The notes beneath the pieces are model-generated. The model was not told where the DNA came from and searched no databases. It worked only from the letters and a program-made list of their open reading frames with translations. From Elusimicrobiaceae bacterium (GTDB lineage: Bacteria; Elusimicrobiota; Elusimicrobia; Elusimicrobiales; Elusimicrobiaceae): a stretch of DNA of 64,000 bases. How positions within the stretch are numbered: the stretch's first letter is position 1; each line of letters starts with the position of its first letter. This document shows, one piece after another, positions 1 through 64,000 of this stretch. The position numbers and the translations under genes are program-made. Location: contig JAFXUJ010000003.1 in assembly GCA_017525025.1 (NCBI GenBank), forward strand, positions 62,001 to 126,000. Reading direction: 5' to 3'.

Positions 1-246
1 AAAATAGGTGAGCGTGATATGCAACTGCGCGGCCCGGGAGAAATTTTAGGTACGCGCCAATCGGGGGAGCTGGAATTTAAGGCCGGGGACATTTTTAAAG
101 ACCGCGAAGTGTTGCGCTGGGCCATTGAAGACCGGGATGAAATTTTATCCCATGATCCGGGGCTTACCAAACCCGAACATGCGCTTTTTCGCCGAAAACT
201 CCAAGAGTTATACCAACAAAACTGGCACTTGATTGATTTGAGTTAG
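1..246 (+). CDS. recG: ATP-dependent DNA helicase RecG, C-terminal fragment
   Basis: Only the last 81 codons lie in the window; the reading frame is open from base 1. The fragment has the RecG C-terminal signature ERDMQLRGPGEILGTRQSG, which in this superfamily 2 helicase lies at the end of the second RecA-like lobe and leads into the C-terminal TRG-type wedge. RecG remodels stalled replication forks and Holliday junctions in the cytoplasm. The gene runs towards metG and the two share a hairpin terminator. The remainder of the protein is outside the window, so domain order and start cannot be judged. Recognition rests on the well-conserved LRGPGE...GTRQSG block. Confidence 0.9.
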   Translation, partial: KIGERDMQLRGPGEILGTRQSGELEFKAGDIFKDREVLRWAIEDRDEILSHDPGLTKPEHALFRRKLQELYQQNWHLIDLS

Positions 247-250
247 CATA

Positions 251-280
251 AAAAAACGGCCTTTTAACAGGCCGTTTTTA
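251..280. terminator. Bidirectional intrinsic terminator between recG and metG
   Basis: A perfect 10-bp stem (AAAAACGGCC at 252-261, GGCCGTTTTT at 270-279) with an 8-nt loop has A and T runs in its arms, so it can terminate recG from the left and metG from the right. Confidence 0.85.
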
Positions 281-282
281 AA

Positions 283-1791
283 TTATTTCTTTTCCTCTAA
301 GCGCGGGAAAAGAGGTGGGTATTTTTCAATTTTCCCGGGTTGTAAACGCCGGGCCATTTCCGGGCCGACCGTTGGCATAAACGGGGTCAGCCACTTAGCT
401 ACGTAGCGTAAACACGCTACCAGTTCCAGCAACACTTCTTTAGCGGCCGCTGCATCCGTTTTGGCCAATTCCCAGGGTTTTTTCTCATCTACCAGTTTAT
501 TTAACTCGCTGGCAAAGGCATAAATTTGCTCTAAGACTTTATCAAAGGCCAGGTCGTTATAAGCAACATCAATGGTTTTTTCCACCTCGGCGGTTTTAGC
601 AAGTAATTTGTAATCGCCCTCAATTTTTTCCGGCAATTCGCCGATATTCTTGGCCGCCATGTTGAGGGTGCGGGAAACCAGGTTGCCGATATTGTTGGCC
701 AGGTCTGAATTATAGCGGTTTTTGAAACTGGCCATGGAAAAATCCCCATCTTGTCCGAAAGGCACTTCGCGGAATAAAAACGCGCGCACGGGATCTACCC
801 CGTATTTTTCAGCCACCTCGGCCGGGTTTACAATGTTCCCCAGTGACTTGGACATTTTTTCCCCTTCTACCGTCCACCAACCATGGGCAAATACTTTTTT
901 GGGAAGTGGCAAGTTGAGTGCCATCAAAACAGCCGGCCAAATCACGGTGTGGAAGCGGAATATTTCCTTTCCTACCATATGTAAATCGGCGGGCCATGCA
1001 TCTTCAAATTTTTCTGTTCCGATTTTTTTCAATTGTGCTTCGTGAAGCGTTTTGTCTGCACAAATTTGCGTGCCGAATCCGGCAGCAGAAATGTAATTGA
1101 TTAACGCGTCAAACCATACGTAAATTGTATGTTTGGGGTTGCTGGGGACCGGAATTCCCCAGGCGACTTTAGTGCGGGTAACGGATAAATCTTGTAAACC
1201 GCTTTTGACGAAATTTATAATTTCGTTCGCGCGTGTTTTGGGACTTAAGAATTCCGGATGTTCCTCGTAGTATTTTAAGAGGGGTTTTTCATAGCGGGAA
1301 AGTTTAAAAAAATACGTTTCTTCGTGTACTTCGGTTAAAGGGCGTTTGTGAACGGGGCACAAGCCGCCTTCTAAAATTTCGCTATCGTTGTAATACTGCT
1401 CGCAAGATAGGCAGTATTTCCCGGAGTAAGAACCTAAATAAATATCTCCTGTCTTTAAGAGTTTCTCAAAAATAGCTTGCACGACCTGTTCGTGGTGAGG
1501 ATCCGTCGTACGGATGAAATCGTCATAGGAAATGTTTAAAATTTTCCACATTTCTTTATATTTGGCAGCTACTTGGTCCGTCCATTCTTTGGGGGTAACG
1601 TTGTTGGCTGCGGCCGTTTTTTCAATGTTGGCACCGTGTTCATCCGTACCCGTTAAAAAGTGGACATCAAAACCTTGTTGGCGTTTGTAGCGGGCAAAAA
1701 TATCTTGCGCAATAGTAGTATACGCATGTCCAATGTGTGGAACGGAATTTACATAGTAAAGCGGGGTGGTAATATAGAATTTTTTAGTCAT
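283..1791 (-). CDS. metG: Methionyl-tRNA synthetase
   Basis: This class I aminoacyl-tRNA synthetase charges tRNA-Met. The N-terminal Rossmann fold carries the HIGH-type motif PHIGHAYT (near residue 20) and a zinc-binding insertion (CLSC followed by CPVH). The KMSKS loop is EKMSKSLGNIV, followed by the helical anticodon-binding domain. At about 502 residues it is the short form, without the C-terminal tRNA-binding (EMAP-like) domain of E. coli MetG. The start at 1791 is preferred over an in-frame codon at 1809 because GGAG lies 6 nt upstream and the protein then begins MTKKFYITTPLYYVN, as in homologues. It overlaps the holB stop by 8 bases and is the last gene of a kdsC-tmk-holB-metG operon. 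Confidence 0.95.
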   Translation of the reverse strand: MTKKFYITTPLYYVNSVPHIGHAYTTIAQDIFARYKRQQGFDVHFLTGTDEHGANIEKTAAANNVTPKEWTDQVAAKYKEMWKILNISYDDFIRTTDPHHEQVVQAIFEKLLKTGDIYLGSYSGKYCLSCEQYYNDSEILEGGLCPVHKRPLTEVHEETYFFKLSRYEKPLLKYYEEHPEFLSPKTRANEIINFVKSGLQDLSVTRTKVAWGIPVPSNPKHTIYVWFDALINYISAAGFGTQICADKTLHEAQLKKIGTEKFEDAWPADLHMVGKEIFRFHTVIWPAVLMALNLPLPKKVFAHGWWTVEGEKMSKSLGNIVNPAEVAEKYGVDPVRAFLFREVPFGQDGDFSMASFKNRYNSDLANNIGNLVSRTLNMAAKNIGELPEKIEGDYKLLAKTAEVEKTIDVAYNDLAFDKVLEQIYAFASELNKLVDEKKPWELAKTDAAAAKEVLLELVACLRYVAKWLTPFMPTVGPEMARRLQPGKIEKYPPLFPRLEEKK

Positions 1792-2821
1792 GGGTATTCT
1801 CCGTATCAAAAATATGTAAAGGTAAACCGTCTAAGCTGGCCAAGGCTGTTTCCAATACAAGTGCGGGCGATACATTGCGGGTTAAACTGCGTTTGTAACG
1901 CTCAAACTGCTGTAGTGTTTTGGTCAATCGGTGTTCCTCTTGCGAGGTTTGGGCGTTGGCCCATTGCTGGTGCAAAGCAATTAAAAGCACATCCAGCACG
2001 CTTTGCGCTTCTTGGCGGGCGGTAACGAGTGTACGCGAAAGCCCGGTTGCTACGGCCGCGGGCCCTTGTGGGCTACAACCGCACGGACCTAGGCCGGCTT
2101 CTTGTAAAAGCGTAAGGGCCTGGTCGGCCTTAAGTGCGCCGGAAACGGAACCCGCACTGTAACGGGCACACAAAGAAGGGTGTTCGGTTTCCAAGCGGTT
2201 GTTTTCCAAGATTTGCTGGATATGTTTACCGGAAAGCGGCGCAAATGCCAACGGTTGGCAACGGGATAAAATGGTGCGTAGCATGGCAGAGCGCTTGTTG
2301 GTAATTAAAATCCAAAGGGTTTTAGCCGGTGGTTCTTCGATGAATTTTAGAAGAGCATTTGCAGCCGCACCTTGCATGGATTGGGCCTCATCAATGATCA
2401 GTACTTTCCAACCGTTTCCAACGGCTTTCTGCTGGGATTTGGCAGTTACTTCGCGGATGGTATCTACGCTGATGTGCTGTTGCTTGGCTAGAACACTGGC
2501 TAATTCTTCCTCGTATCCTTTGCTGGAAAAATCTTTTTTAACCTCCAGTCGCGCCTGGTATAAAAAATCTACGAATACTACGTCCGGGTGGGTCCCCTGG
2601 GTAATGGCTTGACAACTGGGGCATTGGCCGCACGCTTGGCCTTGCGCATGGGAGACGGGATCTTGGCAGTTAAGTGCTTTGGCAAATTCCAAGGCGGTTT
2701 TTGCCTTGCCTACTCCGTCGGGCCCGTAAAATAAAAAGGCCCCCGGCACGCGTCCCGTCTGAACGAGCGTTTTTAAATAAGAAATGGCTTTTTCTTGACC
2801 GAGAATGGAGTTAAAAGGCAT
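1784..2821 (-). CDS. holB: DNA polymerase III delta-prime subunit (clamp loader)
   Basis: This is a non-catalytic or weakly catalytic AAA+ subunit of the clamp loader that places the beta sliding clamp on DNA. The 345-residue protein begins MPFNSILGQEKAISYLK, has a Walker A (GPDGVGKAKT, near residue 35), a four-cysteine zinc module (CGQCPSCQ plus an upstream Cys), a Walker B-like LIIDEAQSMQ and a sensor-like SRCQPLAF. The C-terminal collar domain is more divergent. The start directly abuts the tmk stop, and the end overlaps metG. The tmk-holB pairing is very common in bacteria and supports the assignment. HolA, the delta subunit, is encoded elsewhere in the window (12762-13769). Confidence 0.92.
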   Translation of the reverse strand: MPFNSILGQEKAISYLKTLVQTGRVPGAFLFYGPDGVGKAKTALEFAKALNCQDPVSHAQGQACGQCPSCQAITQGTHPDVVFVDFLYQARLEVKKDFSSKGYEEELASVLAKQQHISVDTIREVTAKSQQKAVGNGWKVLIIDEAQSMQGAAANALLKFIEEPPAKTLWILITNKRSAMLRTILSRCQPLAFAPLSGKHIQQILENNRLETEHPSLCARYSAGSVSGALKADQALTLLQEAGLGPCGCSPQGPAAVATGLSRTLVTARQEAQSVLDVLLIALHQQWANAQTSQEEHRLTKTLQQFERYKRSLTRNVSPALVLETALASLDGLPLHIFDTENTHD

Positions 2822-3436
2822 TTAAATTCCGTGCTCTTTAAGAATTTCTTGCACGCGGGTTTGAACGTCCATGATGTCTTTGTCGGCATCAACTAAATAA
2901 GCGTTGGGAGTTCGTTTAATCATATTCAAATATCCCCGGCGCATTTTTTTACGAAAAGCAATATCTTCCCGTTCCAACCGATCGGAATATAAGTATTCGC
3001 CGCGTTCGGTGAAATACTTATCCGACATTAAAAACACGAGTGTCAAATCCGGCACTAAATTTTGGGTAGCAATACGGTTGAGGGTGCGAATAATGCGTAA
3101 CGGAATACCGCGTCCATATCCCTGGTACGCACAAGTAGACATGGTGTAACGTTCGCACAAGACAGTTTTACCCGCCTCCAAGGCAGGCAAAATCAGTTCT
3201 TCGGTATGTTGGGCACGGGAAGCTTCATACAAGAATAACTCCGTCATAGCTGTTACCGATAAACCCGGTTCCAGTACAATTTGTCGGATGCGTTCGGCTG
3301 TGCGGGTGCCTCCCGGCTCACGCGTTAAAATAACATCATTACCTTGGGTAATTAAATAATTTAAAAGCATTTTGGCTTGGGTGGATTTGCCGCAGCGATC
3401 CGGCCCTTCCAATACAATAAATTTTCCTTTTTTCAT
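2822..3436 (-). CDS. tmk: Thymidylate kinase
   Basis: It phosphorylates dTMP to dTDP for DNA synthesis. The 204-residue length is typical. The P-loop GPDRCGKSTQ starts near residue 11, followed by the TREPGGT substrate-binding motif and the CERYTMSTCAYQGYGRG region that corresponds to the DRY/DRF nucleotide-binding segment; Arg-rich lid residues (RLEREDIAFRKKMRRGY) follow. The start lies 3 nt after the kdsC stop codon, so translation is probably coupled within the kdsC-tmk-holB-metG operon. Confidence 0.93.
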   Translation of the reverse strand: MKKGKFIVLEGPDRCGKSTQAKMLLNYLITQGNDVILTREPGGTRTAERIRQIVLEPGLSVTAMTELFLYEASRAQHTEELILPALEAGKTVLCERYTMSTCAYQGYGRGIPLRIIRTLNRIATQNLVPDLTLVFLMSDKYFTERGEYLYSDRLEREDIAFRKKMRRGYLNMIKRTPNAYLVDADKDIMDVQTRVQEILKEHGI

Positions 3437-3439
3437 TTG

Positions 3440-4036
3440 TTACGCCAATCCTTCATCAGAAGTAATAATTTGCAGGGCGGGAGCTTTGGTTAGTTCCCAG
3501 CCGGTTAAGGTTTGCTCAATAAGCGGGGAGAGTTTCCCTTGTGCTTCCAAAATAAAATCAATAATTTCACGGTAGGCCCCATCTCCCCCTGCGCGGGTGG
3601 AGATAAAGTGAGCAGCTTGTTTGACGCAAGGTACGGCCCCGGGCACGGTGGCGGCGAAGCCAACCTGTTTCATCAAGGGCAAATCGGTAATATCGTCTCC
3701 AATGTAAGCAATTTGCTCGGGGGTTAGATTTTCCCGCTTTAAAATGTCATGCAGCGGCCCCAATTTAGATAAAAAGCCTTGATACATGTAATGGTAGCCC
3801 AAAATTTCTGTCCGACGTACGGTAGTGGCATGACGGCGCCCGGTAATAATGCCTAATATAAGGCCGGCTTTCCGCCCCAAAAGAGCGGCAATGCCATCTT
3901 GCGTGTGAAAAGATTTAAATTCGTCAACTCGGCCATCCGGCGTAAGGAAAAAATTTACTTTTCCGTCCGTTAAGATGCCGTCTACGTCGGTCAAAATAGC
4001 TTTTATTTTTTTAGCCCGTTCCAAAGTGTTTTGCAT
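3440..4036 (-). CDS. kdsC: 3-deoxy-D-manno-octulosonate 8-phosphate phosphatase (KdsC)
   Basis: This HAD-superfamily phosphatase releases Kdo from Kdo-8-phosphate, a step in making the inner core of lipopolysaccharide. Visible HAD motifs are motif I LTDVDGILTDG (near residue 16), motif II IITGR, a conserved lysine in FLSKLGPL, and motif III/IV YIGDDITDLPLMKQVG, followed by the usual AxVPGAxxxVKxxAxxISTRxGGDGAxRE tail seen in KdsC. The length of 198 residues is slightly above the roughly 170-190 of homologues. It is the first gene of the four-gene minus-strand operon. A -10 box ends only 7 nt before the ATG and no ribosome-binding site is visible, suggesting a leaderless mRNA. Confidence 0.88.
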   Translation of the reverse strand: MQNTLERAKKIKAILTDVDGILTDGKVNFFLTPDGRVDEFKSFHTQDGIAALLGRKAGLILGIITGRRHATTVRRTEILGYHYMYQGFLSKLGPLHDILKRENLTPEQIAYIGDDITDLPLMKQVGFAATVPGAVPCVKQAAHFISTRAGGDGAYREIIDFILEAQGKLSPLIEQTLTGWELTKAPALQIITSDEGLA

Positions 4037-4043
4037 ATAAGGT

Positions 4044-4052
4044 ATTATAGCA
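4044..4052 (-). promoter_or_regulatory. Extended -10 promoter of kdsC, leaderless type
   Basis: The minus strand reads TGCTATAAT followed by ACCTTAT and then the kdsC ATG. The TGn extension matches the extended -10 consensus. With 7 nt between box and start codon, transcription should begin at or next to the A of the ATG. Confidence 0.65.
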
Positions 4053-4079
4053 AAATTGGAAAGAGGCCCAAAAGAGGCA

Positions 4080-4379
4080 TTAATTGAATAGATATCCGGT
4101 TGCGTTTGACCCTATGGGTACGGTTTGGGTGCCGTAACTCCGGCAGATCTGGCGGCCGAGCGCATTATATCCGTGGCAGAATAATCGGCCGTTTTCTAAG
4201 AGGCCTATGCCATAAAATTGGGCCCAGGGTTCACGGTTGCAATAAACAATGGCCGCTAGGTCCGGCGTGTATTCTCCGGTGGACATGCGGTAGGCCATTT
4301 GGGCTTTTCCAATGGCGTTAACGAGAATAATTGCTTCTGCCGCGCGGGGTGTATTTTTTATATAATAAAGATACTTGTT
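4080..4379 (-). pseudogene. 5'-truncated type IV prepilin remnant
   Basis: The frame is open from 4379 down to a TAA at 4080 and encodes about 99 residues resembling the body of the prepilins in this window. It reads KYLYYIKNTPRAAEA, IILVNAIGKAQMAYRMSTG and EYTPDLA, lining up with the PQYFKAVERARMTEAVTLLGNIAQAQQ...NRYTTTFAGLDV segment of the intact pilin at 60186. The C-terminal part (YGIGLLENGRLFCHGYNALG, RQICRSYGT) resembles pilin ends with paired cysteines. The leader peptide and hydrophobic helix with GFTLIE are missing: a stop codon (4380-4382) precedes the frame and the clpC start region lies beyond. It is therefore probably non-functional DNA that now carries the clpC promoter. A short protein from the ATG at 4298 cannot be excluded. 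Confidence 0.6.
4361..4366 (+). promoter_or_regulatory. Probable -10 box of clpC
   Basis: TATAAT lies 34 bp upstream of the clpC ATG, with an AAAGGGG ribosome-binding site between them (4383-4389). The box sits inside the pilin remnant on the opposite strand. I see no good -35. Confidence 0.5.
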
Positions 4380-4400
4380 TTAAAAGGGGTAAGAAATACC

Positions 4401-6935
4401 ATGGCTAAACGTTTTACGGAAAATGCACAAAAAATTATTTTAATTGCACAAGAGGAAGCCAAACGGCTCAATCACGATTACGTAGGTACGGAACATATTT
4501 TGCTGGGGCTAAGCGCGTTGGATGGTACCGTATCGCACAAGATTTTAACCGGACTGGGGATTACTTTTCGTAAAGTTCGTCAAGAAATTGAAAAGATGGT
4601 GGGAATCGGGGATGCTATTATGCTTTCCGGTGAGATTCCTTTTACCCCGCGTGCCAAAAAGGTATTGGAATTTTCAGTAGAAGAATCCCAAATGTTGGGG
4701 GTGGAACATATCGGCACGGAACATATTTTGCTGGGGCTTATCCATGAAGAAGAAGGTATGGCCGGCAAAATTTTGGAAAATTTGGGACTGAATTTACACG
4801 TCGTGCGCGAAGCGGTTTTGAACTTTTTGGGCAATGCCGCCCCGGAAGATTTAGCCGAAAAGAATACGGAGTCTCCTTCCGATTTGGCGATGCCGTCTTT
4901 TTCTAAACAAGAAGAACAAGCCAAAGGGAGCAAACGAAATAAAACACCTACGTTGGACGAATACGCGCGTGATTTGACACGTCTGGCCATGCAGCATAAA
5001 TTGGATCCGGTTATCGGGCGCGAGGAAGAGATTGAGCGCGTTGTACAAATTTTAGCGCGCCGTACCAAAAACAATCCGGTGCTTATTGGTGAACCGGGCG
5101 TCGGGAAGACCGCCATTGTAGAAGGGTTAGCCCAAAAAATTGCACAAGGGGAAATTTCCGACGTGTTAGCCGGCAAACGGTTGCTTGCCTTGGATATGGC
5201 CTCTGTGATTGCCGGTACGAAATACCGTGGGGAATTTGAGCAACGTCTTAAAAATATCATAGATGAATTAACCGAAGCCCAAGATGCTGTTATTTTTATT
5301 GATGAGTTACACACTATTATCGGCGCAGGCGCGGCAGAAGGCTCTATTGATGCTTCCAATATGTTAAAACCGGCTTTGGCCCGCGGGGAAGTGCAGTGCA
5401 TCGGAGCGACCACCTTTGATGAATACCGTAAATATGTAGAGACGGATACCGCCTTAGAGCGTCGCTTTCAACCGGTGGTGGTAGAGCCGCCCTCAGCGGA
5501 AGAAACAATTACTATTTTAACGGGCGTGCGAAGCAAGTATGAGCAACATCACAAAGTTACCTATACGGATGGTGCCGTGCGCGCCGCAGCGATGATTGCA
5601 GATCGTTATATTACGGATCGTGCCTTGCCGGATAAAGCCCTGGATTTATTTGATGAAGCCGGTGCCCGCGCACGGTTAAAAAATGCCGTTTTACCGCCTG
5701 AAATTAAACAAAAACAAGCCGAGTATAATCAGGTCGTGCTGGAAAAAGACGAAGCCCTTTCTAAAAAGGAATTTGAAAAGGCCGCTGCTGCCAAAGACAC
5801 GGAAGACCGGCTGAAATCTTATATTGATCACTTAAAGCAAGAATGGCAAAAAGAACAAGGCAAGCATACTCCGGAAGTAACGGAAGAGGATATTGCCTTA
5901 GTTGCTTCTAAATGGACGGGCATTCCGGTTACGCGTATGACGCAAAGCGAAACGGAAAAAATTTTACACATGGAAGAACACCTGCATAAACGAATTATCG
6001 GGCAGGATGATGCCGTGCGGGTGGTGTCGCAGGCTATTCGTCGCAACCGTACCGGCTTGGGAAATCCAAACCGGCCGATTGGCGGATTTTTATTTCTAGG
6101 TCCCACCGGGGTCGGTAAGACGGAGCTTGCCAAAAGCTTGGCTACGTTCCTCTTTGGCGACGAAGAAGCCATGATCCGCATGGACATGTCGGAGTACATG
6201 GAAAAGTTTGCGGTTTCTCGCTTGATTGGGGCGCCGCCCGGCTATGTGGGATATGAAGAAGGCGGCCAATTGACGGAAGCTGTCCGCCGTCGGCCGTATA
6301 GTGTAGTGGTGCTGGACGAGTTGGAAAAAGCCCACCCGGATATTTACAACATTTTATTGCAGGTGTTGGATGAGGGAGCGTTATCGGATAATTTGGGGCA
6401 CAAAGTCAGTTTCAAAAATTGTGTTATTATCATGACGTCCAACGTCGGCGCGCGGGAAATTACCAACAAAGGCAGTCAGCTCGGTTTTGCCGCACATCAA
6501 AGCGAAGAACAAGAATATCAAGACATGCGTCAAAACGTTATGGAAGAAGTCAAAAAGACTTTCAATCCGGAGTTTATCAACCGTATTGACGAAATTGTGG
6601 TATTCCATTCGTTGTCCAAGGACAATATCGGCCAGATTTTAGATTTGGCCTTGCAAGAAGTAAGTGAGAAACTGGCCGATAAAGAACTGACGATTGAACT
6701 TACCCAAGCCGCTAAGGACTTCTTGGTGGAGAAAGGGTTTGATATTAAATTCGGCGCGCGGCCGCTCTTGCGCACGATCCAACGCGAGTTGGAGGATCCG
6801 TTAGCCGAACATATTTTAGTCAACCGCTATCCTGCGGGAGTTAAAATTATTGTAGACTTAGATAAAGAAGCGCAAAAATTGATTTTTGCAAAATCAAAGA
6901 ACAAAACAGAACATAAAGAACCTGCAACCGTTTAA
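4401..6935 (+). CDS. clpC: ATP-dependent Clp protease ATPase subunit ClpC
   Basis: An 844-residue Hsp100 AAA+ unfoldase that feeds substrates to ClpP. It has two N-terminal Clp repeats (residues about 1-145, with GTEHILLGL occurring twice), a first AAA+ module with GEPGVGKTA and [14 protein letters not shown], a central UVR-type coiled segment ([20 protein letters not shown]) that separates ClpC from ClpA, and a second AAA+ module with [12 protein letters not shown] and a C-terminal D2 domain. ATG 4401 is chosen because AAAGGGG lies upstream and [13 protein letters not shown] is the usual ClpC start; a longer in-frame extension to 4299 has no homologous look. No mcsA/mcsB/ctsR genes, the common Firmicute neighbours, are next to it; recA follows 14 bp downstream. 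Confidence 0.95.
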
Positions 6936-6949
6936 TTTGGGAGGAATAC

Positions 6950-7996
6950 ATGGACGCAAATAAACAGAAAGCCCTGGAACTGGCTTTGGGGCAAATAGAA
7001 AAAGCCTTTGGTAAAGAAGCCATTTGCAAATTAGGTGGCGGATCGGTGCAAAAAGTAGAAGCCATCCCCACCGGGGCATTATCCTTAGACTTAGCCCTTG
7101 GCGTGGGGGGACTCCCCCGCGGGCGCGTAATTGAAATTTACGGGCCGGAAGCCGGCGGTAAAACAACGCTTTCTTTGCATGTAGCCGCGCAAACTCAAAA
7201 GATGGGGGGAACGGTAGCGTTTATTGATGCGGAACATGCCTTGGACCCTGTTTACGCGCAACATTTAGGGGTGAATGTGGATGAACTTCTCGTTTCCCAA
7301 CCCGACTCCGGCGAACAAGCTTTGGAAATTGCCGAAAAATTAGTGCGTTCGGGTGCGATTGATTTGATTGTGGTAGATTCCGTGGCGGCCCTTGTGCCAC
7401 AAGCGGAAATTGAAGGGGAAATGGGCGATGCTCACGTCGGTTTGCAAGCGCGCCTCATGAGCCAAGCTTTGCGCAAACTCACGAGCCTGCTTAATAAAAC
7501 CAAAACGAGCATTATTTTTATCAACCAGTTGCGCCAGAAAATCGGCGTGATGTTTGGCAACCCGGAAACCACCCCCGGTGGATTGGCACTTAAATTTTAT
7601 GCTTCCGTACGTATAGATGTACGCCGCATTGAAAACTTGAAAAAAGGTGACGAAGTAATCGGCACCCGCGTGAGAGCTAAAGTAACCAAAAACAAAGTAG
7701 CCCCGCCGTATCGCCAAGCCGAATTTACCATGATTTTAGGCCAAGGTATTTCGCGCGAAGCGTGTATTTTGGATAAAGGGGTTGAGTCCGGCATTTTGGA
7801 AAAAAGCGGAAGCTGGTTTTTATACGGGGATGAAAAACTGGGTCAAGGGGCCGAGAATGCCCGCCAGTATTTAAAAGACAACCCGGAGCTGGCCGCCGAG
7901 ATTGAGGATAAATTGTATGTAAAATACCTCGGTCATCACTACGACGGTAAACCCGCTACCGAAGAAAAGCCGGCAGAAAAGAAAGCCAAAAAATAA
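6950..7996 (+). CDS. recA: Recombinase RecA
   Basis: RecA polymerises on single-stranded DNA, drives strand exchange and activates LexA-type cleavage. The 348-residue protein has the Walker [10 protein letters not shown] (the usual second half is ESSGKTT, so Ser-Ser is replaced by Ala-Gly), the Walker [11 protein letters not shown], loop L1 [18 protein letters not shown] and loop L2 [22 protein letters not shown]. The C-terminal tail is Lys/Glu-rich. GGGAGGAAT provides a strong ribosome-binding site. It follows clpC after 14 bp, so the two probably share a transcript that ends at the hairpin near 8016. I see no LexA box upstream, which fits transcription from the clpC side. Confidence 0.97.
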
Positions 7997-8015
7997 GTAT
8001 AGCGATTGTTTATGT

Positions 8016-8050
8016 AAAGCGGCGCAAATATTTGTGCCGCTTTTCTTTTT
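8016..8050 (+). terminator. Intrinsic terminator after recA
   Basis: An 8-bp stem AAAGCGGC/GCCGCTTT (8016-8023 with 8036-8043) is followed by a T-rich tail (TTTTCTTTTT). Confidence 0.85.
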
Positions 8051-8080
8051 GAAATAATAAAAAAGGAGACCTCTTGTTTA

Positions 8081-8094
8081 TTTTTTTTTTTTTT
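8081..8094 (+). repeat. Homopolymeric T14 tract upstream of a prepilin gene
   Basis: Fourteen consecutive T residues sit just upstream of the -10 box of the prepilin at 8135. They are preceded by AAAAAAGGAG (8060-8068) and a TTG codon at 8074. The tract is well separated from the recA terminator. Confidence 0.9.
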
Positions 8095-8107
8095 GATACA
8101 CTTGCCT

Positions 8108-8113
8108 TATAAT
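8108..8113 (+). promoter_or_regulatory. Probable -10 box of the prepilin at 8135
   Basis: TATAAT is followed after 21 nt by the proposed GTG start, with GGGAG at 8125-8129 as ribosome-binding site. The -35 region would fall within the T14 tract. Confidence 0.5.
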
Positions 8114-8134
8114 TTCTATCGTATGGGAGTACGT

Positions 8135-8671
8135 GTGTTAAATAAAATCAGTTATAAAAAAGGTTTTACCCTCATAGAGCTTCTCGTAGTAGTATTGATT
8201 ATTGGTATACTTGCTTCTATTGCGCTTCCTAAATATGAAATGGCTGTGATGCGTAGCCGCTATGCCACTTTGAAATCCAATGTAAATGCGCTTTACGAAG
8301 CGGAAAAAGTCCACCAGATGACCACGGGTAGTTATACAGCGGATATGGAAGAATTATCTATAAATCTTACGGGGTGTACGCTTTCTGCTGATAAAAGGAC
8401 TTGTACTTATCCGTGGGGAATGTGCCGGGCGGATAAAAATGAGTCGCGTGTATCGTGCCAAGATACGACGACATTAAAGAATGCCTATGTTCGGTATTTT
8501 TCTAAAACGGCTGTACACAATTATGGTACGAGTTCGTGTTGGGCTTTTACAAAGGATAAAAAAGATAAATATAACCGTCTTTGCCAGTTGGAAGGGGGAA
8601 CCTATGTGTGGGGAGCTGTGTGTACGAACCCTACGGGAGACGGTTGCCAAATCTACAAACTAACTGATTAA
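8135..8671 (+). CDS. Type IV prepilin-like protein
   Basis: The product carries a short basic leader followed by the class III prepilin signal KKGFTLIELLVVV, with cleavage expected between Gly and Phe by a PilD-type peptidase and the conserved Glu at +5. The hydrophobic helix runs to ILASIALPKYE, and the remaining 140 residues form a globular pseudopilin-like domain with eight or so cysteines (for example CTLSADKRTC, MCRADK, SCQD, SCWAF, LCQLEGG, CTNPTGDGC), probably disulfide-bonded outside the cell. The GTG at 8135 is chosen because GGGAG lies 5 nt upstream and gives a 9-10 residue leader; ATG 8123 and TTG 8093 are in frame but lie before or at the likely transcription start. It stands alone between recA and xerD with its own promoter. 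Whether it is a major pilin, minor pilin or pseudopilin is not decidable. Confidence 0.82.
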   Translation: MLNKISYKKGFTLIELLVVVLIIGILASIALPKYEMAVMRSRYATLKSNVNALYEAEKVHQMTTGSYTADMEELSINLTGCTLSADKRTCTYPWGMCRADKNESRVSCQDTTTLKNAYVRYFSKTAVHNYGTSSCWAFTKDKKDKYNRLCQLEGGTYVWGAVCTNPTGDGCQIYKLTD

Positions 8672-8702
8672 GATATATTATCCGGTGGTTGGAAAACTTT
8701 TC

Positions 8703-8708
8703 TATAAT
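8703..8708 (+). promoter_or_regulatory. -10 box of xerD, leaderless type
   Basis: TATAAT ends 8 nt before the xerD ATG and there is no Shine-Dalgarno sequence in the gap (ACCCTTAT). Transcription is expected to start at or next to the ATG. Confidence 0.5.
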
Positions 8709-8716
8709 ACCCTTAT

Positions 8717-9604
8717 ATGGACCGTGTATTATTGGAAGATTTTGCCAACCACCTTTCTTTTGAACGGCAACTCTCACGCAATACGGTGGCTTCTTACACG
8801 GCGGATGTGGCGCATTTTTTAGAATATTGCGTTGCCAATGAAATCCGCCCGGAAGACGCTTCCGCCCACTTTATTGAACAATACAACTACCAACTACTGG
8901 GGATTGAACATTTGGCTCCCACCAGTGCGTTTCGTAAAATGGAAGCGGTCAAAAGTTTCTATAAATTTTTGATGATTGAAGAGAAAATTCAAGACGATCC
9001 CACCCGTTTTGTTAAATCCCCAAAACTGGCCCAAAAAATTCCCACTCAACTCTCGCGCGAAGAAATGCAGCGCCTGCTCTCTTTTCCAGCGGAAAAATTT
9101 GACGAAATCCGAACGCTTACGATCATTGAACTTTTGTATGCGGCCGGGTTACGCGTAAGCGAACTCTTGGGCTTGCGGCTTGAAAATATCAACATAGAAG
9201 AAGGATGGGTATTAGCATTTGGCAAAGGGGGAAAACAGCGTTTTGTGCCTATTCACCCGGCCTGTATAGAACGGTTAAAAACATATTTGGCTACGCGGGC
9301 GGCTCATTTTGCCAACCGAGAGGTAGATTCGGAAGTGTTTTTAAATAACCGGGGCAAAAAATTAAGCCGTGTTACCGTATGGAAAGATTTGGCCGCTCTG
9401 GGGCGCAAAGCCAACATCTCCCAGCCGCTCCATCCGCACTTATTCCGCCATACGTTTGCTTCTCACTTGCTGCAAGGCGGGGCAGATTTGCGCAGTTTGC
9501 AAGAAATGCTCGGCCATGCCAATTTAACTACTACCCAAATTTATACGCATTTGGACGTATCCGACCTGAAAAACAAGCATAAGAAATACCACCCCAGAGG
9601 CTAG
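8717..9604 (+). CDS. xerD: Tyrosine recombinase XerC/XerD
   Basis: A 295-residue site-specific recombinase with the size and architecture of the Xer proteins that resolve chromosome dimers at dif. The N-terminal SAM-like core-binding domain begins LLEDFANHLSFERQLSRNT. The catalytic domain shows the first Arg in AAGLRVSELLGLR, the Lys-containing beta-hairpin (GKGGKQRFVPI), HLFRHTFASHLL (HxxR), LGHANLTTTQIYTHLD with the histidine and the nucleophilic tyrosine in IYTHLD. All key residues are present. I give xerD rather than xerC by resemblance only; there is no second Xer gene here for comparison. The start has a -10 box 8 nt upstream and no ribosome-binding site. Confidence 0.88.
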   Translation: MDRVLLEDFANHLSFERQLSRNTVASYTADVAHFLEYCVANEIRPEDASAHFIEQYNYQLLGIEHLAPTSAFRKMEAVKSFYKFLMIEEKIQDDPTRFVKSPKLAQKIPTQLSREEMQRLLSFPAEKFDEIRTLTIIELLYAAGLRVSELLGLRLENINIEEGWVLAFGKGGKQRFVPIHPACIERLKTYLATRAAHFANREVDSEVFLNNRGKKLSRVTVWKDLAALGRKANISQPLHPHLFRHTFASHLLQGGADLRSLQEMLGHANLTTTQIYTHLDVSDLKNKHKKYHPRG

Positions 9605-9632
9605 GAAGATTTAGACGGCTTCTGCGGTAAAA

Positions 9633-9641
9633 TGTTAAAAT
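9633..9641 (+). promoter_or_regulatory. Extended -10 promoter of leuS
   Basis: TGTTAAAAT ends 10 nt before the leuS ATG, leaving room for only a few untranslated bases. A weak AAGAG in the gap is not a convincing ribosome-binding site. Confidence 0.5.
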
Positions 9642-9651
9642 GTAAGAGTAT

Positions 9652-12165
9652 ATGAGTACTGATAATTTTCCGCAAATTGATAAAAAGCAGCAAGCCCGCT
9701 GGGAAGAAGCCCACCTTTTTGCCAGCCCCCGTTTACCCGGTTCCAAGAAGTTTTATTGTTTGGATATGTTCCCGTATCCGTCGGGAGCGGGTTTACACGT
9801 AGGGCACCCGGAAGGATACACGGCTTCTGACATTTTAACACGTTACAAACGCATGAACGGGTATGATGTGCTCCACCCCATGGGCTGGGACGCGTTTGGC
9901 TTACCGGCGGAAAATTATGCCATCGCTACCGGCGTTCACCCACGTGTAACTACACAAAAAAATATTGATAATTTTAGACGGCAAATTAAAGCGATCGGCC
10001 TTGCGTACGATTGGGACCGCGAAGTAGACACTACGGATCCGAACTATTACAAATGGACTCAGTGGATTTTCTTACAATTATTCAAAAAAGGCTTGGCCTA
10101 TGAGTCTACCGTACCGATAAACTGGTGCCCTTCGTGCAAAACGGGCCTTGCCAATGAGGAAGTTTTCAACGGTAAGTGTGAACGTTGCGGCCACGAGATT
10201 GAACGCCGTGCTTTACGTCAATGGATTTTAAAAATTACCGATTATGCCGAGCAACTGTTGCAAGGGTTAGATGAATTGGATTGGCCGGAAAGCACGCTGA
10301 CCATGCAGAAAAACTGGATTGGCAAATCCAACGGGGCCAATGTTTTATTTAAAGTGGACGGATGTGATGAAACATTAACTGTCTATACCACGCGGCCCGA
10401 TACACTTTTTGGTGCGACGTATATGGTTGTTTCACCCGAACACCCGATTTTATCTAAAATTGTTACACCGGCCCAGAAAGAAGCCGTAGCCGCTTATCAA
10501 AAAGAAGCTGCTAAAAAGAGCGACTTGGAACGCGGGGAACTGAATAAGGAAAAGACGGGCGTTTTTACCGGGGCTTATGCTATTAACCCGGTAAACAACA
10601 AAAAAATTCCGGTGTGGACGAGCGATTACGTGCTGATGGGCTACGGCACGGGTGCTATTATGGCTGTGCCCGCGCACGACGAGCGCGACTACGCTTTTGC
10701 CAAAAAATTCGGTATTGAAATTATTGAAGTTATTAAGAGCGAACAAGGAGTGGAAAAAGAAGCCTTCACCGGGGATGGAGAACTCGTTAATTCCGGTTTC
10801 TTAAACGGTTTACACGTCAAAGAAAGTAAGGCCGCTATGATTAAATGGCTTGCCGAACATCACTGCGGGAATGCCAAAACCACTTATAAATTGCGCGATT
10901 GGGTATTTGCCCGCCAACGCTATTGGGGGGAACCGATCCCGGTAGTACATTGTGAAAAATGCGGCGTAGTGCCTCTGCCGGAAAGTGAACTTCCCTTGCG
11001 TTTACCCGAAGTGGAAAAATTTGAACCCTCCGGCACCGGGGAATCCCCGCTCGCCACCGTAGAAAAGTGGGTTAATACCACTTGTCCGCATTGCGGCGGC
11101 CCGGCCAAACGCGAAACGAACACCATGCCCCAATGGGCCGGTTCCTGCTGGTACTACTTGCGCTACATGGACCCGAAAAACGCGGACAAACTTGTTTCGC
11201 CGGAAATTGAAAAGGCCTACGGCCCGGTAGATTGCTATATCGGCGGTGCGGAACACGCGGTGTTGCACCTTTTGTATGCACGGTTTTGGCACCGGGTATT
11301 ATATGATTTGGGCATTGTGTCGCATCCGGAACCCTTCAAAAAATTACGCCACCAAGGAATGATTTTGGCGTTTTCTTACCGGGATAAAATGGGCAACTAT
11401 CATGCCTATGACGAGATTGATTTTAAAGACGGAAAAGCTTTCTTAAAAACCACCGGAGAAGAATTATCTTCCATGGTGGAAAAGATGTCTAAATCTAAGA
11501 AAAATGTTGTCAATCCGGACGATATCCTCAAAGAATACGGCGCGGACGCTTTCCGTATGTACGAAATGTTTATGGGGCCGTTTGATGCCAGTAAACCTTG
11601 GGATATGAAAGGGATTGAGGGCGTGTCACGCTTTTTAAAACGGGTGTACGGCTGGAGTGAAAATGTCCGCTTATCTGACGGGCCAGACCCTAAAAAGAGT
11701 GAGATTTTGAAAAATAAAACGATTGAAAAAGTAAGCGACGATATTGAAAATTTCCGTTTCAATACGGCTATTTCCGCGCTGATGGTGTTGTTTAATGATA
11801 TCAGTAAATTGCCGCAAGTCAGCCGCGCTACTTTTGAAACATTCTTAAAGCTCTTGCACCCGTTTGCCCCGCATCTCACCGACGAGATTTGGCAGCAACA
11901 AGGGCATACGGATTTTCTCTTGCAGACCGCGTGGCCGGTAGCAGATAAAAATTTCTTGCAAGAAGATACCCTTGAACTGGGGGTACAAGTGAATGGTAAA
12001 GTGCGCGACCGCATTGCCGTAGCGGTTTCTGCTTCCCGCGAGGAAGTAGAAAAGGCCGCCCTTGCCAGTGAAAAAGTGCAACGCAGTTTAACAGGTTTTG
12101 AGATCAAAAAAATCATTGTGGTGCCGGGCCGTATGGTCAGTATCGTGGCGGCACCTCAAAAATAA
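9652..12165 (+). CDS. leuS: Leucyl-tRNA synthetase
   Basis: An 837-residue class Ia synthetase that charges tRNA-Leu. Motifs are the HIGH-type sequence GAGLHVGHPEGY (near residue 45), a CP1 editing domain (TTRPDTLFGATYMV and GTGAIMAVPAHDERDYAFA, which contains the editing-site Asp), the zinc-type CPSCKTGLANEE...CERCGHE, an additional CPHCGG cluster, and the KMSKS loop EKMSKSKKNVVNPDD. The C-terminal part includes the anticodon-binding helical bundle and the small C-terminal domain ending in IIVVPGRMVSIVA. It heads a leuS-lptE-holA cluster, the same gene order as in many Proteobacteria. Confidence 0.96.
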   Translation: MSTDNFPQIDKKQQARWEEAHLFASPRLPGSKKFYCLDMFPYPSGAGLHVGHPEGYTASDILTRYKRMNGYDVLHPMGWDAFGLPAENYAIATGVHPRVTTQKNIDNFRRQIKAIGLAYDWDREVDTTDPNYYKWTQWIFLQLFKKGLAYESTVPINWCPSCKTGLANEEVFNGKCERCGHEIERRALRQWILKITDYAEQLLQGLDELDWPESTLTMQKNWIGKSNGANVLFKVDGCDETLTVYTTRPDTLFGATYMVVSPEHPILSKIVTPAQKEAVAAYQKEAAKKSDLERGELNKEKTGVFTGAYAINPVNNKKIPVWTSDYVLMGYGTGAIMAVPAHDERDYAFAKKFGIEIIEVIKSEQGVEKEAFTGDGELVNSGFLNGLHVKESKAAMIKWLAEHHCGNAKTTYKLRDWVFARQRYWGEPIPVVHCEKCGVVPLPESELPLRLPEVEKFEPSGTGESPLATVEKWVNTTCPHCGGPAKRETNTMPQWAGSCWYYLRYMDPKNADKLVSPEIEKAYGPVDCYIGGAEHAVLHLLYARFWHRVLYDLGIVSHPEPFKKLRHQGMILAFSYRDKMGNYHAYDEIDFKDGKAFLKTTGEELSSMVEKMSKSKKNVVNPDDILKEYGADAFRMYEMFMGPFDASKPWDMKGIEGVSRFLKRVYGWSENVRLSDGPDPKKSEILKNKTIEKVSDDIENFRFNTAISALMVLFNDISKLPQVSRATFETFLKLLHPFAPHLTDEIWQQQGHTDFLLQTAWPVADKNFLQEDTLELGVQVNGKVRDRIAVAVSASREEVEKAALASEKVQRSLTGFEIKKIIVVPGRMVSIVAAPQK

Positions 12166-12175
12166 CGGAGAACTT

Positions 12176-12757
12176 ATGAAAAAAGTCCTATCCTTACTGG
12201 GAGCGGTGGTTTGTTTGGCTGCCTGTGCCGGGGAAAATGTCGTCTATACTCCGCAAGCTCAAATTATGCCCCAACATATTAAAAAGATTGCCGTACGGCA
12301 AATTTTAAATAAAACGGAAGTATTTGCCCTGGAAGATAAATTTTACAATGAATTGTATGATGAATTTCTACGCAACGGCTCGTACCAAATCATCCCCGAA
12401 AACGATGGCGCCGAAGGCGTGGTGGTAACGACCATTTCGCGTTATCTCAACGTGCCGATCCAATACGATAGCCAGCTGATTCCGACCGTATACCGGATGA
12501 ATATTTGGTTGGATGTGGTGCTGATGGATAAAACCACCAATACTCCCGTTTGGCGAGAACCGGCTTTTTTGGGAACGCAAATTTATGCGGCTTCTACGTT
12601 GCCGGGGGGGATGACCGAAGTCCAAGCACGGGATATGGTATTCCAACAACTTTCGCGCGATATCGTCAAACGCACGGTGGACGGATTTGGCTCCGTATGG
12701 AGTGAAAACAAAAAGAAAGTTATGAATAATCCGGAATACACCACGATTACCGATTAA
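12176..12757 (+). CDS. lptE: LptE-like lipopolysaccharide-assembly lipoprotein
   Basis: The 193-residue product begins with a lipoprotein signal peptide (MKKVLSLLGAVVCLAACAG; lipobox LAAC near residue 18) and is expected to be acylated and sent to the outer membrane. The body has the look of the LptE/RlpB fold: early KIAVRQILNKT, then alternating strands and a VVVTTISRYLNVPIQYD segment with the alternating hydrophobics seen in this family. Sequence similarity alone is weak; the identification leans on position between leuS and holA, where lptE sits in E. coli and many other diderms. LptE plugs and helps fold the LptD barrel that inserts lipopolysaccharide. ATG 12176 is preceded by CGGAG at 7 nt. 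Confidence 0.75.
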   Translation: MKKVLSLLGAVVCLAACAGENVVYTPQAQIMPQHIKKIAVRQILNKTEVFALEDKFYNELYDEFLRNGSYQIIPENDGAEGVVVTTISRYLNVPIQYDSQLIPTVYRMNIWLDVVLMDKTTNTPVWREPAFLGTQIYAASTLPGGMTEVQARDMVFQQLSRDIVKRTVDGFGSVWSENKKKVMNNPEYTTITD

Positions 12758-12761
12758 CAGT

Positions 12762-13769
12762 ATGCCCAAGCTTACCGCGGAGAAACTACAGGCCGAACTA
12801 GCCCAAAAAAAAATGTCTTCTGTCTATTTATTGACAGGAGAAGATACGTATCGCAAGCAGGAAATCATTAACCAAATCCGCGAGATTTTGCAACCGGATG
12901 ATTTCAATTTTTATACTTCTTCGGCGGACAAAGCCGATCTGGGGGAAGTATTAGCCATGGCCAATACCGCTCCGGTATTTTCCGTTTCGCGCTTGCTGGT
13001 GCTTACCGGTATTGAGAAGTTACGCAAAGAACCCAAAGAAGCTTTGCTGCGGTATATAGAAAATCCGCTCTCTACCACTACGCTCGTACTGACACATAAC
13101 GATTCCAAAAAAATGAAAACAGAAAAAGCCTTAGCAGCTGCTTGCGGGGCTGCCGGTTGTGTGACGGAATTTGCGGAACTTAAACAGGCCGAGCTTAATA
13201 TATGGATTAAAAACCGATTGAGTGCGCGGGGACTAACCGGAAACTTTGACGCCGTAGAGTTATTATGCCAAAGTGTGGGGAGTGAGCTGGCCGCTTTGGA
13301 AAACGAAATTGAAAAATTATATCTTTACACCCTTGCGCGCGAGAATAAGACCATCACGAAGGAAGATGTGCTGGCATGTATTGGATTTAGTAAAGAAGAA
13401 AACCCGTACGAACTGGCAAACGCTATTTTGGCGTGCAACAAAACGCGTGCAATCCAATTAGTAGATAAATTACTGGACGACGGTGAAGAACCGGTGGCGA
13501 TTTTAGCCAAAATGACATACCCCATTGAAAAAATGGCCCGCATTAAACGCATGAGCGAAGGCGGCATGGCCGCTGGCGATATTGTGCATGCGGCGGGGCT
13601 TTTCCCGTGGGAAAGCCGGCTCGTCAGTGCCGCGCGCAATTACCCCAGCCAGCAACAATTTTTAGCCGCTATGAACCGAATGATTGAGGCGGATGCGGGG
13701 CTTAAGTCCGGCACCGCCAGTGATCCAAAAATTACGCTTAAAGGCATTTTACTTACATTGTTTAGATAA
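12762..13769 (+). CDS. holA: DNA polymerase III delta subunit (clamp loader)
   Basis: A 335-residue HolA homologue, the clamp-opening subunit of the clamp loader. Typical features are the N-terminal MSSVYLLTGEDTYRKQEII segment, an AAA+-like fold without a functional Walker A, ending in a C-terminal collar region (NPYELANAILACNKTRAIQ, then DPKITLKGILLTLFR). The SVGSELAALENEIEKLYLY block is characteristic of delta subunits. It lies 4 bp after lptE and just before a DedA gene, completing leuS-lptE-holA. Confidence 0.88.
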   Translation: MPKLTAEKLQAELAQKKMSSVYLLTGEDTYRKQEIINQIREILQPDDFNFYTSSADKADLGEVLAMANTAPVFSVSRLLVLTGIEKLRKEPKEALLRYIENPLSTTTLVLTHNDSKKMKTEKALAAACGAAGCVTEFAELKQAELNIWIKNRLSARGLTGNFDAVELLCQSVGSELAALENEIEKLYLYTLARENKTITKEDVLACIGFSKEENPYELANAILACNKTRAIQLVDKLLDDGEEPVAILAKMTYPIEKMARIKRMSEGGMAAGDIVHAAGLFPWESRLVSAARNYPSQQQFLAAMNRMIEADAGLKSGTASDPKITLKGILLTLFR

Positions 13770-13772
13770 ATT

Positions 13773-14423
13773 ATGATGGAATTTTTAGCACAAGTACTGG
13801 ATATTTTTTTGCATTTAGATATGCATTTGAACGCATGGGCCGCTTGGATGGGGATCTGGTTGTATGTTGTTATTTTTGCGGTGGTATTTTGCGAAACTGG
13901 GCTGGTGGTCACGCCGTTTTTGCCGGGGGATTCTCTCTTATTTGCGTGTGGAGCCCTTGCCGCCACGCAAGGCAGTGCTATTTCGCTTTGGGTTCTGATT
14001 CCGGTGGTGTTTGTGGCGGCTGTGCTGGGCGATTTTTGTAATTATGAAATTGGCAAATGGGTAGGTCCCAAAGTGTTTACGCGGGAAAAAAGCTTACTGC
14101 TCAATAAAGACCATCTAAATAAAGCACACGCATTTTACGAAAAATATGGCGGAAAAACGATTATTTTGGCGCGTTTTATTCCCATCATTCGCACCTTTGC
14201 ACCGTTTGTGGCGGGGATTGGTAAAATGACTTATTTTCATTTTGCTTCTTATAATGTGATAGGGGCTTTTTTGTGGGTGTGTTTATTTGTGTTAGGGGGC
14301 TTTTTCTTTGCGGATTTACCTGTCGTACAACATCATTTTCACTATGTAATACTGGTAATCATTGTGCTGTCTTTGTTACCGGCCGTGTATGAGTTCGTGG
14401 CCGCCCGCCGTGCCCAAAAATAA
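13773..14423 (+). CDS. DedA-family inner-membrane protein
   Basis: A 216-residue polytopic protein of the DedA (SNARE-associated/VTT) family. Visible motifs are FCETGLVVTPFLPGDSLLFACG (re-entrant helix region with the conserved Glu and PGD), LGDFCNYEIGKWVG and the signature FARFIPIIRTFAPFVAGIG-like stretch (here ARFIPIIRTFAPFVAGIG). Family members recycle undecaprenyl phosphate or other lipid carriers across the membrane and influence proton-motive force; the substrate cannot be named from sequence. Gene start is taken at the first of two adjacent ATG codons. It follows holA by 3 bp and is probably co-transcribed. Confidence 0.88.
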   Translation: MMEFLAQVLDIFLHLDMHLNAWAAWMGIWLYVVIFAVVFCETGLVVTPFLPGDSLLFACGALAATQGSAISLWVLIPVVFVAAVLGDFCNYEIGKWVGPKVFTREKSLLLNKDHLNKAHAFYEKYGGKTIILARFIPIIRTFAPFVAGIGKMTYFHFASYNVIGAFLWVCLFVLGGFFFADLPVVQHHFHYVILVIIVLSLLPAVYEFVAARRAQK

Positions 14424-14427
14424 CGTA

Positions 14428-16059
14428 TTACTTCAGATCTACCGGAAGTTTCCCCTGCGGTTTTAAATTCCCCAGAATAATGTTGGCAGCCGTTTTGAGA
14501 ACGTACTTGTTGAGCCCATAGGTGGCCAACACAATATCGGCTTGCGGATAACTGGGAATATCGTACGGACTCATGGTGGAAATAAATACCACATTTTTAT
14601 TTTCACGGATAAATCCGCTAATGGTATTCTTTTGATTGATGTTTGTTTTATCCGCCCATTGTAAGCTGGTTAAGATCAGCAGATCGGCCCCTTTAGCACA
14701 AGCCGCGGCGCGTTCGCTGTCTTTTTGGCGGGGGGTGAGGGCTGCATTGTAGGTGCGGATCTCCCATCCTTTTTCCAAGAACGGTTGAGAAAAATTCATG
14801 AGTTGGTCCGTAAAGCGCGGCGGCGCAAAAAACACGGCGCAAACAATGGGTTTACGGCTGGCCGCCGGGTTGGCGGTAAAGGGGAGTTGCCTTTTTCTGT
14901 CCCGCACGAGGGTAACGGCCTTATCACTTATTTTAGCCAATTCCGTTAAATACGCCCGCTGAGAGGACGGAATATATACTGTTTTGTGTTCTAAAAGCCC
15001 CATTACCTTTTTAATATCAAAAATTTTTCGGGCGGAAGATTCTACTTGCGGAGCCAGTTTATCTCGGTTTACGCCGGCTAAAATTTGGTTGAATAAGTTA
15101 AGCGGTTTGATATAGCGGCCCAGCAAAATCATCTCTTCTCCGCTGGCAAAAGAGCGCACCGCACACTCGGCAATTGTACAGAAAGAAGTGGCGCTTTTCA
15201 TGTCCAGGCTGTCTGTTACTAGCAACCCGTTAAAACCCATTTTGTGGCGGAGCAAATCTTGTAAAATCGGTTTGGAAAAAGTAGCAATATTTTTGTTGTC
15301 CAGCGCCGGATAGAGCACGTGCCCGGTCATCACTCCATCCACGCCCTGCTTTACGGCCTGATTGAAAGGCGCCAAGTGAATGCGTTGCAAGTCCTCATAG
15401 GTGGCCTTTACAACCGGGACGTTGTAGTGGGAATCTTGCGCAGTATCCCCGTGCCCCGGGAAGTGTTTTACTACGCTCAAAATTCCGGCTGCTTGAAATC
15501 CGTGAATGAGGGCCCCACCCATACGGGTTACCTTATTCGGATCGGATCCAAACGAACGCACGCCGATAATAGGATTATGCGGGTTGCTGTTTACGTCTAA
15601 TACGGGGGAAAAATTCATGTGGATGCCGGCCCGTTTTAATTCCAAGCCGGATAAGTAAGCAATAGAGGCGGCACTTTCTTCATCATCTGCAGCCGAAATC
15701 ATCATGTTGGTTGGCAAATAGTCAAACCCCAAAGTAATGGGCGTGTGAACGGTCCCGCTTTCATAGTCAATGGCTATTAAAAGGGGAATTTTGTGTGGGC
15801 TGTTGGCGGCCCAACCTTGCAGTTTGGTAATTAGTTTTTCGGTTTCTTCCAGAGAATAATTTCCCCATTGGATAAGTACCCCGCCCAGTTTACCGCTTTC
15901 AATAGCCGGGCGCACAAGTTCGGCACTGTCTACGTCTACAAAAGCAACCAGGGTTTGACCTAATTTTTCTTCAAAAGATAAATCTTCAAAAGAAGGTTGC
16001 GCGCAAAGTGTAAGCGTACCCGTTACCAAAGCTATCAAACAAACAAAAAGTTTATTCAT
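14428..16059 (-). CDS. Glycoside hydrolase family 3, beta-N-acetylhexosaminidase (NagZ-like), exported
   Basis: The 543-residue protein has a Sec signal peptide (MNKLFVCLIALVTGTLTLCA) and a GH3 N-terminal barrel. Key sites are MNFSPVLDVN, the KHFPGHGDTAQDSH loop whose Asp-His dyad is typical of NagZ-like enzymes, and LLVTDSLDM carrying the expected aspartate nucleophile. A C-terminal alpha/beta domain (about residues 390-543) resembles the GH3_C domain, as in the two-domain Bacillus NagZ. It probably acts outside the inner membrane on N-acetylglucosaminyl units of peptidoglycan, though it could act on host or dietary glycans. Its ATG overlaps the stop of the upstream metallophosphoesterase gene by 4 bases (ATGA). 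Confidence 0.85.
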   Translation of the reverse strand: MNKLFVCLIALVTGTLTLCAQPSFEDLSFEEKLGQTLVAFVDVDSAELVRPAIESGKLGGVLIQWGNYSLEETEKLITKLQGWAANSPHKIPLLIAIDYESGTVHTPITLGFDYLPTNMMISAADDEESAASIAYLSGLELKRAGIHMNFSPVLDVNSNPHNPIIGVRSFGSDPNKVTRMGGALIHGFQAAGILSVVKHFPGHGDTAQDSHYNVPVVKATYEDLQRIHLAPFNQAVKQGVDGVMTGHVLYPALDNKNIATFSKPILQDLLRHKMGFNGLLVTDSLDMKSATSFCTIAECAVRSFASGEEMILLGRYIKPLNLFNQILAGVNRDKLAPQVESSARKIFDIKKVMGLLEHKTVYIPSSQRAYLTELAKISDKAVTLVRDRKRQLPFTANPAASRKPIVCAVFFAPPRFTDQLMNFSQPFLEKGWEIRTYNAALTPRQKDSERAAACAKGADLLILTSLQWADKTNINQKNTISGFIRENKNVVFISTMSPYDIPSYPQADIVLATYGLNKYVLKTAANIILGNLKPQGKLPVDLK

Positions 16060-17135
16060 GGGCGAACCTCTAAGATGGGCAATTCGGCCGGAGAAAATAA
16101 CCGTAGCGGAATTCCCCAGTAAAACATTCCGGATGTAATGTAAAAAGACATTTCTGCTACTTTAAACAAGCCATAAACGCGCGGGAATTGCCCTTTGACC
16201 AAGTATCCAAACGGCCAGATTTGTCCGTTATGGGTGTGCCCGCTTAACATCAAATCGGTTCCGTAAGCCGCGGCTTCTTCGGCATACAGGGGCGTATGAC
16301 TCAGTAAAATAAGCGGTTTATTATTATCTAAACGCGTTAAAAAATCGGTAATATCTTTGGCATTAAGACCGACAGTCTTAATATCTTTTAATCCGGCAAT
16401 TTGTAGTCCGTTGGGTAAAGAAACCGCCTCATTTTGCAAAAGGGTTATATGCGCTTTCTTATAAAAATCCAAGGATTTTTGAAAATCGTTGTAATATTCA
16501 TGATTTCCCAATACCCCGTAGGTGCCTAAAGGGGTTTGAAAAGCAGCCAGCCGTGCAGCATATTGGTCTGCGTGGGGGCCATATTCAAAAATATCTCCCA
16601 ACACAAGCAGTATATCGGGTTTTTCTTTTTCCAAACGGCTAAGGGCTTTGTGCCACCTGGCGTATGAAACGCCCATCCCTAAATGTGTGTCGGAAATCAA
16701 GGCAATTTTGAGAGCCGGCAAGGCGGAAGAATTTACGACGACATGTTTGATCGGCGGAGTTTTAAATCCGCCCCACACTCCGCAGGCAAATAACACCAGG
16801 CTGATCCCGACGCTCAAAGACCCTAAATAAACGCGGGCCGTTATGCCCAAAAGTTTTAACAGAAAAAACAAGCCCGCACTTAAAGCCGTTATGCAAAAAG
16901 CAATAAATACAAACCCAAACAACAGGTAGGCCACATAATAGAGTACGGTAGTAAATACATTATAATGGGTTCGGGTAAGCGTTATTCCCGCCAAGATAAG
17001 GGCCGTGCCTAAAACGGGGATCCACCCGGCCGGGCTAAACCGCCCCAATAGCGGGAAACAAACCCACCACCACAACCCCGTGGCGGCAAACATCCCCCAA
17101 ATGACAAATGTGGACAAAAGTAAAAAAGCGAGCAT
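16056..17135 (-). CDS. Membrane-anchored calcineurin-like metallophosphoesterase
   Basis: The 359-residue protein has about four hydrophobic N-terminal segments (residues 1-120) followed by a metallophosphoesterase domain. The metal-binding motifs are all visible: LISDTHLG (DxH), LVLGDIFEYG (GDxx), GVLGNHEYY (GNHE), LLSHTP and SGHTHNGQIWPFG (GHTH). This is the arrangement of the YkuE/YaeI family, which acts on membrane lipids or related phosphodiesters; the substrate here is unknown. It is co-directional with, and overlaps by 4 bases, the GH3 gene, so the pair may act together at the envelope. The start is supported by AAGGAAAG upstream of the ATG. Confidence 0.85.
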   Translation of the reverse strand: MLAFLLLSTFVIWGMFAATGLWWWVCFPLLGRFSPAGWIPVLGTALILAGITLTRTHYNVFTTVLYYVAYLLFGFVFIAFCITALSAGLFFLLKLLGITARVYLGSLSVGISLVLFACGVWGGFKTPPIKHVVVNSSALPALKIALISDTHLGMGVSYARWHKALSRLEKEKPDILLVLGDIFEYGPHADQYAARLAAFQTPLGTYGVLGNHEYYNDFQKSLDFYKKAHITLLQNEAVSLPNGLQIAGLKDIKTVGLNAKDITDFLTRLDNNKPLILLSHTPLYAEEAAAYGTDLMLSGHTHNGQIWPFGYLVKGQFPRVYGLFKVAEMSFYITSGMFYWGIPLRLFSPAELPILEVRP

Positions 17136-17183
17136 TTCTTTCCTTTGTTTTTTGTGTGGTATATTTATATTTTACACAATAAA

Positions 17184-17200
17184 TAGGTATAATATACCTA
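17184..17200 (+). promoter_or_regulatory. gltX promoter -10 box inside a perfect palindrome
   Basis: TATAAT (17188-17193) is embedded in TAGGTATAATATACCTA, a perfect 8-bp inverted repeat around one A. It lies 41 bp upstream of gltX, between divergent genes. The symmetry could be an operator or simply promoter AT-richness. Confidence 0.5.
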
Positions 17201-17241
17201 TATACGTATTTCATTATTTTAAAAAAGAGGAACCAATTTGT

Positions 17242-18705
17242 ATGACTGTAAGAGTTCGTTTTGCCCCATCCCCTACTGGATTTTTGCATATTGGGGGCGT
17301 GCGCACGGCACTGTTTAATTATTTGTTTGCTAAAAAAAATAAAGGCACCTTTTTACTTCGTATTGAAGACACGGATGAAGAGCGTTCTACCCAGGCGTCT
17401 ACGGATGCTATTTTTGAAGGAATGCAATGGATGAATTTGATGTGGGACGAAGGCCCGATGCCGGACGGCACCGATAAAGGGCCCGATGCTCCTTATTACC
17501 AAGCTATCCGCGCCGACCAAGGGATTTACAAAAAATACATTGACCAGTTATTGGCCGAAGGGAAGGCTTATAAATGTTATTGCACGGAAGAGGAGTTGGA
17601 AGCGAATCGCCAAAAATGTTTGGCGGAGCACCGTCCGCCGAAATATGACGGAAAATGCAGCCGCTTAACGCCCGAGCAACAAAAGGAATTGGAAGCCCAA
17701 GGCCGCAAATATGTTATTCGTTTTAAAATGCCGCAAGAAGGCGATGTGGAATGGGACGATTTGATTCGCGGGCATGTAAAATTTGCCAGCAAAGATTTGT
17801 ACGATTTGGTCATCCAAAAAACGAGCGGTTACCCGACGTATAATTTCGCCGTGGTGGTGGACGATCATTTAATGCGCATGACGCATGTAATCCGCGGAGA
17901 TGACCATATTTCCAATACCCCGGCGCAGATCCAAATTTACCGCGCCTTGGGCTGGAAAGAGCCGATTTTTGCTCACCTTTCCATGATTCACGGGCCGGAC
18001 GGCAAAAAATTATCCAAACGCCACGGTGCTACCAACGTGGTGGAGTTCCGCAACATGGGTTATTTACCCGAAGCACTTAAAAATTATTTGGCTTTGTTAG
18101 GTTGGGCAACCAGCGATTCACAACAGCTCTTTGCTCCCGGCGAATTAGAAGAAAAATTTGATATTTCCGGCTGCCAACCCAGTCCCGCTGTGATGGACCC
18201 GGAAAAATTAAACTGGATGAACGGAGAATACATTCGTGCCACTTCTATTTCCCGCTTGACCGATTTAGCCTTGCCTTTTATCCAAAAGGCGGGTATTGAT
18301 GTTTCCGGCGTGAGTCGTGCGCAGTTGGAGGGAATTATTTCGCTGGAACAAGAAAAATATAAACTTTTAACGGAAATTCCGGATTTGATTCGTTTCTTTT
18401 TTGAAGATCCTGTTTTTGAGCAGGATGCATTAGAAAAAGTATTTGCTAAACCGGAAGCCAAGCAAGCTTTAACACTTATGATAGAAGCTTATGGCAAACT
18501 CACAGATTTTACCGAAGCGAATTTGGAATCTGCCGCCCGCACCACGGCCAAGGAAAACGGTTTGAAAGCCGGCCAAATTTTCCACCCGGTGCGCGTAGCG
18601 GTATCCGGTAGAACACATGGCCCCACGTTGTTTAAAATGTTGGAATACATGGGGAAAGATACCGTATTGGCTCGTTTAAATAAAGCCTTACAATATTGCA
18701 AATAG
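17242..18705 (+). CDS. gltX: Glutamyl-tRNA synthetase
   Basis: A 487-residue class I synthetase that charges tRNA-Glu, and possibly tRNA-Gln if the organism uses the amidotransferase route. The HIGH region is FAPSPTGFLHIGGVRTALFNY at the very N-terminus, the KMSKS-type loop is DGKKLSKRHGATNV, and the C-terminal anticodon-binding helical domain ends in GPTLFKMLEYMGKD. ATG 17242 is chosen because the protein then begins MTVRVRFAPSP, as in homologues; a longer open frame to 17005 is spurious and overlaps the divergent gene. AAGAGGA serves as ribosome-binding site. It is followed after 3 bp by the GYF-like protein. Confidence 0.95.
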   Translation: MTVRVRFAPSPTGFLHIGGVRTALFNYLFAKKNKGTFLLRIEDTDEERSTQASTDAIFEGMQWMNLMWDEGPMPDGTDKGPDAPYYQAIRADQGIYKKYIDQLLAEGKAYKCYCTEEELEANRQKCLAEHRPPKYDGKCSRLTPEQQKELEAQGRKYVIRFKMPQEGDVEWDDLIRGHVKFASKDLYDLVIQKTSGYPTYNFAVVVDDHLMRMTHVIRGDDHISNTPAQIQIYRALGWKEPIFAHLSMIHGPDGKKLSKRHGATNVVEFRNMGYLPEALKNYLALLGWATSDSQQLFAPGELEEKFDISGCQPSPAVMDPEKLNWMNGEYIRATSISRLTDLALPFIQKAGIDVSGVSRAQLEGIISLEQEKYKLLTEIPDLIRFFFEDPVFEQDALEKVFAKPEAKQALTLMIEAYGKLTDFTEANLESAARTTAKENGLKAGQIFHPVRVAVSGRTHGPTLFKMLEYMGKDTVLARLNKALQYCK

Positions 18706-18708
18706 CGT

Positions 18709-20121
18709 ATGGAAAAAACAGCCGTAACGAAATACTGGTTTTTTAACGGAGAAGACGTGATCGGGCCTTTGTCGCCGCAGCAATTGGCTTCTCGGTTAGA
18801 TTTTTTGGCTACCAGTTTGATTTGTCCGGAGCATGCCAGTGTCAAGGCAGACAGCTGGCAGCCAGCCTATCAGTTCGCGGAGTTCCATTTTGATGAGATT
18901 ACCGGTAAGTTAGCTTTAGTTAACGCGTCGGAAACGGCTGCTACACCTGCAAAACGCTTACGCAAACGCTCCAAAAAACCGGCTAAGCCGATTGCTACCG
19001 AGTTTATTCGTTTATCTAAGATTAACAAAAAAGAAGCGGCTCCTACTCCGATTGTTTTGGCAAAAGGAGCAAGCGTGGATTTAGTGTTGCCCGAACAGCC
19101 GTCTGTTCAAGAGGATAACACACCAACCGAACAAGCGGCCCCGACCGATTCGGCGGTTACGCCAACGGCGCAACCCTCCCCCGTGCAAACGGAGAATGCT
19201 TCCCAGCCGCCAGCTGCTGCGGAGGAAGAAGATAAATCTTCGTGTGTATTGCCGATAGTGCCGGAACGAATTAGTGAAGAAAATTTGCCGTTTTTACCGG
19301 AAGGGGATGGCACCTGCACCGAGTTTGTTGCCGAACCGGATTTCGGGCCGGAAGAGGACGAGGAAGTTGCCGAGCCGCGTGAACAGGAAACACAGGCCGT
19401 TACTCCTTTACCCGCGCAACCTGAGCCCGTGCAGCCTGTTGTATTAGCGACTGAGCCGGCCGAGAAAAAACAAGTAAACGATATTCCGGAAGAAAAAGAA
19501 GAATTTATAGAACCTAAAGTCAGCCAAATAAAAGCGCGTTTGGTTCCTACTCCGGAGATAGAAGAATTTTTAACAGATCATCGTTTTGGCATGGCCCCCC
19601 AACGCAAAGGGCATCCGGAGTTGGCCTTGGCTTTTTTGATGGTGTTACTTGTGCCTGGAATTATTTTTCTTTTGTTGCAATCCGGTTGCCTTTCGCTTAA
19701 AGCAACTGCTACTCCGGCCGAAGCGGCCGTATTAGGCGCACCGGAAAAAGAAGTGGCCGCCGAGTTGATCCAACCGCAAACCGAATTACTTCCGCCGCCG
19801 GCCGAACCGGCACCGGTAGCGGCTTCGGTAAAATCTGCCGACGAAGAAAAAGCCTTAAAAGCGGTGCAAAATCATATTTTGCCAGCAAATCGCGGGACAA
19901 TTTCTTCTTATTTTGCTAGATTATATCAAGAGCGTTTAGCACAAGGGTATACGGCTTCGTGGTCTGCAGAGCCTTTGCATAACAGTACATATATTGTAAA
20001 ATACAGAGTAGCTAAAACGCGTGCGGAACCGATAGTGTATGTTTTTCAGGCAGATGCCAAAAAAAACCAACTTACCGGGGCTCTTAACAATGCCGCATTA
20101 GACTTAGTTGGAAGAATTTAG
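18709..20121 (+). CDS. GYF_2-like domain membrane protein of unknown function
   Basis: A 470-residue protein I do not recognise as a named gene. Residues 8-58 (KYWFFNGEDVIGPLSP, then WQPAYQF) match the pattern of a GYF_2 domain, a small fold that usually binds proline-rich or membrane partners. A basic stretch (KRLRKRSKK, about 83-90) and a long Pro/Glu/Ala-rich linker (about 110-290) follow, then one transmembrane helix (about 304-325) and a C-terminal domain of about 100 residues (370-470) that would lie in the periplasm if the N-terminus is cytoplasmic. The position between gltX and pilT, 38 bp before pilT, suggests a link to pilus function, but this is inference. Confidence 0.6.
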   Translation: MEKTAVTKYWFFNGEDVIGPLSPQQLASRLDFLATSLICPEHASVKADSWQPAYQFAEFHFDEITGKLALVNASETAATPAKRLRKRSKKPAKPIATEFIRLSKINKKEAAPTPIVLAKGASVDLVLPEQPSVQEDNTPTEQAAPTDSAVTPTAQPSPVQTENASQPPAAAEEEDKSSCVLPIVPERISEENLPFLPEGDGTCTEFVAEPDFGPEEDEEVAEPREQETQAVTPLPAQPEPVQPVVLATEPAEKKQVNDIPEEKEEFIEPKVSQIKARLVPTPEIEEFLTDHRFGMAPQRKGHPELALAFLMVLLVPGIIFLLLQSGCLSLKATATPAEAAVLGAPEKEVAAELIQPQTELLPPPAEPAPVAASVKSADEEKALKAVQNHILPANRGTISSYFARLYQERLAQGYTASWSAEPLHNSTYIVKYRVAKTRAEPIVYVFQADAKKNQLTGALNNAALDLVGRI

Positions 20122-20159
20122 TTCGTTAGTATTGAAAATTATAAATAGAGAGGTTCTTT

Positions 20160-21263
20160 ATGGCCGAACAGCAAAGCTTGCCTCAGGCTACGATGGATGA
20201 TTTGTTCAAACTGATGAAAGCGAAAAACGCTTCCGATATTCACTTGACTGTCGGTGTCCCGCCCGTGCTTCGTATTCAGGGGCGTTTGTACCAAACGCCG
20301 TTTGCCGTGCTCACCAAGGAAAGTGCCCAGACGTTGATTTATTCTATTTTAAACGACGATCAGCGGCAAGTATTTGAAGACACCTTGGAGTTGGACTGCT
20401 CTATCGGTTTGAAATCGTTGGGGCGTCTGCGCGTAAACGTATACAAACAAAGAGGGTGTGTTGCCGCGGCGTTGCGTTCCATTCCCAACGAATTTAAGTC
20501 TTTTGAAGAATTAAATTTGCCGGCTGTTGTGTACAACATCATGAAGCTAAACAAAGGGCTCGTGCTTGTAACCGGTGCCACGGGTTCCGGTAAATCTACG
20601 TCTTTGGCTAGCATGATTAACTACCTGAACATGAATGAAAGTAACCACATCATGACGGTCGAAGACCCGATCGAATTCGTGCACCAGCATAAACGCAGTA
20701 TCGTCAACCAACGTGAAGTGGGTGCCGATACCAAATCATTTGCCGCAGCCTTAAAACACTTCCTGCGCGAAGACCCGGATATCATCTTGGTAGGTGAGTT
20801 GCGCGATATTGAAACCATGGAAGCCTGCTTAACCTTGGCCGAAACCGGTCACTTAGTGTTCGCCACCTTGCACACAAACGATGCCGTACAGTCTATTAAC
20901 CGTATCATTGACGTATTCCCACCCAACCAACAACCGCAAATCCGCACGCAACTCTCTTTCGTGTTGGAAGCAATTATTTCCCAGCAGTTGTTGCAGACGG
21001 TCAATGGCGGACGCGTGTTGGCGGCCGAAGTGTTGTTAGCCAACTCGGCTGTGCGCAGCTTGATTCGTGATTCAAAAGCGGAACAGATCGTTTCTACCAT
21101 GCAGACCAACGCCAGCATGGGTATGATCACCATGAACCAAGCTCTTGGAGATTTGTACATCCAAAAGAAAATTAGCTATCAGGAAGCGTTATCCCATACG
21201 GGAGATCCTTCCGGATTGAAAACGTACCTGCAACAAAAATTGGGTACCGCTAAGTTTAAATAA
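20160..21263 (+). CDS. pilT: Type IV pilus retraction ATPase PilT
   Basis: A 367-residue hexameric secretion ATPase that depolymerises type IV pili and powers twitching. It begins MDDLFKLMKAKNASDIHLTVG (PAS-like N-domain), followed by Walker A GATGSGKST, the Asp box and the Walker B region IILVGELRDIETM, and the His box AETGHLVFATLHTNDA, with a retraction-type AIISQQLL motif matching the AIRNLI/ISQxLL region of PilT. The length fits PilT rather than the longer assembly ATPase PilB. The pilins it would act on are encoded at 8135, 59390 and 60186; no other assembly genes are in the window. Two hairpin terminators follow. Confidence 0.94.
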   Translation: MAEQQSLPQATMDDLFKLMKAKNASDIHLTVGVPPVLRIQGRLYQTPFAVLTKESAQTLIYSILNDDQRQVFEDTLELDCSIGLKSLGRLRVNVYKQRGCVAAALRSIPNEFKSFEELNLPAVVYNIMKLNKGLVLVTGATGSGKSTSLASMINYLNMNESNHIMTVEDPIEFVHQHKRSIVNQREVGADTKSFAAALKHFLREDPDIILVGELRDIETMEACLTLAETGHLVFATLHTNDAVQSINRIIDVFPPNQQPQIRTQLSFVLEAIISQQLLQTVNGGRVLAAEVLLANSAVRSLIRDSKAEQIVSTMQTNASMGMITMNQALGDLYIQKKISYQEALSHTGDPSGLKTYLQQKLGTAKFK

Positions 21264-21283
21264 AAGTTGTTTATACGATTACA

Positions 21284-21316
21284 AACGAGGCAGCGAAACA
21301 CTGCCCCGTTTATTTT
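21284..21316 (+). terminator. Intrinsic terminator after pilT
   Basis: AACGaGGCAG (21284-21293) pairs with CTGCCcCGTT (21301-21310) around a 7-nt loop, followed by a T-rich tail. Confidence 0.75.
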
Positions 21317-21334
21317 ATCGTAAAAGTGTTACCT

Positions 21335-21366
21335 AAAAAACCCCCGACAGGTTGTCAGGGGTTTTT
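21335..21366. terminator. Bidirectional terminator between pilT and rpoD
   Basis: An A-run, CCCC, GACA-GGT-TGTC, GGGG and T-run form a long stem with flanking A and T stretches on both strands, so it can end rpoD transcripts and any pilT read-through. Confidence 0.8.
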
Positions 21367-21372
21367 AGCTAA

Positions 21373-23082
21373 CTACTCTTGGTAATCTTTTAGCATTTTC
21401 GTACGGCTGGGGTGGCGCAATTTGCGGATGGCCTTGGCCTCAATCTGTCGTACGCGCTCGCGCGTGACGTTAAACATTTTACCTACTTCTTCTAACGTGC
21501 GCGGATAGCCCGAATCAATCCCAAAACGCAAGCTAATAATTTTAGATTCCCGCTCGGAAAGCGTGGCAAGCACGTCCGCCACTTCTTGCTTGCGCAAGAA
21601 ATCTACGGCCGCGTTTGTTGGATCCGGCCCGCTTTTATCTTCAATGAAATCTTCCAAGTTAGAGTCTTCATCTTCTCCGATAGGAGTGGATAAAGAAATA
21701 GGATCTTGCATAATCTTAAGTACGCTTTTAACCTTTTCCATAGACAAGCGTAACGTCTTGGAATAGTCTTCCAGCGTGGGTTCCCGTCCGTGTTCTTGGC
21801 GGAACTTATTGGTTACTTTAGTTAGTTTAGAAACCAATTCTTTCATGTGCACCGGAATACGGATGGTGTTGGCTTGATCCGCAATGGCGCGGTTAATGCT
21901 CTGGCGGATCCACCAAGTGGCATAAGTGGAGAATTTAAATCCGCGTTTGTATTCAAATTTTTCCACCGCTTTCATAAGCCCCAAGCCGCCTTCTTGAATT
22001 AAGTCGGAAAGTTCCAAATTGGAATTAACGTGTTTTTTGGCAATGGACACTACCAAACGTAAGTTGGCTTTAATGAGTTTTAGTTTATCTTGCAAAATCA
22101 TATCTTCAAAAAAGATGATACGATTATTAAAGGCCAAAAATTCTTTTTCCGTCATGGGCAGCATGTCTACCAGTTGGCTGTGGCGCCGGCGGACTTCGTC
22201 AATATTGGTAAGGGCCCGTTGCAGTTCTTCCAAAGAGAATTTGGTTTTTTTCTTAAATTCTCTTTCTGTAATTTTGTGGTTTTTAAGGGCGTTGACCAAT
22301 TTTTTTACTTCGCTATACGGGCCGAAATATTCATCAAAGCGTTGCATGTCGTTGGTGCAGGAGGTCAGGCGGTCTGCGAGCGTTTTGATTTTATTAGTTA
22401 AACGTTTGATTTTGTTTTGGTTCAAATTTAACTTGGTAATACACGCCACCACTTCTTTTTGTTTGGCTTCCAGTTTTTCAATGGCGTTGTTGCGTTTTTT
22501 TTCGGACAAATTACCTTCACGCAATTCTTTCATGAGTTTGGTAATTTCTTGTTCGCGTTTGCCAATGAAAGTAGCAGCGTCTTTGAGTTTGCGGCGCATG
22601 TTGGAGAGTTCACGGTTGGTACGTTTCCCGCGCGGCATGAGCTCTTTGGTGGTCATTTCTTCTTGGTCAACAAGTTCTTCCCAGTTACAAATTTCGCGCA
22701 TGGTAAGCGGGGATTCCAAGACAAGCTTACGCAGTTCTTTTTCCCGTTCGCGGATGTTGCGCGCGAGGGTAATTTCTTCATCGCGGGAAAGAAGCGGCAC
22801 TTTTCCCATTTCAGACAAGTACATGCGAATGGAGTTGGAAATATCGGGAGTAGAGGACCAATCTTCGCTGAGTGTTTCTTTTTCTTGGGCGGCGAGGGAT
22901 TTTAATCTCTTTTGTTCTACTACTTGAATGCCCAAATCATCCAGCGTACCCATGACGCCGTCAATATCTTCCGCGCTCATCTCCGCCGCGGCGAAGGAGC
23001 GGTTAAGATCTTCCAACGCCAAAAAACCACTTTCTTTTCCTTCTGCTAACAAATTTTTCAATGCTTTATTTCCGGTTGCCAT
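21373..23082 (-). CDS. rpoD: Housekeeping RNA polymerase sigma factor (sigma-70)
   Basis: A 569-residue primary sigma factor. Region 1.2 is visible as [21 protein letters not shown], then a charged, coiled-coil-rich non-conserved region of about 150 residues, region 2 ([32 protein letters not shown] and [11 protein letters not shown]), region 3 and region 4.2 ([27 protein letters not shown]). ATG 23082 is preferred over a TTG at 23094 because GAGG sits 6 nt upstream. It is the last gene of a rpsU-dnaG-rpoD macromolecular-synthesis operon, with dnaG ending 12 bases upstream. The helix-turn-helix of region 4.2 and region 2.4 ([19 protein letters not shown]) support recognition of canonical promoters such as those noted in this window. 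Confidence 0.96.
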
Positions 23083-23094
23083 AAACTCCCTCAA

Positions 23095-24834
23095 CTACTT
23101 TTTTAATTTCGTTTGCAACAGCATATATTCTTTAATCAAATCCGGCGGCACGTTGCCTGCTCCGAGTTGTTTCATTCGTTGTTGTACTTCTTTGAGCCTT
23201 TTTTGTACGCCTGTTTGTTTAAGCTTGGCGGCACATGCCGCAATGTCACGTTTGGGTTCAAAGTCTTCCGGAGTTTGCAACATGGCCAGTTTTATCAATT
23301 CCTTAGCCTGTTGCGGGCATAGTCCGGCCGCCCGTTCTACTAAAGCTTGCCCGGTTAATTCTTCCATGGCAGCTTTGCGTACCATCTCAAACAAATTCCA
23401 TGCTTGAGGCGAAGAAAAACAACCCGGGGTTAATTCTTCGCATAAGCCGATTTCCTGCGGGGCACGCAATAGCCACGCTAACAATTCTTCTTCGGCCGGG
23501 TGCAAGAGCATAGTATTGGTTGGCGTGGGCGGTGTTTTTTTCTTCCCCAAGGGTGTTTGGGCGGATTTTTTAAACCGCGCTATCACCAGCTGTTCTTCCA
23601 CGCCTACGTGCTCGGCTACATACTTGGCCCATTCCCGTTGGACGATTTCATCCGGTTGTTGGCTGATTGTCTGTGCCAGTTCCGTAATGATATGGGTTTT
23701 ATCTTGCGCTCCCAGCGGTTGCGGATAACGACTTAACAACAACTGGGTATGAAACGCAACTAAATCCTGGGCCTGATCCAAAATTTTTTCAAACGCTTCT
23801 TTGCCGTACTGGGCAATATATTCATCCGGATCCAATCCATCCGGTAGAGAAGCTACCTTTACAAATAAGCCCTTGTTAATGAGTATTAACGCTCCGCGCA
23901 AAGCAGCTTTAATACCGGCTTCATCCGGGTCAAAGAGCACGATTACATTTTCTGTATACCGTTTGAGTAACCGGGCGTGATCTTCGGTTAAACTGGTGCC
24001 TAACGGTGCCACGGTATATGGCACGCCGGCTTGATGGCACCCGATAACATCCATGTACCCTTCCAGCAAGACCGCTCGCCCGGCCTTGCGTATTTCCGGT
24101 CCGGCGAAATTAAGCCCGTATAGCACATGGGACTTTGTAAATAAAATCGTTTCCGGAGAATTGAGATATTTGGGCTCTCCTTCCCCTAAAATGCGCCCCC
24201 CAAAGCCAATCGTGTCTCCGCGTTGGTTAATAATCGGGAACATCAAACGGTTGCGGAAATAATCCCGCATACCGTAAGCCGTTGTGGCACAAAGCCCGGC
24301 TTCTTTCAAATCTTCGTCGCTATATCCGGCCGCTTTGGCTGCCCGCGCCAAGCCGACGCCTTCCCCAAAAGCTAATCCTAACTCAAACTTTTGACAAGTT
24401 TCTTTGGTTAAGTTGCGTTTTTTTACGTACGCGCGCGCGTCAGTCCCGGCAGCTGAAAATAAATTTTTGTGGTAAAACGTCCGGGCAAAATCCAACGTTT
24501 TACGTACGGCTGCACGGCGCTCTTCTTCCCCGCTTAATTGGCTAACCGGTTTATACTCCACCCCGGCCAATTCAGCCAGTTTTTCCAAGGCTTCGTTGAA
24601 AGAAAGATTTTCCATCTTCATCAAAAAAGCAAAAATGTCTCCGCCTTCCTGGCAACCGAAGCAATAAAACAAACCCTTTTCACTGCTACACGTAAAAGAG
24701 GGGGTTTTCTCTTTATGAAAAGGACAACAAGCCTTGTAGGTTTTACCCGCGCGTTTTAAGCTTGGCACGTATTGCCGGATAAATTCTACAATGTCTACCT
24801 TGTCTTTAATTTGTTCTACGATGTTATTATTCAC
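23095..24834 (-). CDS. dnaG: DNA primase DnaG
   Basis: A 579-residue primase that lays RNA primers at the replication fork. It has the N-terminal CHC2 zinc-binding domain (CCPFHKEKTPSF, then FYCFGC), the RNA polymerase domain with RNRLMFPIINQRGDTIGFGGR, the TOPRIM motif LLEGYMDVIGCHQAG and FDPDEAG, and a divergent C-terminal DnaB-binding domain. The GTG at 24834 is preferred because the protein then begins NNNIVEQIKDKVDIVEFI, the usual primase start, and GGGG lies 5 nt upstream; an extension to 24876 looks non-homologous. It sits between rpsU and rpoD, the classical macromolecular-synthesis order. Confidence 0.95.
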   Translation of the reverse strand: MNNNIVEQIKDKVDIVEFIRQYVPSLKRAGKTYKACCPFHKEKTPSFTCSSEKGLFYCFGCQEGGDIFAFLMKMENLSFNEALEKLAELAGVEYKPVSQLSGEEERRAAVRKTLDFARTFYHKNLFSAAGTDARAYVKKRNLTKETCQKFELGLAFGEGVGLARAAKAAGYSDEDLKEAGLCATTAYGMRDYFRNRLMFPIINQRGDTIGFGGRILGEGEPKYLNSPETILFTKSHVLYGLNFAGPEIRKAGRAVLLEGYMDVIGCHQAGVPYTVAPLGTSLTEDHARLLKRYTENVIVLFDPDEAGIKAALRGALILINKGLFVKVASLPDGLDPDEYIAQYGKEAFEKILDQAQDLVAFHTQLLLSRYPQPLGAQDKTHIITELAQTISQQPDEIVQREWAKYVAEHVGVEEQLVIARFKKSAQTPLGKKKTPPTPTNTMLLHPAEEELLAWLLRAPQEIGLCEELTPGCFSSPQAWNLFEMVRKAAMEELTGQALVERAAGLCPQQAKELIKLAMLQTPEDFEPKRDIAACAAKLKQTGVQKRLKEVQQRMKQLGAGNVPPDLIKEYMLLQTKLKK

Positions 24835-24923
24835 GTCAACCCCGTAGGAGCCTTTTATAAAAGGCAAACAAGGCAATAGCCCGATACGTATGTAAAGGAC
24901 TATTGCCTGCTATGCAGTTTACA

Positions 24924-25118
24924 TTAAAAACGTCTGCGTTTGGTACGTCTGGCGCGGCGTTGAGCTTCCTGCGATTTGATTTTGCGTTTTACGCTCGGAG
25001 GCATATACGTTTCGCGTCTTTTGATTTCGCGCAAAATGCCGTTCTTTTCGCACTCGCGTTTGAAGCGTTTGAGAGCTTCTTCCAAGTGTTCGGCATCTCT
25101 TACTTTCACAAAAACCAT
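24924..25118 (-). CDS. rpsU: Small ribosomal subunit protein bS21
   Basis: A 64-residue basic protein of the 30S subunit, needed for initiation in many bacteria. The core [20 protein letters not shown] and the Lys/Arg-rich tail ([20 protein letters not shown]) are diagnostic. I place the start at the ATG that gives [14 protein letters not shown], matching homologues; GTG codons at 25130 or 25133 would add 4-5 residues and are possible. It is first in the rpsU-dnaG-rpoD operon, and the 89-bp gap to dnaG may hold processing or regulatory signals. It contains no obvious anti-Shine-Dalgarno exchange that could be judged from here. Confidence 0.9.
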
Positions 25119-25168
25119 TACGTTCTTCACCACCTTCTACGGCCAGTAGGTCAAAATTACTTACTTAC

Positions 25169-25174
25169 ATTATA
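25169..25174 (-). promoter_or_regulatory. Probable -10 box of rpsU-dnaG-rpoD
   Basis: TATAAT on the minus strand, followed by a leader of about 45 nt before the rpsU start. No convincing -35 was found. Confidence 0.4.
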
Positions 25175-25182
25175 TATTATTT

Positions 25183-25518
25183 TTACCCGGCAGGCCACAA
25201 GAATCTGCGCCCGGCCATTAAGTGAAAGTGTAAATGGTCTACACTTTGCCCGGCCCCTTTGCCGTTATTGGTAATTAAGCGAAAATCCTTTAAGTTGAGG
25301 TCCCGGGCTAATTTTTGGGCTACCAACAAAATATGCCCCAGGAGGGCGGCGTCTTTTTCGTCCGCCTCGCTTAAGCGCGCAATGTGTTTGCGCGGGATAA
25401 TGAGCAAATGGGTAGGCGCTTGCGGATTTAAATCTTTAAACGCTACCACTTGGTCATCTTCGTACACTAATTGGCTTTTAATAGAGCCATCGGCTATGCC
25501 GCAAAAAATACAATTCAT
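25183..25518 (-). CDS. HIT-family nucleotide hydrolase (HinT-like)
   Basis: A 111-residue histidine-triad protein. It begins CIFCGIADGSIKSQLVYEDD, a segment typical of the HinT branch, and carries the triad VDHLHFHLMAGR with the catalytic His in HxHxHxx. These proteins hydrolyse purine nucleoside phosphoramidates and acyl- or aminoacyl-adenylates in the cytoplasm. The C-terminus (RRFLWPAG) matches HinT. The TGCTATAAT box ends 6 nt before the ATG with no ribosome-binding site, suggesting a leaderless transcript. It lies directly upstream of the rpsU promoter on the same strand. Confidence 0.9.
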   Translation of the reverse strand: MNCIFCGIADGSIKSQLVYEDDQVVAFKDLNPQAPTHLLIIPRKHIARLSEADEKDAALLGHILLVAQKLARDLNLKDFRLITNNGKGAGQSVDHLHFHLMAGRRFLWPAG

Positions 25519-25524
25519 ACAAGT

Positions 25525-25533
25525 ATTATAGCA
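25525..25533 (-). promoter_or_regulatory. Extended -10 promoter of the HIT gene, leaderless type
   Basis: The minus strand reads TGCTATAAT, then ACTTGT, then ATG. Six bases separate the box from the start codon. Confidence 0.65.
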
Positions 25534-25553
25534 AATACCGGGATGGTGGCTTG

Positions 25554-27344
25554 CTATTTATAAAACTGACTAAATGTTTTCAAGCCCTCCTTTACCAGCG
25601 TGGCGGGTGGGGTAACCGTAACCGGTTCTAAATGCGGGCCATATTGCCGGGAAGTATTAAAGCGGCTAAAAACTAGGATGGTATCTTCCATGCGTAAGGC
25701 TTGCTCTTCATACCCGGCAAATATAATAAAGGGGCGTGGAGTAGAATCCAATAAGTGATAGCCGATACTATAATCGGAGGTCGGATCGCTGCATTGAAAA
25801 ACGGTTTGCAATACGGTCGGGGCAATGTCGTAATGCGTTGTACGGTAATCTACGCGGTCGGGGGCTGAAATCCCCGGGAAATGTGCTACCAACGGCACAT
25901 TGGTTTGGTAATCGGTAAAGTTGCTGTTATGCCCCCAAAAATTTTGGTGGGAATCATTGAGTTCTTGCCCGTGATCTCCCGTAATGAGAACAAGGGTGTT
26001 TTCAAGCAAATGGCGTTGTTGTAAATCCGATAGAATTTGGTCTATCTGTTTGTCAATAAAATAAACCGAATTTTTATATTGGTTGAAATAGGGAGTCGGA
26101 TCTGTGCGGTTAGAAAGTAAGATATAATTAATTTCCTTAGCCGGAGTGAAAGGCTTGTCCCCTTCGGGGTAACTATATCCGTGCGGAGCGTCTAAAAAGA
26201 TAAATCCAAAAAAAGGCACATCCGCTTTGCGCGTGCGTAAAAAATGTTCAAATCCCTCTACAGCTTCGCGGTCACGTTTCCAAGACAGTCCGGGTTTGGA
26301 ACCGATACGCAAGTGCGGAATAGAGGCAAAGATATTCCGGTCAAAAGAGGGGCTGTTTAATTTACTGCTGGCAAAAATAGCAGGTTCATAGCCATTTTGT
26401 AAGGCCTGGCTGATCAGGAGTGGCGGTAAGTTGAGACCGGTAAAATCATCCCAATAGGAGAGAGGCAAACTATAGAAAAGGGAAAACACGCCTCCGGCCG
26501 TAGAATTACCGCCGGAAAGATGACGGGTAAAAACGGTCATGTTCTGTTTTTTTACCCAAGCGGACAAGCGGGGCATTACTTCCGGGTTTAGCATATCTGC
26601 CCGCCAAGAGTCTACCAAAAAGAGTAAGACGTTAAGTGGTTTTTGTATAGTGGGACAGGAAAGGCTTTGCGGATAGCGCAAGTTCCCTTTTGGAGGGATC
26701 GCATAGGGTTGTCTTTTCGGTTCAAAGCCCCATTTACGCAGTTGGCGATTGGCGGATAACGGAAAGGTTAACGGCAATGCTTTGCGTTGGGAAACAATGG
26801 ACGGAATTTGCATAAACTGGCCCCAAGCATACATGGCATTATAAGTTAAAAAACAGACTAGCCAAATGCCGAGGATAGCAAAGATTATTCTTTTGGAAAG
26901 AACTATATATCTGGATAGGTAAGCCAAACCTGTTTCCAATGCCAATATGGCCAGTATAATCAACCCCGCTAGCAGCCACATGCCGGCAGAAAACACAAAG
27001 ATATCCGACCGGGCAGGTCCCAAAAGGAGTTGTAACATTGCTACGCCTACATGAAAACGATACTGGGAGAAAACAACCCAGTCAATTACCAGTAAAGTTG
27101 AAAAAAAACTTCCCCAGCAAACGCCGGCTACCTGCAGGGAACGTGAACCAAGCCGGCTCCAGGGCCAAGCCAACAACCCCACCAACAAAGCAAATACAAA
27201 TGTATGCCCAATTAAAAAGGTAACGGTAAACAGTATACCGGCTACATCAAGATAGAAACCGTTGATATGAAAGAAACTCAAAGATGCCAGGCCCCAGACG
27301 AGTGATTGCAAGCAGACAAAAGGGAAAAGATGTTTAGCTTTCAT
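25554..27344 (-). CDS. PbgA/LapC (YejM)-like inner-membrane alkaline-phosphatase-superfamily protein
   Basis: The 596-residue protein has five or so transmembrane helices (about residues 10-200) and a periplasmic sulfatase/LTA-synthase-type domain. The segment LLFLVDSWRADML followed by SGGNSTAGGVFSLFYSLPLSYW matches the YejM pattern (DGWRxDML ... GNxTxxGxFxLFYGLPxxYW), and VLITGDHGQELND with FWGHNSNF closes the fold. In E. coli YejM (PbgA, LapC) binds lipopolysaccharide and LapB and so stabilises LpxC. The match is to sequence motifs, not a full alignment, and a phosphoethanolamine or glycerol-phosphate transferase role cannot be excluded. ATG 27344 has TATAAT ending 6 nt upstream and no ribosome-binding site. 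Confidence 0.7.
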   Translation of the reverse strand: MKAKHLFPFVCLQSLVWGLASLSFFHINGFYLDVAGILFTVTFLIGHTFVFALLVGLLAWPWSRLGSRSLQVAGVCWGSFFSTLLVIDWVVFSQYRFHVGVAMLQLLLGPARSDIFVFSAGMWLLAGLIILAILALETGLAYLSRYIVLSKRIIFAILGIWLVCFLTYNAMYAWGQFMQIPSIVSQRKALPLTFPLSANRQLRKWGFEPKRQPYAIPPKGNLRYPQSLSCPTIQKPLNVLLFLVDSWRADMLNPEVMPRLSAWVKKQNMTVFTRHLSGGNSTAGGVFSLFYSLPLSYWDDFTGLNLPPLLISQALQNGYEPAIFASSKLNSPSFDRNIFASIPHLRIGSKPGLSWKRDREAVEGFEHFLRTRKADVPFFGFIFLDAPHGYSYPEGDKPFTPAKEINYILLSNRTDPTPYFNQYKNSVYFIDKQIDQILSDLQQRHLLENTLVLITGDHGQELNDSHQNFWGHNSNFTDYQTNVPLVAHFPGISAPDRVDYRTTHYDIAPTVLQTVFQCSDPTSDYSIGYHLLDSTPRPFIIFAGYEEQALRMEDTILVFSRFNTSRQYGPHLEPVTVTPPATLVKEGLKTFSQFYK

Positions 27345-27350
27345 ACTTAT

Positions 27351-27356
27351 ATTATA
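27351..27356 (-). promoter_or_regulatory. -10 box of the PbgA-like gene, leaderless type
   Basis: The minus strand reads TATAAT, ATAAGT, ATG. The box is preceded by AAG, so there is no TGn extension. Confidence 0.6.
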
Positions 27357-27441
27357 CTTTTTTAGAAGTGCGTTGAGAAGAAAAAACAAGATTAGTTTTC
27401 AAACACGCCCCGATGAAAGTGGCAAGTACGAGAGTAAAATT

Positions 27442-27450
27442 TGGTATTAT
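27442..27450 (+). promoter_or_regulatory. Extended -10 promoter of the acyl-CoA dehydrogenase-etf operon
   Basis: TGGTATTAT is followed by a leader of about 25 nt and a GGGAG ribosome-binding site (27468-27472). Confidence 0.5.
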
Positions 27451-27482
27451 ATACCTATACTCTTTTTGGGAGATTTAGATAC

Positions 27483-29126
27483 ATGGCTAAAAATGATTTG
27501 ACTACCCGCAACCTCATGCTGGATAGCTTAAAGCAATATGCCAAAAACCGCATATCCTTTAATCTCTTGCGTGAGCACGACGCTAAGAACGAAATCCCTT
27601 TAGACATCTTAAAAGAAATGTACGACCACGATATTTTAGGGGTGCACTTGCTGCTCATTCCGGAAGAATATGGTGGGCTCGGCGGCCAAACGACCGAAAT
27701 TTACCGTATTTGTGAACAGCTTGCCCGTATTGACCTGGGTATTGCTACCGGGGTTTTTGCCACCTTTTTGGGGAGTGACCCGCTGAACGTGGGGGGGACG
27801 CCGGAGCAAAAAGCCAAGTGGTTTAAAAAAATTGCCCAAGAAAATAAGTTGGTGGCGTATGGCGCCACGGAAGCCGATGCCGGTAGCGACTTGGTTTCCT
27901 TGCGTACCCGTGCCGAACATGTGATTAAAGACGGCCAGGTGGTCGGGTATAAAATCACGGGCAGCAAAATGTGGATTTCTAACGGCGGCGTGGCCGATAT
28001 TTACACCGTTTTGGCACTTGCGCCCGGTGGCCCAAGCTGGTTTATTGTGGAAAAAGGTACCCCCGGTTTCACACAAGACGTGCACGAAGATAAACACGGT
28101 ATCCGTTTGTCCAATACGGCGGGGCTCGCGTTTGATGAAGTCTATGTGCCTGCGGAGAATTTAATCGGACTCAAAGAAGGACAGGGCTTTTTACAAGCAC
28201 AGGCTGTTTTCGGCTATACCCGCTTAATGGTAGCGGCGTTTGGGCTCGGCGGCGGAGAAGAAGCCGTGGAAACCGCTTTGGAATATGCCCAACAGCGCAT
28301 CCAAGCCGGCGGACCGCTTGCCCAAAAACAAGGATTTATGTTAAAACTGATCACCCCGCACTACATCCGTTTTGAAGCGGCGCGTGCGTATATTGATTGG
28401 ACGGCCAAACAGCTGGAAGTCAATAACCACGGTTTGGCCACGGAAGGGGCGATTGCCAAATTGTACGCAACCGAATCGGGTAACAAAGCAGCCGAGGACG
28501 CTATCCAGGCCATGGGTGGGTTTGGCTATACCAAAGAATTTGCCGTAGAAAAAATCAAACGCGATGTTAAGATTACGTGCATTTACGAAGGCACCAGCGA
28601 AGTGTTGGAAATGACCATCTTCCGCGGACGTTGGCAAGAGCATTTGAAATCACGCGGACAATATTACTTAAATCAGGCAGCGGAGTTTGATGCCCTCCAC
28701 GCGCAAAATCCGCAAGTAGGCGCCGATAGTGTGGCTTTAGGGTTTAGAGCGTTGGCCCGAGTGTTGGAAGATTGCCGCGCCAATAAATTAACCCGCCACC
28801 AATATGTTACCTTCATGTTGGGCGATTTGATTAGCGAAATGGAAGTAGCTGCTGTATTCACGCGCCAATGTGCCAATAAGGTGATAACGGAAGGGAGCCG
28901 CTTTGATTTGGAAAGTCTTTGCACCATGGCGCGCGTTAATGCCCGCCAAAGTGCTTTCAAAACGGCCAGTGAGGGATTGCGCTTAATTTTGGGTACTTGC
29001 CCAACCATTAACACTGCCGAGGTAAGCCAAGCGGTCAATTTAACCGCCATTGAAGACAAAATGCGCGGACTCATTGAAGATATGGATCAAGTATCCGCCA
29101 AATTGCGCGACATCTTTAAGAAATAG
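27483..29126 (+). CDS. Acyl-CoA dehydrogenase
   Basis: A 547-residue flavoprotein dehydrogenase. N-terminal, middle and C-terminal acyl-CoA dehydrogenase domains are visible as EYGGLGGQTTEIYRICEQLA, AYGATEADAGSDLVSLRT (FAD-binding), KMWISNGGVADIYTVLA, and the C-terminal QAMGGFGYTKEFAVEKIKRD with KITCIYEGTSEVLEM, which has the glutamate used as catalytic base in short-chain enzymes (IYEGTSE). An extra C-terminal stretch of about 150 residues is helical. Start ATG 27483 has GGGAG 10 nt upstream. The three genes acd-etfB-etfA are 10 and -4 bases apart and form an operon, so this enzyme probably exchanges electrons with the EtfAB that follows. Substrate chain length cannot be judged. Confidence 0.9.
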   Translation: MAKNDLTTRNLMLDSLKQYAKNRISFNLLREHDAKNEIPLDILKEMYDHDILGVHLLLIPEEYGGLGGQTTEIYRICEQLARIDLGIATGVFATFLGSDPLNVGGTPEQKAKWFKKIAQENKLVAYGATEADAGSDLVSLRTRAEHVIKDGQVVGYKITGSKMWISNGGVADIYTVLALAPGGPSWFIVEKGTPGFTQDVHEDKHGIRLSNTAGLAFDEVYVPAENLIGLKEGQGFLQAQAVFGYTRLMVAAFGLGGGEEAVETALEYAQQRIQAGGPLAQKQGFMLKLITPHYIRFEAARAYIDWTAKQLEVNNHGLATEGAIAKLYATESGNKAAEDAIQAMGGFGYTKEFAVEKIKRDVKITCIYEGTSEVLEMTIFRGRWQEHLKSRGQYYLNQAAEFDALHAQNPQVGADSVALGFRALARVLEDCRANKLTRHQYVTFMLGDLISEMEVAAVFTRQCANKVITEGSRFDLESLCTMARVNARQSAFKTASEGLRLILGTCPTINTAEVSQAVNLTAIEDKMRGLIEDMDQVSAKLRDIFKK

Positions 29127-29135
29127 GAAAACGAT

Positions 29136-29924
29136 ATGAACATTATTGTATGTATTAAACAAGTTCCCGATTCTACCCAAGTAAAAGTGGACCCGAAAAC
29201 CGGTACGCTGATCCGCGCGGGCGTGCCCAGTATTTTAAATCCGTATGACCATTTTGCGTTGGAAAAAGCCCTTGAAATTAAGGCCAAAACCGGGGCTAAA
29301 GTAACGGTTTTATCTATGGGCCCGGCCCAAGCGACGGCCGTTTTGCGTTTGGCCCTTGCTTTAGGCGCCGATGAGGGGGTGCTACTTTCCAGCCGTGCGT
29401 TTGCCGGTTCGGATACGTGGGCAACAGCATATGCGCTTGCCATGGCGGTTAAAAAGATCGGCTCATTTGATTTGGTCATGTGCGGTCAAATGGCCATTGA
29501 CGGCGATACCGCTCAAACCGGACCGGAGATGGCTTATCATTTGGGCATCCCGCAGATTACTTTCTGTGAGCATATTGATGCCAACGGACAAACCGCAGTA
29601 GTGAAAAAACTAATAGAGGGCGGACATCAAATTTTGGAAGCGGATTTACCGTTGCTCGTTACTATGACGATGCCGGCCGATTATGTAGCCAAATATCCTT
29701 CCTTTATGGCTGCACATAAAGCACAAGATAAGCTAATTCGCACCTGGACGGAAACGGATATCGGTGCCGATCCGCATAAACTGGGGTTGGAAGGCTCCCC
29801 TACGCGGGTGGACCGCATTTTCCCGCCGCCGGCTCGGGCCAAGGGGGAAATGTATTCCGGGACGTCTGTGGAACTGGCGAATAAGTTTGTGGAAATTTTG
29901 AAAAAGGAGCGTGTCATTAAATGA
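29136..29924 (+). CDS. etfB: Electron transfer flavoprotein, beta subunit
   Basis: A 262-residue EtfB. It starts IIVCIKQVPDSTQVKVDPKTG, has NPYDHFALEKALEIK, and the signature AIDGDTAQTGPEMAYHLGIPQ that binds the AMP or FAD cofactor. The partner EtfA overlaps it by 4 bases, and an acyl-CoA dehydrogenase precedes it. In anaerobes such as Clostridium and Megasphaera, EtfAB with a dehydrogenase can bifurcate electrons from NADH to ferredoxin and crotonyl-CoA; the ferredoxin-fused EtfA makes this plausible but does not prove it. Confidence 0.92.
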   Translation: MNIIVCIKQVPDSTQVKVDPKTGTLIRAGVPSILNPYDHFALEKALEIKAKTGAKVTVLSMGPAQATAVLRLALALGADEGVLLSSRAFAGSDTWATAYALAMAVKKIGSFDLVMCGQMAIDGDTAQTGPEMAYHLGIPQITFCEHIDANGQTAVVKKLIEGGHQILEADLPLLVTMTMPADYVAKYPSFMAAHKAQDKLIRTWTETDIGADPHKLGLEGSPTRVDRIFPPPARAKGEMYSGTSVELANKFVEILKKERVIK

Positions 29925-31105
29925 TCCAAATTTCTCAAAAATGCGTGGGGTGCGGCAAGTGCACCACCGTATGTCCGTTTGGAGCGCTCTCTTTGGCAAA
30001 CCGCAAGGCGGTTGCTTCGGCTGCGTGTACTATGTGCGGGGCGTGTGTGAGCCAATGCCCGGTGGGGGCCTTATCCTTGCCGATTAACGGCGCGGCTAAA
30101 AAAGACTTGTCTGCATACAAAGGTATATGGGTATTTTTGGAAATTGCCGATAATGCTTCCGTCCGTCATGTACGTTCGGTAGGATACGAGCTACTATCCA
30201 AAGGACGTGAACTGGCCAATCAGGTAGGGGAAGAATTGTGCGCGGTAATTATCGGGAATAATATTCAGCCGTTCTTTGCCGAAATTTCCCAATACGGAGC
30301 TGACAAAATCTATGCAGTGGAAAGCCCGGCCTATACCCAGTATAATACGGCAGCCTATGCGCATGCCATGATTACCCTTATCAAAAAGTATAACCCCAGC
30401 GTGGTTTTATTTCCGTCTACATATGTCGGACGGGATTTATCGCCCCGTTTGGCGGCAGAGTTGTTTGTGGGTTTAACGGCTGATTGTACGGGGCTGGCCA
30501 TCAAAGAAGGAAACCTCATACAAACCCGTCCGGCTTTCGGCGGGAACATCCTGGCGGATATTAAATGCCCGGATTATCGTCCGCAAATGGCAACGGTGCG
30601 GCCCAATGTGTTTAAAAAAGTGGCCGCTGCGCCCGGCAAAGTGGCCCAAGTGCTAAGAGAGACGATACCCGTTTGCACCGAAGCGGCCCGGGTCCGCGTG
30701 ATCAATACGCACATGGATCCGCCTGTTTCCGGTCAAAAATTGGACGAGGCCGAAGTAGTTATTGCCGGCGGCCGCGGTATGAAAAATAAAGCCGGGTTTG
30801 ATCTACTGGAAAACCTCGCGCAACAATTAGGCGGAACGGTAGGGGCTTCCCGTGCGGCCATTGATTTGGGTCTTAAGAAAAAAGAAGACCAAATCGGCCA
30901 AAGCGGAGTAACGATTGCGGCTAAATTTTACGTGGCGTGTGGAATTTCCGGTGCGGTGCAACACGTATGCGGTATTGAACATAGCGATGTAATTGTAGGG
31001 ATCAACAAAGATGCCAATGCTCCTATATTCAACGTGTGCAAATACGGTTTTGTGGGAGATGCGTTACAAATACTCCCCAAGATATTGGAACAACTGAAAA
31101 AATAA
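29921..31105 (+). CDS. etfA: Electron transfer flavoprotein alpha subunit fused to an N-terminal 2[4Fe-4S] ferredoxin
   Basis: A 394-residue fusion. The first 60 residues carry two CxxCxxCxxxCP clusters (CVGCGKCTTVCP and CTMCGACVSQCP). The rest is EtfA: a central part around residues 65-255, then the FAD-binding domain with AGGRGMKNKAGFDLLENLA, GASRAAIDLG, QIGQSGVTIAAKFYVACGIS, the SGAVQHVCGIEHSDVIV loop and GFVGDALQILPKI. Ferredoxin-EtfA fusions occur in several anaerobes and give electrons a direct route to low-potential carriers. It is the last gene of the operon and is followed by a strong terminator. Confidence 0.92.
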   Translation: MIQISQKCVGCGKCTTVCPFGALSLANRKAVASAACTMCGACVSQCPVGALSLPINGAAKKDLSAYKGIWVFLEIADNASVRHVRSVGYELLSKGRELANQVGEELCAVIIGNNIQPFFAEISQYGADKIYAVESPAYTQYNTAAYAHAMITLIKKYNPSVVLFPSTYVGRDLSPRLAAELFVGLTADCTGLAIKEGNLIQTRPAFGGNILADIKCPDYRPQMATVRPNVFKKVAAAPGKVAQVLRETIPVCTEAARVRVINTHMDPPVSGQKLDEAEVVIAGGRGMKNKAGFDLLENLAQQLGGTVGASRAAIDLGLKKKEDQIGQSGVTIAAKFYVACGISGAVQHVCGIEHSDVIVGINKDANAPIFNVCKYGFVGDALQILPKILEQLKK

Positions 31106-31130
31106 AAACAGGTTATTTCAGTTTATATAT

Positions 31131-31171
31131 ACGACGGCGCAGACAGGATTGTTTGCGCTGTCGTCTTTTTT
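31131..31171 (+). terminator. Intrinsic terminator after the etf operon
   Basis: ACGACGGCGCA (31131-31141) pairs with TGCGCTGTCGT with one G-T pair, followed by CTTTTTT. Confidence 0.85.
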
Positions 31172-31194
31172 GTATGTTGTAAGGCCGCTTGAAT

Positions 31195-31203
31195 TGATAT
31201 AAT
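31195..31203 (+). promoter_or_regulatory. Extended -10 promoter of the histidine kinase gene
   Basis: TGATATAAT is followed by AGAGG (31211-31215) and the ATG at 31220. The leader is only about 10 nt but includes a ribosome-binding site. Confidence 0.5.
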
Positions 31204-31219
31204 ACTTACAAGAGGTATT

Positions 31220-32929
31220 ATGTCTTTATTTTCTAAACTTTTTAAATTGTTTTTGGCAGTAGTGCTGATCCCTATGGTGCCGCTGGTGTTGTTACTTGCC
31301 TATTACCAAATTCATTTGAAAGATAATATATTGGAAACACATGCCAATCTGGCGCAAATAGTTTCTTCTTCGTTGAACCAACATATAGAAGACTTAAGTT
31401 GGCGGTTGTCTTTTGCGCAGAATATATCGGAATATTTGCAACAGAAAAAAGATCCCAAAAATTTGTTGCAAGAGGCCCTGGTGGCAAACCCGGATTTTTT
31501 GATGTTGGCGGTGCTTTCCGGCGAGGGGAAAGAATTGTACCGGGTGGGTAACCCCGATATTCTTCGCCAACTTCCCAAAATTGATTTAACTGCCGACGAA
31601 ACTTTGCCCTTGCTGGCCAAAGCCAAACAGCTTTCCGTGAGTAGCTTTGATGTAACGGCCGGACGGCCGATCAGCGAATTTATTTATCCGCTTCCCAACG
31701 GTGATTTTTTATATGGAATTTTAAGCTTTTTTAGCTTTTTGGCGCGGGTACAGGAGCAGAGCATTGGGTCGACCGGGCATATTTACATTATGGATCAAGC
31801 CGGGCAGATTTACACGAGCGAATACCAATACAAACCCGATTTTGACACGGCTGCCTTACAGAAGGCTTTTTCCCGTTCCAATCGGCTAATTACCCAACTT
31901 AAAACCCCGCAAGATACGTACGTGGGGGCGTATGCACCCACCCCGATTTTGGGCGCGTATGTGGCGGTGCTCCAACTCAAACGCGAGGCCTACCGCAGCA
32001 TTTATTACACCAACATTATTTTGGCCTTATTCTTGCTGACAATTGCTACCCTTTCCTATTTCGGCGCGCTGACATTTGCCGAACGGTTAGGCGAACCTAT
32101 TGAAGCGCTTTCGCATGCGGCGCAAGAGGTCAGCCACGGGAATTTGGATAATAAAATTGATGAGGATATCGGTTGGGGGGAATTTAAAGGGCTGATTGCG
32201 TCGTTTAACAAAATGACGGAGGATTTAAAAGATTATCAAGCGTTGCAATTGCGCACGCAAGTAAGCGAGATGAAAGAACAGGTTTTCCGGGCGGTAGCGC
32301 ACGATTTACGGGCGCCCTTGTTGGGCTTGCAAGGGTATTTGCATATTTTGAAAAGCGGTAAAATTACGGAAGGAGAAAAGAAACAATACTTGGAGCTCAT
32401 GAGCCAAGCGGCGCGTAACTTATCGGCGCTCTTGGAGGATGTGTTGGATGTATCGCGTGTGGAAGCGGGTATTTTGGCACCTCAAAAGCAAAAAGTGGAC
32501 GTAGCCGAAATCGTCCGTCAAGTCGTAGATACGTTGGCTCCTGTAGCGGCGGAAAAGAAGATCCGGTTGGAAAACAACGTGTCTTCGTTGGTCCTGTCGG
32601 CGGATTCTAAGTTATTGCAACGGGTTATTACTAATTTAGTTTCGAATGCCATTAAATTTACGGATCAGGGATTTGTACGTATTTGTGCAAACGAAGCTGA
32701 AAAATGCTACTTTATTACAGTGGCCGATAGCGGTATCGGTATTACCGAGGCGGAAAAGAAAGAATTATTCCAAAAATACCGCCAATTGCACACAGACCGG
32801 CCCGGTTTTGGGTTGGGGCTATTTATCAGCCGTCAAATTGTAGAAGCGCATGGCGGCAAGTTGGAAGTAGATAGCCAAGCCGGGCAAGGAAGCACCTTTA
32901 CCATCTCACTGCCCAAGGAGAAAAAATGA
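31220..32929 (+). CDS. Membrane sensor histidine kinase, orphan
   Basis: The 569-residue protein has an N-terminal transmembrane helix (about 10-28), a periplasmic sensory region of about 230 residues of dCache-like size, a second helix (about 262-283), a HAMP linker (about 285-340) and a HisKA/HATPase_c kinase core. The phosphoacceptor His is in FRAVAHDLRAPL (His 361); N box ITNLVSNAIKFTD, G1 VADSGIGI and G2 GFGLGLFIS are visible. No response regulator gene is next to it, so its partner lies elsewhere. The next gene (DUF3307-like) overlaps the stop by 4 bases, suggesting translational coupling. Confidence 0.9.
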   Translation: MSLFSKLFKLFLAVVLIPMVPLVLLLAYYQIHLKDNILETHANLAQIVSSSLNQHIEDLSWRLSFAQNISEYLQQKKDPKNLLQEALVANPDFLMLAVLSGEGKELYRVGNPDILRQLPKIDLTADETLPLLAKAKQLSVSSFDVTAGRPISEFIYPLPNGDFLYGILSFFSFLARVQEQSIGSTGHIYIMDQAGQIYTSEYQYKPDFDTAALQKAFSRSNRLITQLKTPQDTYVGAYAPTPILGAYVAVLQLKREAYRSIYYTNIILALFLLTIATLSYFGALTFAERLGEPIEALSHAAQEVSHGNLDNKIDEDIGWGEFKGLIASFNKMTEDLKDYQALQLRTQVSEMKEQVFRAVAHDLRAPLLGLQGYLHILKSGKITEGEKKQYLELMSQAARNLSALLEDVLDVSRVEAGILAPQKQKVDVAEIVRQVVDTLAPVAAEKKIRLENNVSSLVLSADSKLLQRVITNLVSNAIKFTDQGFVRICANEAEKCYFITVADSGIGITEAEKKELFQKYRQLHTDRPGFGLGLFISRQIVEAHGGKLEVDSQAGQGSTFTISLPKEKK

Positions 32930-33639
32930 TTGTATTTTGGCGTTTATTTTTAGCGTATTTTTTGACGGATTTTGTGTTTTTTCACCGCACGATTAACCAA
33001 ATACGTGCCGCCAACCGTACCCGCGGAATGATTCTGCAAGCAGCGGTCTTTTTGGGGTGGAGTTTCACTTTGTGTTATGGCTATTTAACGATGAAATGGC
33101 CCTTTTTGGATCTGGTTGACTTGCCGGGATGGTTGTGCATTTTACTGTTTGGAACTTTCCATGTGTTAACAGACGATTTGTTTCAATACGGTGGCAAAGT
33201 AAAACATGGCTACGTAATCACTTTTTTTGTTAAAAACGGTGTCAACCTGATGTTTTTGTTTTTATGTGTGCCGTTCCATGCGCTTTATGAAACGGGTAGT
33301 TTTTTTGCAGAACCGTGGATCATTTTTTGTGTGGGGATGGTGTGCGCTACGCGGGTGTTGGGGTGGTTGCTTGCTTCCGTGGAGCAAGATCGTCACAATG
33401 TGGATTACGTAACGTTTGATGAACGGTGGTTGTTGATGCTCGTTCGGGCAATTTTCTTTTTAATTATGCTGTTACCCGGTTGGCGTTGGATCGTACTTTT
33501 TGTTGTATGGCTGGGGGCTTGTATGTATGCGCGGAACATCCGGCTTATGGATGTATCCAATATGATATTTTACGCCGGAACGTTTGGAGCGGCATTTATC
33601 GGCTTTTTAGTGCGGTTGCGGTTTTATTTGATTGGGTAG
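32926..33639 (+). CDS. DUF3307-like multi-spanning membrane protein
   Basis: A 237-residue protein with about six hydrophobic helices. The N-terminal LFLAYFLTDFVFFHRTINQ and the later FGTFHVLTDDLF resemble the HxxxDF and HxxxD helices of DUF3307 proteins, a family of unknown role. Conserved polar or charged residues within helices suggest transport or catalysis in the membrane, but I do not assign a function. Start overlaps the histidine kinase stop (ATGA), so the two are probably made together. Identification of the family is tentative. Confidence 0.5.
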   Translation: MIVFWRLFLAYFLTDFVFFHRTINQIRAANRTRGMILQAAVFLGWSFTLCYGYLTMKWPFLDLVDLPGWLCILLFGTFHVLTDDLFQYGGKVKHGYVITFFVKNGVNLMFLFLCVPFHALYETGSFFAEPWIIFCVGMVCATRVLGWLLASVEQDRHNVDYVTFDERWLLMLVRAIFFLIMLLPGWRWIVLFVVWLGACMYARNIRLMDVSNMIFYAGTFGAAFIGFLVRLRFYLIG

Positions 33640-33640
33640 T

Positions 33641-34234
33641 ATGGAACTTCAAAATATTAAATTTGCGTGTTTAGATACGGAAACGACAGGATTATCCCCA
33701 CAAGGGGGCGGTAAAATTTGTGAAGTGGCAGTCAGCGTTTCGCAAGGCGGCCAAGTTTTAGAAGAGTTTTCCACCCTGGTCAACCCCGGTATTCCCATGT
33801 CCCCCGAAGTAATTGCTATCCACGGCATTACAAATGAAATGGTAAAAGACGCCCCTACGTTTGCCGATATCTTGCCCCGGTTGTTGGGGGTATTGGATAA
33901 TTGTGTATTGGTTGCCCATAATGCTGATTTTGATATTTCATTTTTGCGGGCTGAGTTTGAAGCCTGCGGAGTAAATTTCCCGCCGTATCCGGTTATTGAT
34001 ACGTTAAAATTGGCGCGCAAAAGCGGAAAATTTGAGCGTAACCGTTTAGGGCTGATTGCCCAACAACTCGGGATCAATTGCGAAGGCTGGCACCGCGCCA
34101 TGGCCGATACCAAAATGGCCGAACAGATTTTTTATTATTTCGTAGCGACCTTACATAAACACGGGGTGCATACGTTGGAACAGTTGGATGAGTTCCAACG
34201 TAAACGCTGGCCGGATTTAATCGGTTGCAAATAG
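33641..34234 (+). CDS. DEDDh-type 3'-5' exonuclease (DnaQ-like)
   Basis: A 197-residue DnaQ-fold nuclease. The three exonuclease motifs are visible: Exo I ACLDTETTGLSP (Asp and Glu), Exo II LVAHNADFDISFLRAEF, and Exo III HRAMADTKMAEQIFYYF with the catalytic His before the Asp. It may be the proofreading epsilon subunit, a PolC-type exonuclease module, or a nuclease in repair or RNA turnover; the sequence does not decide. ATG 33641 lies 2 bases after the preceding stop. Downstream, gpmI starts after 9 bases with a GAGAGGG ribosome-binding site, so the gene may share its transcript. Confidence 0.85.
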   Translation: MELQNIKFACLDTETTGLSPQGGGKICEVAVSVSQGGQVLEEFSTLVNPGIPMSPEVIAIHGITNEMVKDAPTFADILPRLLGVLDNCVLVAHNADFDISFLRAEFEACGVNFPPYPVIDTLKLARKSGKFERNRLGLIAQQLGINCEGWHRAMADTKMAEQIFYYFVATLHKHGVHTLEQLDEFQRKRWPDLIGCK

Positions 34235-34243
34235 GAGAGGGAT

Positions 34244-35797
34244 ATGAAAAAAGTAGTTTTGTTAATTCGGGACGGTTGGGGGAATGCCAAAGCAGGAAAA
34301 TACAATGCCGTGAGTTTGGCAAAAATTCCAAACATTACCAAGTATTTGGCTAACTATCCGCATACGGAAATAGAAGCATCCGGAGAGCAAGTAGGTTTGC
34401 CGGCCGGGTACATGGGATCCAGTGAAGTAGGACACCTGAATATGGGGGCGGGGCGTATTGTAATTCAAGAATTAAAACGCCTCAAAGATACCATTGAAGA
34501 CGGCTCTTTGTTTAAATCGTCCGCTTTTTCCGCTTGTATAGATAACTGCTTAAAAAATCAAAAACCGCTACACATTATGGGCCTCGTACAAGATGAAGGT
34601 GTCCATGCTCACCACGATCATTTACACGCGATTATTAAATACGCGGCCGAAAAAGGCATCAAAGAGATTTATGTTCATTTCTTTGCGGACGGACGCGATA
34701 CGCCGCCGCAAAGTTCTATCGGCTATATCCGCACCTTGGAAGAAAAAATGAAAGAAGCCGGCGCAGGTAAAATTGCCACCATCCAAGGCCGTTACTACGC
34801 CATGGACCGTGGCGAAGATTGGAGTCTAACTGATAAAGCGTATAACTTAATTGTCCGCGCACAGGGGTTGCACGGCAACTCGGCCGAAGAAATTGTGAGC
34901 GAAGATTACAAAACCTTAAAAACTCCGGATGGTGGCCCGATGGTAGACGAATATATCCCGCCTACGGTGATTGGTGATTACAAAGGCATGGAAGAAAATT
35001 CCAGTGTGATTTTCTTTAACTTCCGGCAGGACCGCGCCATCCAACTTACCCGCGCGTTTATTGATGACGATTACCCGGGTAAAGACCGCGGTACGCGTGT
35101 GCCGTGTGTGTTTTGCGGCTTAACCAAATACTATGATTCCTTCCCATATAATGCCTTGCCCTCTATGACGGACGGCGGCGGGATGAATAATTTGCTGGGG
35201 GAAGTGATTTCTAAAGCGGGTTTAAAACAACTGCGCCTGGCCGAAACGCAAAAATTTAAACACGTAACGTCTTTCTTTAACGGCAAACTCTTAAAACCGT
35301 ACCCCGGAGAGGACCGCATTGAAAAGAAAGGCCGCTTTGACCCGGCCACTTTTGCCGACCATCCGGAAATGGAAGCGTATATCGTCAAGGACGAAGCTAT
35401 TAACCAAATCAACTCCGGCAAATATGATTTTATCGTCATCAACTTTGCTAACTGTGATATGGTGGGCCACACGGGTAATTTGAAATCCGTTATCAAGGCC
35501 GTTGAAGTGGTAGACGAATGCACCGGCGCCGTAACCGAGGCCGCACTGGCCAAGGACTACGTGGTGCTAATTACCGCCGATCACGGAAACGCTGAAGAAA
35601 TGTGGGATGAAAAAATCAATATGCCCAAAACGGCGCACACTACGAATTTGGTGGATTTTATCTATGTGGATAAAAACAATAAATCTGCCAAAATGCAGCC
35701 CACGGGCAACCTGGGCGACGTGGCGGCTACGGTGCTAGACGTAATGGGCTTAGAAAAACCCGCCGACATGACGGCTCGTAGTTTGATTAAGCACTAA
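34244..35797 (+). CDS. gpmI: 2,3-bisphosphoglycerate-independent phosphoglycerate mutase
   Basis: A 517-residue manganese enzyme of the alkaline phosphatase superfamily that interconverts 3- and 2-phosphoglycerate in glycolysis. It starts VVLLIRDGWGNA, with the Asp metal ligand, followed by the catalytic-serine motif GYMGSSEVGHLNMGAGR; HFFADGRDTPPQS, GRYYAMDRGEDW, NFRQDRAIQLTRAF, NFANCDMVGHTGN and LITADHGNAEEMWD carry further metal and substrate ligands. The order of motifs matches complete GpmI. A strong hairpin terminator follows. No cofactor-dependent mutase (gpmA) is seen here. Confidence 0.95.
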   Translation: MKKVVLLIRDGWGNAKAGKYNAVSLAKIPNITKYLANYPHTEIEASGEQVGLPAGYMGSSEVGHLNMGAGRIVIQELKRLKDTIEDGSLFKSSAFSACIDNCLKNQKPLHIMGLVQDEGVHAHHDHLHAIIKYAAEKGIKEIYVHFFADGRDTPPQSSIGYIRTLEEKMKEAGAGKIATIQGRYYAMDRGEDWSLTDKAYNLIVRAQGLHGNSAEEIVSEDYKTLKTPDGGPMVDEYIPPTVIGDYKGMEENSSVIFFNFRQDRAIQLTRAFIDDDYPGKDRGTRVPCVFCGLTKYYDSFPYNALPSMTDGGGMNNLLGEVISKAGLKQLRLAETQKFKHVTSFFNGKLLKPYPGEDRIEKKGRFDPATFADHPEMEAYIVKDEAINQINSGKYDFIVINFANCDMVGHTGNLKSVIKAVEVVDECTGAVTEAALAKDYVVLITADHGNAEEMWDEKINMPKTAHTTNLVDFIYVDKNNKSAKMQPTGNLGDVAATVLDVMGLEKPADMTARSLIKH

Positions 35798-35824
35798 CTT
35801 CTAATACACCCACAAATGTAAATG

Positions 35825-35852
35825 AAAAGGGCCGCTTAATGCGGCCTTTTTT
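35825..35852 (+). terminator. Intrinsic terminator after gpmI
   Basis: AGGGCCGC/GCGGCCTT stem with the 5-nt loop TTAAT, followed by TTTTTT. Confidence 0.85.
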
Positions 35853-35883
35853 ATGATAAGATTAAATAAAAGAGGTTTATTTT

Positions 35884-36417
35884 ATGTCGGATTTAGAAGA
35901 TAGAGCATACGAAATAAAAAACACGGGTTGTACGTTGGCTTTTGCCTGGGCACTTATTGCTTTCTTTGGCGGCATTTTTCTTGTTGCTCAAATAGTACTT
36001 ATTTCCAGGGGGTATACCTCTTTTGCGGAATTGCTCCCTTGGTTAATATTAGATTCCTTTATTGTTTTATTTTGCTTTTTAACTTTTAGGACGGATAGGG
36101 TTTCTTTAGCTGTTGACCCGGCATACATAAAAATAGGACGTTCAAAAATAGAATGGTTTAAAATAAAAGAAATTTTGATATATAAATCTTCAAGAAGAAT
36201 GATTGTTTCCAATCATATCATGTCAAAGAGGGAAGTTTTTCTTATTGATTTAGCATACAATTTCCCAATAATAATCCTCGTAATATCTATTTTGGGGTTC
36301 ATTTCGGGAGTTAAACGGATAGATATGCTTGATTCAGAGAGGGAATTTGAGAAAATAGTTTCTCTTGTGAAATCTTATTGTAAAACTTTCAACATAGACT
36401 TAACCGAACACGTGTAA
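35884..36417 (+). CDS. Unknown membrane protein, AT-rich
   Basis: A 177-residue protein I do not recognise. It has two adjacent N-terminal hydrophobic helices (about 16-40 and 49-65), a soluble stretch of about 55 residues (RVSLAVDPAYIKIGRSKIEW, KIKEILIYKSSRRMIVSN) that looks like a small beta-rich, bacterial PH-like domain, then a third helix (about 125-142) and a charged tail. Compared with the flanking genes its codons are visibly richer in A and T (many ATA, AAA, TTA codons), which suggests recent acquisition. AAAGAGG lies 7 nt upstream of the ATG. It stands alone between the gpmI terminator and the YggU gene. Confidence 0.7.
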   Translation: MSDLEDRAYEIKNTGCTLAFAWALIAFFGGIFLVAQIVLISRGYTSFAELLPWLILDSFIVLFCFLTFRTDRVSLAVDPAYIKIGRSKIEWFKIKEILIYKSSRRMIVSNHIMSKREVFLIDLAYNFPIIILVISILGFISGVKRIDMLDSEREFEKIVSLVKSYCKTFNIDLTEHV

Positions 36418-36471
36418 AATCTTCACCTCTGTTTGAATGGGGCGCTCCCTTTTGGGCCGCGCCCGTTTTTG

Positions 36472-36477
36472 TATAAT
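36472..36477 (+). promoter_or_regulatory. -10 box of the YggU gene, leaderless type
   Basis: TTG-TATAAT is followed by ATCCCT and then the ATG at 36484. No ribosome-binding site is present in the 6-nt gap. Confidence 0.6.
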
Positions 36478-36483
36478 ATCCCT

Positions 36484-36711
36484 ATGGAGCAATACCTTAA
36501 AGTAAAAGTTCACGCGGGCGAAAAACATAATAAACTTGTAGAAAAATCCGCGGATGCATATGAGATCTGGGTAAAAGCCCCGGCCGAACAAGGCCGCGCT
36601 AACGAGGCCGTGCGGGCCGTTTTGGCCGCTCACTTAGGTATTAACGAAAACAAACTTTCCCTCATCAAAGGGGCCACCAGCCCGGCCAAAATCTTCCTTT
36701 TGCGCAAGTAG
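36484..36711 (+). CDS. YggU/DUF167 family protein
   Basis: A 75-residue protein with the DUF167 pattern: KVKVHAGEKHNKL, then IWVKAPAEQGRANEAV and a C-terminal segment with GATSPAKIFLL. The family has a compact alpha/beta fold; a molecular role is not established. ATG 36484 is preferred over an in-frame codon at 36433 because the protein then starts MEQYLKVKVHAG, and the -10 box lies between those codons. It is transcribed in the same direction as, and just upstream of, the rpsF operon promoter. Confidence 0.85.
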   Translation: MEQYLKVKVHAGEKHNKLVEKSADAYEIWVKAPAEQGRANEAVRAVLAAHLGINENKLSLIKGATSPAKIFLLRK

Positions 36712-36731
36712 CGCGCAAATTCGCCAAATTT

Positions 36732-36740
36732 TGTTATAAT
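36732..36740 (+). promoter_or_regulatory. Extended -10 promoter of the rpsF operon
   Basis: TGTTATAAT predicts a transcription start near 36747 and a leader of about 68 nt that includes the hairpin at 36752-36784. Confidence 0.6.
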
Positions 36741-36751
36741 ATATACAAGGT

Positions 36752-36784
36752 AAAAAACCGCAGTTTTACCTGCGGTGTTTTTTG
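36752..36784 (+). promoter_or_regulatory. Leader hairpin of the rpsF operon, possible attenuator
   Basis: ACCGCAG (36757-36763) pairs with CTGCGGT (36770-36776) around the loop TTTTAC, with a preceding A-run and a following GTTTTTT. Both terminator-like and protein-binding roles are possible. Known S6:S18-binding leaders precede rpsF in many bacteria and carry a CCG element; here CCG is in the stem. It is located within the first tens of nucleotides of the transcript. Confidence 0.55.
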
Positions 36785-36814
36785 CCCCACAAAACGCAAA
36801 AAAGAAATTAGTGT

Positions 36815-37135
36815 ATGAAAACGTACGAAAGCGTAATTATTGTTAAACCCCAACTCTCCGACGGAGAAGTGGGCGAATTTGTGAACAAAGTTAAAACTTT
36901 GATCGCAAACAAAGGCGGAGAAGTAACCAGCGAAGAAAAATTGGGCAGACGGAAGTTTACCCATGAAGTAAACCACGTTCGCGATGGTTTCTATCTCTAC
37001 TTGAAATTCAAAGCCGAACCTTCTTTTGTAAAAGAATTGGATAACGCCTTGAAGCTCAACGATAACGTGCTTCGCTCCATGACGATGAACGCCGTGGAAG
37101 TAAAAGCCAAACCGGCTCCTGTCGCCGGGAAATAA
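36815..37135 (+). CDS. rpsF: Small ribosomal subunit protein bS6
   Basis: A 106-residue S6 protein that pairs with S18 on the 30S platform. It has MKTYESVIIVKPQLSDGE, LIANKGGEVTSEEKLGRRKF and YLYLKFKAEPSFVKELDNAL, all characteristic. It lies first in rpsF-ssb-rpsR-rplI, the order conserved in many bacteria. The start has no clear Shine-Dalgarno sequence (AAAAAAGAAATTAGTGT precedes the ATG). Confidence 0.93.
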   Translation: MKTYESVIIVKPQLSDGEVGEFVNKVKTLIANKGGEVTSEEKLGRRKFTHEVNHVRDGFYLYLKFKAEPSFVKELDNALKLNDNVLRSMTMNAVEVKAKPAPVAGK

Positions 37136-37144
37136 AGGTTAAGT

Positions 37145-37591
37145 ATGCCTGCACAAATCAAATTACCGGAACAAAACATAGTCCTTCTAGTCGGACGGTT
37201 AACACGTGATCCTAACGTATCTTTTACGCAGAAAGGTCAGGCAGTGTGCCGTTGTGATATTGCGGTCAACCGCAGATATTTAGATGCTACCACAAACGAG
37301 TGGAAAGATGACACAGTTTTTGTGCCTGTTGTGGTTTGGGGAGCGGCAGCTGACCGGTGTAAAGACCGGGTGAAAAAGGGTACTCCCGTACAAGTGGAGG
37401 GCCGCCTCACCAGCAGTGAATACACCGATAAGACCACGGGTCAAACCCGCAAATCGTTGCAGGTTACGGCCCGGCGGATTCAAATATTGGAATCCGCAGC
37501 CGCCGGAGGCGCCTACAATGACGGCGCACAAGCGGCCGCAAAGGACGACGTTCCCACCACGGATGTGATGGAAGACGACGTGCCTTTCTAA
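37145..37591 (+). CDS. ssb: Single-stranded DNA-binding protein
   Basis: A 148-residue SSB. The OB-fold is visible in VLLVGRLTRDPNVSFTQKG, VCRCDIAVNRRYLD and VFVPVVVWGAAADRC, then the strand VEGRLTSSEYTDKTTGQTRK. The C-terminal tail is acidic and ends DVMEDDVPF, matching the conserved DDDIPF tip that recruits replication and repair proteins. It lies between rpsF and rpsR, as in many bacteria. Confidence 0.95.
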   Translation: MPAQIKLPEQNIVLLVGRLTRDPNVSFTQKGQAVCRCDIAVNRRYLDATTNEWKDDTVFVPVVVWGAAADRCKDRVKKGTPVQVEGRLTSSEYTDKTTGQTRKSLQVTARRIQILESAAAGGAYNDGAQAAAKDDVPTTDVMEDDVPF

Positions 37592-37613
37592 TAGATAAAT
37601 AAAGAGGAATCAA

Positions 37614-37928
37614 ATGTCCGAAGAAATTAAGAACACTCCCGCCGAAACGGCTCCTGCCACCGCGGCTACCCGCCCGGAACGGCCGGCCCGTCCGTTTGGG
37701 AAAAAGCGCTTTGAAAGCAGAAGAAAAGTCTGCAAAGTATGCGCTGAAAAAATTGACAATGTAGACTATAAGAACTTCCAGTTCGTAAAGTCCTTCACCA
37801 TGGAAAGCGGCAAAATCCTTTCCAGACGAATTACCGGCACCTGCGCCAAGCACCAACGCCAAGTCACCAAAGCTATTAAACGTGACCGCAACTTGGCTAT
37901 CTTGCCGTATTCCTTGCCCAAAAAATAA
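37614..37928 (+). CDS. rpsR: Small ribosomal subunit protein bS18
   Basis: A 104-residue S18 with a longer N-terminus than usual: the first 35 or so residues are Ala/Pro/Thr-rich and then basic. The core includes RKVCKVCAEKIDNVDYKN, with a CxxC pair, followed by SRRITGTCAKHQRQVTKAIK and RDRNLAILPYS, which are diagnostic. AGAGGA is the ribosome-binding site. S6 and S18 form a heterodimer and both lie in this operon. Confidence 0.92.
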   Translation: MSEEIKNTPAETAPATAATRPERPARPFGKKRFESRRKVCKVCAEKIDNVDYKNFQFVKSFTMESGKILSRRITGTCAKHQRQVTKAIKRDRNLAILPYSLPKK

Positions 37929-37941
37929 GTAGGAGACGAAT

Positions 37942-38442
37942 ATGAAGGTTATTTTGAAAGAAAACGTCAAAAATTTGGGCATGGTGGGCTCTATTGTAGA
38001 TGTAAAGCCCGGTTACGCCCGTAACTTTTTAGTCCCGCACCGCTTGGCGGAAATCGCCACCGAAGGTGCTATTAAGAATTGGCAACTCGGTGCCGAACGC
38101 CGCCAAAAACGCATTGATGCCGAACTGGCCGAAGCCCGCGCCATTGCGGAAAAATTGACCGGTGTAGTTTTGCCGTTTACCAAAACGGTCAATGCTGACG
38201 GCGTAGTGTTTGGTTCTGTCAACAAGGCCGATATTTACAAAGCGTTAACCGCTTTGGGCCACAACATTGCCAAAGATTCTATTGAACTCAACATGCCTAT
38301 TAAAGCTTTGGGTGAAACCGAAGTTGGCATTTATTTGAAGCCGACCGTTACCGCTACCATCAAGGTGCAAATCAACCCCTTGACCACGGTAGAAGAAAAA
38401 ATCGGCGACGCTAAAACGGAAAAAACGGCTGAAGCCAAATAA
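37942..38442 (+). CDS. rplI: Large ribosomal subunit protein bL9
   Basis: A 166-residue L9 of the 50S subunit. The N-terminal domain reads MKVILKENVKNLGMVGSIVD and KPGYARNFLVPHRLAE, joined by the long connecting helix (KRIDAELAEARAIAEKL) to the C-terminal domain with KADIYKALTALGH. It is the last gene of the rpsF-ssb-rpsR-rplI operon and precedes a strong terminator. AGGAG lies 7 nt before the ATG. Confidence 0.93.
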   Translation: MKVILKENVKNLGMVGSIVDVKPGYARNFLVPHRLAEIATEGAIKNWQLGAERRQKRIDAELAEARAIAEKLTGVVLPFTKTVNADGVVFGSVNKADIYKALTALGHNIAKDSIELNMPIKALGETEVGIYLKPTVTATIKVQINPLTTVEEKIGDAKTEKTAEAK

Positions 38443-38463
38443 CCGAGCCCTTGCGTTTTGTAT

Positions 38464-38493
38464 AAACCCCCGTCTTTGTGGCGGGGGTTTTTT
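38464..38493 (+). terminator. Intrinsic terminator after rplI
   Basis: AAACCCCCG pairs with CGGGGGTTT around the loop TCTTTGTGG, followed by TTT. Confidence 0.85.
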
Positions 38494-38523
38494 GCGCTCG
38501 GCAAATAAAAATTTAATAATCTC

Positions 38524-38552
38524 TTGAAATACTTATACAAAAAAGTTTTAAT
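38524..38552 (+). promoter_or_regulatory. Sigma-70 promoter of the porin gene
   Basis: TTGAAA (38524-38529), a 17-bp spacer and TTTAAT (38547-38552). A leader of about 36 nt with TAGGAG (38580-38584) leads to ATG 38595. Confidence 0.6.
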
Positions 38553-38594
38553 AGTGAAGTAGTGTTTTTTTATATTAGATAGGAGAAAATCTGC

Positions 38595-39947
38595 ATGAAG
38601 AAATTAGTAAGTTTGTTGGCGGCAGTTGTTTTGTTCCCCGCGGCTGCCAACGCAAATATACTTGATAATGTAAAACTCACTGGCGAAATCCAAACCATCG
38701 CCTCTACGGTAAAGAACAATGATACGATGACGCATGCCGATGGCTGGACCTATGATTTCTATAATCGTGGTGCCCGGACACAAGCGTTAGCCGGTCTTTC
38801 GTTTGATTTGCAAAAAAATGTAACGGCTAATTTGTTGTTCCAATATGTTTATGCCTGGGGCGATAACAACTACACCAACCAAGGTTTTTCCAATGCCGAC
38901 GGTGTGAAACTTGCCATTGCTAACTTGGCATTTTCGGATTTGTTTGACGCCTTGGACGTAACGGTCGGCCGCCAATTTTACGGTGAAGACGGTAGTGCGA
39001 TTATTTACTTTGGTCCGCGCAATTACAATGCCGAAGGAAGTGGGTACGCTTCCGCGTTGGATGCTGTAACCGTGCGTTACAACGGAGAAGGGAAAACCCT
39101 TACATTGTTGGCCGGTAAAGCGGCGGACGTATACAACACGTTTCGTCAGCCATCCAAAGGGGATTCTCATGCCAATATATTGGGGGCTGATGTGAAGTTG
39201 GATGTAACCGATGCTTTAACCGCTAATGTGTATGGGTACGACCTTTCCAATGTGGTTTTTTGGGACTATCGTTCCTCGCCGCCAACGATGGCCTCTCTCG
39301 GCGAATCTAACCACGTGGCTGTGTATGGGGGCAAACTCGGCTGGACGACGGATGGTTTCCGCATTGGTGCCGAATATGCCCGCAACTTCGTAGGGGACCA
39401 TTACTTTAAAAAAGAAGTAACTTCTCCCTATATGATAAAGGCCGATATCGCGGCCGATATCAACGCTATTACCGCGCGCGGAACTTTCTTGTATGCCAAA
39501 TCAGTGAAAGAATTCCACAATGAAATAGGTATCGATACCCCGCTTCCGTTCATACAAATGGGCAATTATGCTCCGGGTTTACTGATAGGCCACCGCTTAA
39601 GTTTTGGTGTAACCGACAGTGTGTTTGATTACGGAATGGACGGCGTGCGGATGTTTAACATCGGCTTTGATTATAAACCGACCGATAAGTGGACTGTATC
39701 GTTGGATGGGTTTTCTTTCCAGGGGCGCGGGGCTGACCACTCCGCGACGTTGGAGGCGGACTTAACTGCCAAATATGCCCACAATGAATATGTAGAATTT
39801 TTCGGTGGCGTAGGCTATGCCAAAAATGGCGGTGATGAAATGGATAGAGCTTGGACTGCTGGACATTTGGGCACAGGGTCGACTTACAAAGAGTCCTTGG
39901 GTTCCGAAAACTACAAAGGTCAAGTGGGTATGTTGATTAAATTCTAA
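38595..39947 (+). CDS. Outer-membrane beta-barrel porin-like protein
   Basis: A 450-residue protein with a Sec signal peptide (MKKLVSLLAAVVLFPAAANA, cleaved after ANA) and a body built of alternating amphipathic strands rich in Tyr, Trp, Gly and Asn, ending in GMLIKF: a C-terminal phenylalanine, the usual Bam recognition residue. It therefore probably folds as an outer-membrane barrel, perhaps an alginate-export or porin-type channel; the family cannot be fixed by eye. It has its own canonical promoter and strong ribosome-binding site and terminator, which suggests high expression as a single-gene unit. Confidence 0.8.
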   Translation: MKKLVSLLAAVVLFPAAANANILDNVKLTGEIQTIASTVKNNDTMTHADGWTYDFYNRGARTQALAGLSFDLQKNVTANLLFQYVYAWGDNNYTNQGFSNADGVKLAIANLAFSDLFDALDVTVGRQFYGEDGSAIIYFGPRNYNAEGSGYASALDAVTVRYNGEGKTLTLLAGKAADVYNTFRQPSKGDSHANILGADVKLDVTDALTANVYGYDLSNVVFWDYRSSPPTMASLGESNHVAVYGGKLGWTTDGFRIGAEYARNFVGDHYFKKEVTSPYMIKADIAADINAITARGTFLYAKSVKEFHNEIGIDTPLPFIQMGNYAPGLLIGHRLSFGVTDSVFDYGMDGVRMFNIGFDYKPTDKWTVSLDGFSFQGRGADHSATLEADLTAKYAHNEYVEFFGGVGYAKNGGDEMDRAWTAGHLGTGSTYKESLGSENYKGQVGMLIKF

Positions 39948-39966
39948 GTTTTCTTAGAACTTTTAG

Positions 39967-39991
39967 GCCCGGGCAAAACCCGGGCTTTTTT
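39967..39991 (+). terminator. Intrinsic terminator after the porin gene
   Basis: GCCCGGG pairs with CCCGGGC around a 5-nt loop (CAAAA), followed by TTTTTT. Confidence 0.9.
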
Positions 39992-40007
39992 ATAACTATA
40001 GCTCACG

Positions 40008-40032
40008 AAAAACCCCGGGCGTAAGCCCGGGG
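40008..40032 (-). terminator. Intrinsic terminator of the minus-strand secreted protein gene
   Basis: On the minus strand CCCCGGGC pairs with GCCCGGGG around TTAC, followed by TTTTT. It ends the gene at 40059-40649. Confidence 0.85.
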
Positions 40033-40058
40033 AGTTTCATATTGGAATATATCGTCTC

Positions 40059-40649
40059 TTAGTGCGATGACATTTTTTCCCGCCATGCTTGGTATTTTTT
40101 TTGAGCTTCCAAACGCTGTTGAGATAAGGATTTATCATTTCCTTTCCATAAAAGGGTTGCCTCGTCAATAGGGAAGAAATACTTGTTTCTTCCAGAGGCA
40201 GACGTTTCAAGCGGTTTGCCACCTTCTACCCGAAACCCGATAGTCCTTTCCTTCATTACGCGGTATCCTTGCTCATAAATAATATGTAATTGCCTATGAT
40301 ATACAACCGTCGTGTGAATAAAGTCCAAATCCGGAACTCTTGAAAAATTCTCCAGATGGTCTACCCAAGCCTCTATTGTGATTAAATCTATCAACAGCCC
40401 ATCCTTGTCAACGGATACACTGTTGACGACATTAAGGCTGTTAAAGCGGTCTCCCCAATTCGGGATTTTCCCGTATGCTTTTACGGCCTCATCTATGTTC
40501 CCATGCAGCTTCTTAAGTATTTGTGTCCATTGGGCACGGGTTGCCCGGGTACTTACTTCACGTTGCATATCTGCGGTTTGGGCAGAATTATTTTGTGCCG
40601 AGCAACATAAGGCACACAATAACGGAAGGCAGAACAAGAATTTCCTCAT
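40059..40649 (-). CDS. Unknown secreted protein
   Basis: A 196-residue protein that I do not recognise. A signal peptide (MRKFLFCLPLLCALCCSA) is followed by a soluble domain without further membrane segments. The middle part (SLNVVNSVSVDKDGLLIDL, then IHTTVVYHRQLHIIYEQGY) has alternating hydrophobic residues typical of beta-sheets; the C-terminal 40 residues are helical and charged. ATG 40649 is preferred over the ATG at 40655 because AAAGGAGG then stands 6 nt upstream instead of touching the start codon. The gene has its own -10 box at 40671 and terminator, and a structured region lies further upstream. Confidence 0.75.
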   Translation of the reverse strand: MRKFLFCLPLLCALCCSAQNNSAQTADMQREVSTRATRAQWTQILKKLHGNIDEAVKAYGKIPNWGDRFNSLNVVNSVSVDKDGLLIDLITIEAWVDHLENFSRVPDLDFIHTTVVYHRQLHIIYEQGYRVMKERTIGFRVEGGKPLETSASGRNKYFFPIDEATLLWKGNDKSLSQQRLEAQKKYQAWREKMSSH

Positions 40650-40670
40650 ATACATCCTCCTTTCAATTCC

Positions 40671-40676
40671 ATTATA
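40671..40676 (-). promoter_or_regulatory. -10 box of the secreted protein gene
   Basis: TATAAT on the minus strand, about 21 bases before ATG 40649, with AAAGGAGG between them. Confidence 0.5.
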
Positions 40677-40690
40677 GGTAAAGCTTGCTG

Positions 40691-40775
40691 AAAAAAAAAG
40701 GGCCTTTGGTCCTAGAAAGGGCTAGGTCTTAAGGTCCTCTTTTAATAAAGACAAAAAGGGACCTGTATTTATAGA
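40691..40775 (-). promoter_or_regulatory. Attenuator-like or small-RNA structure with mutually exclusive hairpins
   Basis: On the minus strand a TATAAA box (40770-40775) precedes AGGTCC, which can pair with GGACCT (40732-40737 region) through a stem extended by T/A pairs. The same GGACCTT segment is also the left arm of a second hairpin (40700-40737; 14 pairs with two T-T mismatches, loop CCCTTT) that is followed by nine T residues and so resembles an intrinsic terminator. The two hairpins cannot form together. No known riboswitch or T-box signature is visible. Confidence 0.45.
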
Positions 40776-40828
40776 AATTTTCTTCTTAATTAAGATTACG
40801 AAAAGCCTTTTCCCTTTCCCCGTTAAAT

Positions 40829-40837
40829 TGGTACAAT
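40829..40837 (+). promoter_or_regulatory. Extended -10 promoter candidate of dnaB
   Basis: TGGTACAAT lies 71 bp before the dnaB ATG. A second TATAAT occurs at 40841-40846, and the arms GGTACAA (40830-40836) and TTGTACC (40852-40858) form an inverted repeat across both. AAAGAGG (40895-40901) is the ribosome-binding site. Confidence 0.45.
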
Positions 40838-40908
40838 ACTTATAATCCCTTTTGTACCTAATTTGCATCCAAAAGGACGGATTTTTGTTAGTTTAAAGAG
40901 GTTTTGCT

Positions 40909-42327
40909 ATGCCCAGTCATTTGTTAGAAGAACGTATTCCACCCCAAGCCATTGATGCGGAAATGGCCGTTTTAGGCGCTATGTTATTAAGTGCCGATGC
41001 CGTCAATGACGCAATGGAAATTTTAAAGCCGGAGCACTTTTATAAAGAGGCACACCAGAAGATTTTTGCCGCTATGCAGGCGTTGGTGGACCGCGGCCAG
41101 GCGGTGGACGTTGTTACGCTAAGCGAAGAGCTGAAAAAGAATAACAGATTAGCCCAGCTGGGGGGAGAGGTCTATTTAACACAACTGGTGGACAAAGTAG
41201 CCACCGCGGCTCACGTCAAACATTACGCCGAGATTGTATATAAAAAATACGTCGTGCGAGACCTTATTAAAGCGGCTACCGGCTTGGTACAACGCTGCTA
41301 TAAAGAAGAAGATGACGATCCGCAAATGCTGATTGACTCCGCAGCCGACCAAATTTACCAGCTTAGCCAAAAGCAAAAGTTATCCGGCTTCCTATCTGCT
41401 AAGGAATTGGCCCCGGAAGTTATGAATATTTTGGAAAAGGCTATCCAAAATAAAAATTCTATACAAGGGGTTCCCACCGGTCTGGACGCGTTTGACCACC
41501 GTACAGGGGGGCTTCGCAAGTCCGACTTGATTATTTTAGGGGCGCGCCCCAGCCAAGGTAAAACGGCCCTGGCACTTAACATTGCCCACCACGCATGCGT
41601 GGAATGTGGTATTCCGGTGGCTTTCTTCTCATTAGAAATGGGAAAACAGAGTATTTTTGAACGTATGCTCGGCGCGGCCGCCATGGTAGAAATCCAAAAA
41701 TTACGTAACGGGTGGATGGAAAAAAATAAATGGGGTGATTTAATGCGCGAACTCGGCCGTTTAGCGGCGGCACCTTTTTACATTGACGATACGTCCGGCA
41801 TTTCCATTACCGAATTGCGCATGCGCGCGCGCCGCTTGGCCAGCGAGCTTAAAAAGCAAGGTAAGGAATTGGGGCTGATCGTTATTGACTATTTGCAGCT
41901 TATCCGTGGCGGAGAACGCCGCAGCGAAAGCCGCCAACAGGAAGTATCCGAAATTTCGCGCCTTCTCAAAGATTTGGCCCGTACCCTCAACGTGCCCGTT
42001 TTGGCACTTTCCCAATTAAGCCGTAAAAACGAGGACAAATCCCGCACGGATAATAAGCCGTTGTTGTCCGACTTGCGCGAATCCGGCTCTATTGAACAAG
42101 ATGCGGACGTTGTGGCCCTGATTCACCGGCCTTGGTATTATAAGCGTGATGATATGTCGCTTGAAAATAAAGCAACGCTCATTATTGCCAAACAACGTAA
42201 CGGACCGGTGGGGGAAATTGATTTGGCTTTCTTTGGCAAGTATGCCTTGTTTACCAACCCGGCCCCCGAACAGGTAGAAACCGCGCAGGCTGCCGGCGGG
42301 AATACAATGCTTAATTTACCGGAGTAG
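40909..42327 (+). CDS. dnaB: Replicative DNA helicase DnaB
   Basis: A 472-residue hexameric helicase. The N-terminal domain (PPQAIDAEMAVLGAMLLSAD) binds primase. The RecA-like C-terminal domain has Walker A GARPSQGKTALALN, AFFSLEMGKQ (H1a), LIVIDYLQLI (Walker B), the DNA-binding and arginine-finger region LSQLSRKNEDKS and SDLRESGSIEQDADVV. There is no intein. It lies upstream of alr (2 bp apart). The macromolecular partner DnaG is at 23095-24834. Confidence 0.96.
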   Translation: MPSHLLEERIPPQAIDAEMAVLGAMLLSADAVNDAMEILKPEHFYKEAHQKIFAAMQALVDRGQAVDVVTLSEELKKNNRLAQLGGEVYLTQLVDKVATAAHVKHYAEIVYKKYVVRDLIKAATGLVQRCYKEEDDDPQMLIDSAADQIYQLSQKQKLSGFLSAKELAPEVMNILEKAIQNKNSIQGVPTGLDAFDHRTGGLRKSDLIILGARPSQGKTALALNIAHHACVECGIPVAFFSLEMGKQSIFERMLGAAAMVEIQKLRNGWMEKNKWGDLMRELGRLAAAPFYIDDTSGISITELRMRARRLASELKKQGKELGLIVIDYLQLIRGGERRSESRQQEVSEISRLLKDLARTLNVPVLALSQLSRKNEDKSRTDNKPLLSDLRESGSIEQDADVVALIHRPWYYKRDDMSLENKATLIIAKQRNGPVGEIDLAFFGKYALFTNPAPEQVETAQAAGGNTMLNLPE

Positions 42328-42329
42328 TT

Positions 42330-43436
42330 ATGGAAATACCTGTTTTGCGCCCGACCATTGCGGAAGTGGACCTAGCCAAGTTATCCCACAACTTGGCCAA
42401 GGTGCGCGGATTGGTTAAACCGGGGGTAAAATTATTGACGCTCGTAAAAGCCAATGCGTACGGGCACGGATCCGTAGAGGTAAGCCGTTTTTTGGAAGAA
42501 AATAAACTGTGTGAATTTTTAGGAGTGGCTTCGGTAGAAGAAGGCTTACAACTCCGCAACGCCGGTATCAAAACCCCTATTTTGGTACTGGGCAGTATTT
42601 ATCCGTTTGAGGCCTTTGAATATGCAATCAAAAACGATTTGGCCGTTACGATTGCCAGTTTGGAAGCTGCCCAAGCGGTGTGTAAAATTGCCGAGAAGAT
42701 AGGCAAAAAAGCCTTTTGCCACGTTAAGCAAGATACCGGCATGGGGCGCATCGGTACCCGGCGCGGAAAAGTCATGGATGTGATAGATTTTCTTGCCAAA
42801 AACCAACACGTTATTTTAGACGGCCTATATACGCATTTATCCAGCGTAGATACAGACCCGGCTTTTACGGAAGAACAAATCGGTTATTACCGCGATACCC
42901 TTACTAACGTACAACTACACGGTATTTTTATCAATCATCGCCACGTGGCGGCTTCGGCGGCTATTCACGCCCGGCCGGATGCCCATTACGATATGGTCCG
43001 TCCCGGGCATAGCGCCTACGGGTTGGAAGACGGATACGAGCCGGTATTATCATTAAAAACCAAAGTGGTGTATGTGAAAGATGTCCCGGCGGGGGCCAGC
43101 ATTAGTTATGGGCGCAGTTTTATTGCTCCTAAACCCATGAAAGTGGCTACCCTACCTATCGGCTACGGGGACGGTTACTTGCGGGCGTTTTCAAATAAGG
43201 CGGACGTGCTCATCAAAGGGCAACGTTGTCGCGTGCTTGGAAACGTAACGATGGATATGATGATGGTAGATATTACTTCCGTGGCTCCGGTATCGGTAGG
43301 AGAAGAAGTGGTAGTAGTGGGTAAACAGGGCGCGCAGGAAATTACCTGGGCGGAACTGGCTACCTTAGCCGGTACGATAGATTATGAATTATGCACGCTG
43401 CTTGCCGCGCGTGTGCCGAGGATTTATAAAAAATAA
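42330..43436 (+). CDS. alr: Alanine racemase
   Basis: A 368-residue PLP enzyme that makes D-alanine for peptidoglycan. The PLP-binding lysine is in LVKANAYGHGS, the catalytic tyrosine is in ASISYGRSF on the other face, and the substrate-binding region reads GYGDGY. A dnaB-alr pairing occurs in many bacteria. It overlaps the next gene (mlaE) by one base, and all of alr-mlaE-mlaF-mlaD are close, so D-alanine and lipid transport genes probably share a transcript. Confidence 0.93.
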   Translation: MEIPVLRPTIAEVDLAKLSHNLAKVRGLVKPGVKLLTLVKANAYGHGSVEVSRFLEENKLCEFLGVASVEEGLQLRNAGIKTPILVLGSIYPFEAFEYAIKNDLAVTIASLEAAQAVCKIAEKIGKKAFCHVKQDTGMGRIGTRRGKVMDVIDFLAKNQHVILDGLYTHLSSVDTDPAFTEEQIGYYRDTLTNVQLHGIFINHRHVAASAAIHARPDAHYDMVRPGHSAYGLEDGYEPVLSLKTKVVYVKDVPAGASISYGRSFIAPKPMKVATLPIGYGDGYLRAFSNKADVLIKGQRCRVLGNVTMDMMMVDITSVAPVSVGEEVVVVGKQGAQEITWAELATLAGTIDYELCTLLAARVPRIYKK

Positions 43437-44212
43437 TGTTTAGCGCGATCGGTAGATATATGTCTAATTTGTTTAGCCAGGTGGGCGGAGCGACGGCCAT
43501 GGTCCGTTCCTCTGTATTTTGGCTGTTTCATTCCCGTTTTGAGTTCCACCAGTCTGTGGAGCAAGGTATTACCATTGGGGTGGAGTCGTTTGGCGTGGTG
43601 GCGCTGACCAGCCTGTTTACCGGTATGGTGCTTGCCCTACAGGCCGGAAATACCATCGGCAATATTTTTGGTGATCCTATTTTTGTGGGAACGATTGTTG
43701 CGTTTTCGTTGATTCGTGAGCTTGGGCCGGTACTTACGGGGGTTGTTATATCGGGCCGGGCGGGAGCTGCTGTTACGGCGCAAATCGGTACCATGGCAGT
43801 TACTGAACAAATTGACGCCCTTTATACGTTAGGCACAAATCCCATCCGGTATTTGGTTATTCCCCGTATGTTTGGTTTTATTCTCACCATGCCGATACTT
43901 ACCCTATTTTCCAACGTCTTTGGTATTTTGGGCGGTTATTTAGTAGCGGTATACGCGCTTGGAGTGCCCGGAGAAGTCTATTTTACGGATATTACTACTT
44001 TTATGGGCGTATCCGATTTTATGCACGGATTTATTAAATCGTTCCTTTTTGCGTTTATGATCGGAACTGTCTGCTGTTATAAAGGTATCAGCACGCGCGG
44101 CGGGGCGGAAGGAGTCGGTAAGTCCACCACCGGGGCCGTGGTAACGACTATCGTGCTGATTTTGGTAATGGACTATTTCTTAACAGCAATTTTAACTGCC
44201 TTTGGAATTTAA
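43436..44212 (+). CDS. mlaE: MlaE-like permease of a phospholipid ABC transporter
   Basis: A 258-residue integral membrane permease of the MlaE/YrbE (MCE-associated) family. It shows the typical FYQSVEQG-like start (EFHQSVEQGITIGVESFGVV), GMVLALQAGNTIG and the conserved EQIDALYTLGTNPIRYLVIPR motif (coupling-helix region), GRAGAAVTAQIG and a C-terminal MDYFLTAILTAFG. It forms a dimer in the inner membrane that, with MlaF, moves phospholipid between the inner membrane and the MCE protein MlaD. The three genes are ordered mlaE-mlaF-mlaD. Confidence 0.92.
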   Translation: MFSAIGRYMSNLFSQVGGATAMVRSSVFWLFHSRFEFHQSVEQGITIGVESFGVVALTSLFTGMVLALQAGNTIGNIFGDPIFVGTIVAFSLIRELGPVLTGVVISGRAGAAVTAQIGTMAVTEQIDALYTLGTNPIRYLVIPRMFGFILTMPILTLFSNVFGILGGYLVAVYALGVPGEVYFTDITTFMGVSDFMHGFIKSFLFAFMIGTVCCYKGISTRGGAEGVGKSTTGAVVTTIVLILVMDYFLTAILTAFGI

Positions 44213-44214
44213 AT

Positions 44215-44979
44215 ATGATAGAAATACAAAACTTGCAAAAACAATTTGGCGATAAGCAAGTGCTTAAAAACGTAAACCTCAAAATAGAAGAAGGTAAGGT
44301 TACGTGTATTTTAGGCGGTTCGGGTTGCGGGAAAAGCACCCTTATTAAGTGTATGATCCGGCTGGAAGATGCCACGAGCGGGAAAATTTTGGTGGATGGC
44401 AAGGATATTACGCAAATTAAAAGCGAAATCAAATTGGCCGCTATTCGCCGGCATTTTGGGTATTTGTTTCAGGAAGGGGCGTTGTTCGATTCTATGACGG
44501 TGGGGGAAAATGTATCGTTTGGTTTAAAATATTTAACCGACGTTCCGGAAAGCGAATATCCCCGAATTGTCCGTGAGAAACTGGCCCTGGTCGGTTTAAA
44601 AGAAGATGTAGCCAACTTAAACCCAAGTGAACTTTCCGGCGGGATGAAAAAACGTGTATCGCTCGCGCGGGTATTAGCTGTTAATCCCAAGGTAATTTTG
44701 TATGACGAACCTACTACCGGGTTGGACCCGATTATGTCGGATATTATCAGTGATTTGGTATTGGATTTAAAAGCCAAGCTGGGCGTAACTTCGGTAGTGA
44801 TCACGCACGACATGCACTCGGCTTTTAAAATTGCCGATTATATTGCTTTTTTGTACGAAGGAAAAATTTTACTTTACGGCACGCCGGAAGAATTCCGCAA
44901 AACGGATAACCCGTACGTAAAGCAATTTGTAAACGGATCGAGCCACGGGCCGATTCAAATGAAACTCATGCGGGAGTAG
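44215..44979 (+). CDS. mlaF: MlaF-like ATP-binding protein of a phospholipid ABC transporter
   Basis: A 254-residue ABC ATPase with Walker A GGSGCGKST, Q loop FGYLFQEGALFD, signature LSGGMKKRVSLARVL, Walker B VILYDEPTTGLDP and switch His in VITHDMHS. The C-terminal extension after the ATPase domain (YGTPEEFRKTDNPYVKQFV) is as in MlaF. It lies 3 bp after mlaE. The SGGMKKR and EGALFD signatures favour the MCE-associated branch over other ABC families. Confidence 0.93.
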   Translation: MIEIQNLQKQFGDKQVLKNVNLKIEEGKVTCILGGSGCGKSTLIKCMIRLEDATSGKILVDGKDITQIKSEIKLAAIRRHFGYLFQEGALFDSMTVGENVSFGLKYLTDVPESEYPRIVREKLALVGLKEDVANLNPSELSGGMKKRVSLARVLAVNPKVILYDEPTTGLDPIMSDIISDLVLDLKAKLGVTSVVITHDMHSAFKIADYIAFLYEGKILLYGTPEEFRKTDNPYVKQFVNGSSHGPIQMKLMRE

Positions 44980-45014
44980 CCGCTTATATTGGTAATTATA
45001 AAAGGATAAAGCTC

Positions 45015-46310
45015 ATGAAAGCAGAAACGAAATTAGGTATTTTTACGGTATTAGGGTTGATCGTGTTTGGTTTTTCTCTGTATTTTTTAGGGGGAATTTC
45101 CGTTACGCGCACGTATGATTTGAACATCAAATTTGATGATGTTTCCGGTTTGCCTGTTAAAGCTCCGGTAAAACTTTCCGGGGTGGAAGTAGGAAAAGTA
45201 AAACAAATTAAAATTGAAAACGGCGAAGTAATCGTTGTGGCGCAAATTGACAAAGGAATTGATTTCCACCGCGGGGCGCAGTTTTCCGTAGTGATGACGG
45301 GCATTATCGGCTCTAAATACTTAAAGGCCGTACAAGGGGATACGAATGCTCCGGTATATAAATCCGGGGAATATGTAAACGGACTCAATGAATTGCCGTT
45401 AGACGTTATGATGACGCAAACTATGACGAGTATTAAGCAGTTTGTGGATAGCGTCAATAACCAAGGGGCCTTTGGCGAACGCTTAAACGAAACCATGGCC
45501 GAAGTGCGCCAACTGTCCGTAAACCTTAATCAAATGGTGGCCACTATGCGCCCGTACATGACGCGCACCATGGAAAATTTAGATTCCGCCAGCTACCGCT
45601 TGAATGATTTAATGGCTAAAGCGGATGCGCTTATTACCAGTTTGGAACAGGGGGAAGGCGTGATCGGCAGTTTGATTAAAGATCCCGAAATGAAACAAGA
45701 CGTTAAAGCAAGTGTCAGCGATCTTAAAGATACCATGGCGGAAGTTAAAACGTTTGTGGGTAAAGCAAGCCGTTTCCAAGTGTACTGGGATTATGATTTC
45801 TTCTACGCGCCCGAGCCGCGTGTAGCTTCCAGTGATTTGGCCCTTGAAATCTTCCCCGGGAGCGGATATACGTTCTACCGCGTAGGGATGGCCAATTTGG
45901 GTAACGAAGACGACCGCCTGGACAGCAAAGACTATTTGGAGCGCAACAAAATAGATGCCCGCTTGGGTTTGTATAACGAATGGGCCAAATTCTCGGCCGG
46001 GTTAATCCGCGGGGGCGGCGGGGTTGCGTTGGAGCTTAAACCTTTCTACAAAACCAAATTCTTGGACCGCTTGACCGTGGGTGGAGAATTTTACGATTGG
46101 GGACGCGACCGCGAAATCAACGGGCGTCATTTCAGCAAGCCTAATGTGAACTACGGGGTAGATTTGCGTCTCAACAAATACTTTACCGTTGGGGCTTGGG
46201 CGCGCGACGTGCTGGAAACTCACGACGTAGCCGTCAAAGCCAATATCTCGTTTAACGACCAGGATATTTCTTCGTTCTTTGGGCTGGCGGCGATGGCCGG
46301 TTCCCGGTAA
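45015..46310 (+). CDS. mlaD: MlaD-like MCE protein with a C-terminal beta-rich domain
   Basis: The 431-residue protein starts with a single transmembrane helix (about 8-26), followed by one MCE domain (about 35-115; VSGLPVKAPVKLSGVEVG, ISVMTG-like segment SVVMTGIIGSKYLKAV). A long helix-forming region (about 130-250; with repeated heptads) follows, then about 175 residues (254-431) of alternating strands, for example VYWDYDFFYAPEPRV, LGLYNEWAKFSAGLI, LTVGGEFYDWGRDR, VGAWARDVL and VAVKANISFND. E. coli MlaD is only 183 residues and lacks this part. The C-terminal region resembles an outer-membrane barrel. AAAGGAT is the ribosome-binding site. Confidence 0.88.
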   Translation: MKAETKLGIFTVLGLIVFGFSLYFLGGISVTRTYDLNIKFDDVSGLPVKAPVKLSGVEVGKVKQIKIENGEVIVVAQIDKGIDFHRGAQFSVVMTGIIGSKYLKAVQGDTNAPVYKSGEYVNGLNELPLDVMMTQTMTSIKQFVDSVNNQGAFGERLNETMAEVRQLSVNLNQMVATMRPYMTRTMENLDSASYRLNDLMAKADALITSLEQGEGVIGSLIKDPEMKQDVKASVSDLKDTMAEVKTFVGKASRFQVYWDYDFFYAPEPRVASSDLALEIFPGSGYTFYRVGMANLGNEDDRLDSKDYLERNKIDARLGLYNEWAKFSAGLIRGGGGVALELKPFYKTKFLDRLTVGGEFYDWGRDREINGRHFSKPNVNYGVDLRLNKYFTVGAWARDVLETHDVAVKANISFNDQDISSFFGLAAMAGSR

Positions 46311-46321
46311 AAGAGAAATAT

Positions 46322-47689
46322 ATGAAATTTAAAACGGTTTTCGTATGTCAAAAATGTGGGTTTGAATCTCTCAAATGGGCCGGCAAATGCCCGGATTGCG
46401 GGGAGTGGAACTCCCTTGTGGAAGAAGTAAAAGCACAAGAGAGCAAAAAAGCTCCCGCACGTACGCGCAGCTTTACGGATTTCTCTTCGGAAGTGGTTAA
46501 ACTGTCGGAAAGCCAAGCTGTCAAAGAAACCCGTATTCCTACCCACGTGGAAGAATTTGACCGTTTGCTCGGCGGCGGGCTTGTTAAAGGGCAACTCACT
46601 TTATTGGCCGGGGCGCCCGGTATCGGCAAGTCTACGCTTATGCTGCAAGTAGCGGCGGAACTTTCCAAAACGTACAAAGTGCTTTATATTTCGGGAGAAG
46701 AAAGTGTCAACCAAATCTCCGGCCGCGCGCAACGCTTGGGCGTAAAAGGTGATAATATTTTCTTGCATTGCGAGACGGATATCCAAAAAATTGTGGAATC
46801 GGTTTCCAATGTAAATCCCGAAGTGTTGATTTTGGATTCTATCCAAACCGTATATCACCCGGAATTTACTTCCTCTGCCGGCACGGTGGCGCAGGTGCGC
46901 GAATGTACCAGCGAACTTGTGCGCCTGTGCAAGCCTAAAGGTATTATGACGTTTGTTTTGGGGCACGTAACGAAAGACGGCGAACTGGCCGGACCGAAAA
47001 TTTTAGAGCACATGGTAGATTGTGTGCTTTATTTTGATACGGAAAAGGATAACGTCCTGCGCCTTTTGCGCCCGCACAAAAACCGCTTTGGTTCTACGGA
47101 TGAAATCGGTTTGTTCCGTATGACGCAGCAAGGGCTTGTGTCGGTGGAGAATGCCAACGAATTTTTTGCCGAAACGTCGCGCGAACGCGCGTTAAAAGGC
47201 CGCGCGTATTCACTTTCTTTAGAGGGTTCGCGTCCGCTACTGACCGAAGTGCAAGCCCTCGTTTCGCCCACGCGTTTCCCGTATCCGCGGCGCGTGGCTA
47301 CCGGGGTAGATTTGAACCGTTGCTTAATGCTTTTTGCCGCGCTTGAAAAACATATTGGGCTATCACTAGATAACAAAGATATTTTTGTCAGTTTGGCCGG
47401 TGGCGTAAAATTAAAAGACCCGGCCCTTGATTTAGCCATTTGCGCGGCGGTAATCAGTTCGTGCAAGGATATTCCGCTCCCGCACGATAGCGTTTTTATG
47501 GCCGAGGTCGGCATTTTGGGCCAAGTAGCCAAGGTGCCGCGTATTGATAAACGCCTGGACGAAGCCCGCCGCTTGGGTTTTAAAAAAGCGTATACTTCTC
47601 TCGTCAATAAAGATGAAAAAAAGAAACTGGGCGATTTAGCCTTGCTGGAACTAACTGACCTAAACGATTTAGCCGTTAAACTACGTTAG
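46322..47689 (+). CDS. radA: DNA repair protein RadA
   Basis: A 455-residue RecA-like helicase that drives branch migration. It has the N-terminal zinc finger (CQKCGFESLKWAGKCPDCG), Walker A GAPGIGKST, the RadA-specific KNRFG motif (HKNRFGSTDEIG), and a C-terminal Lon-protease-like domain with SLAGGVKLKDPALDLAICAA and EVGILGQVAKVPRIDKRLDEA. The length is standard. It lies 11 bp after mlaD and just upstream of the cysteine-repeat genes; in many Firmicutes radA precedes a yacL-ispD-ispF group, and here the yacL-like gene lies about 3 kb downstream. Confidence 0.94.
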   Translation: MKFKTVFVCQKCGFESLKWAGKCPDCGEWNSLVEEVKAQESKKAPARTRSFTDFSSEVVKLSESQAVKETRIPTHVEEFDRLLGGGLVKGQLTLLAGAPGIGKSTLMLQVAAELSKTYKVLYISGEESVNQISGRAQRLGVKGDNIFLHCETDIQKIVESVSNVNPEVLILDSIQTVYHPEFTSSAGTVAQVRECTSELVRLCKPKGIMTFVLGHVTKDGELAGPKILEHMVDCVLYFDTEKDNVLRLLRPHKNRFGSTDEIGLFRMTQQGLVSVENANEFFAETSRERALKGRAYSLSLEGSRPLLTEVQALVSPTRFPYPRRVATGVDLNRCLMLFAALEKHIGLSLDNKDIFVSLAGGVKLKDPALDLAICAAVISSCKDIPLPHDSVFMAEVGILGQVAKVPRIDKRLDEARRLGFKKAYTSLVNKDEKKKLGDLALLELTDLNDLAVKLR

Positions 47690-47697
47690 GAGCCCTT

Positions 47698-48579
47698 ATG
47701 AAAAAAATAATTCTCTGTGTAGCTGTTTTATTGACCGTTTTGTGCGGTGTTGCCCGCGCGGATGTAATAATGCCGACTCGTTCAGAAAAGGAAGATGCGT
47801 TTCGCCAAGCTCAGAAGAGCCTTAAGACAATGGCGGCTGTTTTTCCACCCAAAACAACATCGAGGAAAATATATTTTTGTCGTACACTTTCCGACCTTAT
47901 GAACGCTAGCCCCAAAGAATGGATGCCGGGAATCCCGGCTAAAATAGATTTTTCTTCTTTAGAAAAATGGTCTCAAAAATATAATTGCCAACAACTTTTA
48001 AACGCTCATCAACTCACTAACGAAGAAGAATTGAAACAATTGCGGGATCTTCCGAAAGAGGAACGTTGGTGGCGGTGTAAATTCATCCGGTCCTATTACA
48101 GCACCTTGAATAATCAGCGGGAAAGAGTTTTGGATTGCGATACGATTGCCAAAGATAAATTAGAAGAAGAAAAACAGAAAATCAATGCCGTTATCAAAAA
48201 GGCTACGGCCCATTTTCCCGTTACCACCAAAACATCAATCTGTGCTTGCCGGAAACTTTTAAGCTTACAGAAACATGGCCCTGAAATAAGTGTAAAATAC
48301 ATCGGGCGCCGGAATATGTTTGAGTTAACGCCAACGGCTCCGTATTTTCCGCATTGGGTTTTCGGAGATCCTTTTGTTTATTTGCCAAGTAATTTAAATT
48401 GTGAAGAACTATCTCGCCAGCATTCCAATTTTTCTACGCTAGCCTGCCCGGATGACACCCCCCAAACGGTTGAGAAGAAAAAAACGACTCCTAAGGAAAC
48501 GCCCGAAGCAAAACCGACGGGAGCGACTCCTAAAGAAACAGAGAAAACAGAAATGGTTATTGAGTTTGAAAGAGGATAA
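47698..48579 (+). CDS. Secreted cysteine-repeat protein A, unknown function
   Basis: A 293-residue protein with the signal peptide MKKIILCVAVLLTVLCGVARA, almost the same as that of the next gene. The mature part contains paired cysteines spaced through it (FCRTLSD, YNCQQLL, WRCKFIR, LDCDTIA, CACRKLL, LNCEELS, LACPDD), probably forming disulfide bonds in the periplasm or outside, and a Lys/Pro/Thr-rich tail with a repeated TPKET unit. No enzyme motif is recognisable. It lies 9 bp after radA and 3 bp before its paralogue, in a row of co-directional genes. GGAG provides the ribosome-binding site. Confidence 0.75.
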   Translation: MKKIILCVAVLLTVLCGVARADVIMPTRSEKEDAFRQAQKSLKTMAAVFPPKTTSRKIYFCRTLSDLMNASPKEWMPGIPAKIDFSSLEKWSQKYNCQQLLNAHQLTNEEELKQLRDLPKEERWWRCKFIRSYYSTLNNQRERVLDCDTIAKDKLEEEKQKINAVIKKATAHFPVTTKTSICACRKLLSLQKHGPEISVKYIGRRNMFELTPTAPYFPHWVFGDPFVYLPSNLNCEELSRQHSNFSTLACPDDTPQTVEKKKTTPKETPEAKPTGATPKETEKTEMVIEFERG

Positions 48580-48582
48580 CTT

Positions 48583-49260
48583 ATGAAAAAAATAATTCTC
48601 TGTGTAGTTGTTTTATTGACCGTTTTGTGCGGCGTCGCCCGATCAAATGGAGTACCCTTATCGGTACGTTACATGCAGGATGCAGATGAGTGTATAAAGT
48701 TGGACAAAAATGATGCAAAATGGAAAGCATTTGGTTGTGATAAATTGGGGGCAAGTTTGTCACATCAAGGACGCATAGGATTGTGTAAAGAACTGAGGAC
48801 CGGGATGCGTGCCCCCAAATGTTCAGACATAATGGGTGGCAATAATGTAGACCCCAAATGGGTAGAGGATTTCAAATACCGGCTTGCGCACAACGATAGC
48901 ACTCATCCTGTTCCTTTATGTACGGACTTGGGGCCGAAGCAGTATCAACCGGCGTGGGAATTACTAAAATGTGAAAAATTATTGCAAAGTTTAACTGCGC
49001 AGCAATCAGCACAATCCCTTAAACAGCCGGTTCAAGTTTTCCCCGAACAACAAGAAACAAATATTATTGAACTGCAAACGATAGAACGGATAGAGACAAC
49101 GTCGCAAAAGCCCCCGGAACTACTTACAACCCCCATTGAAAAACAACCTCAACAGGATTATTTGTATTACGGCTTGATGGGCGCGGGCGTGTTCCTCCTA
49201 TGCGGATTTGCCCTGTGGTTACTCCTCCGTGCGCGCAAACAAAATCCATCGGGCAAATAA
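48583..49260 (+). CDS. Cysteine-repeat protein B with C-terminal membrane anchor, unknown function
   Basis: A 225-residue paralogue of the upstream gene. The signal peptide (MKKIILCVVVLLTVLCGVARS) differs by only a few bases from its neighbour's. The mature part repeats a C-x2-L ... W ... C-x2-L ... SL pattern (CIKLDKNDAKWKAFGCDKL, CTDLGPKQYQ with CEKLLQSL), with CKELRTGMRAPKCSDI between them. A Gln/Thr-rich linker and a single transmembrane helix (YYGLMGAGVFLLCGFALWLL, about 193-215) with a basic tail follow, so it is predicted to be anchored in the inner membrane with the cysteine domain in the periplasm. The function is unknown. Confidence 0.75.
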   Translation: MKKIILCVVVLLTVLCGVARSNGVPLSVRYMQDADECIKLDKNDAKWKAFGCDKLGASLSHQGRIGLCKELRTGMRAPKCSDIMGGNNVDPKWVEDFKYRLAHNDSTHPVPLCTDLGPKQYQPAWELLKCEKLLQSLTAQQSAQSLKQPVQVFPEQQETNIIELQTIERIETTSQKPPELLTTPIEKQPQQDYLYYGLMGAGVFLLCGFALWLLLRARKQNPSGK

Positions 49261-49261
49261 T

Positions 49262-50278
49262 ATGCACAGGCAACTTGTAACTATTTACAGCGTTATTCAT
49301 TTTGTAGTGGATTTTGCATGCGCGGCACTCATTGCGCGGCTGGAATTTCTGCACGTGAGTTCTTTATTTGTGGCAGTTGTCTTTTACAACTTCTTTGCTT
49401 TCTTTATGCAATGGCCGTTGGGAATCATTGCGGACCGGCTCAATAAAAATGCCTTGGTGGCCGCATCGGGTTGTGCTATCGTAGCCGGGGCGTTTTGTTT
49501 TTCCGCGCAGCCGCTTGCCGCGTGCGTGGTGGCCGGAATAGGTAACGCGCTTTTTCACTTAGGTGGCGGAATTGATGTGCTCAATATCAGCGGCAAAAAA
49601 GCAACTTTGCCGGGCATTTTCGTTTCCACCGGGGCATTGGGGTTATTCTTGGGTGCGTCTATGGCAAAACAAGTGCCCGGGGTACTGGTTATGTTGCTTA
49701 TCAGCATTTTTTTACTCCTTTGGCTCCACACCAAAACGCAAGGCAAGATTTCTAATCTGCCCATGATTTGCCCAACTTTTTCTCTTGTGCAACTGCTCAT
49801 TATTACGGGTCTGGTGCTTACGGTATGCCTTCGCAGTTATGTAGGATTTTTAACCGCGTTTAGTTGGAAAACGGGTGCATGGTTGCCGCTTATAGCGGTG
49901 TGTGCCGTGGTGGCGGGGAAAATACTTGGCGGACTAATTGGCGATAAAGCCGGGTTTATCCGCACGGCGGCAGTTTCGCTTGCGGTGGCCGCTATTGGGT
50001 TTATATTTGCTTTCCAAAATGTGTGGGCGGGTGTTATCACGCTTATTTGTTTTAACATGACCATGCCGCTTACGCTTACCGCCCTAACCAATTTAATGCC
50101 CAACAACAAAGGTATGGCGTTCGGTTTATTGACGGCGGCTCTGTTTGTGGGCGCGTGGCCCGTATTTTACGGGTATGATTACTTTGCCTCGCCTTACGGT
50201 TTGCTGCTTTTGACGGTGGTATCGGCCGCTTTGTTGCTGCCGGCCTTGTGGGGTTACAAAAAAGAGGAAGTTAAATGA
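49262..50278 (+). CDS. Major facilitator superfamily transporter
   Basis: A 338-residue protein with about eleven to twelve hydrophobic helices. It includes the MFS loop pattern between helices 2 and 3 (LGIIADRLNKNALVAASG), and a matching loop in the second half (LGGLIGDKAGFIRTAAVS). The start at 49262 is taken at the ATG two bases beyond the previous stop; a longer upstream frame overlaps that gene. It is coupled to the following small membrane protein by a 4-base overlap (ATGA). Substrate and direction are not evident; a drug or metabolite efflux role is one option. Confidence 0.85.
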   Translation: MHRQLVTIYSVIHFVVDFACAALIARLEFLHVSSLFVAVVFYNFFAFFMQWPLGIIADRLNKNALVAASGCAIVAGAFCFSAQPLAACVVAGIGNALFHLGGGIDVLNISGKKATLPGIFVSTGALGLFLGASMAKQVPGVLVMLLISIFLLLWLHTKTQGKISNLPMICPTFSLVQLLIITGLVLTVCLRSYVGFLTAFSWKTGAWLPLIAVCAVVAGKILGGLIGDKAGFIRTAAVSLAVAAIGFIFAFQNVWAGVITLICFNMTMPLTLTALTNLMPNNKGMAFGLLTAALFVGAWPVFYGYDYFASPYGLLLLTVVSAALLLPALWGYKKEEVK

Positions 50279-50613
50279 TACGCACGCTACTGATTTGTTT
50301 GGGGTTAACTCTCGTTACGGAATTAGCGGTACTGGTGTTACTTGGGGTGCGGGATAAAAAAGATCTGCAAGTAATTTGCTGCGCTAACATTATTACAAAT
50401 CCTATCGTCGTATATGTAACGGAAATGGTAGGGATTTTTTATCCCGCTTATTTTTGGTTTGCCGTGGCCGTGTTGGAAGTGGCTGCCGCGTATACGGAAG
50501 GACTTATCTTTCAAAAATTCCTGCGGTTTGATAAAGTCGGTCCGTGGGCGCTATCCATTGTGGCCAATGTGGTTTCGTTTGAACTCGGATTTGTGATTTC
50601 TTATTTTTCTTAG
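50275..50613 (+). CDS. Small membrane protein of unknown function
   Basis: A 112-residue protein with three hydrophobic helices (about 5-25, 50-75 and 90-110). Charged RDKKD in the first loop and KFLRFDKVG in the last define the loops. Its start overlaps the stop of the MFS carrier (ATGA), so it is probably made with it and may be an accessory subunit. I cannot assign it to a family. A strong hairpin terminator follows. Confidence 0.7.
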   Translation: MIRTLLICLGLTLVTELAVLVLLGVRDKKDLQVICCANIITNPIVVYVTEMVGIFYPAYFWFAVAVLEVAAAYTEGLIFQKFLRFDKVGPWALSIVANVVSFELGFVISYFS

Positions 50614-50655
50614 GGAATCGGCTTTCCGCGCACGCGTTCTAAAAAATCTGCAAAA

Positions 50656-50705
50656 CCCCTTTATAAAGTGCTAAAATATAGAAGACTTTATAAAGGGGCT
50701 TTTTT
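50656..50705 (+). terminator. Perfect 14-bp terminator with a promoter -10 box in its loop
   Basis: CCCCTTTATAAAGT (50656-50669) pairs perfectly with ACTTTATAAAGGGG (50685-50698), followed by CTTTTTT. The 15-nt loop is GCTAAAATATAGAAG, and TAAAAT at 50672-50677 preceded by TGC gives an extended -10 element. A transcript starting there would begin near 50684 and contain only the right arm. Confidence 0.8.
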
Positions 50706-50730
50706 GTCCCCAAATTTTCTAGGAGGTTGT

Positions 50731-51678
50731 ATGCCGATTTGGATTTTTCGTTTTGCTACATTGCTGGCATTTCCGTTCTTGACGTACGATTTTATCAGAC
50801 AGGACTGGATGTCTGTGTTGGAAGGGGTACTGTGCGGAGCTATTGTGGTGGCGGGAGAAGTGCTTTTTAAGCGTTTGCGCCTTATTAAAATCATGATTGT
50901 TTGTACAGGGTTTTTAATGGGGTATATGTTATTTGCCTTATTGGATTATACCATTGTCCGCTTTGAACACACGGATGCTTTGGCCTGGTGGTTGATTTAT
51001 GGTTCTAAAGTTAAAATCGGGTTGCTTATCTTTGGCGTATTGGCCAGTATTTTAAAATCGCGCGAATTGGAAGGGTTGTCCCTCAAGGGGCACCACTTGA
51101 AAGTGGCGGATTTGACGGCTCTTGTTGACGGGCGCATTGTGGATTTGTGCGAGATTAATTTCTTGCCCGGAGTCATTGTGCTGCCGGTATTTGTGATGGA
51201 TGAGCTGAATAAGATGGCCTCTTCCAGCGATCCGTTGGAACGGGCGAAAGGCCGTCGCGGACTGGATGTGGCTGTCCGTTTACAAGAATTGAGTGAAATT
51301 ACGGTGCGTATTACCAACAAGAACGCAAAAGGAAACACTCCGGAAGAACGGGTGGTTCGCTTGGCTAAAAGTTTAGATGCCGAAGTGGTTACCCTTGATT
51401 TTAACGTCAATAAAGCCGCTGTATTGCAAAATGTAACCGCTTTAAATATTGCCGATTTGGCTACCGCTTTAAAACCGGTGGTATTACCGGGGGAAAGTAT
51501 GTCTTTGTTCATCATGAAAGATGGTAAAGAAAAGGAACAGGGCATCGGCTATTTGGACGACGGTACCATGGTGGTAGTGGAAGATGGACGTAAATACATC
51601 GGTAAACGGGCGGAAGTATCCGTTTATTCCATTTTGCAAACGTCTTCCGGCCGTATGATTTTTGCCCGGACGAAATAA
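50731..51678 (+). CDS. YacL-like membrane protein with PIN and TRAM domains
   Basis: A 315-residue protein with about four N-terminal transmembrane helices (residues 1-120), a PIN-like domain (VADLTALVDGRIVDLCEI and later VVTLDFNVNKAAVL) and a C-terminal TRAM domain (VEDGRKYIGKRAEVSVYSILQTSSGRMIFA). This is the order of Bacillus YacL; the PIN domain suggests a nuclease whose target is unknown, and the membrane segment places it at the inner membrane. In Firmicutes yacL neighbours ispD and ispF, as it does here. The ribosome-binding site is AGGAGG with a 5-nt gap to ATG 50731. Confidence 0.82.
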   Translation: MPIWIFRFATLLAFPFLTYDFIRQDWMSVLEGVLCGAIVVAGEVLFKRLRLIKIMIVCTGFLMGYMLFALLDYTIVRFEHTDALAWWLIYGSKVKIGLLIFGVLASILKSRELEGLSLKGHHLKVADLTALVDGRIVDLCEINFLPGVIVLPVFVMDELNKMASSSDPLERAKGRRGLDVAVRLQELSEITVRITNKNAKGNTPEERVVRLAKSLDAEVVTLDFNVNKAAVLQNVTALNIADLATALKPVVLPGESMSLFIMKDGKEKEQGIGYLDDGTMVVVEDGRKYIGKRAEVSVYSILQTSSGRMIFARTK

Positions 51679-51686
51679 ATTATTTT

Positions 51687-52835
51687 ATGCCCCAAAAGAC
51701 AGGTTATACATCTGTAGTCATTGTAGCGGGAGGATCCGGCAGCCGCATGGGCCGTCCGAAACAGATGTTGCCGCTGGCGGGTAAACCTGTCCTGGTGCGC
51801 ACGATAGAAGCATTTAAGCAAGTGCCGCAAGTTCATCAAATTGTGGTGGTAACTCCCGAAGAAAACCAGACGGTATTGTCCCGTTACTTTACAGACCTTA
51901 CCTTTACTGTGCCGGGGGCTACGCGGATGGAATCGGTTAAAAACGGAGTGGCGTGCATAAGTGCAGCCGCAGAAATAGTGGCTGTGCATGATGGAGCCCG
52001 CCCATTGGTTAGCCCGCAGCACATTGAAGATTGCGTACTCGCGGCGCAAAAATACGGGGCAGCCGTATTGGCCGTTGCGGTTAAAGATACCGTTAAAGTC
52101 GGGGAAGATAATTTTGTCCAGCATACGTTGGACCGTTCTTCTTTATGGGCCGCACAAACTCCCCAAGCATATCGGCGGGAAGTATTGCTAACGGCCCTGG
52201 AAAAGTTCGGTCACGACAAGGCCGCCACGGACGAATCACAGCTGGTAGAAAAGACCGGGGTGAAAGTACGTTTGGTCCCCTCGGATTATAAAAATAATAA
52301 AATTACTACCCCGGAAGATTTAGTATTTGCGGAGGCAATGGTGGAAAAACAGGCAGTATATCGCAGCGGAATTGGGTTTGATTTGCACCGTTTAGAACCG
52401 GGACGTAAACTTTTTATCGGGGGGTTGGAAATCCCTCACGGTAAAGGATTCTTGGGCCATAGCGACGGGGATGTTGTTTTACATGCCTTGTGTGATGCTA
52501 TTTTAGGGGCCTTGTGCGCGGGGGAAATCGGTATTTTATTTCCGCCCACGGATCCGTCCATCAAAGGAATCTCCAGCGTATCCATTGTTAAAAAAGTATT
52601 GGAAATCGTTCGGGATCATCAAGCGCAACTGGTGCATTTAGATGCTACCATTATTACGGAAGAACCGAAAATCAAACCGCACTATGAGGCCATCCGCAAG
52701 AGTTTAGCTTGCGTATTTGAAATGCCTTTGGAAAATATTAGTTTCAAATCAAAAAGCCATGAACACGTGGGAGAAATCGGCCGCGGCGAAGCAGCCATGT
52801 GCCACGCGATGGCAACTGTTAAAATTACTAAATAG
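51687..52835 (+). CDS. ispDF: Bifunctional IspD/IspF (MEP pathway)
   Basis: A 382-residue fusion of two steps of the non-mevalonate isoprenoid pathway. The N-terminal IspD part (residues about 1-220) has the cytidylyltransferase motif VIVAGGSGSRMGRPKQMLPL, the Asp-containing AVHDGARPLV and the Lys in TPQAYRRE. The IspF part (about 225-382) begins GIGFDLHRLEPGR with the zinc-site D-x-H motif, FLGHSDGDVVLHALCDA, GEIGILFPPTD and KSKSHEHVGEIGRGEA. Fused ispDF enzymes are known in Campylobacter and others. It lies 8 bp after the yacL-like gene. Confidence 0.94.
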   Translation: MPQKTGYTSVVIVAGGSGSRMGRPKQMLPLAGKPVLVRTIEAFKQVPQVHQIVVVTPEENQTVLSRYFTDLTFTVPGATRMESVKNGVACISAAAEIVAVHDGARPLVSPQHIEDCVLAAQKYGAAVLAVAVKDTVKVGEDNFVQHTLDRSSLWAAQTPQAYRREVLLTALEKFGHDKAATDESQLVEKTGVKVRLVPSDYKNNKITTPEDLVFAEAMVEKQAVYRSGIGFDLHRLEPGRKLFIGGLEIPHGKGFLGHSDGDVVLHALCDAILGALCAGEIGILFPPTDPSIKGISSVSIVKKVLEIVRDHQAQLVHLDATIITEEPKIKPHYEAIRKSLACVFEMPLENISFKSKSHEHVGEIGRGEAAMCHAMATVKITK

Positions 52836-52843
52836 GAGTCAGT

Positions 52844-53410
52844 ATGAAAATTCGTTTATTATTACTTTTTGTGTTAGTTTTTTCTTTGGCGGCGTGTAGC
52901 ACCGGCACTTCGTATCGTGGAAACAAAAGAGTGACACAAGGTATTTCTTACATGCAAAGAGGTCATCAAGATGCCCGCTATGAATTTACGTCTCTTATCC
53001 CAAACCAAGGCGATATGGTTCCCAGTGTCCAAGAGGAGCAGGAAGAAGGCACACTTGGCGAAGATGAAGATTTTACTTCCGAGTACTTATCCAATTCATA
53101 CGGTCATTACGGGGATGTTGTGGTAACAGTCTCGTCCCGCAAGTTCCAGTTGGGTGATTCTCCCAACGGTAAAATGCCGTTATTTATGAAATCGGTAGAA
53201 GCGGCTTATGCGCGTGCGCTACGCACGTATCGCCCCAGTGGGTTTACCTATGCCATGAGTAGTGTGGGAGCCGTTAATCCGCTTTCGGACGTGCAAGTGC
53301 ATTGCCGTATGAGCGAACGCTCGGCAAATGATAACGGGCAGACGGCTTGCAATTTGTTTTTTCAGACCATTCGTTCGGAATTTTTGCGTTTGCAAGGGGC
53401 TAAGTCATGA
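52844..53410 (+). CDS. Lipoprotein of unknown function
   Basis: A 188-residue protein with a lipoprotein signal peptide (MKIRLLLLFVLVFSLAACSTG; lipobox LAAC, lipidated Cys near residue 19). The mature part has a Glu-rich segment (EEQEEGTLGEDEDFTSE) and a globular C-terminal region containing VVVTVSSRKFQLGDSPNGK and CRMSERSANDNGQTACN. The outer or inner membrane destination is uncertain, though the residues after the Cys (Ser-Thr) do not carry an Asp+2 retention signal. It lies between ispDF and cysS, overlapping the latter by 4 bases. No family was recognised. Confidence 0.75.
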   Translation: MKIRLLLLFVLVFSLAACSTGTSYRGNKRVTQGISYMQRGHQDARYEFTSLIPNQGDMVPSVQEEQEEGTLGEDEDFTSEYLSNSYGHYGDVVVTVSSRKFQLGDSPNGKMPLFMKSVEAAYARALRTYRPSGFTYAMSSVGAVNPLSDVQVHCRMSERSANDNGQTACNLFFQTIRSEFLRLQGAKS

Positions 53411-54798
53411 TTCATCTTTACAACACAGCTTCCCGGCGTAAAGAAGAATTTGTTCCGCAACACCCGTCTAAGGTAACTATGTACTGTTGCGGGCCAACGG
53501 TCTACAATTTTGCCCATATCGGCAATTTGCGCACTTATATTTTTGAAGATTTACTTTCCCGCACCATTCGGTTGCATTATCCGCTTACACACGTGATGAA
53601 TGTAACGGATGTGGGGCACCTGGTGTCCGACGCTGATGACGGCGAAGATAAAATGGAGGTGGGGGCTGCGCGTGAAGGAAAAAGCGCGTGGGATATTGCT
53701 AAATTTTACGAAGAAAAATTTTGGCAAGATTATGACGCCTTGCACTGCACCCGTCCCACCGTTATTAGCCGCGCTACCGCGCATATTCCGGAGATGATTG
53801 CGCTAGTCAAAACGTTGGAAGAAAAAGGATATACCTACCGCACCAGCGACGGCATTTATTACGATACTTCCAAATTTGACCGTTACGATGCCTTGGTCGG
53901 TCATGCGCGCATCAGTGGTTTACAAGGCGGGGCCCGTGTGGAAATGAGTGATGAAAAGCGCAACCCGACGGATTTTGCGTTGTGGAAATTCTCTCCCAAA
54001 GATAAAAAACGCCAAATGGAATGGGATAGCCCCTGGGGGGTTGGTTTCCCGGGGTGGCACATTGAATGTTCGGCGATGGCCATGAAATATTTGGGCCACA
54101 CCTTGGATATCCATTGCGGCGGTATTGACCACGTAACTATTCACCACACCAACGAAATTGCCCAAAGCGAAGCTGCTACCGGGCAAAAATATGTGAATTA
54201 TTGGGTGCACGGAGAATTTTTGATCTTACGCTCCGGTAAAATGTCCAAATCCGGCGGTACCTTTGTAACGGTGGATGTACTGAAAGAAAAAGGATACGAG
54301 CCGCTGGCTTACCGGTATTTATGCTTAGGGGCGCACTACCGCACGCAGTTGGAGTTTTCGTATGAGAGTATGGACAGTGCGGCTAAAAGTTTAAAGAATT
54401 TACGCCAAGCAGCCCAGCAGCTGCCGTCGGCCCAATCTACGGAAAAAAGCCAGTCTTGGAAAGATAAATTTACCGCCGCGATGGAGGATGATTTAAATGC
54501 TCCTAAGGCGTTGGCACTTGTGTGGGAAGCACTACGCAGTGCGGAGTTAGCTGTCGCGGAAAAAAGAGATTTCTTGCAATTTGCGGATACCATTTTAGCG
54601 CTTGATTTGTTCACGGCACCGGTAGAAAAAAATGTAACAACGGAAATACCCGCCGCTTTGCAGGCTTTATTGACGGAGCGGGCCGCTGCGCGTAAGGCCA
54701 AAGATTGGAAAAAATCCGACGAATTGCGGGATGCTCTTTTGCAAGCGGGGTATGTGGTTAAAGATACGCCGCAAGGCCAACAAATAGAGAAAAAATAA
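53407..54798 (+). CDS. cysS: Cysteinyl-tRNA synthetase
   Basis: A 463-residue class I synthetase for tRNA-Cys. It shows MYCCGPTVYNFAHIGNLRTY (the zinc-bound Cys and the HIGH-type HIGN), GFPGWHIECSAMAMKYLG (Cys and His zinc ligands), HHTNEIAQSEA and the KMSKS loop SGKMSKSGGTFV. The start codon overlaps the stop of the lipoprotein gene (ATGA). Synteny with IspD/IspF and YacL is common in bacteria, strengthening the operon picture. Confidence 0.95.
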   Translation: MIHLYNTASRRKEEFVPQHPSKVTMYCCGPTVYNFAHIGNLRTYIFEDLLSRTIRLHYPLTHVMNVTDVGHLVSDADDGEDKMEVGAAREGKSAWDIAKFYEEKFWQDYDALHCTRPTVISRATAHIPEMIALVKTLEEKGYTYRTSDGIYYDTSKFDRYDALVGHARISGLQGGARVEMSDEKRNPTDFALWKFSPKDKKRQMEWDSPWGVGFPGWHIECSAMAMKYLGHTLDIHCGGIDHVTIHHTNEIAQSEAATGQKYVNYWVHGEFLILRSGKMSKSGGTFVTVDVLKEKGYEPLAYRYLCLGAHYRTQLEFSYESMDSAAKSLKNLRQAAQQLPSAQSTEKSQSWKDKFTAAMEDDLNAPKALALVWEALRSAELAVAEKRDFLQFADTILALDLFTAPVEKNVTTEIPAALQALLTERAAARKAKDWKKSDELRDALLQAGYVVKDTPQGQQIEKK

Positions 54799-54799
54799 T

Positions 54800-56026
54800 A
54801 TGTCCTTTCATCTCCCGACTGAATTTATACGCCGTATTCCCAAGGCAGATTTGCATGTGCATTTGGGGGGATCGTTGCGGATGGGGACGCTGATTGATTT
54901 AGCCCGCCAACAACACATTGAATTGCCGGCTTATACGGAAAAGGGCCTGCGCAAAAAAGTATTTAAAGAAAAATATAAATCGTTGGTTGAGTATTTGAAA
55001 GGATTTGAATATACCGATGCTGTTATGCACCATCCGGATGCTATTGAGCGCATCGCGTATGAATTGGGACAAGATGCCATTGCGGAAGGTGTACGTTATT
55101 TGGAAGTTCGTTTCTCCCCGCAACTGCACGCCAATGAAAACATGTCTGCCGAGGAGTCTATCCGGGCAGCCGTACGCGGGTTAGAGCGGGCCCAGCGGGA
55201 GCACAACCAGTCCGTAGGCGTGCGCAAAGGGGAAGACCTGGAATTTTATTTTGGCATTATCGCGTGTGCTATGCGTAATTTCAATAAAAAAATGTCTCCG
55301 TATTACGCCAAACTGATTGAAGCCTTATCGCAATCCGGCAAACGAGAAATTATCAGTTTAGCTTCTTTGGAATTAGCCAAAATTATCGTTAAACTCGCAA
55401 AAGAAGAACATTTGCCGGTCGTTGGGTTTGACCTGGCCGGGGAAGAAGCCGGTTATCCCGCGTCCGACCATGTAGCGGCTTATCAATACGTACACAAACA
55501 TTTTCTGCGCAAGACGGTTCACTCCGGTGAGGCCTATGGTCCGGAATCTATCTTTCAAGCCATTACCGATTGTTATGCCAACCGTATCGGCCACGGAACA
55601 CACTTGTTTTCGGCCGACATGATTAAGGACCGCAAAGTGGCCGACAAACAAGATTACATTGATTCCTTGGCAGACTATTTAGCCGGGGAACGTATTGGGG
55701 TAGAGGTGTGCTTAACGAGTAATCTGCAAACGCTTCCGCATTTAAAATCTGTTAAAGATCATCCGATCAGAGAAATGATTAAACGAGGACTTCCGGTTAG
55801 TATTAGCACAGATAACCGCTTGGTTTGCAACACAACGGTTACAAAAGAGTTGTTGCTACTGGTAAAAAATATTCCGCTTTCGCCAAAAGAATTTAAAGAT
55901 ATTATTATTGCCGGGTTTAAAAGCGGTTTCTTTCCGGGTAGTTATACCCAAAAACGCCAATTCGTACGTAAGGTAATTGACCGGTACAATTCTTTGGCGC
56001 GGGAGTACGGCATTCCTTTGTTTTAG
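54800..56026 (+). CDS. Adenosine deaminase-like metal hydrolase
   Basis: A 408-residue enzyme of the adenosine/AMP deaminase branch of the amidohydrolase superfamily. Zinc ligands and catalytic residues are visible: LHVHLGGSL (HxH), VHSGEAYG (His-Ser-Gly-Glu, the catalytic Glu), RIGHGTHL and VSISTDNR (the catalytic Asp). The segment GFDLAGEEAG is also characteristic. Hydrolytic deamination of adenosine to inosine is the most likely activity, though related adenine deaminases share these motifs; length, slightly longer than a typical 330-350 residues, does not decide. It lies 1 base after cysS and ends the operon at a strong terminator. Confidence 0.85.
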   Translation: MSFHLPTEFIRRIPKADLHVHLGGSLRMGTLIDLARQQHIELPAYTEKGLRKKVFKEKYKSLVEYLKGFEYTDAVMHHPDAIERIAYELGQDAIAEGVRYLEVRFSPQLHANENMSAEESIRAAVRGLERAQREHNQSVGVRKGEDLEFYFGIIACAMRNFNKKMSPYYAKLIEALSQSGKREIISLASLELAKIIVKLAKEEHLPVVGFDLAGEEAGYPASDHVAAYQYVHKHFLRKTVHSGEAYGPESIFQAITDCYANRIGHGTHLFSADMIKDRKVADKQDYIDSLADYLAGERIGVEVCLTSNLQTLPHLKSVKDHPIREMIKRGLPVSISTDNRLVCNTTVTKELLLLVKNIPLSPKEFKDIIIAGFKSGFFPGSYTQKRQFVRKVIDRYNSLAREYGIPLF

Positions 56027-56041
56027 TAAGTCGCATAAATT

Positions 56042-56072
56042 AAAAACCCCGGCATTAACGCCGGGGTTTTTT
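56042..56072. terminator. Bidirectional terminator between add-like gene and ClC gene
   Basis: CCCCGGC pairs with GCCGGGG around ATTAAC, flanked by an A-run and a T-run. It can end both converging genes. Confidence 0.85.
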
Positions 56073-57459
56073 AGTTATGTTTTTTATTTTGTCTTTCCGG
56101 TTTTCGTTGAGGTATTAAGTGTTGGGTTAGTTCACGCCATGTTTTTTTAACTAACAATTTACGTGCGCGGACCTGTTGCATTTTATCCGTAGCGCGCCGT
56201 CCGTAATTGACAGGTACGGCCGGATGTTCATTAGGTGTTTTGCCGCTATCCCAGGAAATTCGTTGGCTGGGGTACATACTTTGTTGCCCGGTAATTAAAA
56301 AACTAATCACACAAGATACGGCCGCATAGGGGGCAATATCCGCCCCGAATAGTTCAATGGCCATAATACTGGCGGCCAAAGGTGTGTTGGTGGTTCCGGC
56401 TAGTACGGATACCAACCCCAAGGCAGCTAGGGTGGCCGGATCTACGTTCAAAAAGTCTGCCAGCATGGAGCCGGCTTGTGCGCCTACAAAGAAGATGGGG
56501 GTTACCACCCCGCCGATTCCGCCGGCAGCGAACGTAATAGAAGTTGTCAAAATTTTATACAAGAAGCCAAAATGGGATTGCAGGCCGCTTCCGCTTAAGG
56601 CTTCGTTAATCCCGGTCATTCCCAATCCTAAATAGAGGGGGGATGTAAAATAGCCGATAGCTATTAGCAGAAGTCCGCCCAACACGCATGTCATAAATAA
56701 GTTCGTCCGTTGGGCAATATAGCGGAACATTACCCGCGCAAATTTAGATATTTCAATAAACAATACCGAAATCAACCCAAAGAACATCCCGGCGATGATC
56801 ATTTTTAGGAAGAACTGCTCCGAGAATACCGGCACAAAGTGCAGGGGGTGGTAAATATAATTAACACCCAAATAAGAGGTTACCTGGAAAGCGGTAATCC
56901 CGGCGATAAGTGCGGGAAACATCACTTCATAAAAAATATGTCCCACCCACAACACTTCTAACCCGAACAATGCCCCCGATATCGGCACGCCAAACACGCC
57001 GGCAAACCCGGCGCTTACGCCGCAAATCATCATCTTGCGTTGGTCTTCCAAATTCATGTGAAACCAGCGCGAAAGCAAAGACGAAATCCCGGCTCCTACG
57101 TCAGCACACGGAGCCTCTTTCCCCACGGAACCGCCGGTTACCATGGTCACAATGGAAAGGACAAACCCCTTGGCAATAGAGATAAATGAAATCGGCCGGT
57201 AAGAATTGATTTTATTGATAACGGCGTCGGTAGAATAGTCTTTATGGCGGGGGGCCGTACGGCGGGAAAGTAACGCTACTATATATAAGGCTAGCGGTAA
57301 TCCTAAATAAAAATACGGCACTTTATTGCGCAAGGCGATGGAATAGTCCAGCGTTTTTAGAAACACCGCATCCAATCCGCCCACGATTACGCCGATAAAC
57401 GTGCCCAGTAAAAACCATTTAATGATATGAATGACGTTATTTTTAGGTTCTTCTAGCAT
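56071..57459 (-). CDS. ClC-family chloride channel or transporter
   Basis: A 462-residue polytopic protein. The ClC selectivity motifs are partly visible: GGSVGKEAPCADVGAG (usually GKEGPxVH, so Gly and His are replaced here), SGALFGLEVL (GxFxxE-type) and GIGGVVTPIFFVGAQAG (third GxFxP-type segment). About ten to twelve helices are present. Whether it is a channel or a chloride/proton antiporter cannot be told. The last 60 residues are a basic cytoplasmic tail without CBS domains. It is transcribed alone on the minus strand, converging with the adenosine deaminase-like gene. Confidence 0.85.
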   Translation of the reverse strand: MLEEPKNNVIHIIKWFLLGTFIGVIVGGLDAVFLKTLDYSIALRNKVPYFYLGLPLALYIVALLSRRTAPRHKDYSTDAVINKINSYRPISFISIAKGFVLSIVTMVTGGSVGKEAPCADVGAGISSLLSRWFHMNLEDQRKMMICGVSAGFAGVFGVPISGALFGLEVLWVGHIFYEVMFPALIAGITAFQVTSYLGVNYIYHPLHFVPVFSEQFFLKMIIAGMFFGLISVLFIEISKFARVMFRYIAQRTNLFMTCVLGGLLLIAIGYFTSPLYLGLGMTGINEALSGSGLQSHFGFLYKILTTSITFAAGGIGGVVTPIFFVGAQAGSMLADFLNVDPATLAALGLVSVLAGTTNTPLAASIMAIELFGADIAPYAAVSCVISFLITGQQSMYPSQRISWDSGKTPNEHPAVPVNYGRRATDKMQQVRARKLLVKKTWRELTQHLIPQRKPERQNKKHN

Positions 57460-57547
57460 ATTACATATCTTACCAAAATTAGCTTTTAACGGGCAAAAAA
57501 CAAGTCCCTAAAAAGGATTAGTTAAACAGACGGTATGGGGCATTTTT

Positions 57548-57561
57548 TGGTATACTATAAT
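57548..57561 (+). promoter_or_regulatory. Extended -10 promoter upstream of marC
   Basis: TGGTATACT (57548-57556) overlaps a second TATAAT (57556-57561). From the second box a 9-nt gap leads to the ATG of the short leader peptide at 57571. Confidence 0.5.
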
Positions 57562-57570
57562 AAAGATTTT

Positions 57571-57591
57571 ATGGCCCGGAAACGGGCATAG
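57571..57591 (+). CDS. Possible six-residue leader peptide
   Basis: ATG-GCC-CGG-AAA-CGG-GCA-TAG encodes Met-Ala-Arg-Lys-Arg-Ala and overlaps a 5-bp hairpin with a GAAA loop (GCCCG/CGGGC, 57574-57587). A -10 box ends 9 nt upstream, so it would be nearly leaderless. The stop codon overlaps the AGGGG ribosome-binding site of marC. It is too short for proof by sequence alone. Confidence 0.3.
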   Translation: MARKRA

Positions 57592-57600
57592 GGGTGTTTT

Positions 57601-58185
57601 ATGGATTCCTTTATTTCTTCAGTAATAACTTTAGCATTAGTTATGGACGGATTTGGCAATATCCCTTTATTTATTGCCGCACTTAAAAAAGTTGCGCCGG
57701 AGCGTCGCAAAACCGTGTTAATCCGGGAGTTAGTCATCGCGCTTTTTATCATGGTAACCTTTTTATTTTTGGGTAAATGGTTCTTGCGTGCGTTTGGCAT
57801 ACAGGAATATTCCATGAGTATAGCCGGGGGGATTATTTTGTTTATTATTTCGGTCAAGTTGGTGTTCGGTAACGAAGAAGAACCCAAGAACGATCCCAAG
57901 GAAGACGAACCTTTTATCGTGCCGTTGGCTATTCCGCTGGTAGCGGGGCCGGCTGCGCTTTCTATGGTAATGATTATTGCCGCCCAACAACCCAAAATGT
58001 TAACGTTGGGCGCGGTGGTAACGGCGTCCGTCATTAACTCCGTTATTTTGATGTCCTCTTTCCCGCTGAGTAAGTGGCTGGGCAAACGCGGGTTGGCGGC
58101 TATTGAACGCTTGACGGGGATGATCTTAATTTTAATGTCTGTAGATATGGTAATGAGCGGTATTTCCGTATTTAGCAAACTGTGA
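57601..58185 (+). CDS. marC: MarC-family membrane protein
   Basis: A 194-residue integral membrane protein with about six helices. It begins with FISSVITLALVMDGFGNIPLF, matching the MarC core (typically FLxxFxPxNPxGxxPxF), and includes PLAIPLVAGPAALSMVMII, which is the signature of the family. The function is unknown; early multiple-antibiotic-resistance links were not confirmed. The start at 57601 has AGGGG (57590-57594) and lies immediately downstream of the possible leader peptide. The following gene starts 5 bases beyond its stop. Confidence 0.88.
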   Translation: MDSFISSVITLALVMDGFGNIPLFIAALKKVAPERRKTVLIRELVIALFIMVTFLFLGKWFLRAFGIQEYSMSIAGGIILFIISVKLVFGNEEEPKNDPKEDEPFIVPLAIPLVAGPAALSMVMIIAAQQPKMLTLGAVVTASVINSVILMSSFPLSKWLGKRGLAAIERLTGMILILMSVDMVMSGISVFSKL

Positions 58186-58190
58186 GATTT

Positions 58191-59354
58191 ATGAAGAATA
58201 TATTAAAATTATCGGCTATTTTTTTATTTTGTTTGACGGGTATTTCTGCGTTGTATGCCCAAAACACCGAAGCGGAAAAAGTACACTTCGTGTTGTTCGT
58301 CAGCCCGACGTGCGTGCACTGCAACAGACTCAAACAAGAGTATTGGGGCAAATTGAAAGAGAAATATAAAGATACGGTTACCTTTACGGAATACGATATT
58401 ACGCAGGAAGGAAACCACTTGATTTTTTCCGATACGGCCAAAGCCTACGGGGTTAAGCAGTTGGGGTATCCGGCCGCCGCGGTGGGAAGCACCTTTTTAA
58501 TGGGGTATCCCACGCAAATCGGCACCTATGCCGAGGCCGCTATTGAAAAAGCCCGCCTCTTGCATGAGAAAACGATCGTCAAAGCGGCTTCGTGCAGCAC
58601 CGATAACGTACACGAAGTTTTCAAGAAATTTACCTTTTGGGCCATTGTAGGAAGTGGGTTGGCGGACGGCATTAACCCGTGCGCATTTGCCGTTATCGTA
58701 TTTTTCATTTCGTTCTTAACGGTATATAAATACAGCCGAAAAGAAATTATTTTAGTCGGCACGGCCTATTGTGTAGCGGTGTTTTGCGCCTACTTGTTAT
58801 TGGGGCTTGGCCTGTTTAAATTTTTGTATGCCTTGCGTGGCTTTACGTATGTTACCAAAGCGTTTTATGTGTTAACGGCCGGGTTATGTTTGGTATTTTT
58901 TGTGTTGGGGTTGTACGATTTTTGGGTATATACCAAGACGAAAAAATCGGATGGTATGCTCCTGCAATTACCGCTTTCACTTAAAACTCGCATCCACAAG
59001 ATTATGGGCTTTTTCCTGCGCGATAAAGAAAAAAGCACTTGGCGTTTGGTGTTGGCGGCGTTGGCCGTAGGATTTGGAGTCTCTTTAATTGAAGCGGTAT
59101 GTACGGGGGCCGTCTATGTGCCGACGTGTGTGCTTATTATGAAGGACCCTGCCTTCCGCGTACAAGCCGTTTCCTATTTAGTTTTATACAATTTAATGTT
59201 CATTTTACCGTTGGTAACGGTGTTTGTGCTGGCGTTACTGGGGTGCGAATCCAAATTGTTTAACGATTTCTTAAAAAAGCATTTAGGGATGATGAAGCTA
59301 CTGCTTTGTGGAGTGTTTTTAGTATTGTTTATATTGTTGTGCGGAAATATATAA
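58191..59354 (+). CDS. Thioredoxin-like domain fused to a DsbD/CcdA-type membrane domain
   Basis: A 387-residue protein. A signal peptide (residues 1-22 or so) precedes a thioredoxin-like domain with the active site FVSPTCVHCNRLKQ (CxxC, Val-His between), and then a CcdA-like region with the expected pair of cysteines in DGINPCAFAVIVFFISF and VCTGAVYVPTCVL, about seven helices. This order (thioredoxin first, membrane domain second) is the reverse of the C-terminal thioredoxin of E. coli DsbD. It may relay electrons from the cytoplasm to periplasmic thiols, which fits the cysteine-rich secreted proteins and pilins encoded here. ATG 58191 is chosen; marC ends 5 bases upstream. Confidence 0.82.
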   Translation: MKNILKLSAIFLFCLTGISALYAQNTEAEKVHFVLFVSPTCVHCNRLKQEYWGKLKEKYKDTVTFTEYDITQEGNHLIFSDTAKAYGVKQLGYPAAAVGSTFLMGYPTQIGTYAEAAIEKARLLHEKTIVKAASCSTDNVHEVFKKFTFWAIVGSGLADGINPCAFAVIVFFISFLTVYKYSRKEIILVGTAYCVAVFCAYLLLGLGLFKFLYALRGFTYVTKAFYVLTAGLCLVFFVLGLYDFWVYTKTKKSDGMLLQLPLSLKTRIHKIMGFFLRDKEKSTWRLVLAALAVGFGVSLIEAVCTGAVYVPTCVLIMKDPAFRVQAVSYLVLYNLMFILPLVTVFVLALLGCESKLFNDFLKKHLGMMKLLLCGVFLVLFILLCGNI

Positions 59355-59389
59355 AAACTACATAACAGGTTAGCTATATCGGAGCGTTT

Positions 59390-60025
59390 ATGAAAAGCTC
59401 GCTTGCGAAAAAAGGTTTTACGTTGTTGGAAATAGTGGTGGCAGTTATTATTGTATGTATTTTGGCCTCTATGGCTATTCTTTACTACTACGGCGCGATG
59501 GAACGGCTTCGCATGGCGGAGGTGGTTACGCTGATCGGTACGGAAATAAGTGCCCAAGAACGAAGATTTTTAATGTCCCGCCGCTACACGGATAAATGGC
59601 ACCAGTTGGACGTGCAACCCGGCTACGTGCGTATACCCAAGGCCGATAACGAATATGCCAACGGCGCGGAAAATACTATTTTTTACACGCGCGGCAAAGA
59701 CGAAAACGGCAACCCCCGCAACGGTTACGAAATATTTTTTGAACATTTTGGCTCGGAATGGTTTATGACGGCCAACCGCGTGGGGGACCAGGAGTATGAC
59801 TATTCGTTAATTCGTCCGTTTCACGATACTACTATCTACTGCATACCGGCGGCCGGTAATTTAAAAAGCGAGGTTCTCTGCTCGGACTTTATGGGGGTAG
59901 ACTCGGCCGATTTACTGCCGGAAGATCCGCGGACGGCCTACCGGGAGATGGAGGCCAAGGCCAGAACTGCCGCGGCCATACAAGCGCTCATGCCGGTAGG
60001 GGCGGTTGCCATGCCCAAGCCGTAA
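59390..60025 (+). CDS. Type IV prepilin-like protein, tandem copy 1
   Basis: A 211-residue protein with the leader MKSSLAKKG followed by FTLLEIVVAVIIVCILASMAILYYYG: Gly-Phe cleavage site and Glu at +5 are present, but the usual ALPxY (Pro near position 22) is replaced by ILYYY. The body (MAEVVTLIGTEISAQERRF, LMSRRYTDKWHQLDV) lines up with the next prepilin, and a final Ala-rich tail of about 45 residues (from DPRTAYREM) has no counterpart. The role is probably a minor pilin. GGAG stands 5 nt before the ATG. A hairpin terminator separates it from the next gene. Confidence 0.8.
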   Translation: MKSSLAKKGFTLLEIVVAVIIVCILASMAILYYYGAMERLRMAEVVTLIGTEISAQERRFLMSRRYTDKWHQLDVQPGYVRIPKADNEYANGAENTIFYTRGKDENGNPRNGYEIFFEHFGSEWFMTANRVGDQEYDYSLIRPFHDTTIYCIPAAGNLKSEVLCSDFMGVDSADLLPEDPRTAYREMEAKARTAAAIQALMPVGAVAMPKP

Positions 60026-60040
60026 AGGCCCATCACAGAC

Positions 60041-60056
60041 GTAAAACTAGTTTTAC
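60041..60056. repeat. Perfect 16-bp palindrome
   Basis: GTAAAACTAGTTTTAC, immediately before the terminator of the prepilin gene. It could be an operator, or part of an extended terminator stem. Confidence 0.9.
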
Positions 60057-60086
60057 AAGCGGGGGAAAAATTCCCCGCTTTTTTAT
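60057..60086 (+). terminator. Intrinsic terminator after prepilin copy 1
   Basis: AAGCGGGG (60057-60064) pairs with CCCCGCTT (60073-60080), followed by TTTT. Confidence 0.85.
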
Positions 60087-60100
60087 TTTTTAAAAAGGGC

Positions 60101-60129
60101 TTGATTTTTTCTCTTTTTAGTGCTACACT
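60101..60129 (+). promoter_or_regulatory. Strong promoter of prepilin copy 2
   Basis: TTGATT (60101-60106), a 17-bp spacer, and TACACT (60124-60129) preceded by TGC, which also gives an extended -10. A leader of about 50 nt follows. Confidence 0.65.
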
Positions 60130-60135
60130 AAATTA

Positions 60136-60156
60136 GTGGCTTGTTGGATGAGCCAC
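60136..60156 (+). promoter_or_regulatory. 5' leader hairpin of prepilin copy 2
   Basis: GTGGCT pairs with AGCCAC around a 9-nt loop close to the predicted transcript 5' end. Such hairpins often protect abundant mRNAs. Confidence 0.5.
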
Positions 60157-60185
60157 AAATTATGACAATACAGTCAGGAGGTCTT

Positions 60186-60743
60186 ATGAATAATAATGTA
60201 AAGGGTTTTACCCTTATTGAACTCTTGGTGGTGGTACTCATCATCGGGATCTTGGCTTCTATGGCCTTGCCGCAATACTTCAAAGCGGTAGAACGCGCCC
60301 GCATGACCGAAGCAGTCACCTTGCTCGGCAACATTGCTCAAGCGCAACAACGCAAATGGTTGCAAATCAACCGCTATACCACCACCTTTGCGGGGTTGGA
60401 CGTAGCTCCTGCCGGTGTAACAACCGGTCAATGGAATACCAAAGCTGACGGAAACGGTTTCCAAATTGATTTGGATGCTGCGAACCAGAGCGACTTCAAT
60501 GCTGCCAATGCAACGGCTATACGCACCGCTCCTAACGGTGGTACTTTGCAATATGCATATACCTTAACCCGCTACTATGCCGGTACCGGTACTGCCTGCA
60601 CGGGTACCAACTCGTCCGGTGCGGAATTGTGCGCCGACTTCTGCGGTATTGATGCACCGTTAGCCGTAAACGCTGCTTGCTGTAACGCTACGCAAGACGC
60701 TGGCGACTGCGCTCCTGAAGCAGCTGGTGGAAACAATCCGTAG
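60186..60743 (+). CDS. Type IV prepilin-like protein, tandem copy 2, likely major pilin
   Basis: A 185-residue protein with a short leader (MNNNVKG) followed by FTLIELLVVVLIIGILASMALPQYFKA: canonical Gly-Phe cleavage site, Glu at +5 and Pro at 22. The globular part has a conserved body (RMTEAVTLLGNIAQAQQRK, NRYTTTFAGLDVAP) and a cysteine-rich C-terminal end (CTGTNSS, LCADFCGIDA, ACCNATQDAGDC), expected to form disulfide loops. ATG 60186 is preferred over an upstream codon at 60141 because AGGAGG stands 4-5 nt away. The consensus promoter, leader hairpin, strong ribosome-binding site and own terminator point to high expression, as expected of a structural pilin. Confidence 0.88.
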   Translation: MNNNVKGFTLIELLVVVLIIGILASMALPQYFKAVERARMTEAVTLLGNIAQAQQRKWLQINRYTTTFAGLDVAPAGVTTGQWNTKADGNGFQIDLDAANQSDFNAANATAIRTAPNGGTLQYAYTLTRYYAGTGTACTGTNSSGAELCADFCGIDAPLAVNAACCNATQDAGDCAPEAAGGNNP

Positions 60744-60765
60744 TTTTATTAGTTCTTACGAGAAC

Positions 60766-60795
60766 AAAACCCGCTTCTTACGAAGCGGGTTTTTT
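60766..60795 (+). terminator. Intrinsic terminator after prepilin copy 2
   Basis: AAAACCCGCTTC pairs with GAAGCGGGTTTT around TTAC, followed by TTT. Confidence 0.9.
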
Positions 60796-61048
60796 ATTGG
60801 TTAAAAAAGAGATGTTACACTAAGCGGAAACCTCAAAGCAAGTTTGGGGTAACATTTATATAAATAGAGGAGTTCGCTTCATCCCAGAAAGGCATAAAAA
60901 AACGCCTTCTAGGAGAATCGCGCCTTGCCCCTGCAAGGCACGCAAAATCTACAAGCACTCCGTGCAAAAAGGGCCCAGATTTTGCCCTTATTTTATCCGC
61001 CCTGACGGACGGGAGGAGTTCGCTTCCTCCCAGAAAGGCATAAAAAAA
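60796..61048. other. Structured intergenic region without genes
   Basis: No credible protein gene lies here. An extended -10-like TGTTACACT (60814-60822) precedes several hairpins on the plus strand: ATGTTAC with GTAACAT (60812-60856), CTCAAA/TTTGGG, GCCTTGC/GCAAGGC (60922-60939), GCAC/GTGC, the pair GCAAAATCT and AGATTTTGC enclosing the last hairpin, and AAGGGC/GCCCTT before ATTTTAT. The region also contains the two tRNA-derived repeats. It may hold a small RNA, but no known family is visible. Confidence 0.45.
60867..60920. repeat. Direct repeat containing the 3' end of tRNA-Glu, copy 1
   Basis: A 54-bp segment that differs by one base from 61013-61066. On the minus strand it contains the T-arm 3' half, acceptor and T-run of tRNA-Glu, but the rest of the tRNA is absent. 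Confidence 0.85.
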
Positions 61049-61066
61049 CGCCTTCTAGGAGAATCG
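61013..61066. repeat. Direct repeat overlapping the tRNA-Glu 3' end, copy 2
   Basis: The copy that belongs to the intact tRNA-Glu. It is also the left and central part of a near-palindrome from 61013 to 61074 with perfect 10-bp ends (GAGGAGTTCG and CGAACTCCTC). Confidence 0.85.
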
Positions 61067-61120
61067 AACTCCTCTTTTCGGATTGAAAATCCGACGTCCT
61101 AACCGATAGACGAAGAAGGC
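61049..61120 (-). tRNA. tRNA-Glu (anticodon TTC)
   Basis: The minus strand folds into a complete cloverleaf: acceptor GCCTTCT with AGAAGGC, anticodon arm TCGGA-TTTTCAA-TCCGA with anticodon TTC, and T arm AGGAG-TTCGATT-CTCCT. The discriminator is G at 61049. No CCA is encoded; a run of seven T follows, which may act in termination. It lies 5 bases downstream of tRNA-Lys in the same transcript. Confidence 0.93.
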
Positions 61121-61125
61121 ATTCA

Positions 61126-61200
61126 TGGTGCGCCCGGTGAGACTTGAACTCACGGCCCCCCGCTTAAAAGGCGGATGCTCTACCACTGAGCTACGAGCGC
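61126..61200 (-). tRNA. tRNA-Lys (anticodon TTT), CCA encoded
   Basis: The minus strand folds into a cloverleaf: acceptor GCGCTCG with CGGGCGC (one G-T pair), D arm with AGCTCAGTGGTAGAGC, anticodon arm TCCGC-CTTTTAA-GCGGG with anticodon TTT, T arm with GTTCAAGTC and discriminator A followed by CCA (61126-61128). It is first of the Lys-Glu pair. Confidence 0.93.
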
Positions 61201-61247
61201 AAAATTTTTAGGGGTTTAATCAACCATCGGTCAAACCCGACATAATT

Positions 61248-61256
61248 ATTATATCA
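61248..61256 (-). promoter_or_regulatory. Extended -10 promoter of the tRNA operon
   Basis: The minus strand reads TGATATAAT, with TTGTGC 18 bp upstream as a weak -35. The transcript would start about 40 nt before tRNA-Lys. Confidence 0.6.
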
Positions 61257-61376
61257 AAAATCACTTGCTGCGCACAACTGTTTTTTGTTGGCAAACCGGA
61301 CCTTCCGGGCAGTAATTTATTATATCACTTTTTAAACGCAAACGTCAAAAATAAAAAAGATACTTATACAAACTGT

Positions 61377-61406
61377 TTGACAGCCGGCCGCCGCCCTTGC
61401 TACCAT
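61377..61406 (+). promoter_or_regulatory. Promoter of ridA-malQ
   Basis: A consensus TTGACA (61377-61382), 18-bp spacer and TACCAT (61401-61406) preceded by TGC. The leader contains a small hairpin CAGGC-ATTG-GCCTG and the ribosome-binding site AAAGGGG. Confidence 0.6.
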
Positions 61407-61445
61407 ATAAAAAACAGGCATTGGCCTGCATAAAGGGGAATACCT

Positions 61446-61826
61446 ATGATGAAAAAAGTAATCAGCTCTGCCCAAGCACCAAAGGTTTTTGGCTGTTATT
61501 CGCATGCGGTAGAAATCGGCGGATTTATTTTTACGTCGGGCATGTTGCCGGTGGACCCGGTAACCGGGGAAATTTTTAACGGAGATGTCCGCGTGCAAAC
61601 GGAGCTTATCTTGCGTAATTTGGAAAATATTTTAAAAGAGGCCGGTTGTTCCCTTAAAAACGTAGTGAAAACAACCGTTTTTATGACGGACCTTACCCAA
61701 TTCGCCGAGATGAACAGTGTATATAGCGCCTTTTTTAAAGAAAATCCGCCCGCCCGCACCACCGTGCAAGTGGCTGCGCTAGCCAAGGGCAGTTCGGTAG
61801 AAATAGAAGTAATTGCTAAAAAATAA
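61446..61826 (+). CDS. ridA: RidA-family reactive intermediate deaminase
   Basis: A 126-residue trimeric YjgF/RidA protein that hydrolyses 2-aminoacrylate and other enamine or imine intermediates released by PLP enzymes. It has GCYSHAVEIGGFIFTSGMLP, the conserved ITAGExxxQ-type segment (VQTELILRNLENILKEAG), and the substrate-binding arginine in PARTTVQVAALAKGSSVEIE, matching the family. The first of two consecutive ATG codons is taken as start with AAAGGGG 8 nt upstream. malQ begins 5 bases after the stop. Confidence 0.9.
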   Translation: MMKKVISSAQAPKVFGCYSHAVEIGGFIFTSGMLPVDPVTGEIFNGDVRVQTELILRNLENILKEAGCSLKNVVKTTVFMTDLTQFAEMNSVYSAFFKENPPARTTVQVAALAKGSSVEIEVIAKK

Positions 61827-61831
61827 ATTTT

Positions 61832-63403
61832 ATGACGATTCAAGAACAATTGCTATCATCACGTTCGTGTGGAATATTATTACCGCTTTGCGCCATGAAA
61901 ACGGAAACGGATTGGGGCGTGGGCGATTTGGGTTCGCTATCTGTGTGGACGGAGTTTTTAGCTTCCCAAGGCGTGAAAATTTTGCAAATTTTACCTCTGC
62001 AAGAAACGGCCCCCGGTATTACCTGCCCGTATGCGGCGCTTTCTTCCTTCGCTACGGACCCGGTCTATACCGATATTTCCGCCGTGGAAGATATCAAACA
62101 TAGCCCCGCAGCTCAAGAATATATCCGCAGTTTGCAACCGCAAATTGACGCGTGGCACCAAGCCAAGAGAGCCCCTTTTGAACAAGTTAAACAAGCCAAA
62201 CTAAGGGCTTTGTGGCGCGGATACCAGACTTTTTTATCCGCCGAGCAAGCCAACCGCACCGCGCGTTTCCGCGCGTTTGAAGCGTACCAAAGTGCCCAGG
62301 CGGGGTGGCTGCGCAGTTACGCACTTTTCCGCACGTTGAAAGATTTTTACAAATGGCAAACCTGGTTGGACTGGCCGGAAGAACTCAAAAACCATGAGCC
62401 GCTGGCGGTGCATGAGTTTGAAGTAACGTACGCGGAATACGTCAATTTCTATGCGTATATTCAATGGATTTTAGACGGTCAACTGCGCCGCGCCAAGGCC
62501 GCTGCGGCCGCGCAAGGCATTCTGCTTTTTGGCGATATCCCTTTTGGTACCAATTTGGATAGTGCCGAAGTTTGGGCCGAGCGGGAAAATTACCGCTTAG
62601 GTTGGGAAATCGGCGCTCCGGCCGATCAATTTTCAAAAGGGGGCCAGAAATGGGGACTCCCGGCGTATGATTGGGGGTATCAACATACGCATAATTTAGA
62701 TTTGTGGCGGCGCAAAATCCGCCGTATGACGGAACTATATGATATTTTCCGCTTGGACCACTTGGTTGGATTTTTCCGCACGTATGTTTTTGCTCCCGGC
62801 GATACAGTAGGCTCTTTTGATATCCAGGGTGAGCAGAACCAAATTGACCGCGGCTATGCGTTTTTGCGCATGGTGCTAGATGAAGCCAATGGCAAACTGG
62901 CCGTGGGGGAAGATTTGGGTGTTATTCCTAATTATATGCGCCGGATGTTAGTAGATTTGAAAATCCCTGGTTACAAAGTCATCCGTTGGGAACGGGAAGA
63001 CAACGGCTATTACCGCGAACCGCGTAACTATCCGGTGGTATCGTTGGCCACCACTTCTACCCACGATACGGAAACTGCCCGCGGTTGGTGGGAAACCATG
63101 GATATACATGAACGGGCGAATATCTGGGAAATGATCTCCGCCCAAAAAACCGATGGCAACGTGCCGTGGAACGACGATACCCAACGGGCTATTTTCAACC
63201 GGGTGTTGGGATCCGCCTCTGCGCTTGTTATGTTCTCTTGGCAAGATGTAATCGGCACGACCGACCGCGTCAACACTCCGGGGACCGTCAGCGACGATAA
63301 CTGGACGTACCGCAGCGAATACACCCCTGCCCAAGCGGCTCAGGTGTATCAAAAACAGTGGGAAATGCTGCGCGAGTTGCTAAAAGAGACAAACCGATTG
63401 TAA
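61832..63403 (+). CDS. malQ: 4-alpha-glucanotransferase (amylomaltase)
   Basis: A 523-residue GH77 enzyme that transfers maltooligosaccharide units. Motifs are the N-terminal SCGILLPLCAMKTE, LQETAPGITCPYAALSSFA, the nucleophile motif FRLDHLVGFFRTYVF, the acid motif AVGEDLGVIPNYMRRML and TTSTHDTETARGWW with the third carboxylate; all catalytic positions are present. The length is slightly longer than the 500-residue Thermus enzyme. In a gut anaerobe it would take part in starch, glycogen or maltodextrin use. It is co-transcribed with ridA, which has no metabolic link I can see. A hairpin terminator follows. Confidence 0.94.
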   Translation: MTIQEQLLSSRSCGILLPLCAMKTETDWGVGDLGSLSVWTEFLASQGVKILQILPLQETAPGITCPYAALSSFATDPVYTDISAVEDIKHSPAAQEYIRSLQPQIDAWHQAKRAPFEQVKQAKLRALWRGYQTFLSAEQANRTARFRAFEAYQSAQAGWLRSYALFRTLKDFYKWQTWLDWPEELKNHEPLAVHEFEVTYAEYVNFYAYIQWILDGQLRRAKAAAAAQGILLFGDIPFGTNLDSAEVWAERENYRLGWEIGAPADQFSKGGQKWGLPAYDWGYQHTHNLDLWRRKIRRMTELYDIFRLDHLVGFFRTYVFAPGDTVGSFDIQGEQNQIDRGYAFLRMVLDEANGKLAVGEDLGVIPNYMRRMLVDLKIPGYKVIRWEREDNGYYREPRNYPVVSLATTSTHDTETARGWWETMDIHERANIWEMISAQKTDGNVPWNDDTQRAIFNRVLGSASALVMFSWQDVIGTTDRVNTPGTVSDDNWTYRSEYTPAQAAQVYQKQWEMLRELLKETNRL

Positions 63404-63419
63404 GTAATTCTTGGTTTAA

Positions 63420-63455
63420 AAAACCTCTTTGCTTACGGGCAAAGAGGTTTTATTT
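63420..63455. terminator. Bidirectional terminator between malQ and the 63450 gene
   Basis: AAAACCTCTTTGC (63420-63432) pairs with GCAAAGAGGTTTT (63439-63451) and is flanked by A and T runs. It overlaps the stop codon of the minus-strand gene. Confidence 0.85.
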
Positions 63456-63965
63456 TGTTGTATTTTCGGCAGGGGGTATTCCGGTAGGAGCGGCCGGTTC
63501 TTCGGTACTTAGTAGCTCGCTCAGTTCAGCAGACGGCTGGGAGGGAAAAAGTTCTTCCGCCAGTTTTTCCAGCCGCTCGCGCGCTTGGGTATAATCGGTA
63601 CTGGCTTTGGTAAGTTGGGCGGTAGGGCGGTTGGCCTCGTGATTTTTAGCCATTTCCAACGCCAAGACCGTTTTTTTAAGTTCAAATTCTTCCATGGCTA
63701 AACGCAAACGGATGTGGTTTAAGAGGCGCTCTTTTTCCGCGCTGACCACAGCCGGGCAACTGTTTAAAGCTTGCACCAAGGTTTCTAAATCTTGCTGGGC
63801 CTGTTCGCGCGTGAGCGTTTGAAAAATAGGATTTTGGGTTTGCAGTTCGGGCACGGCGACGGCAGCCGCCAAAGAAGCGTCGCGTGTGGGCAGAAAATTA
63901 TTTCCTACCAACATGCCGCCCACAAACAACAATACCATGGTAAATAAATACAAAATGTAACGCAT
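63450..63965 (-). CDS. Unknown membrane-anchored coiled-coil protein
   Basis: A 171-residue protein with one N-terminal hydrophobic segment (MRYILYLFTMVLLFVGGMLVG; a signal anchor or signal peptide) and a long helical, charged body with heptad-like leucines (LNHIRLRLAMEEFELKKTVL, ALEMAKNHEANRP), ending in a Ser/Pro/Glu-rich tail. No family was recognised; the overall shape resembles periplasmic coiled-coil or OmpH-like proteins. AAGGG lies 5 nt before the ATG. Upstream of the start only about 35 bases remain in the window, so its operon context is not visible. Confidence 0.75.
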   Translation of the reverse strand: MRYILYLFTMVLLFVGGMLVGNNFLPTRDASLAAAVAVPELQTQNPIFQTLTREQAQQDLETLVQALNSCPAVVSAEKERLLNHIRLRLAMEEFELKKTVLALEMAKNHEANRPTAQLTKASTDYTQARERLEKLAEELFPSQPSAELSELLSTEEPAAPTGIPPAENTTK

Positions 63966-64000
63966 AGCAACCCTTTTTTATATTTTACTAAATCCGGTTG

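What the first reader, a model, noticed from the sequence alone, without database searches (positions are those of the whole stretch)
4034..36486. Recurrent leaderless genes: -10 box 6-8 nt before the start codon
Seen directly: kdsC (box 4044-4049, gap 7), HIT gene (25528-25533 region, gap 6), PbgA-like gene (27351-27356, gap 6), YggU gene (36472-36477, gap 6) and xerD (8703-8708, gap 8) each have TATAAT immediately before the ATG and no Shine-Dalgarno sequence. A box ending 6-8 nt upstream puts the transcription start at the ATG itself, so the mRNAs would be leaderless. leuS (TAAAAT, gap 10) is nearly so. Other genes in the same window have normal leaders with GGAG, so the organism would use both modes. 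The pattern explains why strong start codons lack ribosome-binding sites.
Basis: partly seen in the sequence, partly recalled or inferred. Interest (0 to 1): 0.72.

Follow-up and report, generated by a model that had tools for sequence, protein, structure and literature searches.

The report
Leaderless genes in Elusimicrobia gut bacteria
In these gut bacteria some genes carry their promoter box right against the start codon, so the message very probably begins with the start codon itself and needs no ribosome-binding site; this way of starting is known from other bacteria, but here it looks like a conserved trait of one class within its phylum.

Summary
All five boxes and the leuS one exist (one coordinate is 3 nt off). 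In 464 kb of this Elusimicrobiaceae genome, TAnnAT ends exactly 6 nt before 25 of 189 operon-first starts (mean about 3 at other spacings) and 4 of 206 operon-internal starts. Starts with a box at 6-7 nt rarely carry a Shine-Dalgarno sequence: 1 of 32 against 82 of 158.

Relatives support it most strongly. For the six named genes, 141 of 170 relatives keep a box 5-9 nt before ATG, against 1 of 228 for ten Shine-Dalgarno-led window genes. In four kdsC relatives the box lies 15-22 nt away, and each has a Shine-Dalgarno sequence.

The spacing excess is found in 55 of 56 genomes of the own class but 24 of 63 from the phylum's other classes. So the leaderless reading is well supported, without RNA data.

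The mechanism is known from Actinobacteria, Deinococcus-Thermus and others; I found no report for Elusimicrobia in the papers searched. An open lead: within the class it is strongest where ribosomal protein S1 is short, but that may be a single evolutionary event.

The parts
4044..4049 (-). TATAAT -10 box of kdsC, gap 7 to ATG 4036-4034, preceded by TTTTGC (extended -10)
   Evidence: by eye, 31 of 35 relatives keep it at gap 6-10; the other 4 have it 15-22 nt away plus SD
3440..4036 (-). kdsC-like HAD phosphatase gene, predicted leaderless
8703..8708 (+). TATAAT -10 box of xerD, gap 8 to ATG 8717
   Evidence: 18 of 32 relatives keep a box at gap 5-9
8717..9604 (+). xerD-like tyrosine recombinase gene, predicted leaderless
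   Evidence: PF00589, PF02899
9636..9641 (+). TAAAAT box of leuS, gap 10; 23 of 23 relatives have a box at gap 5-9
9652..12165 (+). leuS, predicted leaderless or nearly so
   Evidence: (PF13603 etc.)
25525..25530 (-). TATAAT -10 box of the HIT gene, gap 6
   Evidence: box in 30 of 30 genomes incl. own; of 29 relatives 28 at gap 6 and one at 7
25183..25518 (-). HIT-domain gene, predicted leaderless
   Evidence: PF01230
27351..27356 (-). TATAAT -10 box of the PbgA-like gene, gap 6
   Evidence: 17 of 20 relatives keep a box at gap 5-9
25554..27344 (-). PbgA-like membrane protein gene (DUF3413 + sulfatase domain), predicted leaderless
   Evidence: PF11893, PF00884
36472..36477 (+). TATAAT -10 box of the YggU gene, gap 6
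   Evidence: 22 of 29 relatives keep a box at gap 5-9
36484..36711 (+). YggU (DUF167) gene, predicted leaderless
   Evidence: PF02594
56071..57459 (-). ClC-type channel gene with TAAGAT at gap 7 and no SD; further leaderless candidate, relatives not examined
   Evidence: (PF00654)
4401..6935 (+). Clp-type AAA ATPase gene divergent from kdsC: leadered, SD-led control from the same intergenic region
   Evidence: 0 of 31 relatives have a box at gap 5-9, 31 of 31 have one elsewhere within 44 nt, SD in 25; (Clp_N, AAA_2)

Best explanation
These genes are transcribed from a housekeeping-sigma promoter reduced to a -10 element placed directly before the start codon. RNA polymerase melts the TATAAT box and starts about 7 nt downstream of its last base, at (or within a few nt of) the A of the ATG, so the mRNA has no leader. 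The ribosome, probably as an fMet-tRNA-loaded 70S or IF2-bound 30S, recognises the 5'-terminal AUG without Shine-Dalgarno pairing. The same cell uses leadered, SD-led messages for many other genes. Shown here: position, sequence, spacing, near-exclusivity with SD, preference for operon-first genes in this genome, conservation over relatives, class-wide occurrence. Inferred: the actual transcription start and the ribosomal route (general knowledge of leaderless initiation).
For: Spacing peak: TAnnAT at gap 6 in 25 of 189 operon-first starts, mean about 3 at the other gaps 0-40; 4 of 206 operon-internal (25 of 190 and 5 of 208 after retraining). Exclusive with SD: 1 of 32 against 82 of 158, Fisher p 6e-8. 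Relatives of six genes: box at gap 5-9 in 141 of 170, same box at gap 15-19 in 11 of 170; ten SD-led window genes: 1 of 228. HIT: over 30 genomes the -36 to -30 zone has 0.0-0.2 bits per base, the box 1.8-2.0, the bases just before it 0.7-1.3 (-18 to -14), and -1 is T in 29 of 30. Natural switches: in kdsC 4 of 4 relatives with the box at 15-22 nt have SD, none of the other 31 has. The box stands 6 nt before the ATG in 3 of 11 relatives whose start is shifted (L060, L084, L156), not in the other 8. A divergent SD-led neighbour from the same intergenic region never has the box near its start (0 of 31). Class-wide: 55 of 56 genomes show the spacing excess, 4399 against 2425.
Against: No RNA evidence. 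In one search, 6 of 109 leaderless-looking relatives also carry an SD-like string. xerD keeps the box in only 18 of 32 relatives and YggU in 22 of 29, so the state is labile. The match rule gives some false hits: 10 of 34 relatives of the operon-internal gene 1784-2821 match it, apparently inside the end of the preceding coding sequence. In small gene-called samples of other genomes of the class the box at gap 6 is not clearly commoner at operon-first starts: G100+G051 2 of 64 first and 5 of 48 internal, G030 3 of 15 and 3 of 23, G084 4 of 32 and 2 of 28, G108 2 of 37 and 0 of 33. In the other family of the order (f2) the HIT spacing is looser: by eye 12 of 20 at 6-9, six at 10-12, two without. 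Gene starts are from my own simple caller, and starts of relatives were set to the nearest in-frame ATG.
Confidence: 0.9

Rival explanations
1. The AT-rich box is a translation signal (for example a site for ribosomal protein S1 or an unstructured AU-rich stretch) on a leadered mRNA whose promoter lies further upstream.
For: AT-rich upstream regions of non-SD genes have been discussed as possible S1 sites (PMC5397173, passages seen). In small samples of some other genomes the box is as frequent at operon-internal starts.
Against: A translation signal should serve operon-internal genes too, but in the own genome the box is at 25 of 189 first and 4 of 206 internal starts at gap 6. The element is a defined TATAAT at fixed spacing with TTTG or an A-rich run before it, not general AT-richness, and in kdsC relatives where it lies further from the ATG an SD is present.
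Confidence: 0.06
2. A variant of the best explanation: the boxes are real promoters but RNA starts a few nt upstream of the ATG, so that a very short leader is made.
For: Gaps vary from 5 to 10, and kdsC and leuS relatives often have gap 9 (kdsC 15 of 33, leuS 9 of 23).
Against: The commonest gap is 6 (95 of 166 boxes) with T at -1 (157 of 166), the arrangement that puts +1 on the A of ATG. For gaps 8-10 a 2-4 nt leader is quite possible, which is leaderless in practice.
Confidence: 0.25
3. Chance: an AT-rich genome gives TATAAT before some starts.
Against: Shuffles, wrong-spacing counts, 63 genomes of other classes without the excess overall, and 141 of 170 conserved boxes.
Confidence: 0.005

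Closest known systems
Leaderless genes with a TAnnnT / TAtaaT signal about 12 bp upstream of the start (Zheng et al. 2011, PMC3160421; passages and section 7 read)
   Same: Same -10 box at the same place relative to the start, same coexistence with SD genes, TG before the box in several low-GC genomes.
   Different: That survey found leaderless genes in 207 of 953 genomes and the groups it lists in section 7 do not include Elusimicrobia (one genome is 'unclassified'); I did not see its tables. It gives about 20% of genes for Actinobacteria and 30-40% for Deinococcus-Thermus; here the excess is roughly 12% of operon-first genes.
-10 motif adjacent to ORFs in Deinococcus-Thermus (Zhong et al. 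2025, PMC12340547; passages and section 11 read)
   Same: -10 motif a few bp upstream of the ORF is the promoter of leaderless genes, with weak dependence on other upstream sequence; no -35 seen here either.
   Different: There 100% of the species of the phylum and about 30% of ORFs, with reporter tests. Its all-bacteria scan (Fig. S7) was not seen, so Elusimicrobia may be in it.
Leaderless class of bacteria in GeneMarkS-2 (Lomsadze et al. 2018, known to me through passages of PMC9581028)
   Same: Genomes predicted to use leaderless transcription for a part of their genes beside SD (21.6% of bacterial species, as cited there).
   Different: Species list not seen (paper not held).
Mycobacterial leaderless transcriptome (Cortes et al. 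2013, PMC3898074; search listing only)
   Same: An extensive set of leaderless messages in a bacterium.
   Different: Established there by mapping of RNA 5' ends; not done here.

Membership tests
Bacterial leaderless genes | -10 box at the spacing that puts +1 at the start codon | tested here: met
Bacterial leaderless genes | No Shine-Dalgarno sequence | tested here: met
   SD in 1 of 32 TA-led against 82 of 158 other operon-first starts; 6 of 109 relatives with the box near ATG
Bacterial leaderless genes | Start codon ATG at the RNA 5' end | tested here: inconclusive
   DNA only: ATG in 31 of 31 candidates (the caller favours ATG); at the aligned start HIT 30 of 30, YggU 28 of 30; one PbgA relative has GTG there (L154). 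The RNA end is not known
Bacterial leaderless genes | Mainly first genes of operons | tested here: met
   own genome: 25 of 189 first, 4 of 206 internal at gap 6; not clear in small samples of other genomes
Bacterial leaderless genes | Transcription start mapped within about 5 nt of the start codon | not testable with these tools
   no RNA data
Bacterial leaderless genes | Translation from the 5'-terminal AUG | not testable with these tools
   no ribosome or peptide data
Sigma-70 promoter with -35 box | TTGACA-like -35 at spacer 15-19 | tested here: not met
   at least 5 of 6 matches in 4 of 166, control spacing 21-25 5 of 166
Extended -10 promoter | TGn before the box | tested here: inconclusive
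   83 of 166, gene by gene: kdsC 24 of 33, leuS 22 of 23, fmt 21 of 24, HIT 9 of 29, PbgA 6 of 17, but xerD 0 of 18 and YggU 1 of 22, which are A-rich there instead

The most novel reading that the evidence does not exclude
Leaderless initiation became a stable part of gene expression in the class Elusimicrobia together with the loss of the C-terminal part of ribosomal protein S1: with a short S1 and an intact anti-SD, S1-dependent leadered starts lost ground and -10 boxes moved onto start codons. The class would then be a natural experiment linking S1 architecture to the mode of translation start.
Probability: 0.15. Interest if true: 0.65.

Novelty: new member of a known kind. Interest (0 to 1): 0.42.

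Why it matters
It adds a class of little-studied gut and environmental bacteria to those predicted to use leaderless messages, with other classes of the same phylum as a contrast. It shows leaderless and leadered forms of one gene in related genomes, and that gene annotation in this group should use -10 boxes as well as SD to place starts. The co-occurrence with a short S1 gives a testable question about how ribosomes choose between the two modes.

Tried and rejected
Chance and AT-richness were rejected by shuffles, wrong-spacing counts and other classes. An S1 or AU-rich translation signal was judged unlikely because in the own genome operon-internal genes largely lack the box. A -35 box was sought and not found. 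The pilin-like gene 8123-8671 was dropped as a leaderless case.

Gene-called tallies in other genomes of the phylum were too small to decide anything by themselves, and in some of them the box was as common at operon-internal starts; the whole-genome pattern counts were used instead. S1 length as the cause: short S1 lies on one side of one branch of a 16S tree of 11 sequences (support 100/99; one row, G051, is half empty; families f22, f24, f25 are not in it), so the association may be one event; the f10 family has a shortened S1 (open frames 455-494 aa) without the excess, and G080 (399 aa open frame) has no excess (163 against 176). The functional classes of leaderless candidates were looked at but not tested for enrichment.

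Dropped rows: L056 (Flavobacteriales) from the kdsC set; for PbgA 8 of 29 loci had no usable start; only the 20 of 60 called window genes with at least 5 relatives in the held loci are reported, relatives are counted once per distinct upstream sequence and are not independent; one search found no S1 at E 1e-20 in 5 of 119 genomes, all f9.

Full report
What was checked. The window lies in a metagenome-assembled genome of 1.55 Mb in 17 contigs. Of 35 close kdsC relatives, 31 have record titles of Elusimicrobium, Elusimicrobiaceae, Elusimicrobiales or Elusimicrobia and four say only 'uncultured bacterium', so I place it in Elusimicrobiaceae, class Elusimicrobia (lineage). Reading the sequence confirms each box of the finding; only the HIT coordinates are 3 nt off.

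Is it more than chance. I called genes with a simple hexamer-based caller that does not look at upstream motifs, in the window and 400 kb of other stretches. Of 395 starts, 189 are operon-first by a rough rule (no neighbour, different strand upstream, or at least 60 nt away). TAnnAT ends exactly 6 nt before the start in 25 of these 189; the mean at the other gaps 0-40 is about 3 (highest: 11 at gap 36, 7 at gaps 0 and 7, 6 at gap 33). It does so in 4 of 206 operon-internal starts. TATAAT at gap 5-9: 15 of 189, shuffles mean 1.37 and at most 5. With one mismatch allowed in the middle of the box: 32 of 189, shuffles mean 8.8, at most 17; operon-internal 9 of 206, shuffles 5.0. With one mismatch anywhere: 34 of 189, shuffles mean 16.6, at most 32. 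The excess is roughly 12% of operon-first genes (32 against 8.8). A search over k-mers at fixed offsets brings up SD strings first, then ATAATA at gap 5 (15th) and TATAAT at gap 6 (20th), in the operon-first set; only SD-like purine strings are among the 22 best of the operon-internal set. Box and SD nearly exclude each other: among starts with a box at gap 6-7, 1 of 32 has SD; among the rest, 82 of 158.

Relatives. For kdsC, 35 loci: by eye 31 have TATAAT 6-10 nt before ATG, none of them with SD; the script's 5-9 rule counts 28, because two have a second box overlapping the start and one has gap 10. The other four have the same box 15-22 nt away and an SD between box and ATG. For HIT, 30 of 30 genomes of the genus including the own have it: conservation by column shows T- and G-rich bases just before the box, the box, A at -6 (23 of 30) and T at -1 (29 of 30), and nothing around -35. 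YggU shows the same layout with a weaker box. Over six genes (kdsC, xerD, leuS, HIT, PbgA-like, YggU) 141 of 170 relatives have a box at gap 5-9 and 11 of 170 at gap 15-19, and 23 of 170 have SD. Ten window genes that are SD-led in the own genome have the box in 1 of 228 and SD in 194 of 228. The four remaining window genes reported have the box in 14 of 125, ten of these from gene 1784-2821, where the matches look like coding sequence of the preceding gene. leuS, 'nearly so' in the window, has the box at 5-9 nt in 23 of 23 relatives. fmt, found in the sample, has it in 23 of 29.

A control from the same DNA. The gene divergent from kdsC (a Clp-type ATPase) shares the intergenic region: none of 31 relatives has a box within 5-9 nt of its start, all 31 have one elsewhere within 44 nt, and 25 have SD. 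So the same genomes use such boxes in two layouts.

Promoter form. Over 166 boxes from seven genes: gap 6 in 95, 7 in 26, 8 in 14, 9 in 26, 5 in 3 and 10 in 2; T at -1 in 157; no -35 box (4 of 166 against 5 at a control spacing); TG before the box in a gene-specific way, otherwise A-rich. T at -1 is also common in SD-led genes of the own genome (53 of 79 operon-first, 66 of 112 internal; TA-led 26 of 31), so it is weak evidence by itself.

Spread. Counting TATAATN6-7ATG against TATAATN16-17ATG in 119 genomes drawn from the phylum: own genus 1845 to 832 (24 genomes), rest of the family 942 to 603 (9), other family of the order 1148 to 750 (12), rest of the class 464 to 240 (11); 55 of 56 genomes have the excess. 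Other classes: 6291 to 6442, 24 of 63 genomes. Those include many AT-rich genomes, in which a small excess would be harder to see; still the mean there is about zero or below. Gene-called samples of other genomes were small and do not by themselves show the operon-first preference: at gap 6, G100+G051 2 of 64 first and 5 of 48 internal, G030 3 of 15 and 3 of 23, G084 4 of 32 and 2 of 28.

Translation apparatus. The 16S tail is GGATCACCTCCTT in 10 of 11 full 16S genes of the class, and the eleventh holds GATCACCTCCTT; the search found no 16S in the own assembly. By the S1 model (TIGR00717), S1 is short in the own order (open frames 395-437 aa) and in f5, f7 and f8 (385-456 aa, one frame of 840 in G082), with matches ending near position 347 of 516; f22, f24 and f25, from drafts, look short too. 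It is 555-600 aa in f3, f4, f6, f23, f26 and f27 of the class (one f6 draft, G169, gave only a weak fragment) and mostly of that length in other classes, with 455-494 in f10 and f12; five f9 genomes gave no match at E 1e-20. The own S1 is 396 aa; four domains is my inference from the coverage, Pfam shows two S1 stretches on their own. Outside the own order the spacing excess is 289 to 109 in short-S1 genomes (7) and 175 to 131 in full-S1 genomes (4). A 16S tree puts the four short-S1 lineages on one side of one well-supported branch. It is a lead, not a result.

What is in print. Leaderless genes with this box are well described (PMC3160421 passages and section 7; PMC12340547 passages and section 11; PMC5397173 passages; PMC9581028 passages). 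Searches of the held library: leaderless with Elusimicrobi- gave 2 papers, Shine-Dalgarno with Elusimicrobiota 2, Pribnow with Elusimicrobia 1, Elusimicrobium minutum with promoter and transcription start 1. From titles, abstract starts and, for PMC10783764, passages, none reports leaderless genes there. PMC10783764 lists Elusimicrobia and Endomicrobia with an ordinary anti-SD. Broader searches were seen as listings, partly capped. PMC6705787 on S1 domain numbers does not name Elusimicrobi- or leaderless in its main text. Supplementary species lists of the large surveys were not available, so the class may be in one of them.

Verdict. The kind is known; its occurrence as a conserved trait of this class, not seen by the same test in the phylum's other classes, appears to be new.

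Noticed in passing
L002:14718-15908 (G000:C7:34718-35908): Ribosomal protein S1 is only 396 aa; a short S1 is shared by families f1, f2, f5, f7, f8 of the class while f3, f4, f6 have a full-length S1.
   Followed up: partly
L020:15335-16288, L011:6675-7196, L002:8341-8811, L008:3630-4217: Leaderless-looking genes outside the window include methionyl-tRNA formyltransferase, peptide deformylase, SmpB and ClpP, linked to translation start or protein quality control; only fmt was followed in relatives (23 of 29).
   Followed up: partly
window 8123-8671: Pilin-like gene (N-terminal methylation motif) with TATAAT at gap 9 that is not conserved in relatives (1 of 50; paralogues possible), so probably a chance match.
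   Followed up: yes
L052 and L046, kdsC upstream: In two relatives a stretch with AGGAG lies between the box and the ATG, looking like a direct change from leaderless to leadered form.
   Followed up: partly
YggU relatives L142 and L144: YggU relatives with neither box nor SD near the start; an inverted repeat followed by a T run stands right before the ATG, as if the preceding terminator abuts the gene.
   Followed up: no

What the first reader, a model, noticed from the sequence alone, without database searches (positions are those of the whole stretch)
45015..46310. MlaD with a fused C-terminal beta-rich domain: possible trans-envelope lipid bridge
After the usual transmembrane helix and MCE domain, the protein continues with a long helical segment and about 175 residues of alternating amphipathic strands ending the protein. 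E. coli MlaD stops after the helix. Fusions of MlaD to a beta-barrel have been described in diderm Firmicutes, where a single protein is thought to link both membranes. The operon has no separate mlaA, mlaB or mlaC, consistent with a self-contained route.
Basis: partly seen in the sequence, partly recalled or inferred. Interest (0 to 1): 0.62.

Follow-up and report, generated by a model that had tools for sequence, protein, structure and literature searches.

The report
MlaD fused to outer-membrane barrel
This gut Elusimicrobiota genome encodes a lipid-transport protein that is anchored in the inner membrane and probably reaches across the cell envelope to a barrel in the outer membrane; this design was published in 2023 for other bacteria, and here it proves to be the usual form in another phylum.

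Summary
The ORF at 45015-46310 (+) encodes a 431-aa MlaD: TM helix, MCE domain, ~115-residue helical segment, and ~160-residue C-terminal beta domain. It ends an mlaE-mlaF-mlaD cluster. It is the genome's only MCE protein, and no MlaA, MlaC or STAS_2 (MlaB-type) protein was found genome-wide. AlphaFold2 gives the isolated C-terminal domain ten long strands (pLDDT 72, pTM 0.72). Foldseek's hits are almost all outer-membrane barrels, led by a designed 10-strand transmembrane barrel. The helical segment has a strong 3.5-residue repeat, and its length changes by exactly seven residues among 47 relatives, as expected of a packed helical tunnel.

It is not new in kind: Veillonella parvula MlaD has the same architecture, with fractionation evidence (PMC10665443). 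What is added is phylum scope: 180 of 199 Elusimicrobiota genomes have MlaD, mostly 420-500 aa, at a conserved dnaB-alr-mlaEFD-radA site; one lineage has short, barrel-less versions. In one genome the same site instead holds mlaA-mlaC-RND genes and no MlaD was found: possibly a natural swap of bridge for shuttle. Transport direction remains inference.

The parts
43436..44212 (+). mlaE: inner-membrane permease, 258 aa
   Evidence: PF02405 252 bits, cut-off 22.5; TIGR00056 242.1 bits, cut-off 212.2
44215..44979 (+). mlaF: ABC ATPase, 254 aa
   Evidence: PF00005 128 bits; MlaF model NF008809 201 bits, below its 441-bit cut-off; position next to mlaE and mlaD
45015..46310 (+). mlaD, long form with C-terminal barrel, 431 aa
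45021..45089 (+). N-terminal transmembrane helix, residues 3-25
   Evidence: hydrophobic stretch in sequence; helix in AF2 model
45108..45332 (+). MCE domain, residues 32-106
   Evidence: PF02470 57.5 bits; Foldseek matches E. coli MlaD MCE crystal structures with target-normalised TM-scores up to 0.86
45399..45743 (+). periplasmic helical segment, residues about 129-243, with heptad-type (3.5-residue) periodicity
   Evidence: linker length 123 or 130 residues in all 47 relatives, i.e. one heptad apart
45774..46256 (+). predicted 10-strand outer-membrane beta-barrel, residues about 254-414
   Evidence: AF2 on the domain alone: pLDDT 72, pTM 0.72; Foldseek top hits almost all outer-membrane barrels
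46257..46307 (+). C-terminal tail DQDISSFFGLAAMAGSR after the last strand; D415 and G423 kept in 33 of 33 phylum-wide sequences
   Evidence: low model confidence here
40909..43436 (+). dnaB (40909-42327) and alr (42330-43436): conserved upstream neighbours
   Evidence: synteny
46322..47689 (+). radA: conserved downstream neighbour

Best explanation
The gene encodes a long MlaD of the Veillonella type. Six copies probably form an MCE ring on the MlaE-MlaF ABC transporter in the inner membrane. Their helical segments pack into a tunnel across the periplasm, and their C-terminal 10-strand barrels insert in the outer membrane via BamA. ATP-driven MlaEF would then move glycerophospholipid along the tunnel, most likely from the outer to the inner membrane, with no MlaA or MlaC. 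The barrels are probably anchors, since a 10-strand barrel is too narrow for lipid passage. Shown here: the domain order, the genes present and absent, and the predicted fold. Inferred: hexamer, membrane insertion, tunnel, substrate and direction.
For: mlaE-mlaF-mlaD are consecutive. MlaA, MlaC and STAS_2 are absent and there is a single MCE protein in a 99%-complete genome. The C-terminal domain models as ten antiparallel strands and its best structural match is a designed 10-strand transmembrane barrel, followed mainly by invasin/intimin barrels, porins, OmpX, OmpA, NspA, OmpW and OMPLA. A weak Pfam match to the outer-membrane barrel family PorP_SprF appears in 3 of 47 members. BamA is present to insert a barrel and LpxC to make lipid A. 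Helical periodicity of 3.5 residues has power 136 against a shuffle mean of 9, and no shuffle reached the peak over all periods. The linker is 123 or 130 residues in all 47 relatives, with 4 length changes on the tree, each by exactly 7. V. parvula MlaD has the same layout (419 aa, ~150-residue helix, ten-strand barrel), its separated domains fractionate with inner and outer membrane, and its deletion gives outer-membrane defects (PMC10665443).
Against: Foldseek E-values for the barrel are modest (best 0.0019, TM-score 0.49-0.61). The full-length model has low confidence (pLDDT 59), chiefly in the helices. No multimer model could be run. The protein lacks the usual C-terminal aromatic residue of many barrels and carries a 17-residue tail after the last strand. 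The authors of the Veillonella paper found barrels in only about 10% of MlaD sequences and leave their function open. LptD and TamB were not found by Pfam here, so the envelope differs from both models.
Confidence: 0.78

Rival explanations
1. The barrel inserts in the outer membrane, but the system exports lipid (anterograde) or carries another hydrophobic substrate rather than retrieving phospholipid.
For: Direction cannot be read from sequence. TamB, a candidate anterograde carrier, was not found in this genome by Pfam, so MlaEFD could be the only identified bridge. MCE systems carry other substrates, such as sterols and fatty acids in mycobacteria (general knowledge, PMC9882608).
Against: Deletion phenotypes of the same three-gene system in V. 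parvula indicate retrograde traffic (PMC10665443). Other AsmA-like proteins were not searched for.
Confidence: 0.15
2. The C-terminal domain is a soluble periplasmic beta domain, for example one that binds lipid or peptidoglycan, and does not enter the outer membrane.
For: The alternation test is also passed by the soluble MCE domain. One lipocalin fold (nitrophorin, rank 36) and a few other soluble folds appear lower in the Foldseek list.
Against: At least 29 of the 30 best Foldseek matches are outer-membrane barrels or designed transmembrane barrels. Hydrophobic residues favour one face in nearly all of the ten strands.
Confidence: 0.06
3. An assembly or gene-calling artefact fused two reading frames.
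For: None found.
Against: The same fused ORF is present in 46 other assemblies and in 27 of the 30 best phylum-wide loci.
Confidence: 0.01

Closest known systems
Veillonella parvula MlaEFD with trans-envelope MlaD (PMC10665443)
   Same: Three-gene mlaE-mlaF-mlaD set, no MlaA/MlaC, MlaD of similar length (419 versus 431 aa), helical spacer and ten-strand C-terminal barrel
   Different: Different phylum; genomic setting is dnaB-alr-mlaEFD-radA rather than mlaEFD-tolC-tamB; shorter helical segment (~115 versus ~150 residues); no TamB found
E. coli MlaFEDB-MlaC-MlaA
   Same: MlaE, MlaF and the MCE domain of MlaD are homologous
   Different: No MlaA, MlaC or STAS_2; MlaD carries a long helix and barrel, where E. 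coli MlaD (183 aa) stops
Mycobacterial Mce1 (8fed, 8fef) and E. coli PqiB helical tunnels
   Same: MCE ring followed by long helices that form a hydrophobic tunnel
   Different: One MCE domain and one gene here, with a full barrel per subunit instead of one strand per subunit

Membership tests
MlaD / MCE protein family (PF02470) | MCE domain over curated cut-off | tested here: met
   57.5 bits against 25.1
Proteobacterial MlaD equivalog (TIGR04430) | score over 135 bits | tested here: not met
   67 bits
Trans-envelope (Veillonella-type) MlaD | TM helix, single MCE domain and long helical region | tested here: met
Trans-envelope (Veillonella-type) MlaD | C-terminal ten-strand outer-membrane-type barrel | tested here: met
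   prediction only:
Trans-envelope (Veillonella-type) MlaD | operon with mlaE and mlaF; no MlaA or MlaC in the genome | tested here: met
Trans-envelope (Veillonella-type) MlaD | outer-membrane localisation of the barrel domain | not testable with these tools
   needs fractionation
Trans-envelope (Veillonella-type) MlaD | homohexamer with closed tunnel | not testable with these tools
   no multimer prediction available; heptad periodicity is consistent with it
Canonical six-component Mla system | MlaA and MlaC present | tested here: not met

The most novel reading that the evidence does not exclude
In Elusimicrobiota the barrel-bearing MlaEFD bridge can be replaced in place by a shuttle-type system: in one genome (G087, locus L085) the dnaB-alr-...-radA site holds mlaA, a MlaC/HpnM-like gene and an RND transporter instead of mlaEFD, and no MCE protein was found. 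This would make bridge and shuttle natural alternatives for one job.
Probability: 0.3. Interest if true: 0.55.

Novelty: new member of a known kind. Interest (0 to 1): 0.33.

Why it matters
It extends the trans-envelope MlaD design to almost a whole phylum of gut and environmental bacteria; the main text of the 2023 survey does not name this phylum, and reports barrels within its larger clade (Gracilicutes) mainly in some Proteobacteria and close relatives. A phylum with long, short, decayed and possibly swapped versions at one conserved chromosomal site is a good system for asking what the barrel is for.

Tried and rejected
tblastn of the protein against plasmids found no match covering the barrel. 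A profile of the C-terminal domain against PDB sequences gave one unexplained hit (7jwb_D, an antibody-domain chain, 42 bits in 3 stretches), judged not to be an informative homologue. Pfam finds no family for the C-terminal domain of the window protein; PorP_SprF is only marginal in 3 of 47 members. Structure search with the full-length model was swamped by the MCE domain, so the domain was modelled alone. Chain-wide alternation of hydrophobicity is only weakly significant (p 0.045); the within-strand test is stronger. The heptad rule for linker length holds in the window's close relatives but not across the phylum, where linkers range from 118 to 156 residues. Promoter and terminator scans gave no more sites than shuffled sequence.

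Full report
What is there. The ORF at 45015-46310 (+) encodes 431 residues. It is preceded by mlaE (43436-44212) and mlaF (44215-44979) and followed by radA. The MCE domain (PF02470) covers residues 32-106 at 57.5 bits. The protein scores only 67 bits on the proteobacterial MlaD equivalog model, whose cut-off is 135, so it is an MlaD relative but not the E. coli type. Relatives named in the database are Elusimicrobium and Elusimicrobiales. The genome is 1.55 Mb and 99% complete, with a single MCE protein.

Missing partners. MlaA, MlaC and STAS_2/MlaB are absent genome-wide. Each search detected the family in E. coli, so the searches work. BamA and LpxC are present, so the cell should have an outer membrane with barrels and make lipid A. 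LptD (C-terminal Pfam domain) and TamB were not found, although an LptA/LptC-like domain was. A published survey likewise reports LptD missing from Endomicrobiaceae of the same phylum (PMC11257099).

The C-terminal domain. AlphaFold2 on the full protein gave ten long strands at 254-414 with moderate confidence. On the isolated domain, with 47 sequences, pLDDT rose to 72 and pTM to 0.72. Foldseek against the PDB ranked first a designed 10-strand transmembrane barrel (E 0.0019), then mainly invasin and intimin barrels, porins, NspA, OmpX, OmpW and OmpA. E-values are modest but the class of hit is consistent. Within the strands, hydrophobic alternation is far above shuffled (3.32 versus 1.50, p 0.0002); the soluble MCE domain shows it too, so the fold search, not the alternation, carries the argument for a membrane barrel.

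The helical segment. Residues 129-248 show a sharp 3.5-residue periodicity: power 136 against a shuffle mean of 9, and the peak over all periods exceeds all 300 shuffles. The distance from P128 to W258 is either 123 or 130 residues in all 47 close relatives, exactly one heptad apart, and the tree needs four length changes. This fits a register-locked helical bundle such as the MCE helical tunnels. It does not extend to the whole phylum, where lengths are not multiples of seven apart. At 1.5 A per residue, about 115 helical residues would span about 17 nm before the MCE ring is added.

Phylum scope. In 199 Elusimicrobiota genomes, 180 carry an MCE protein, including 141 of 143 good-quality ones. 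Most listed open frames are 420-500 aa. Of the 30 best loci, 27 are long, and their C-terminal domains align with conserved residues such as W258, D274, P281, Y288, N294, N311, G318, G329, G336, D415 and G423. The order dnaB-alr-mlaE-mlaF-mlaD-radA is kept in the window's relatives and in distant phylum members. Families f11, f12 and f13 have 270-302-aa versions that match only the first ~240-250 profile positions, i.e. no barrel; in the three checked (f11, f12) the gene sits at the same site.

Exceptions. MlaA occurs in 2 and MlaC in 4 of the 199 genomes. In G087, which has no MCE match, the site between alr and radA holds MlaA (202 bits), MlaC (136 bits; HpnM-like) and an MMPL/RND transporter (HpnN-like) on one contig. 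This looks like an in-place exchange of the bridge for a shuttle system, but it rests on one genome, MlaE and MlaF were not searched for genome-wide there, and the substrate could be a hopanoid. G188 carries MlaA next to an RND gene elsewhere and keeps a long MlaD.

Comparison with the known. The Veillonella study described exactly this architecture, with ten strands, a helical spacer, loss of MlaA/MlaC and domain fractionation, and proposed that MlaEFD is the ancestral core (PMC10665443). Its main text does not mention Elusimicrobia; its supplementary tables could not be read here, so the phylum may already be listed there. The finding is therefore a new member of a known kind.

Mechanism. 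The most likely working model is ATP-driven phospholipid transfer along a hexameric MlaD tunnel whose barrels anchor it in the outer membrane. The barrel is too narrow to pass a lipid (stated in PMC10665443 for V. parvula), so lipid probably enters beside or between the barrels. Direction is taken from V. parvula phenotypes and is not shown here.

Noticed in passing
L085:3458-7440 (genome G087, contig C96): mlaA, a mlaC/hpnM-like gene and an RND (MMPL) transporter lie between alr and radA, the site that holds mlaEFD in the other phylum members examined; no MCE protein was found in that genome.
   Followed up: partly
L081, L082, L083 (families f11 and f12), also L053, L073: MlaD of 270-302 aa without barrel, at the same conserved site in the three checked; several of these genomes have a second MCE protein and no MlaA or MlaC. 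What links them to the outer membrane is unknown.
   Followed up: partly
L092:6165-7171 (genome G017, genus code g30): Truncated mlaF (160 aa) and mlaD (180 aa), with mlaE not detected; several small genomes coded in the same genus lack MlaD altogether, which looks like decay of the system during genome reduction.
   Followed up: no
47698-48579 and 48583-49260 (+): Two adjacent ORFs with nearly identical signal peptides (MKKIILCV.VLLTVLCGVAR) and no Pfam match, downstream of radA and not found at this site in the relatives examined.
   Followed up: no
L102:2366-6883 and L104:881-5263: mlaC-like gene, a TolC-like gene and an RND transporter in one cluster, in genomes that also have MlaD; a possible separate lipid or hopanoid system.
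   Followed up: no
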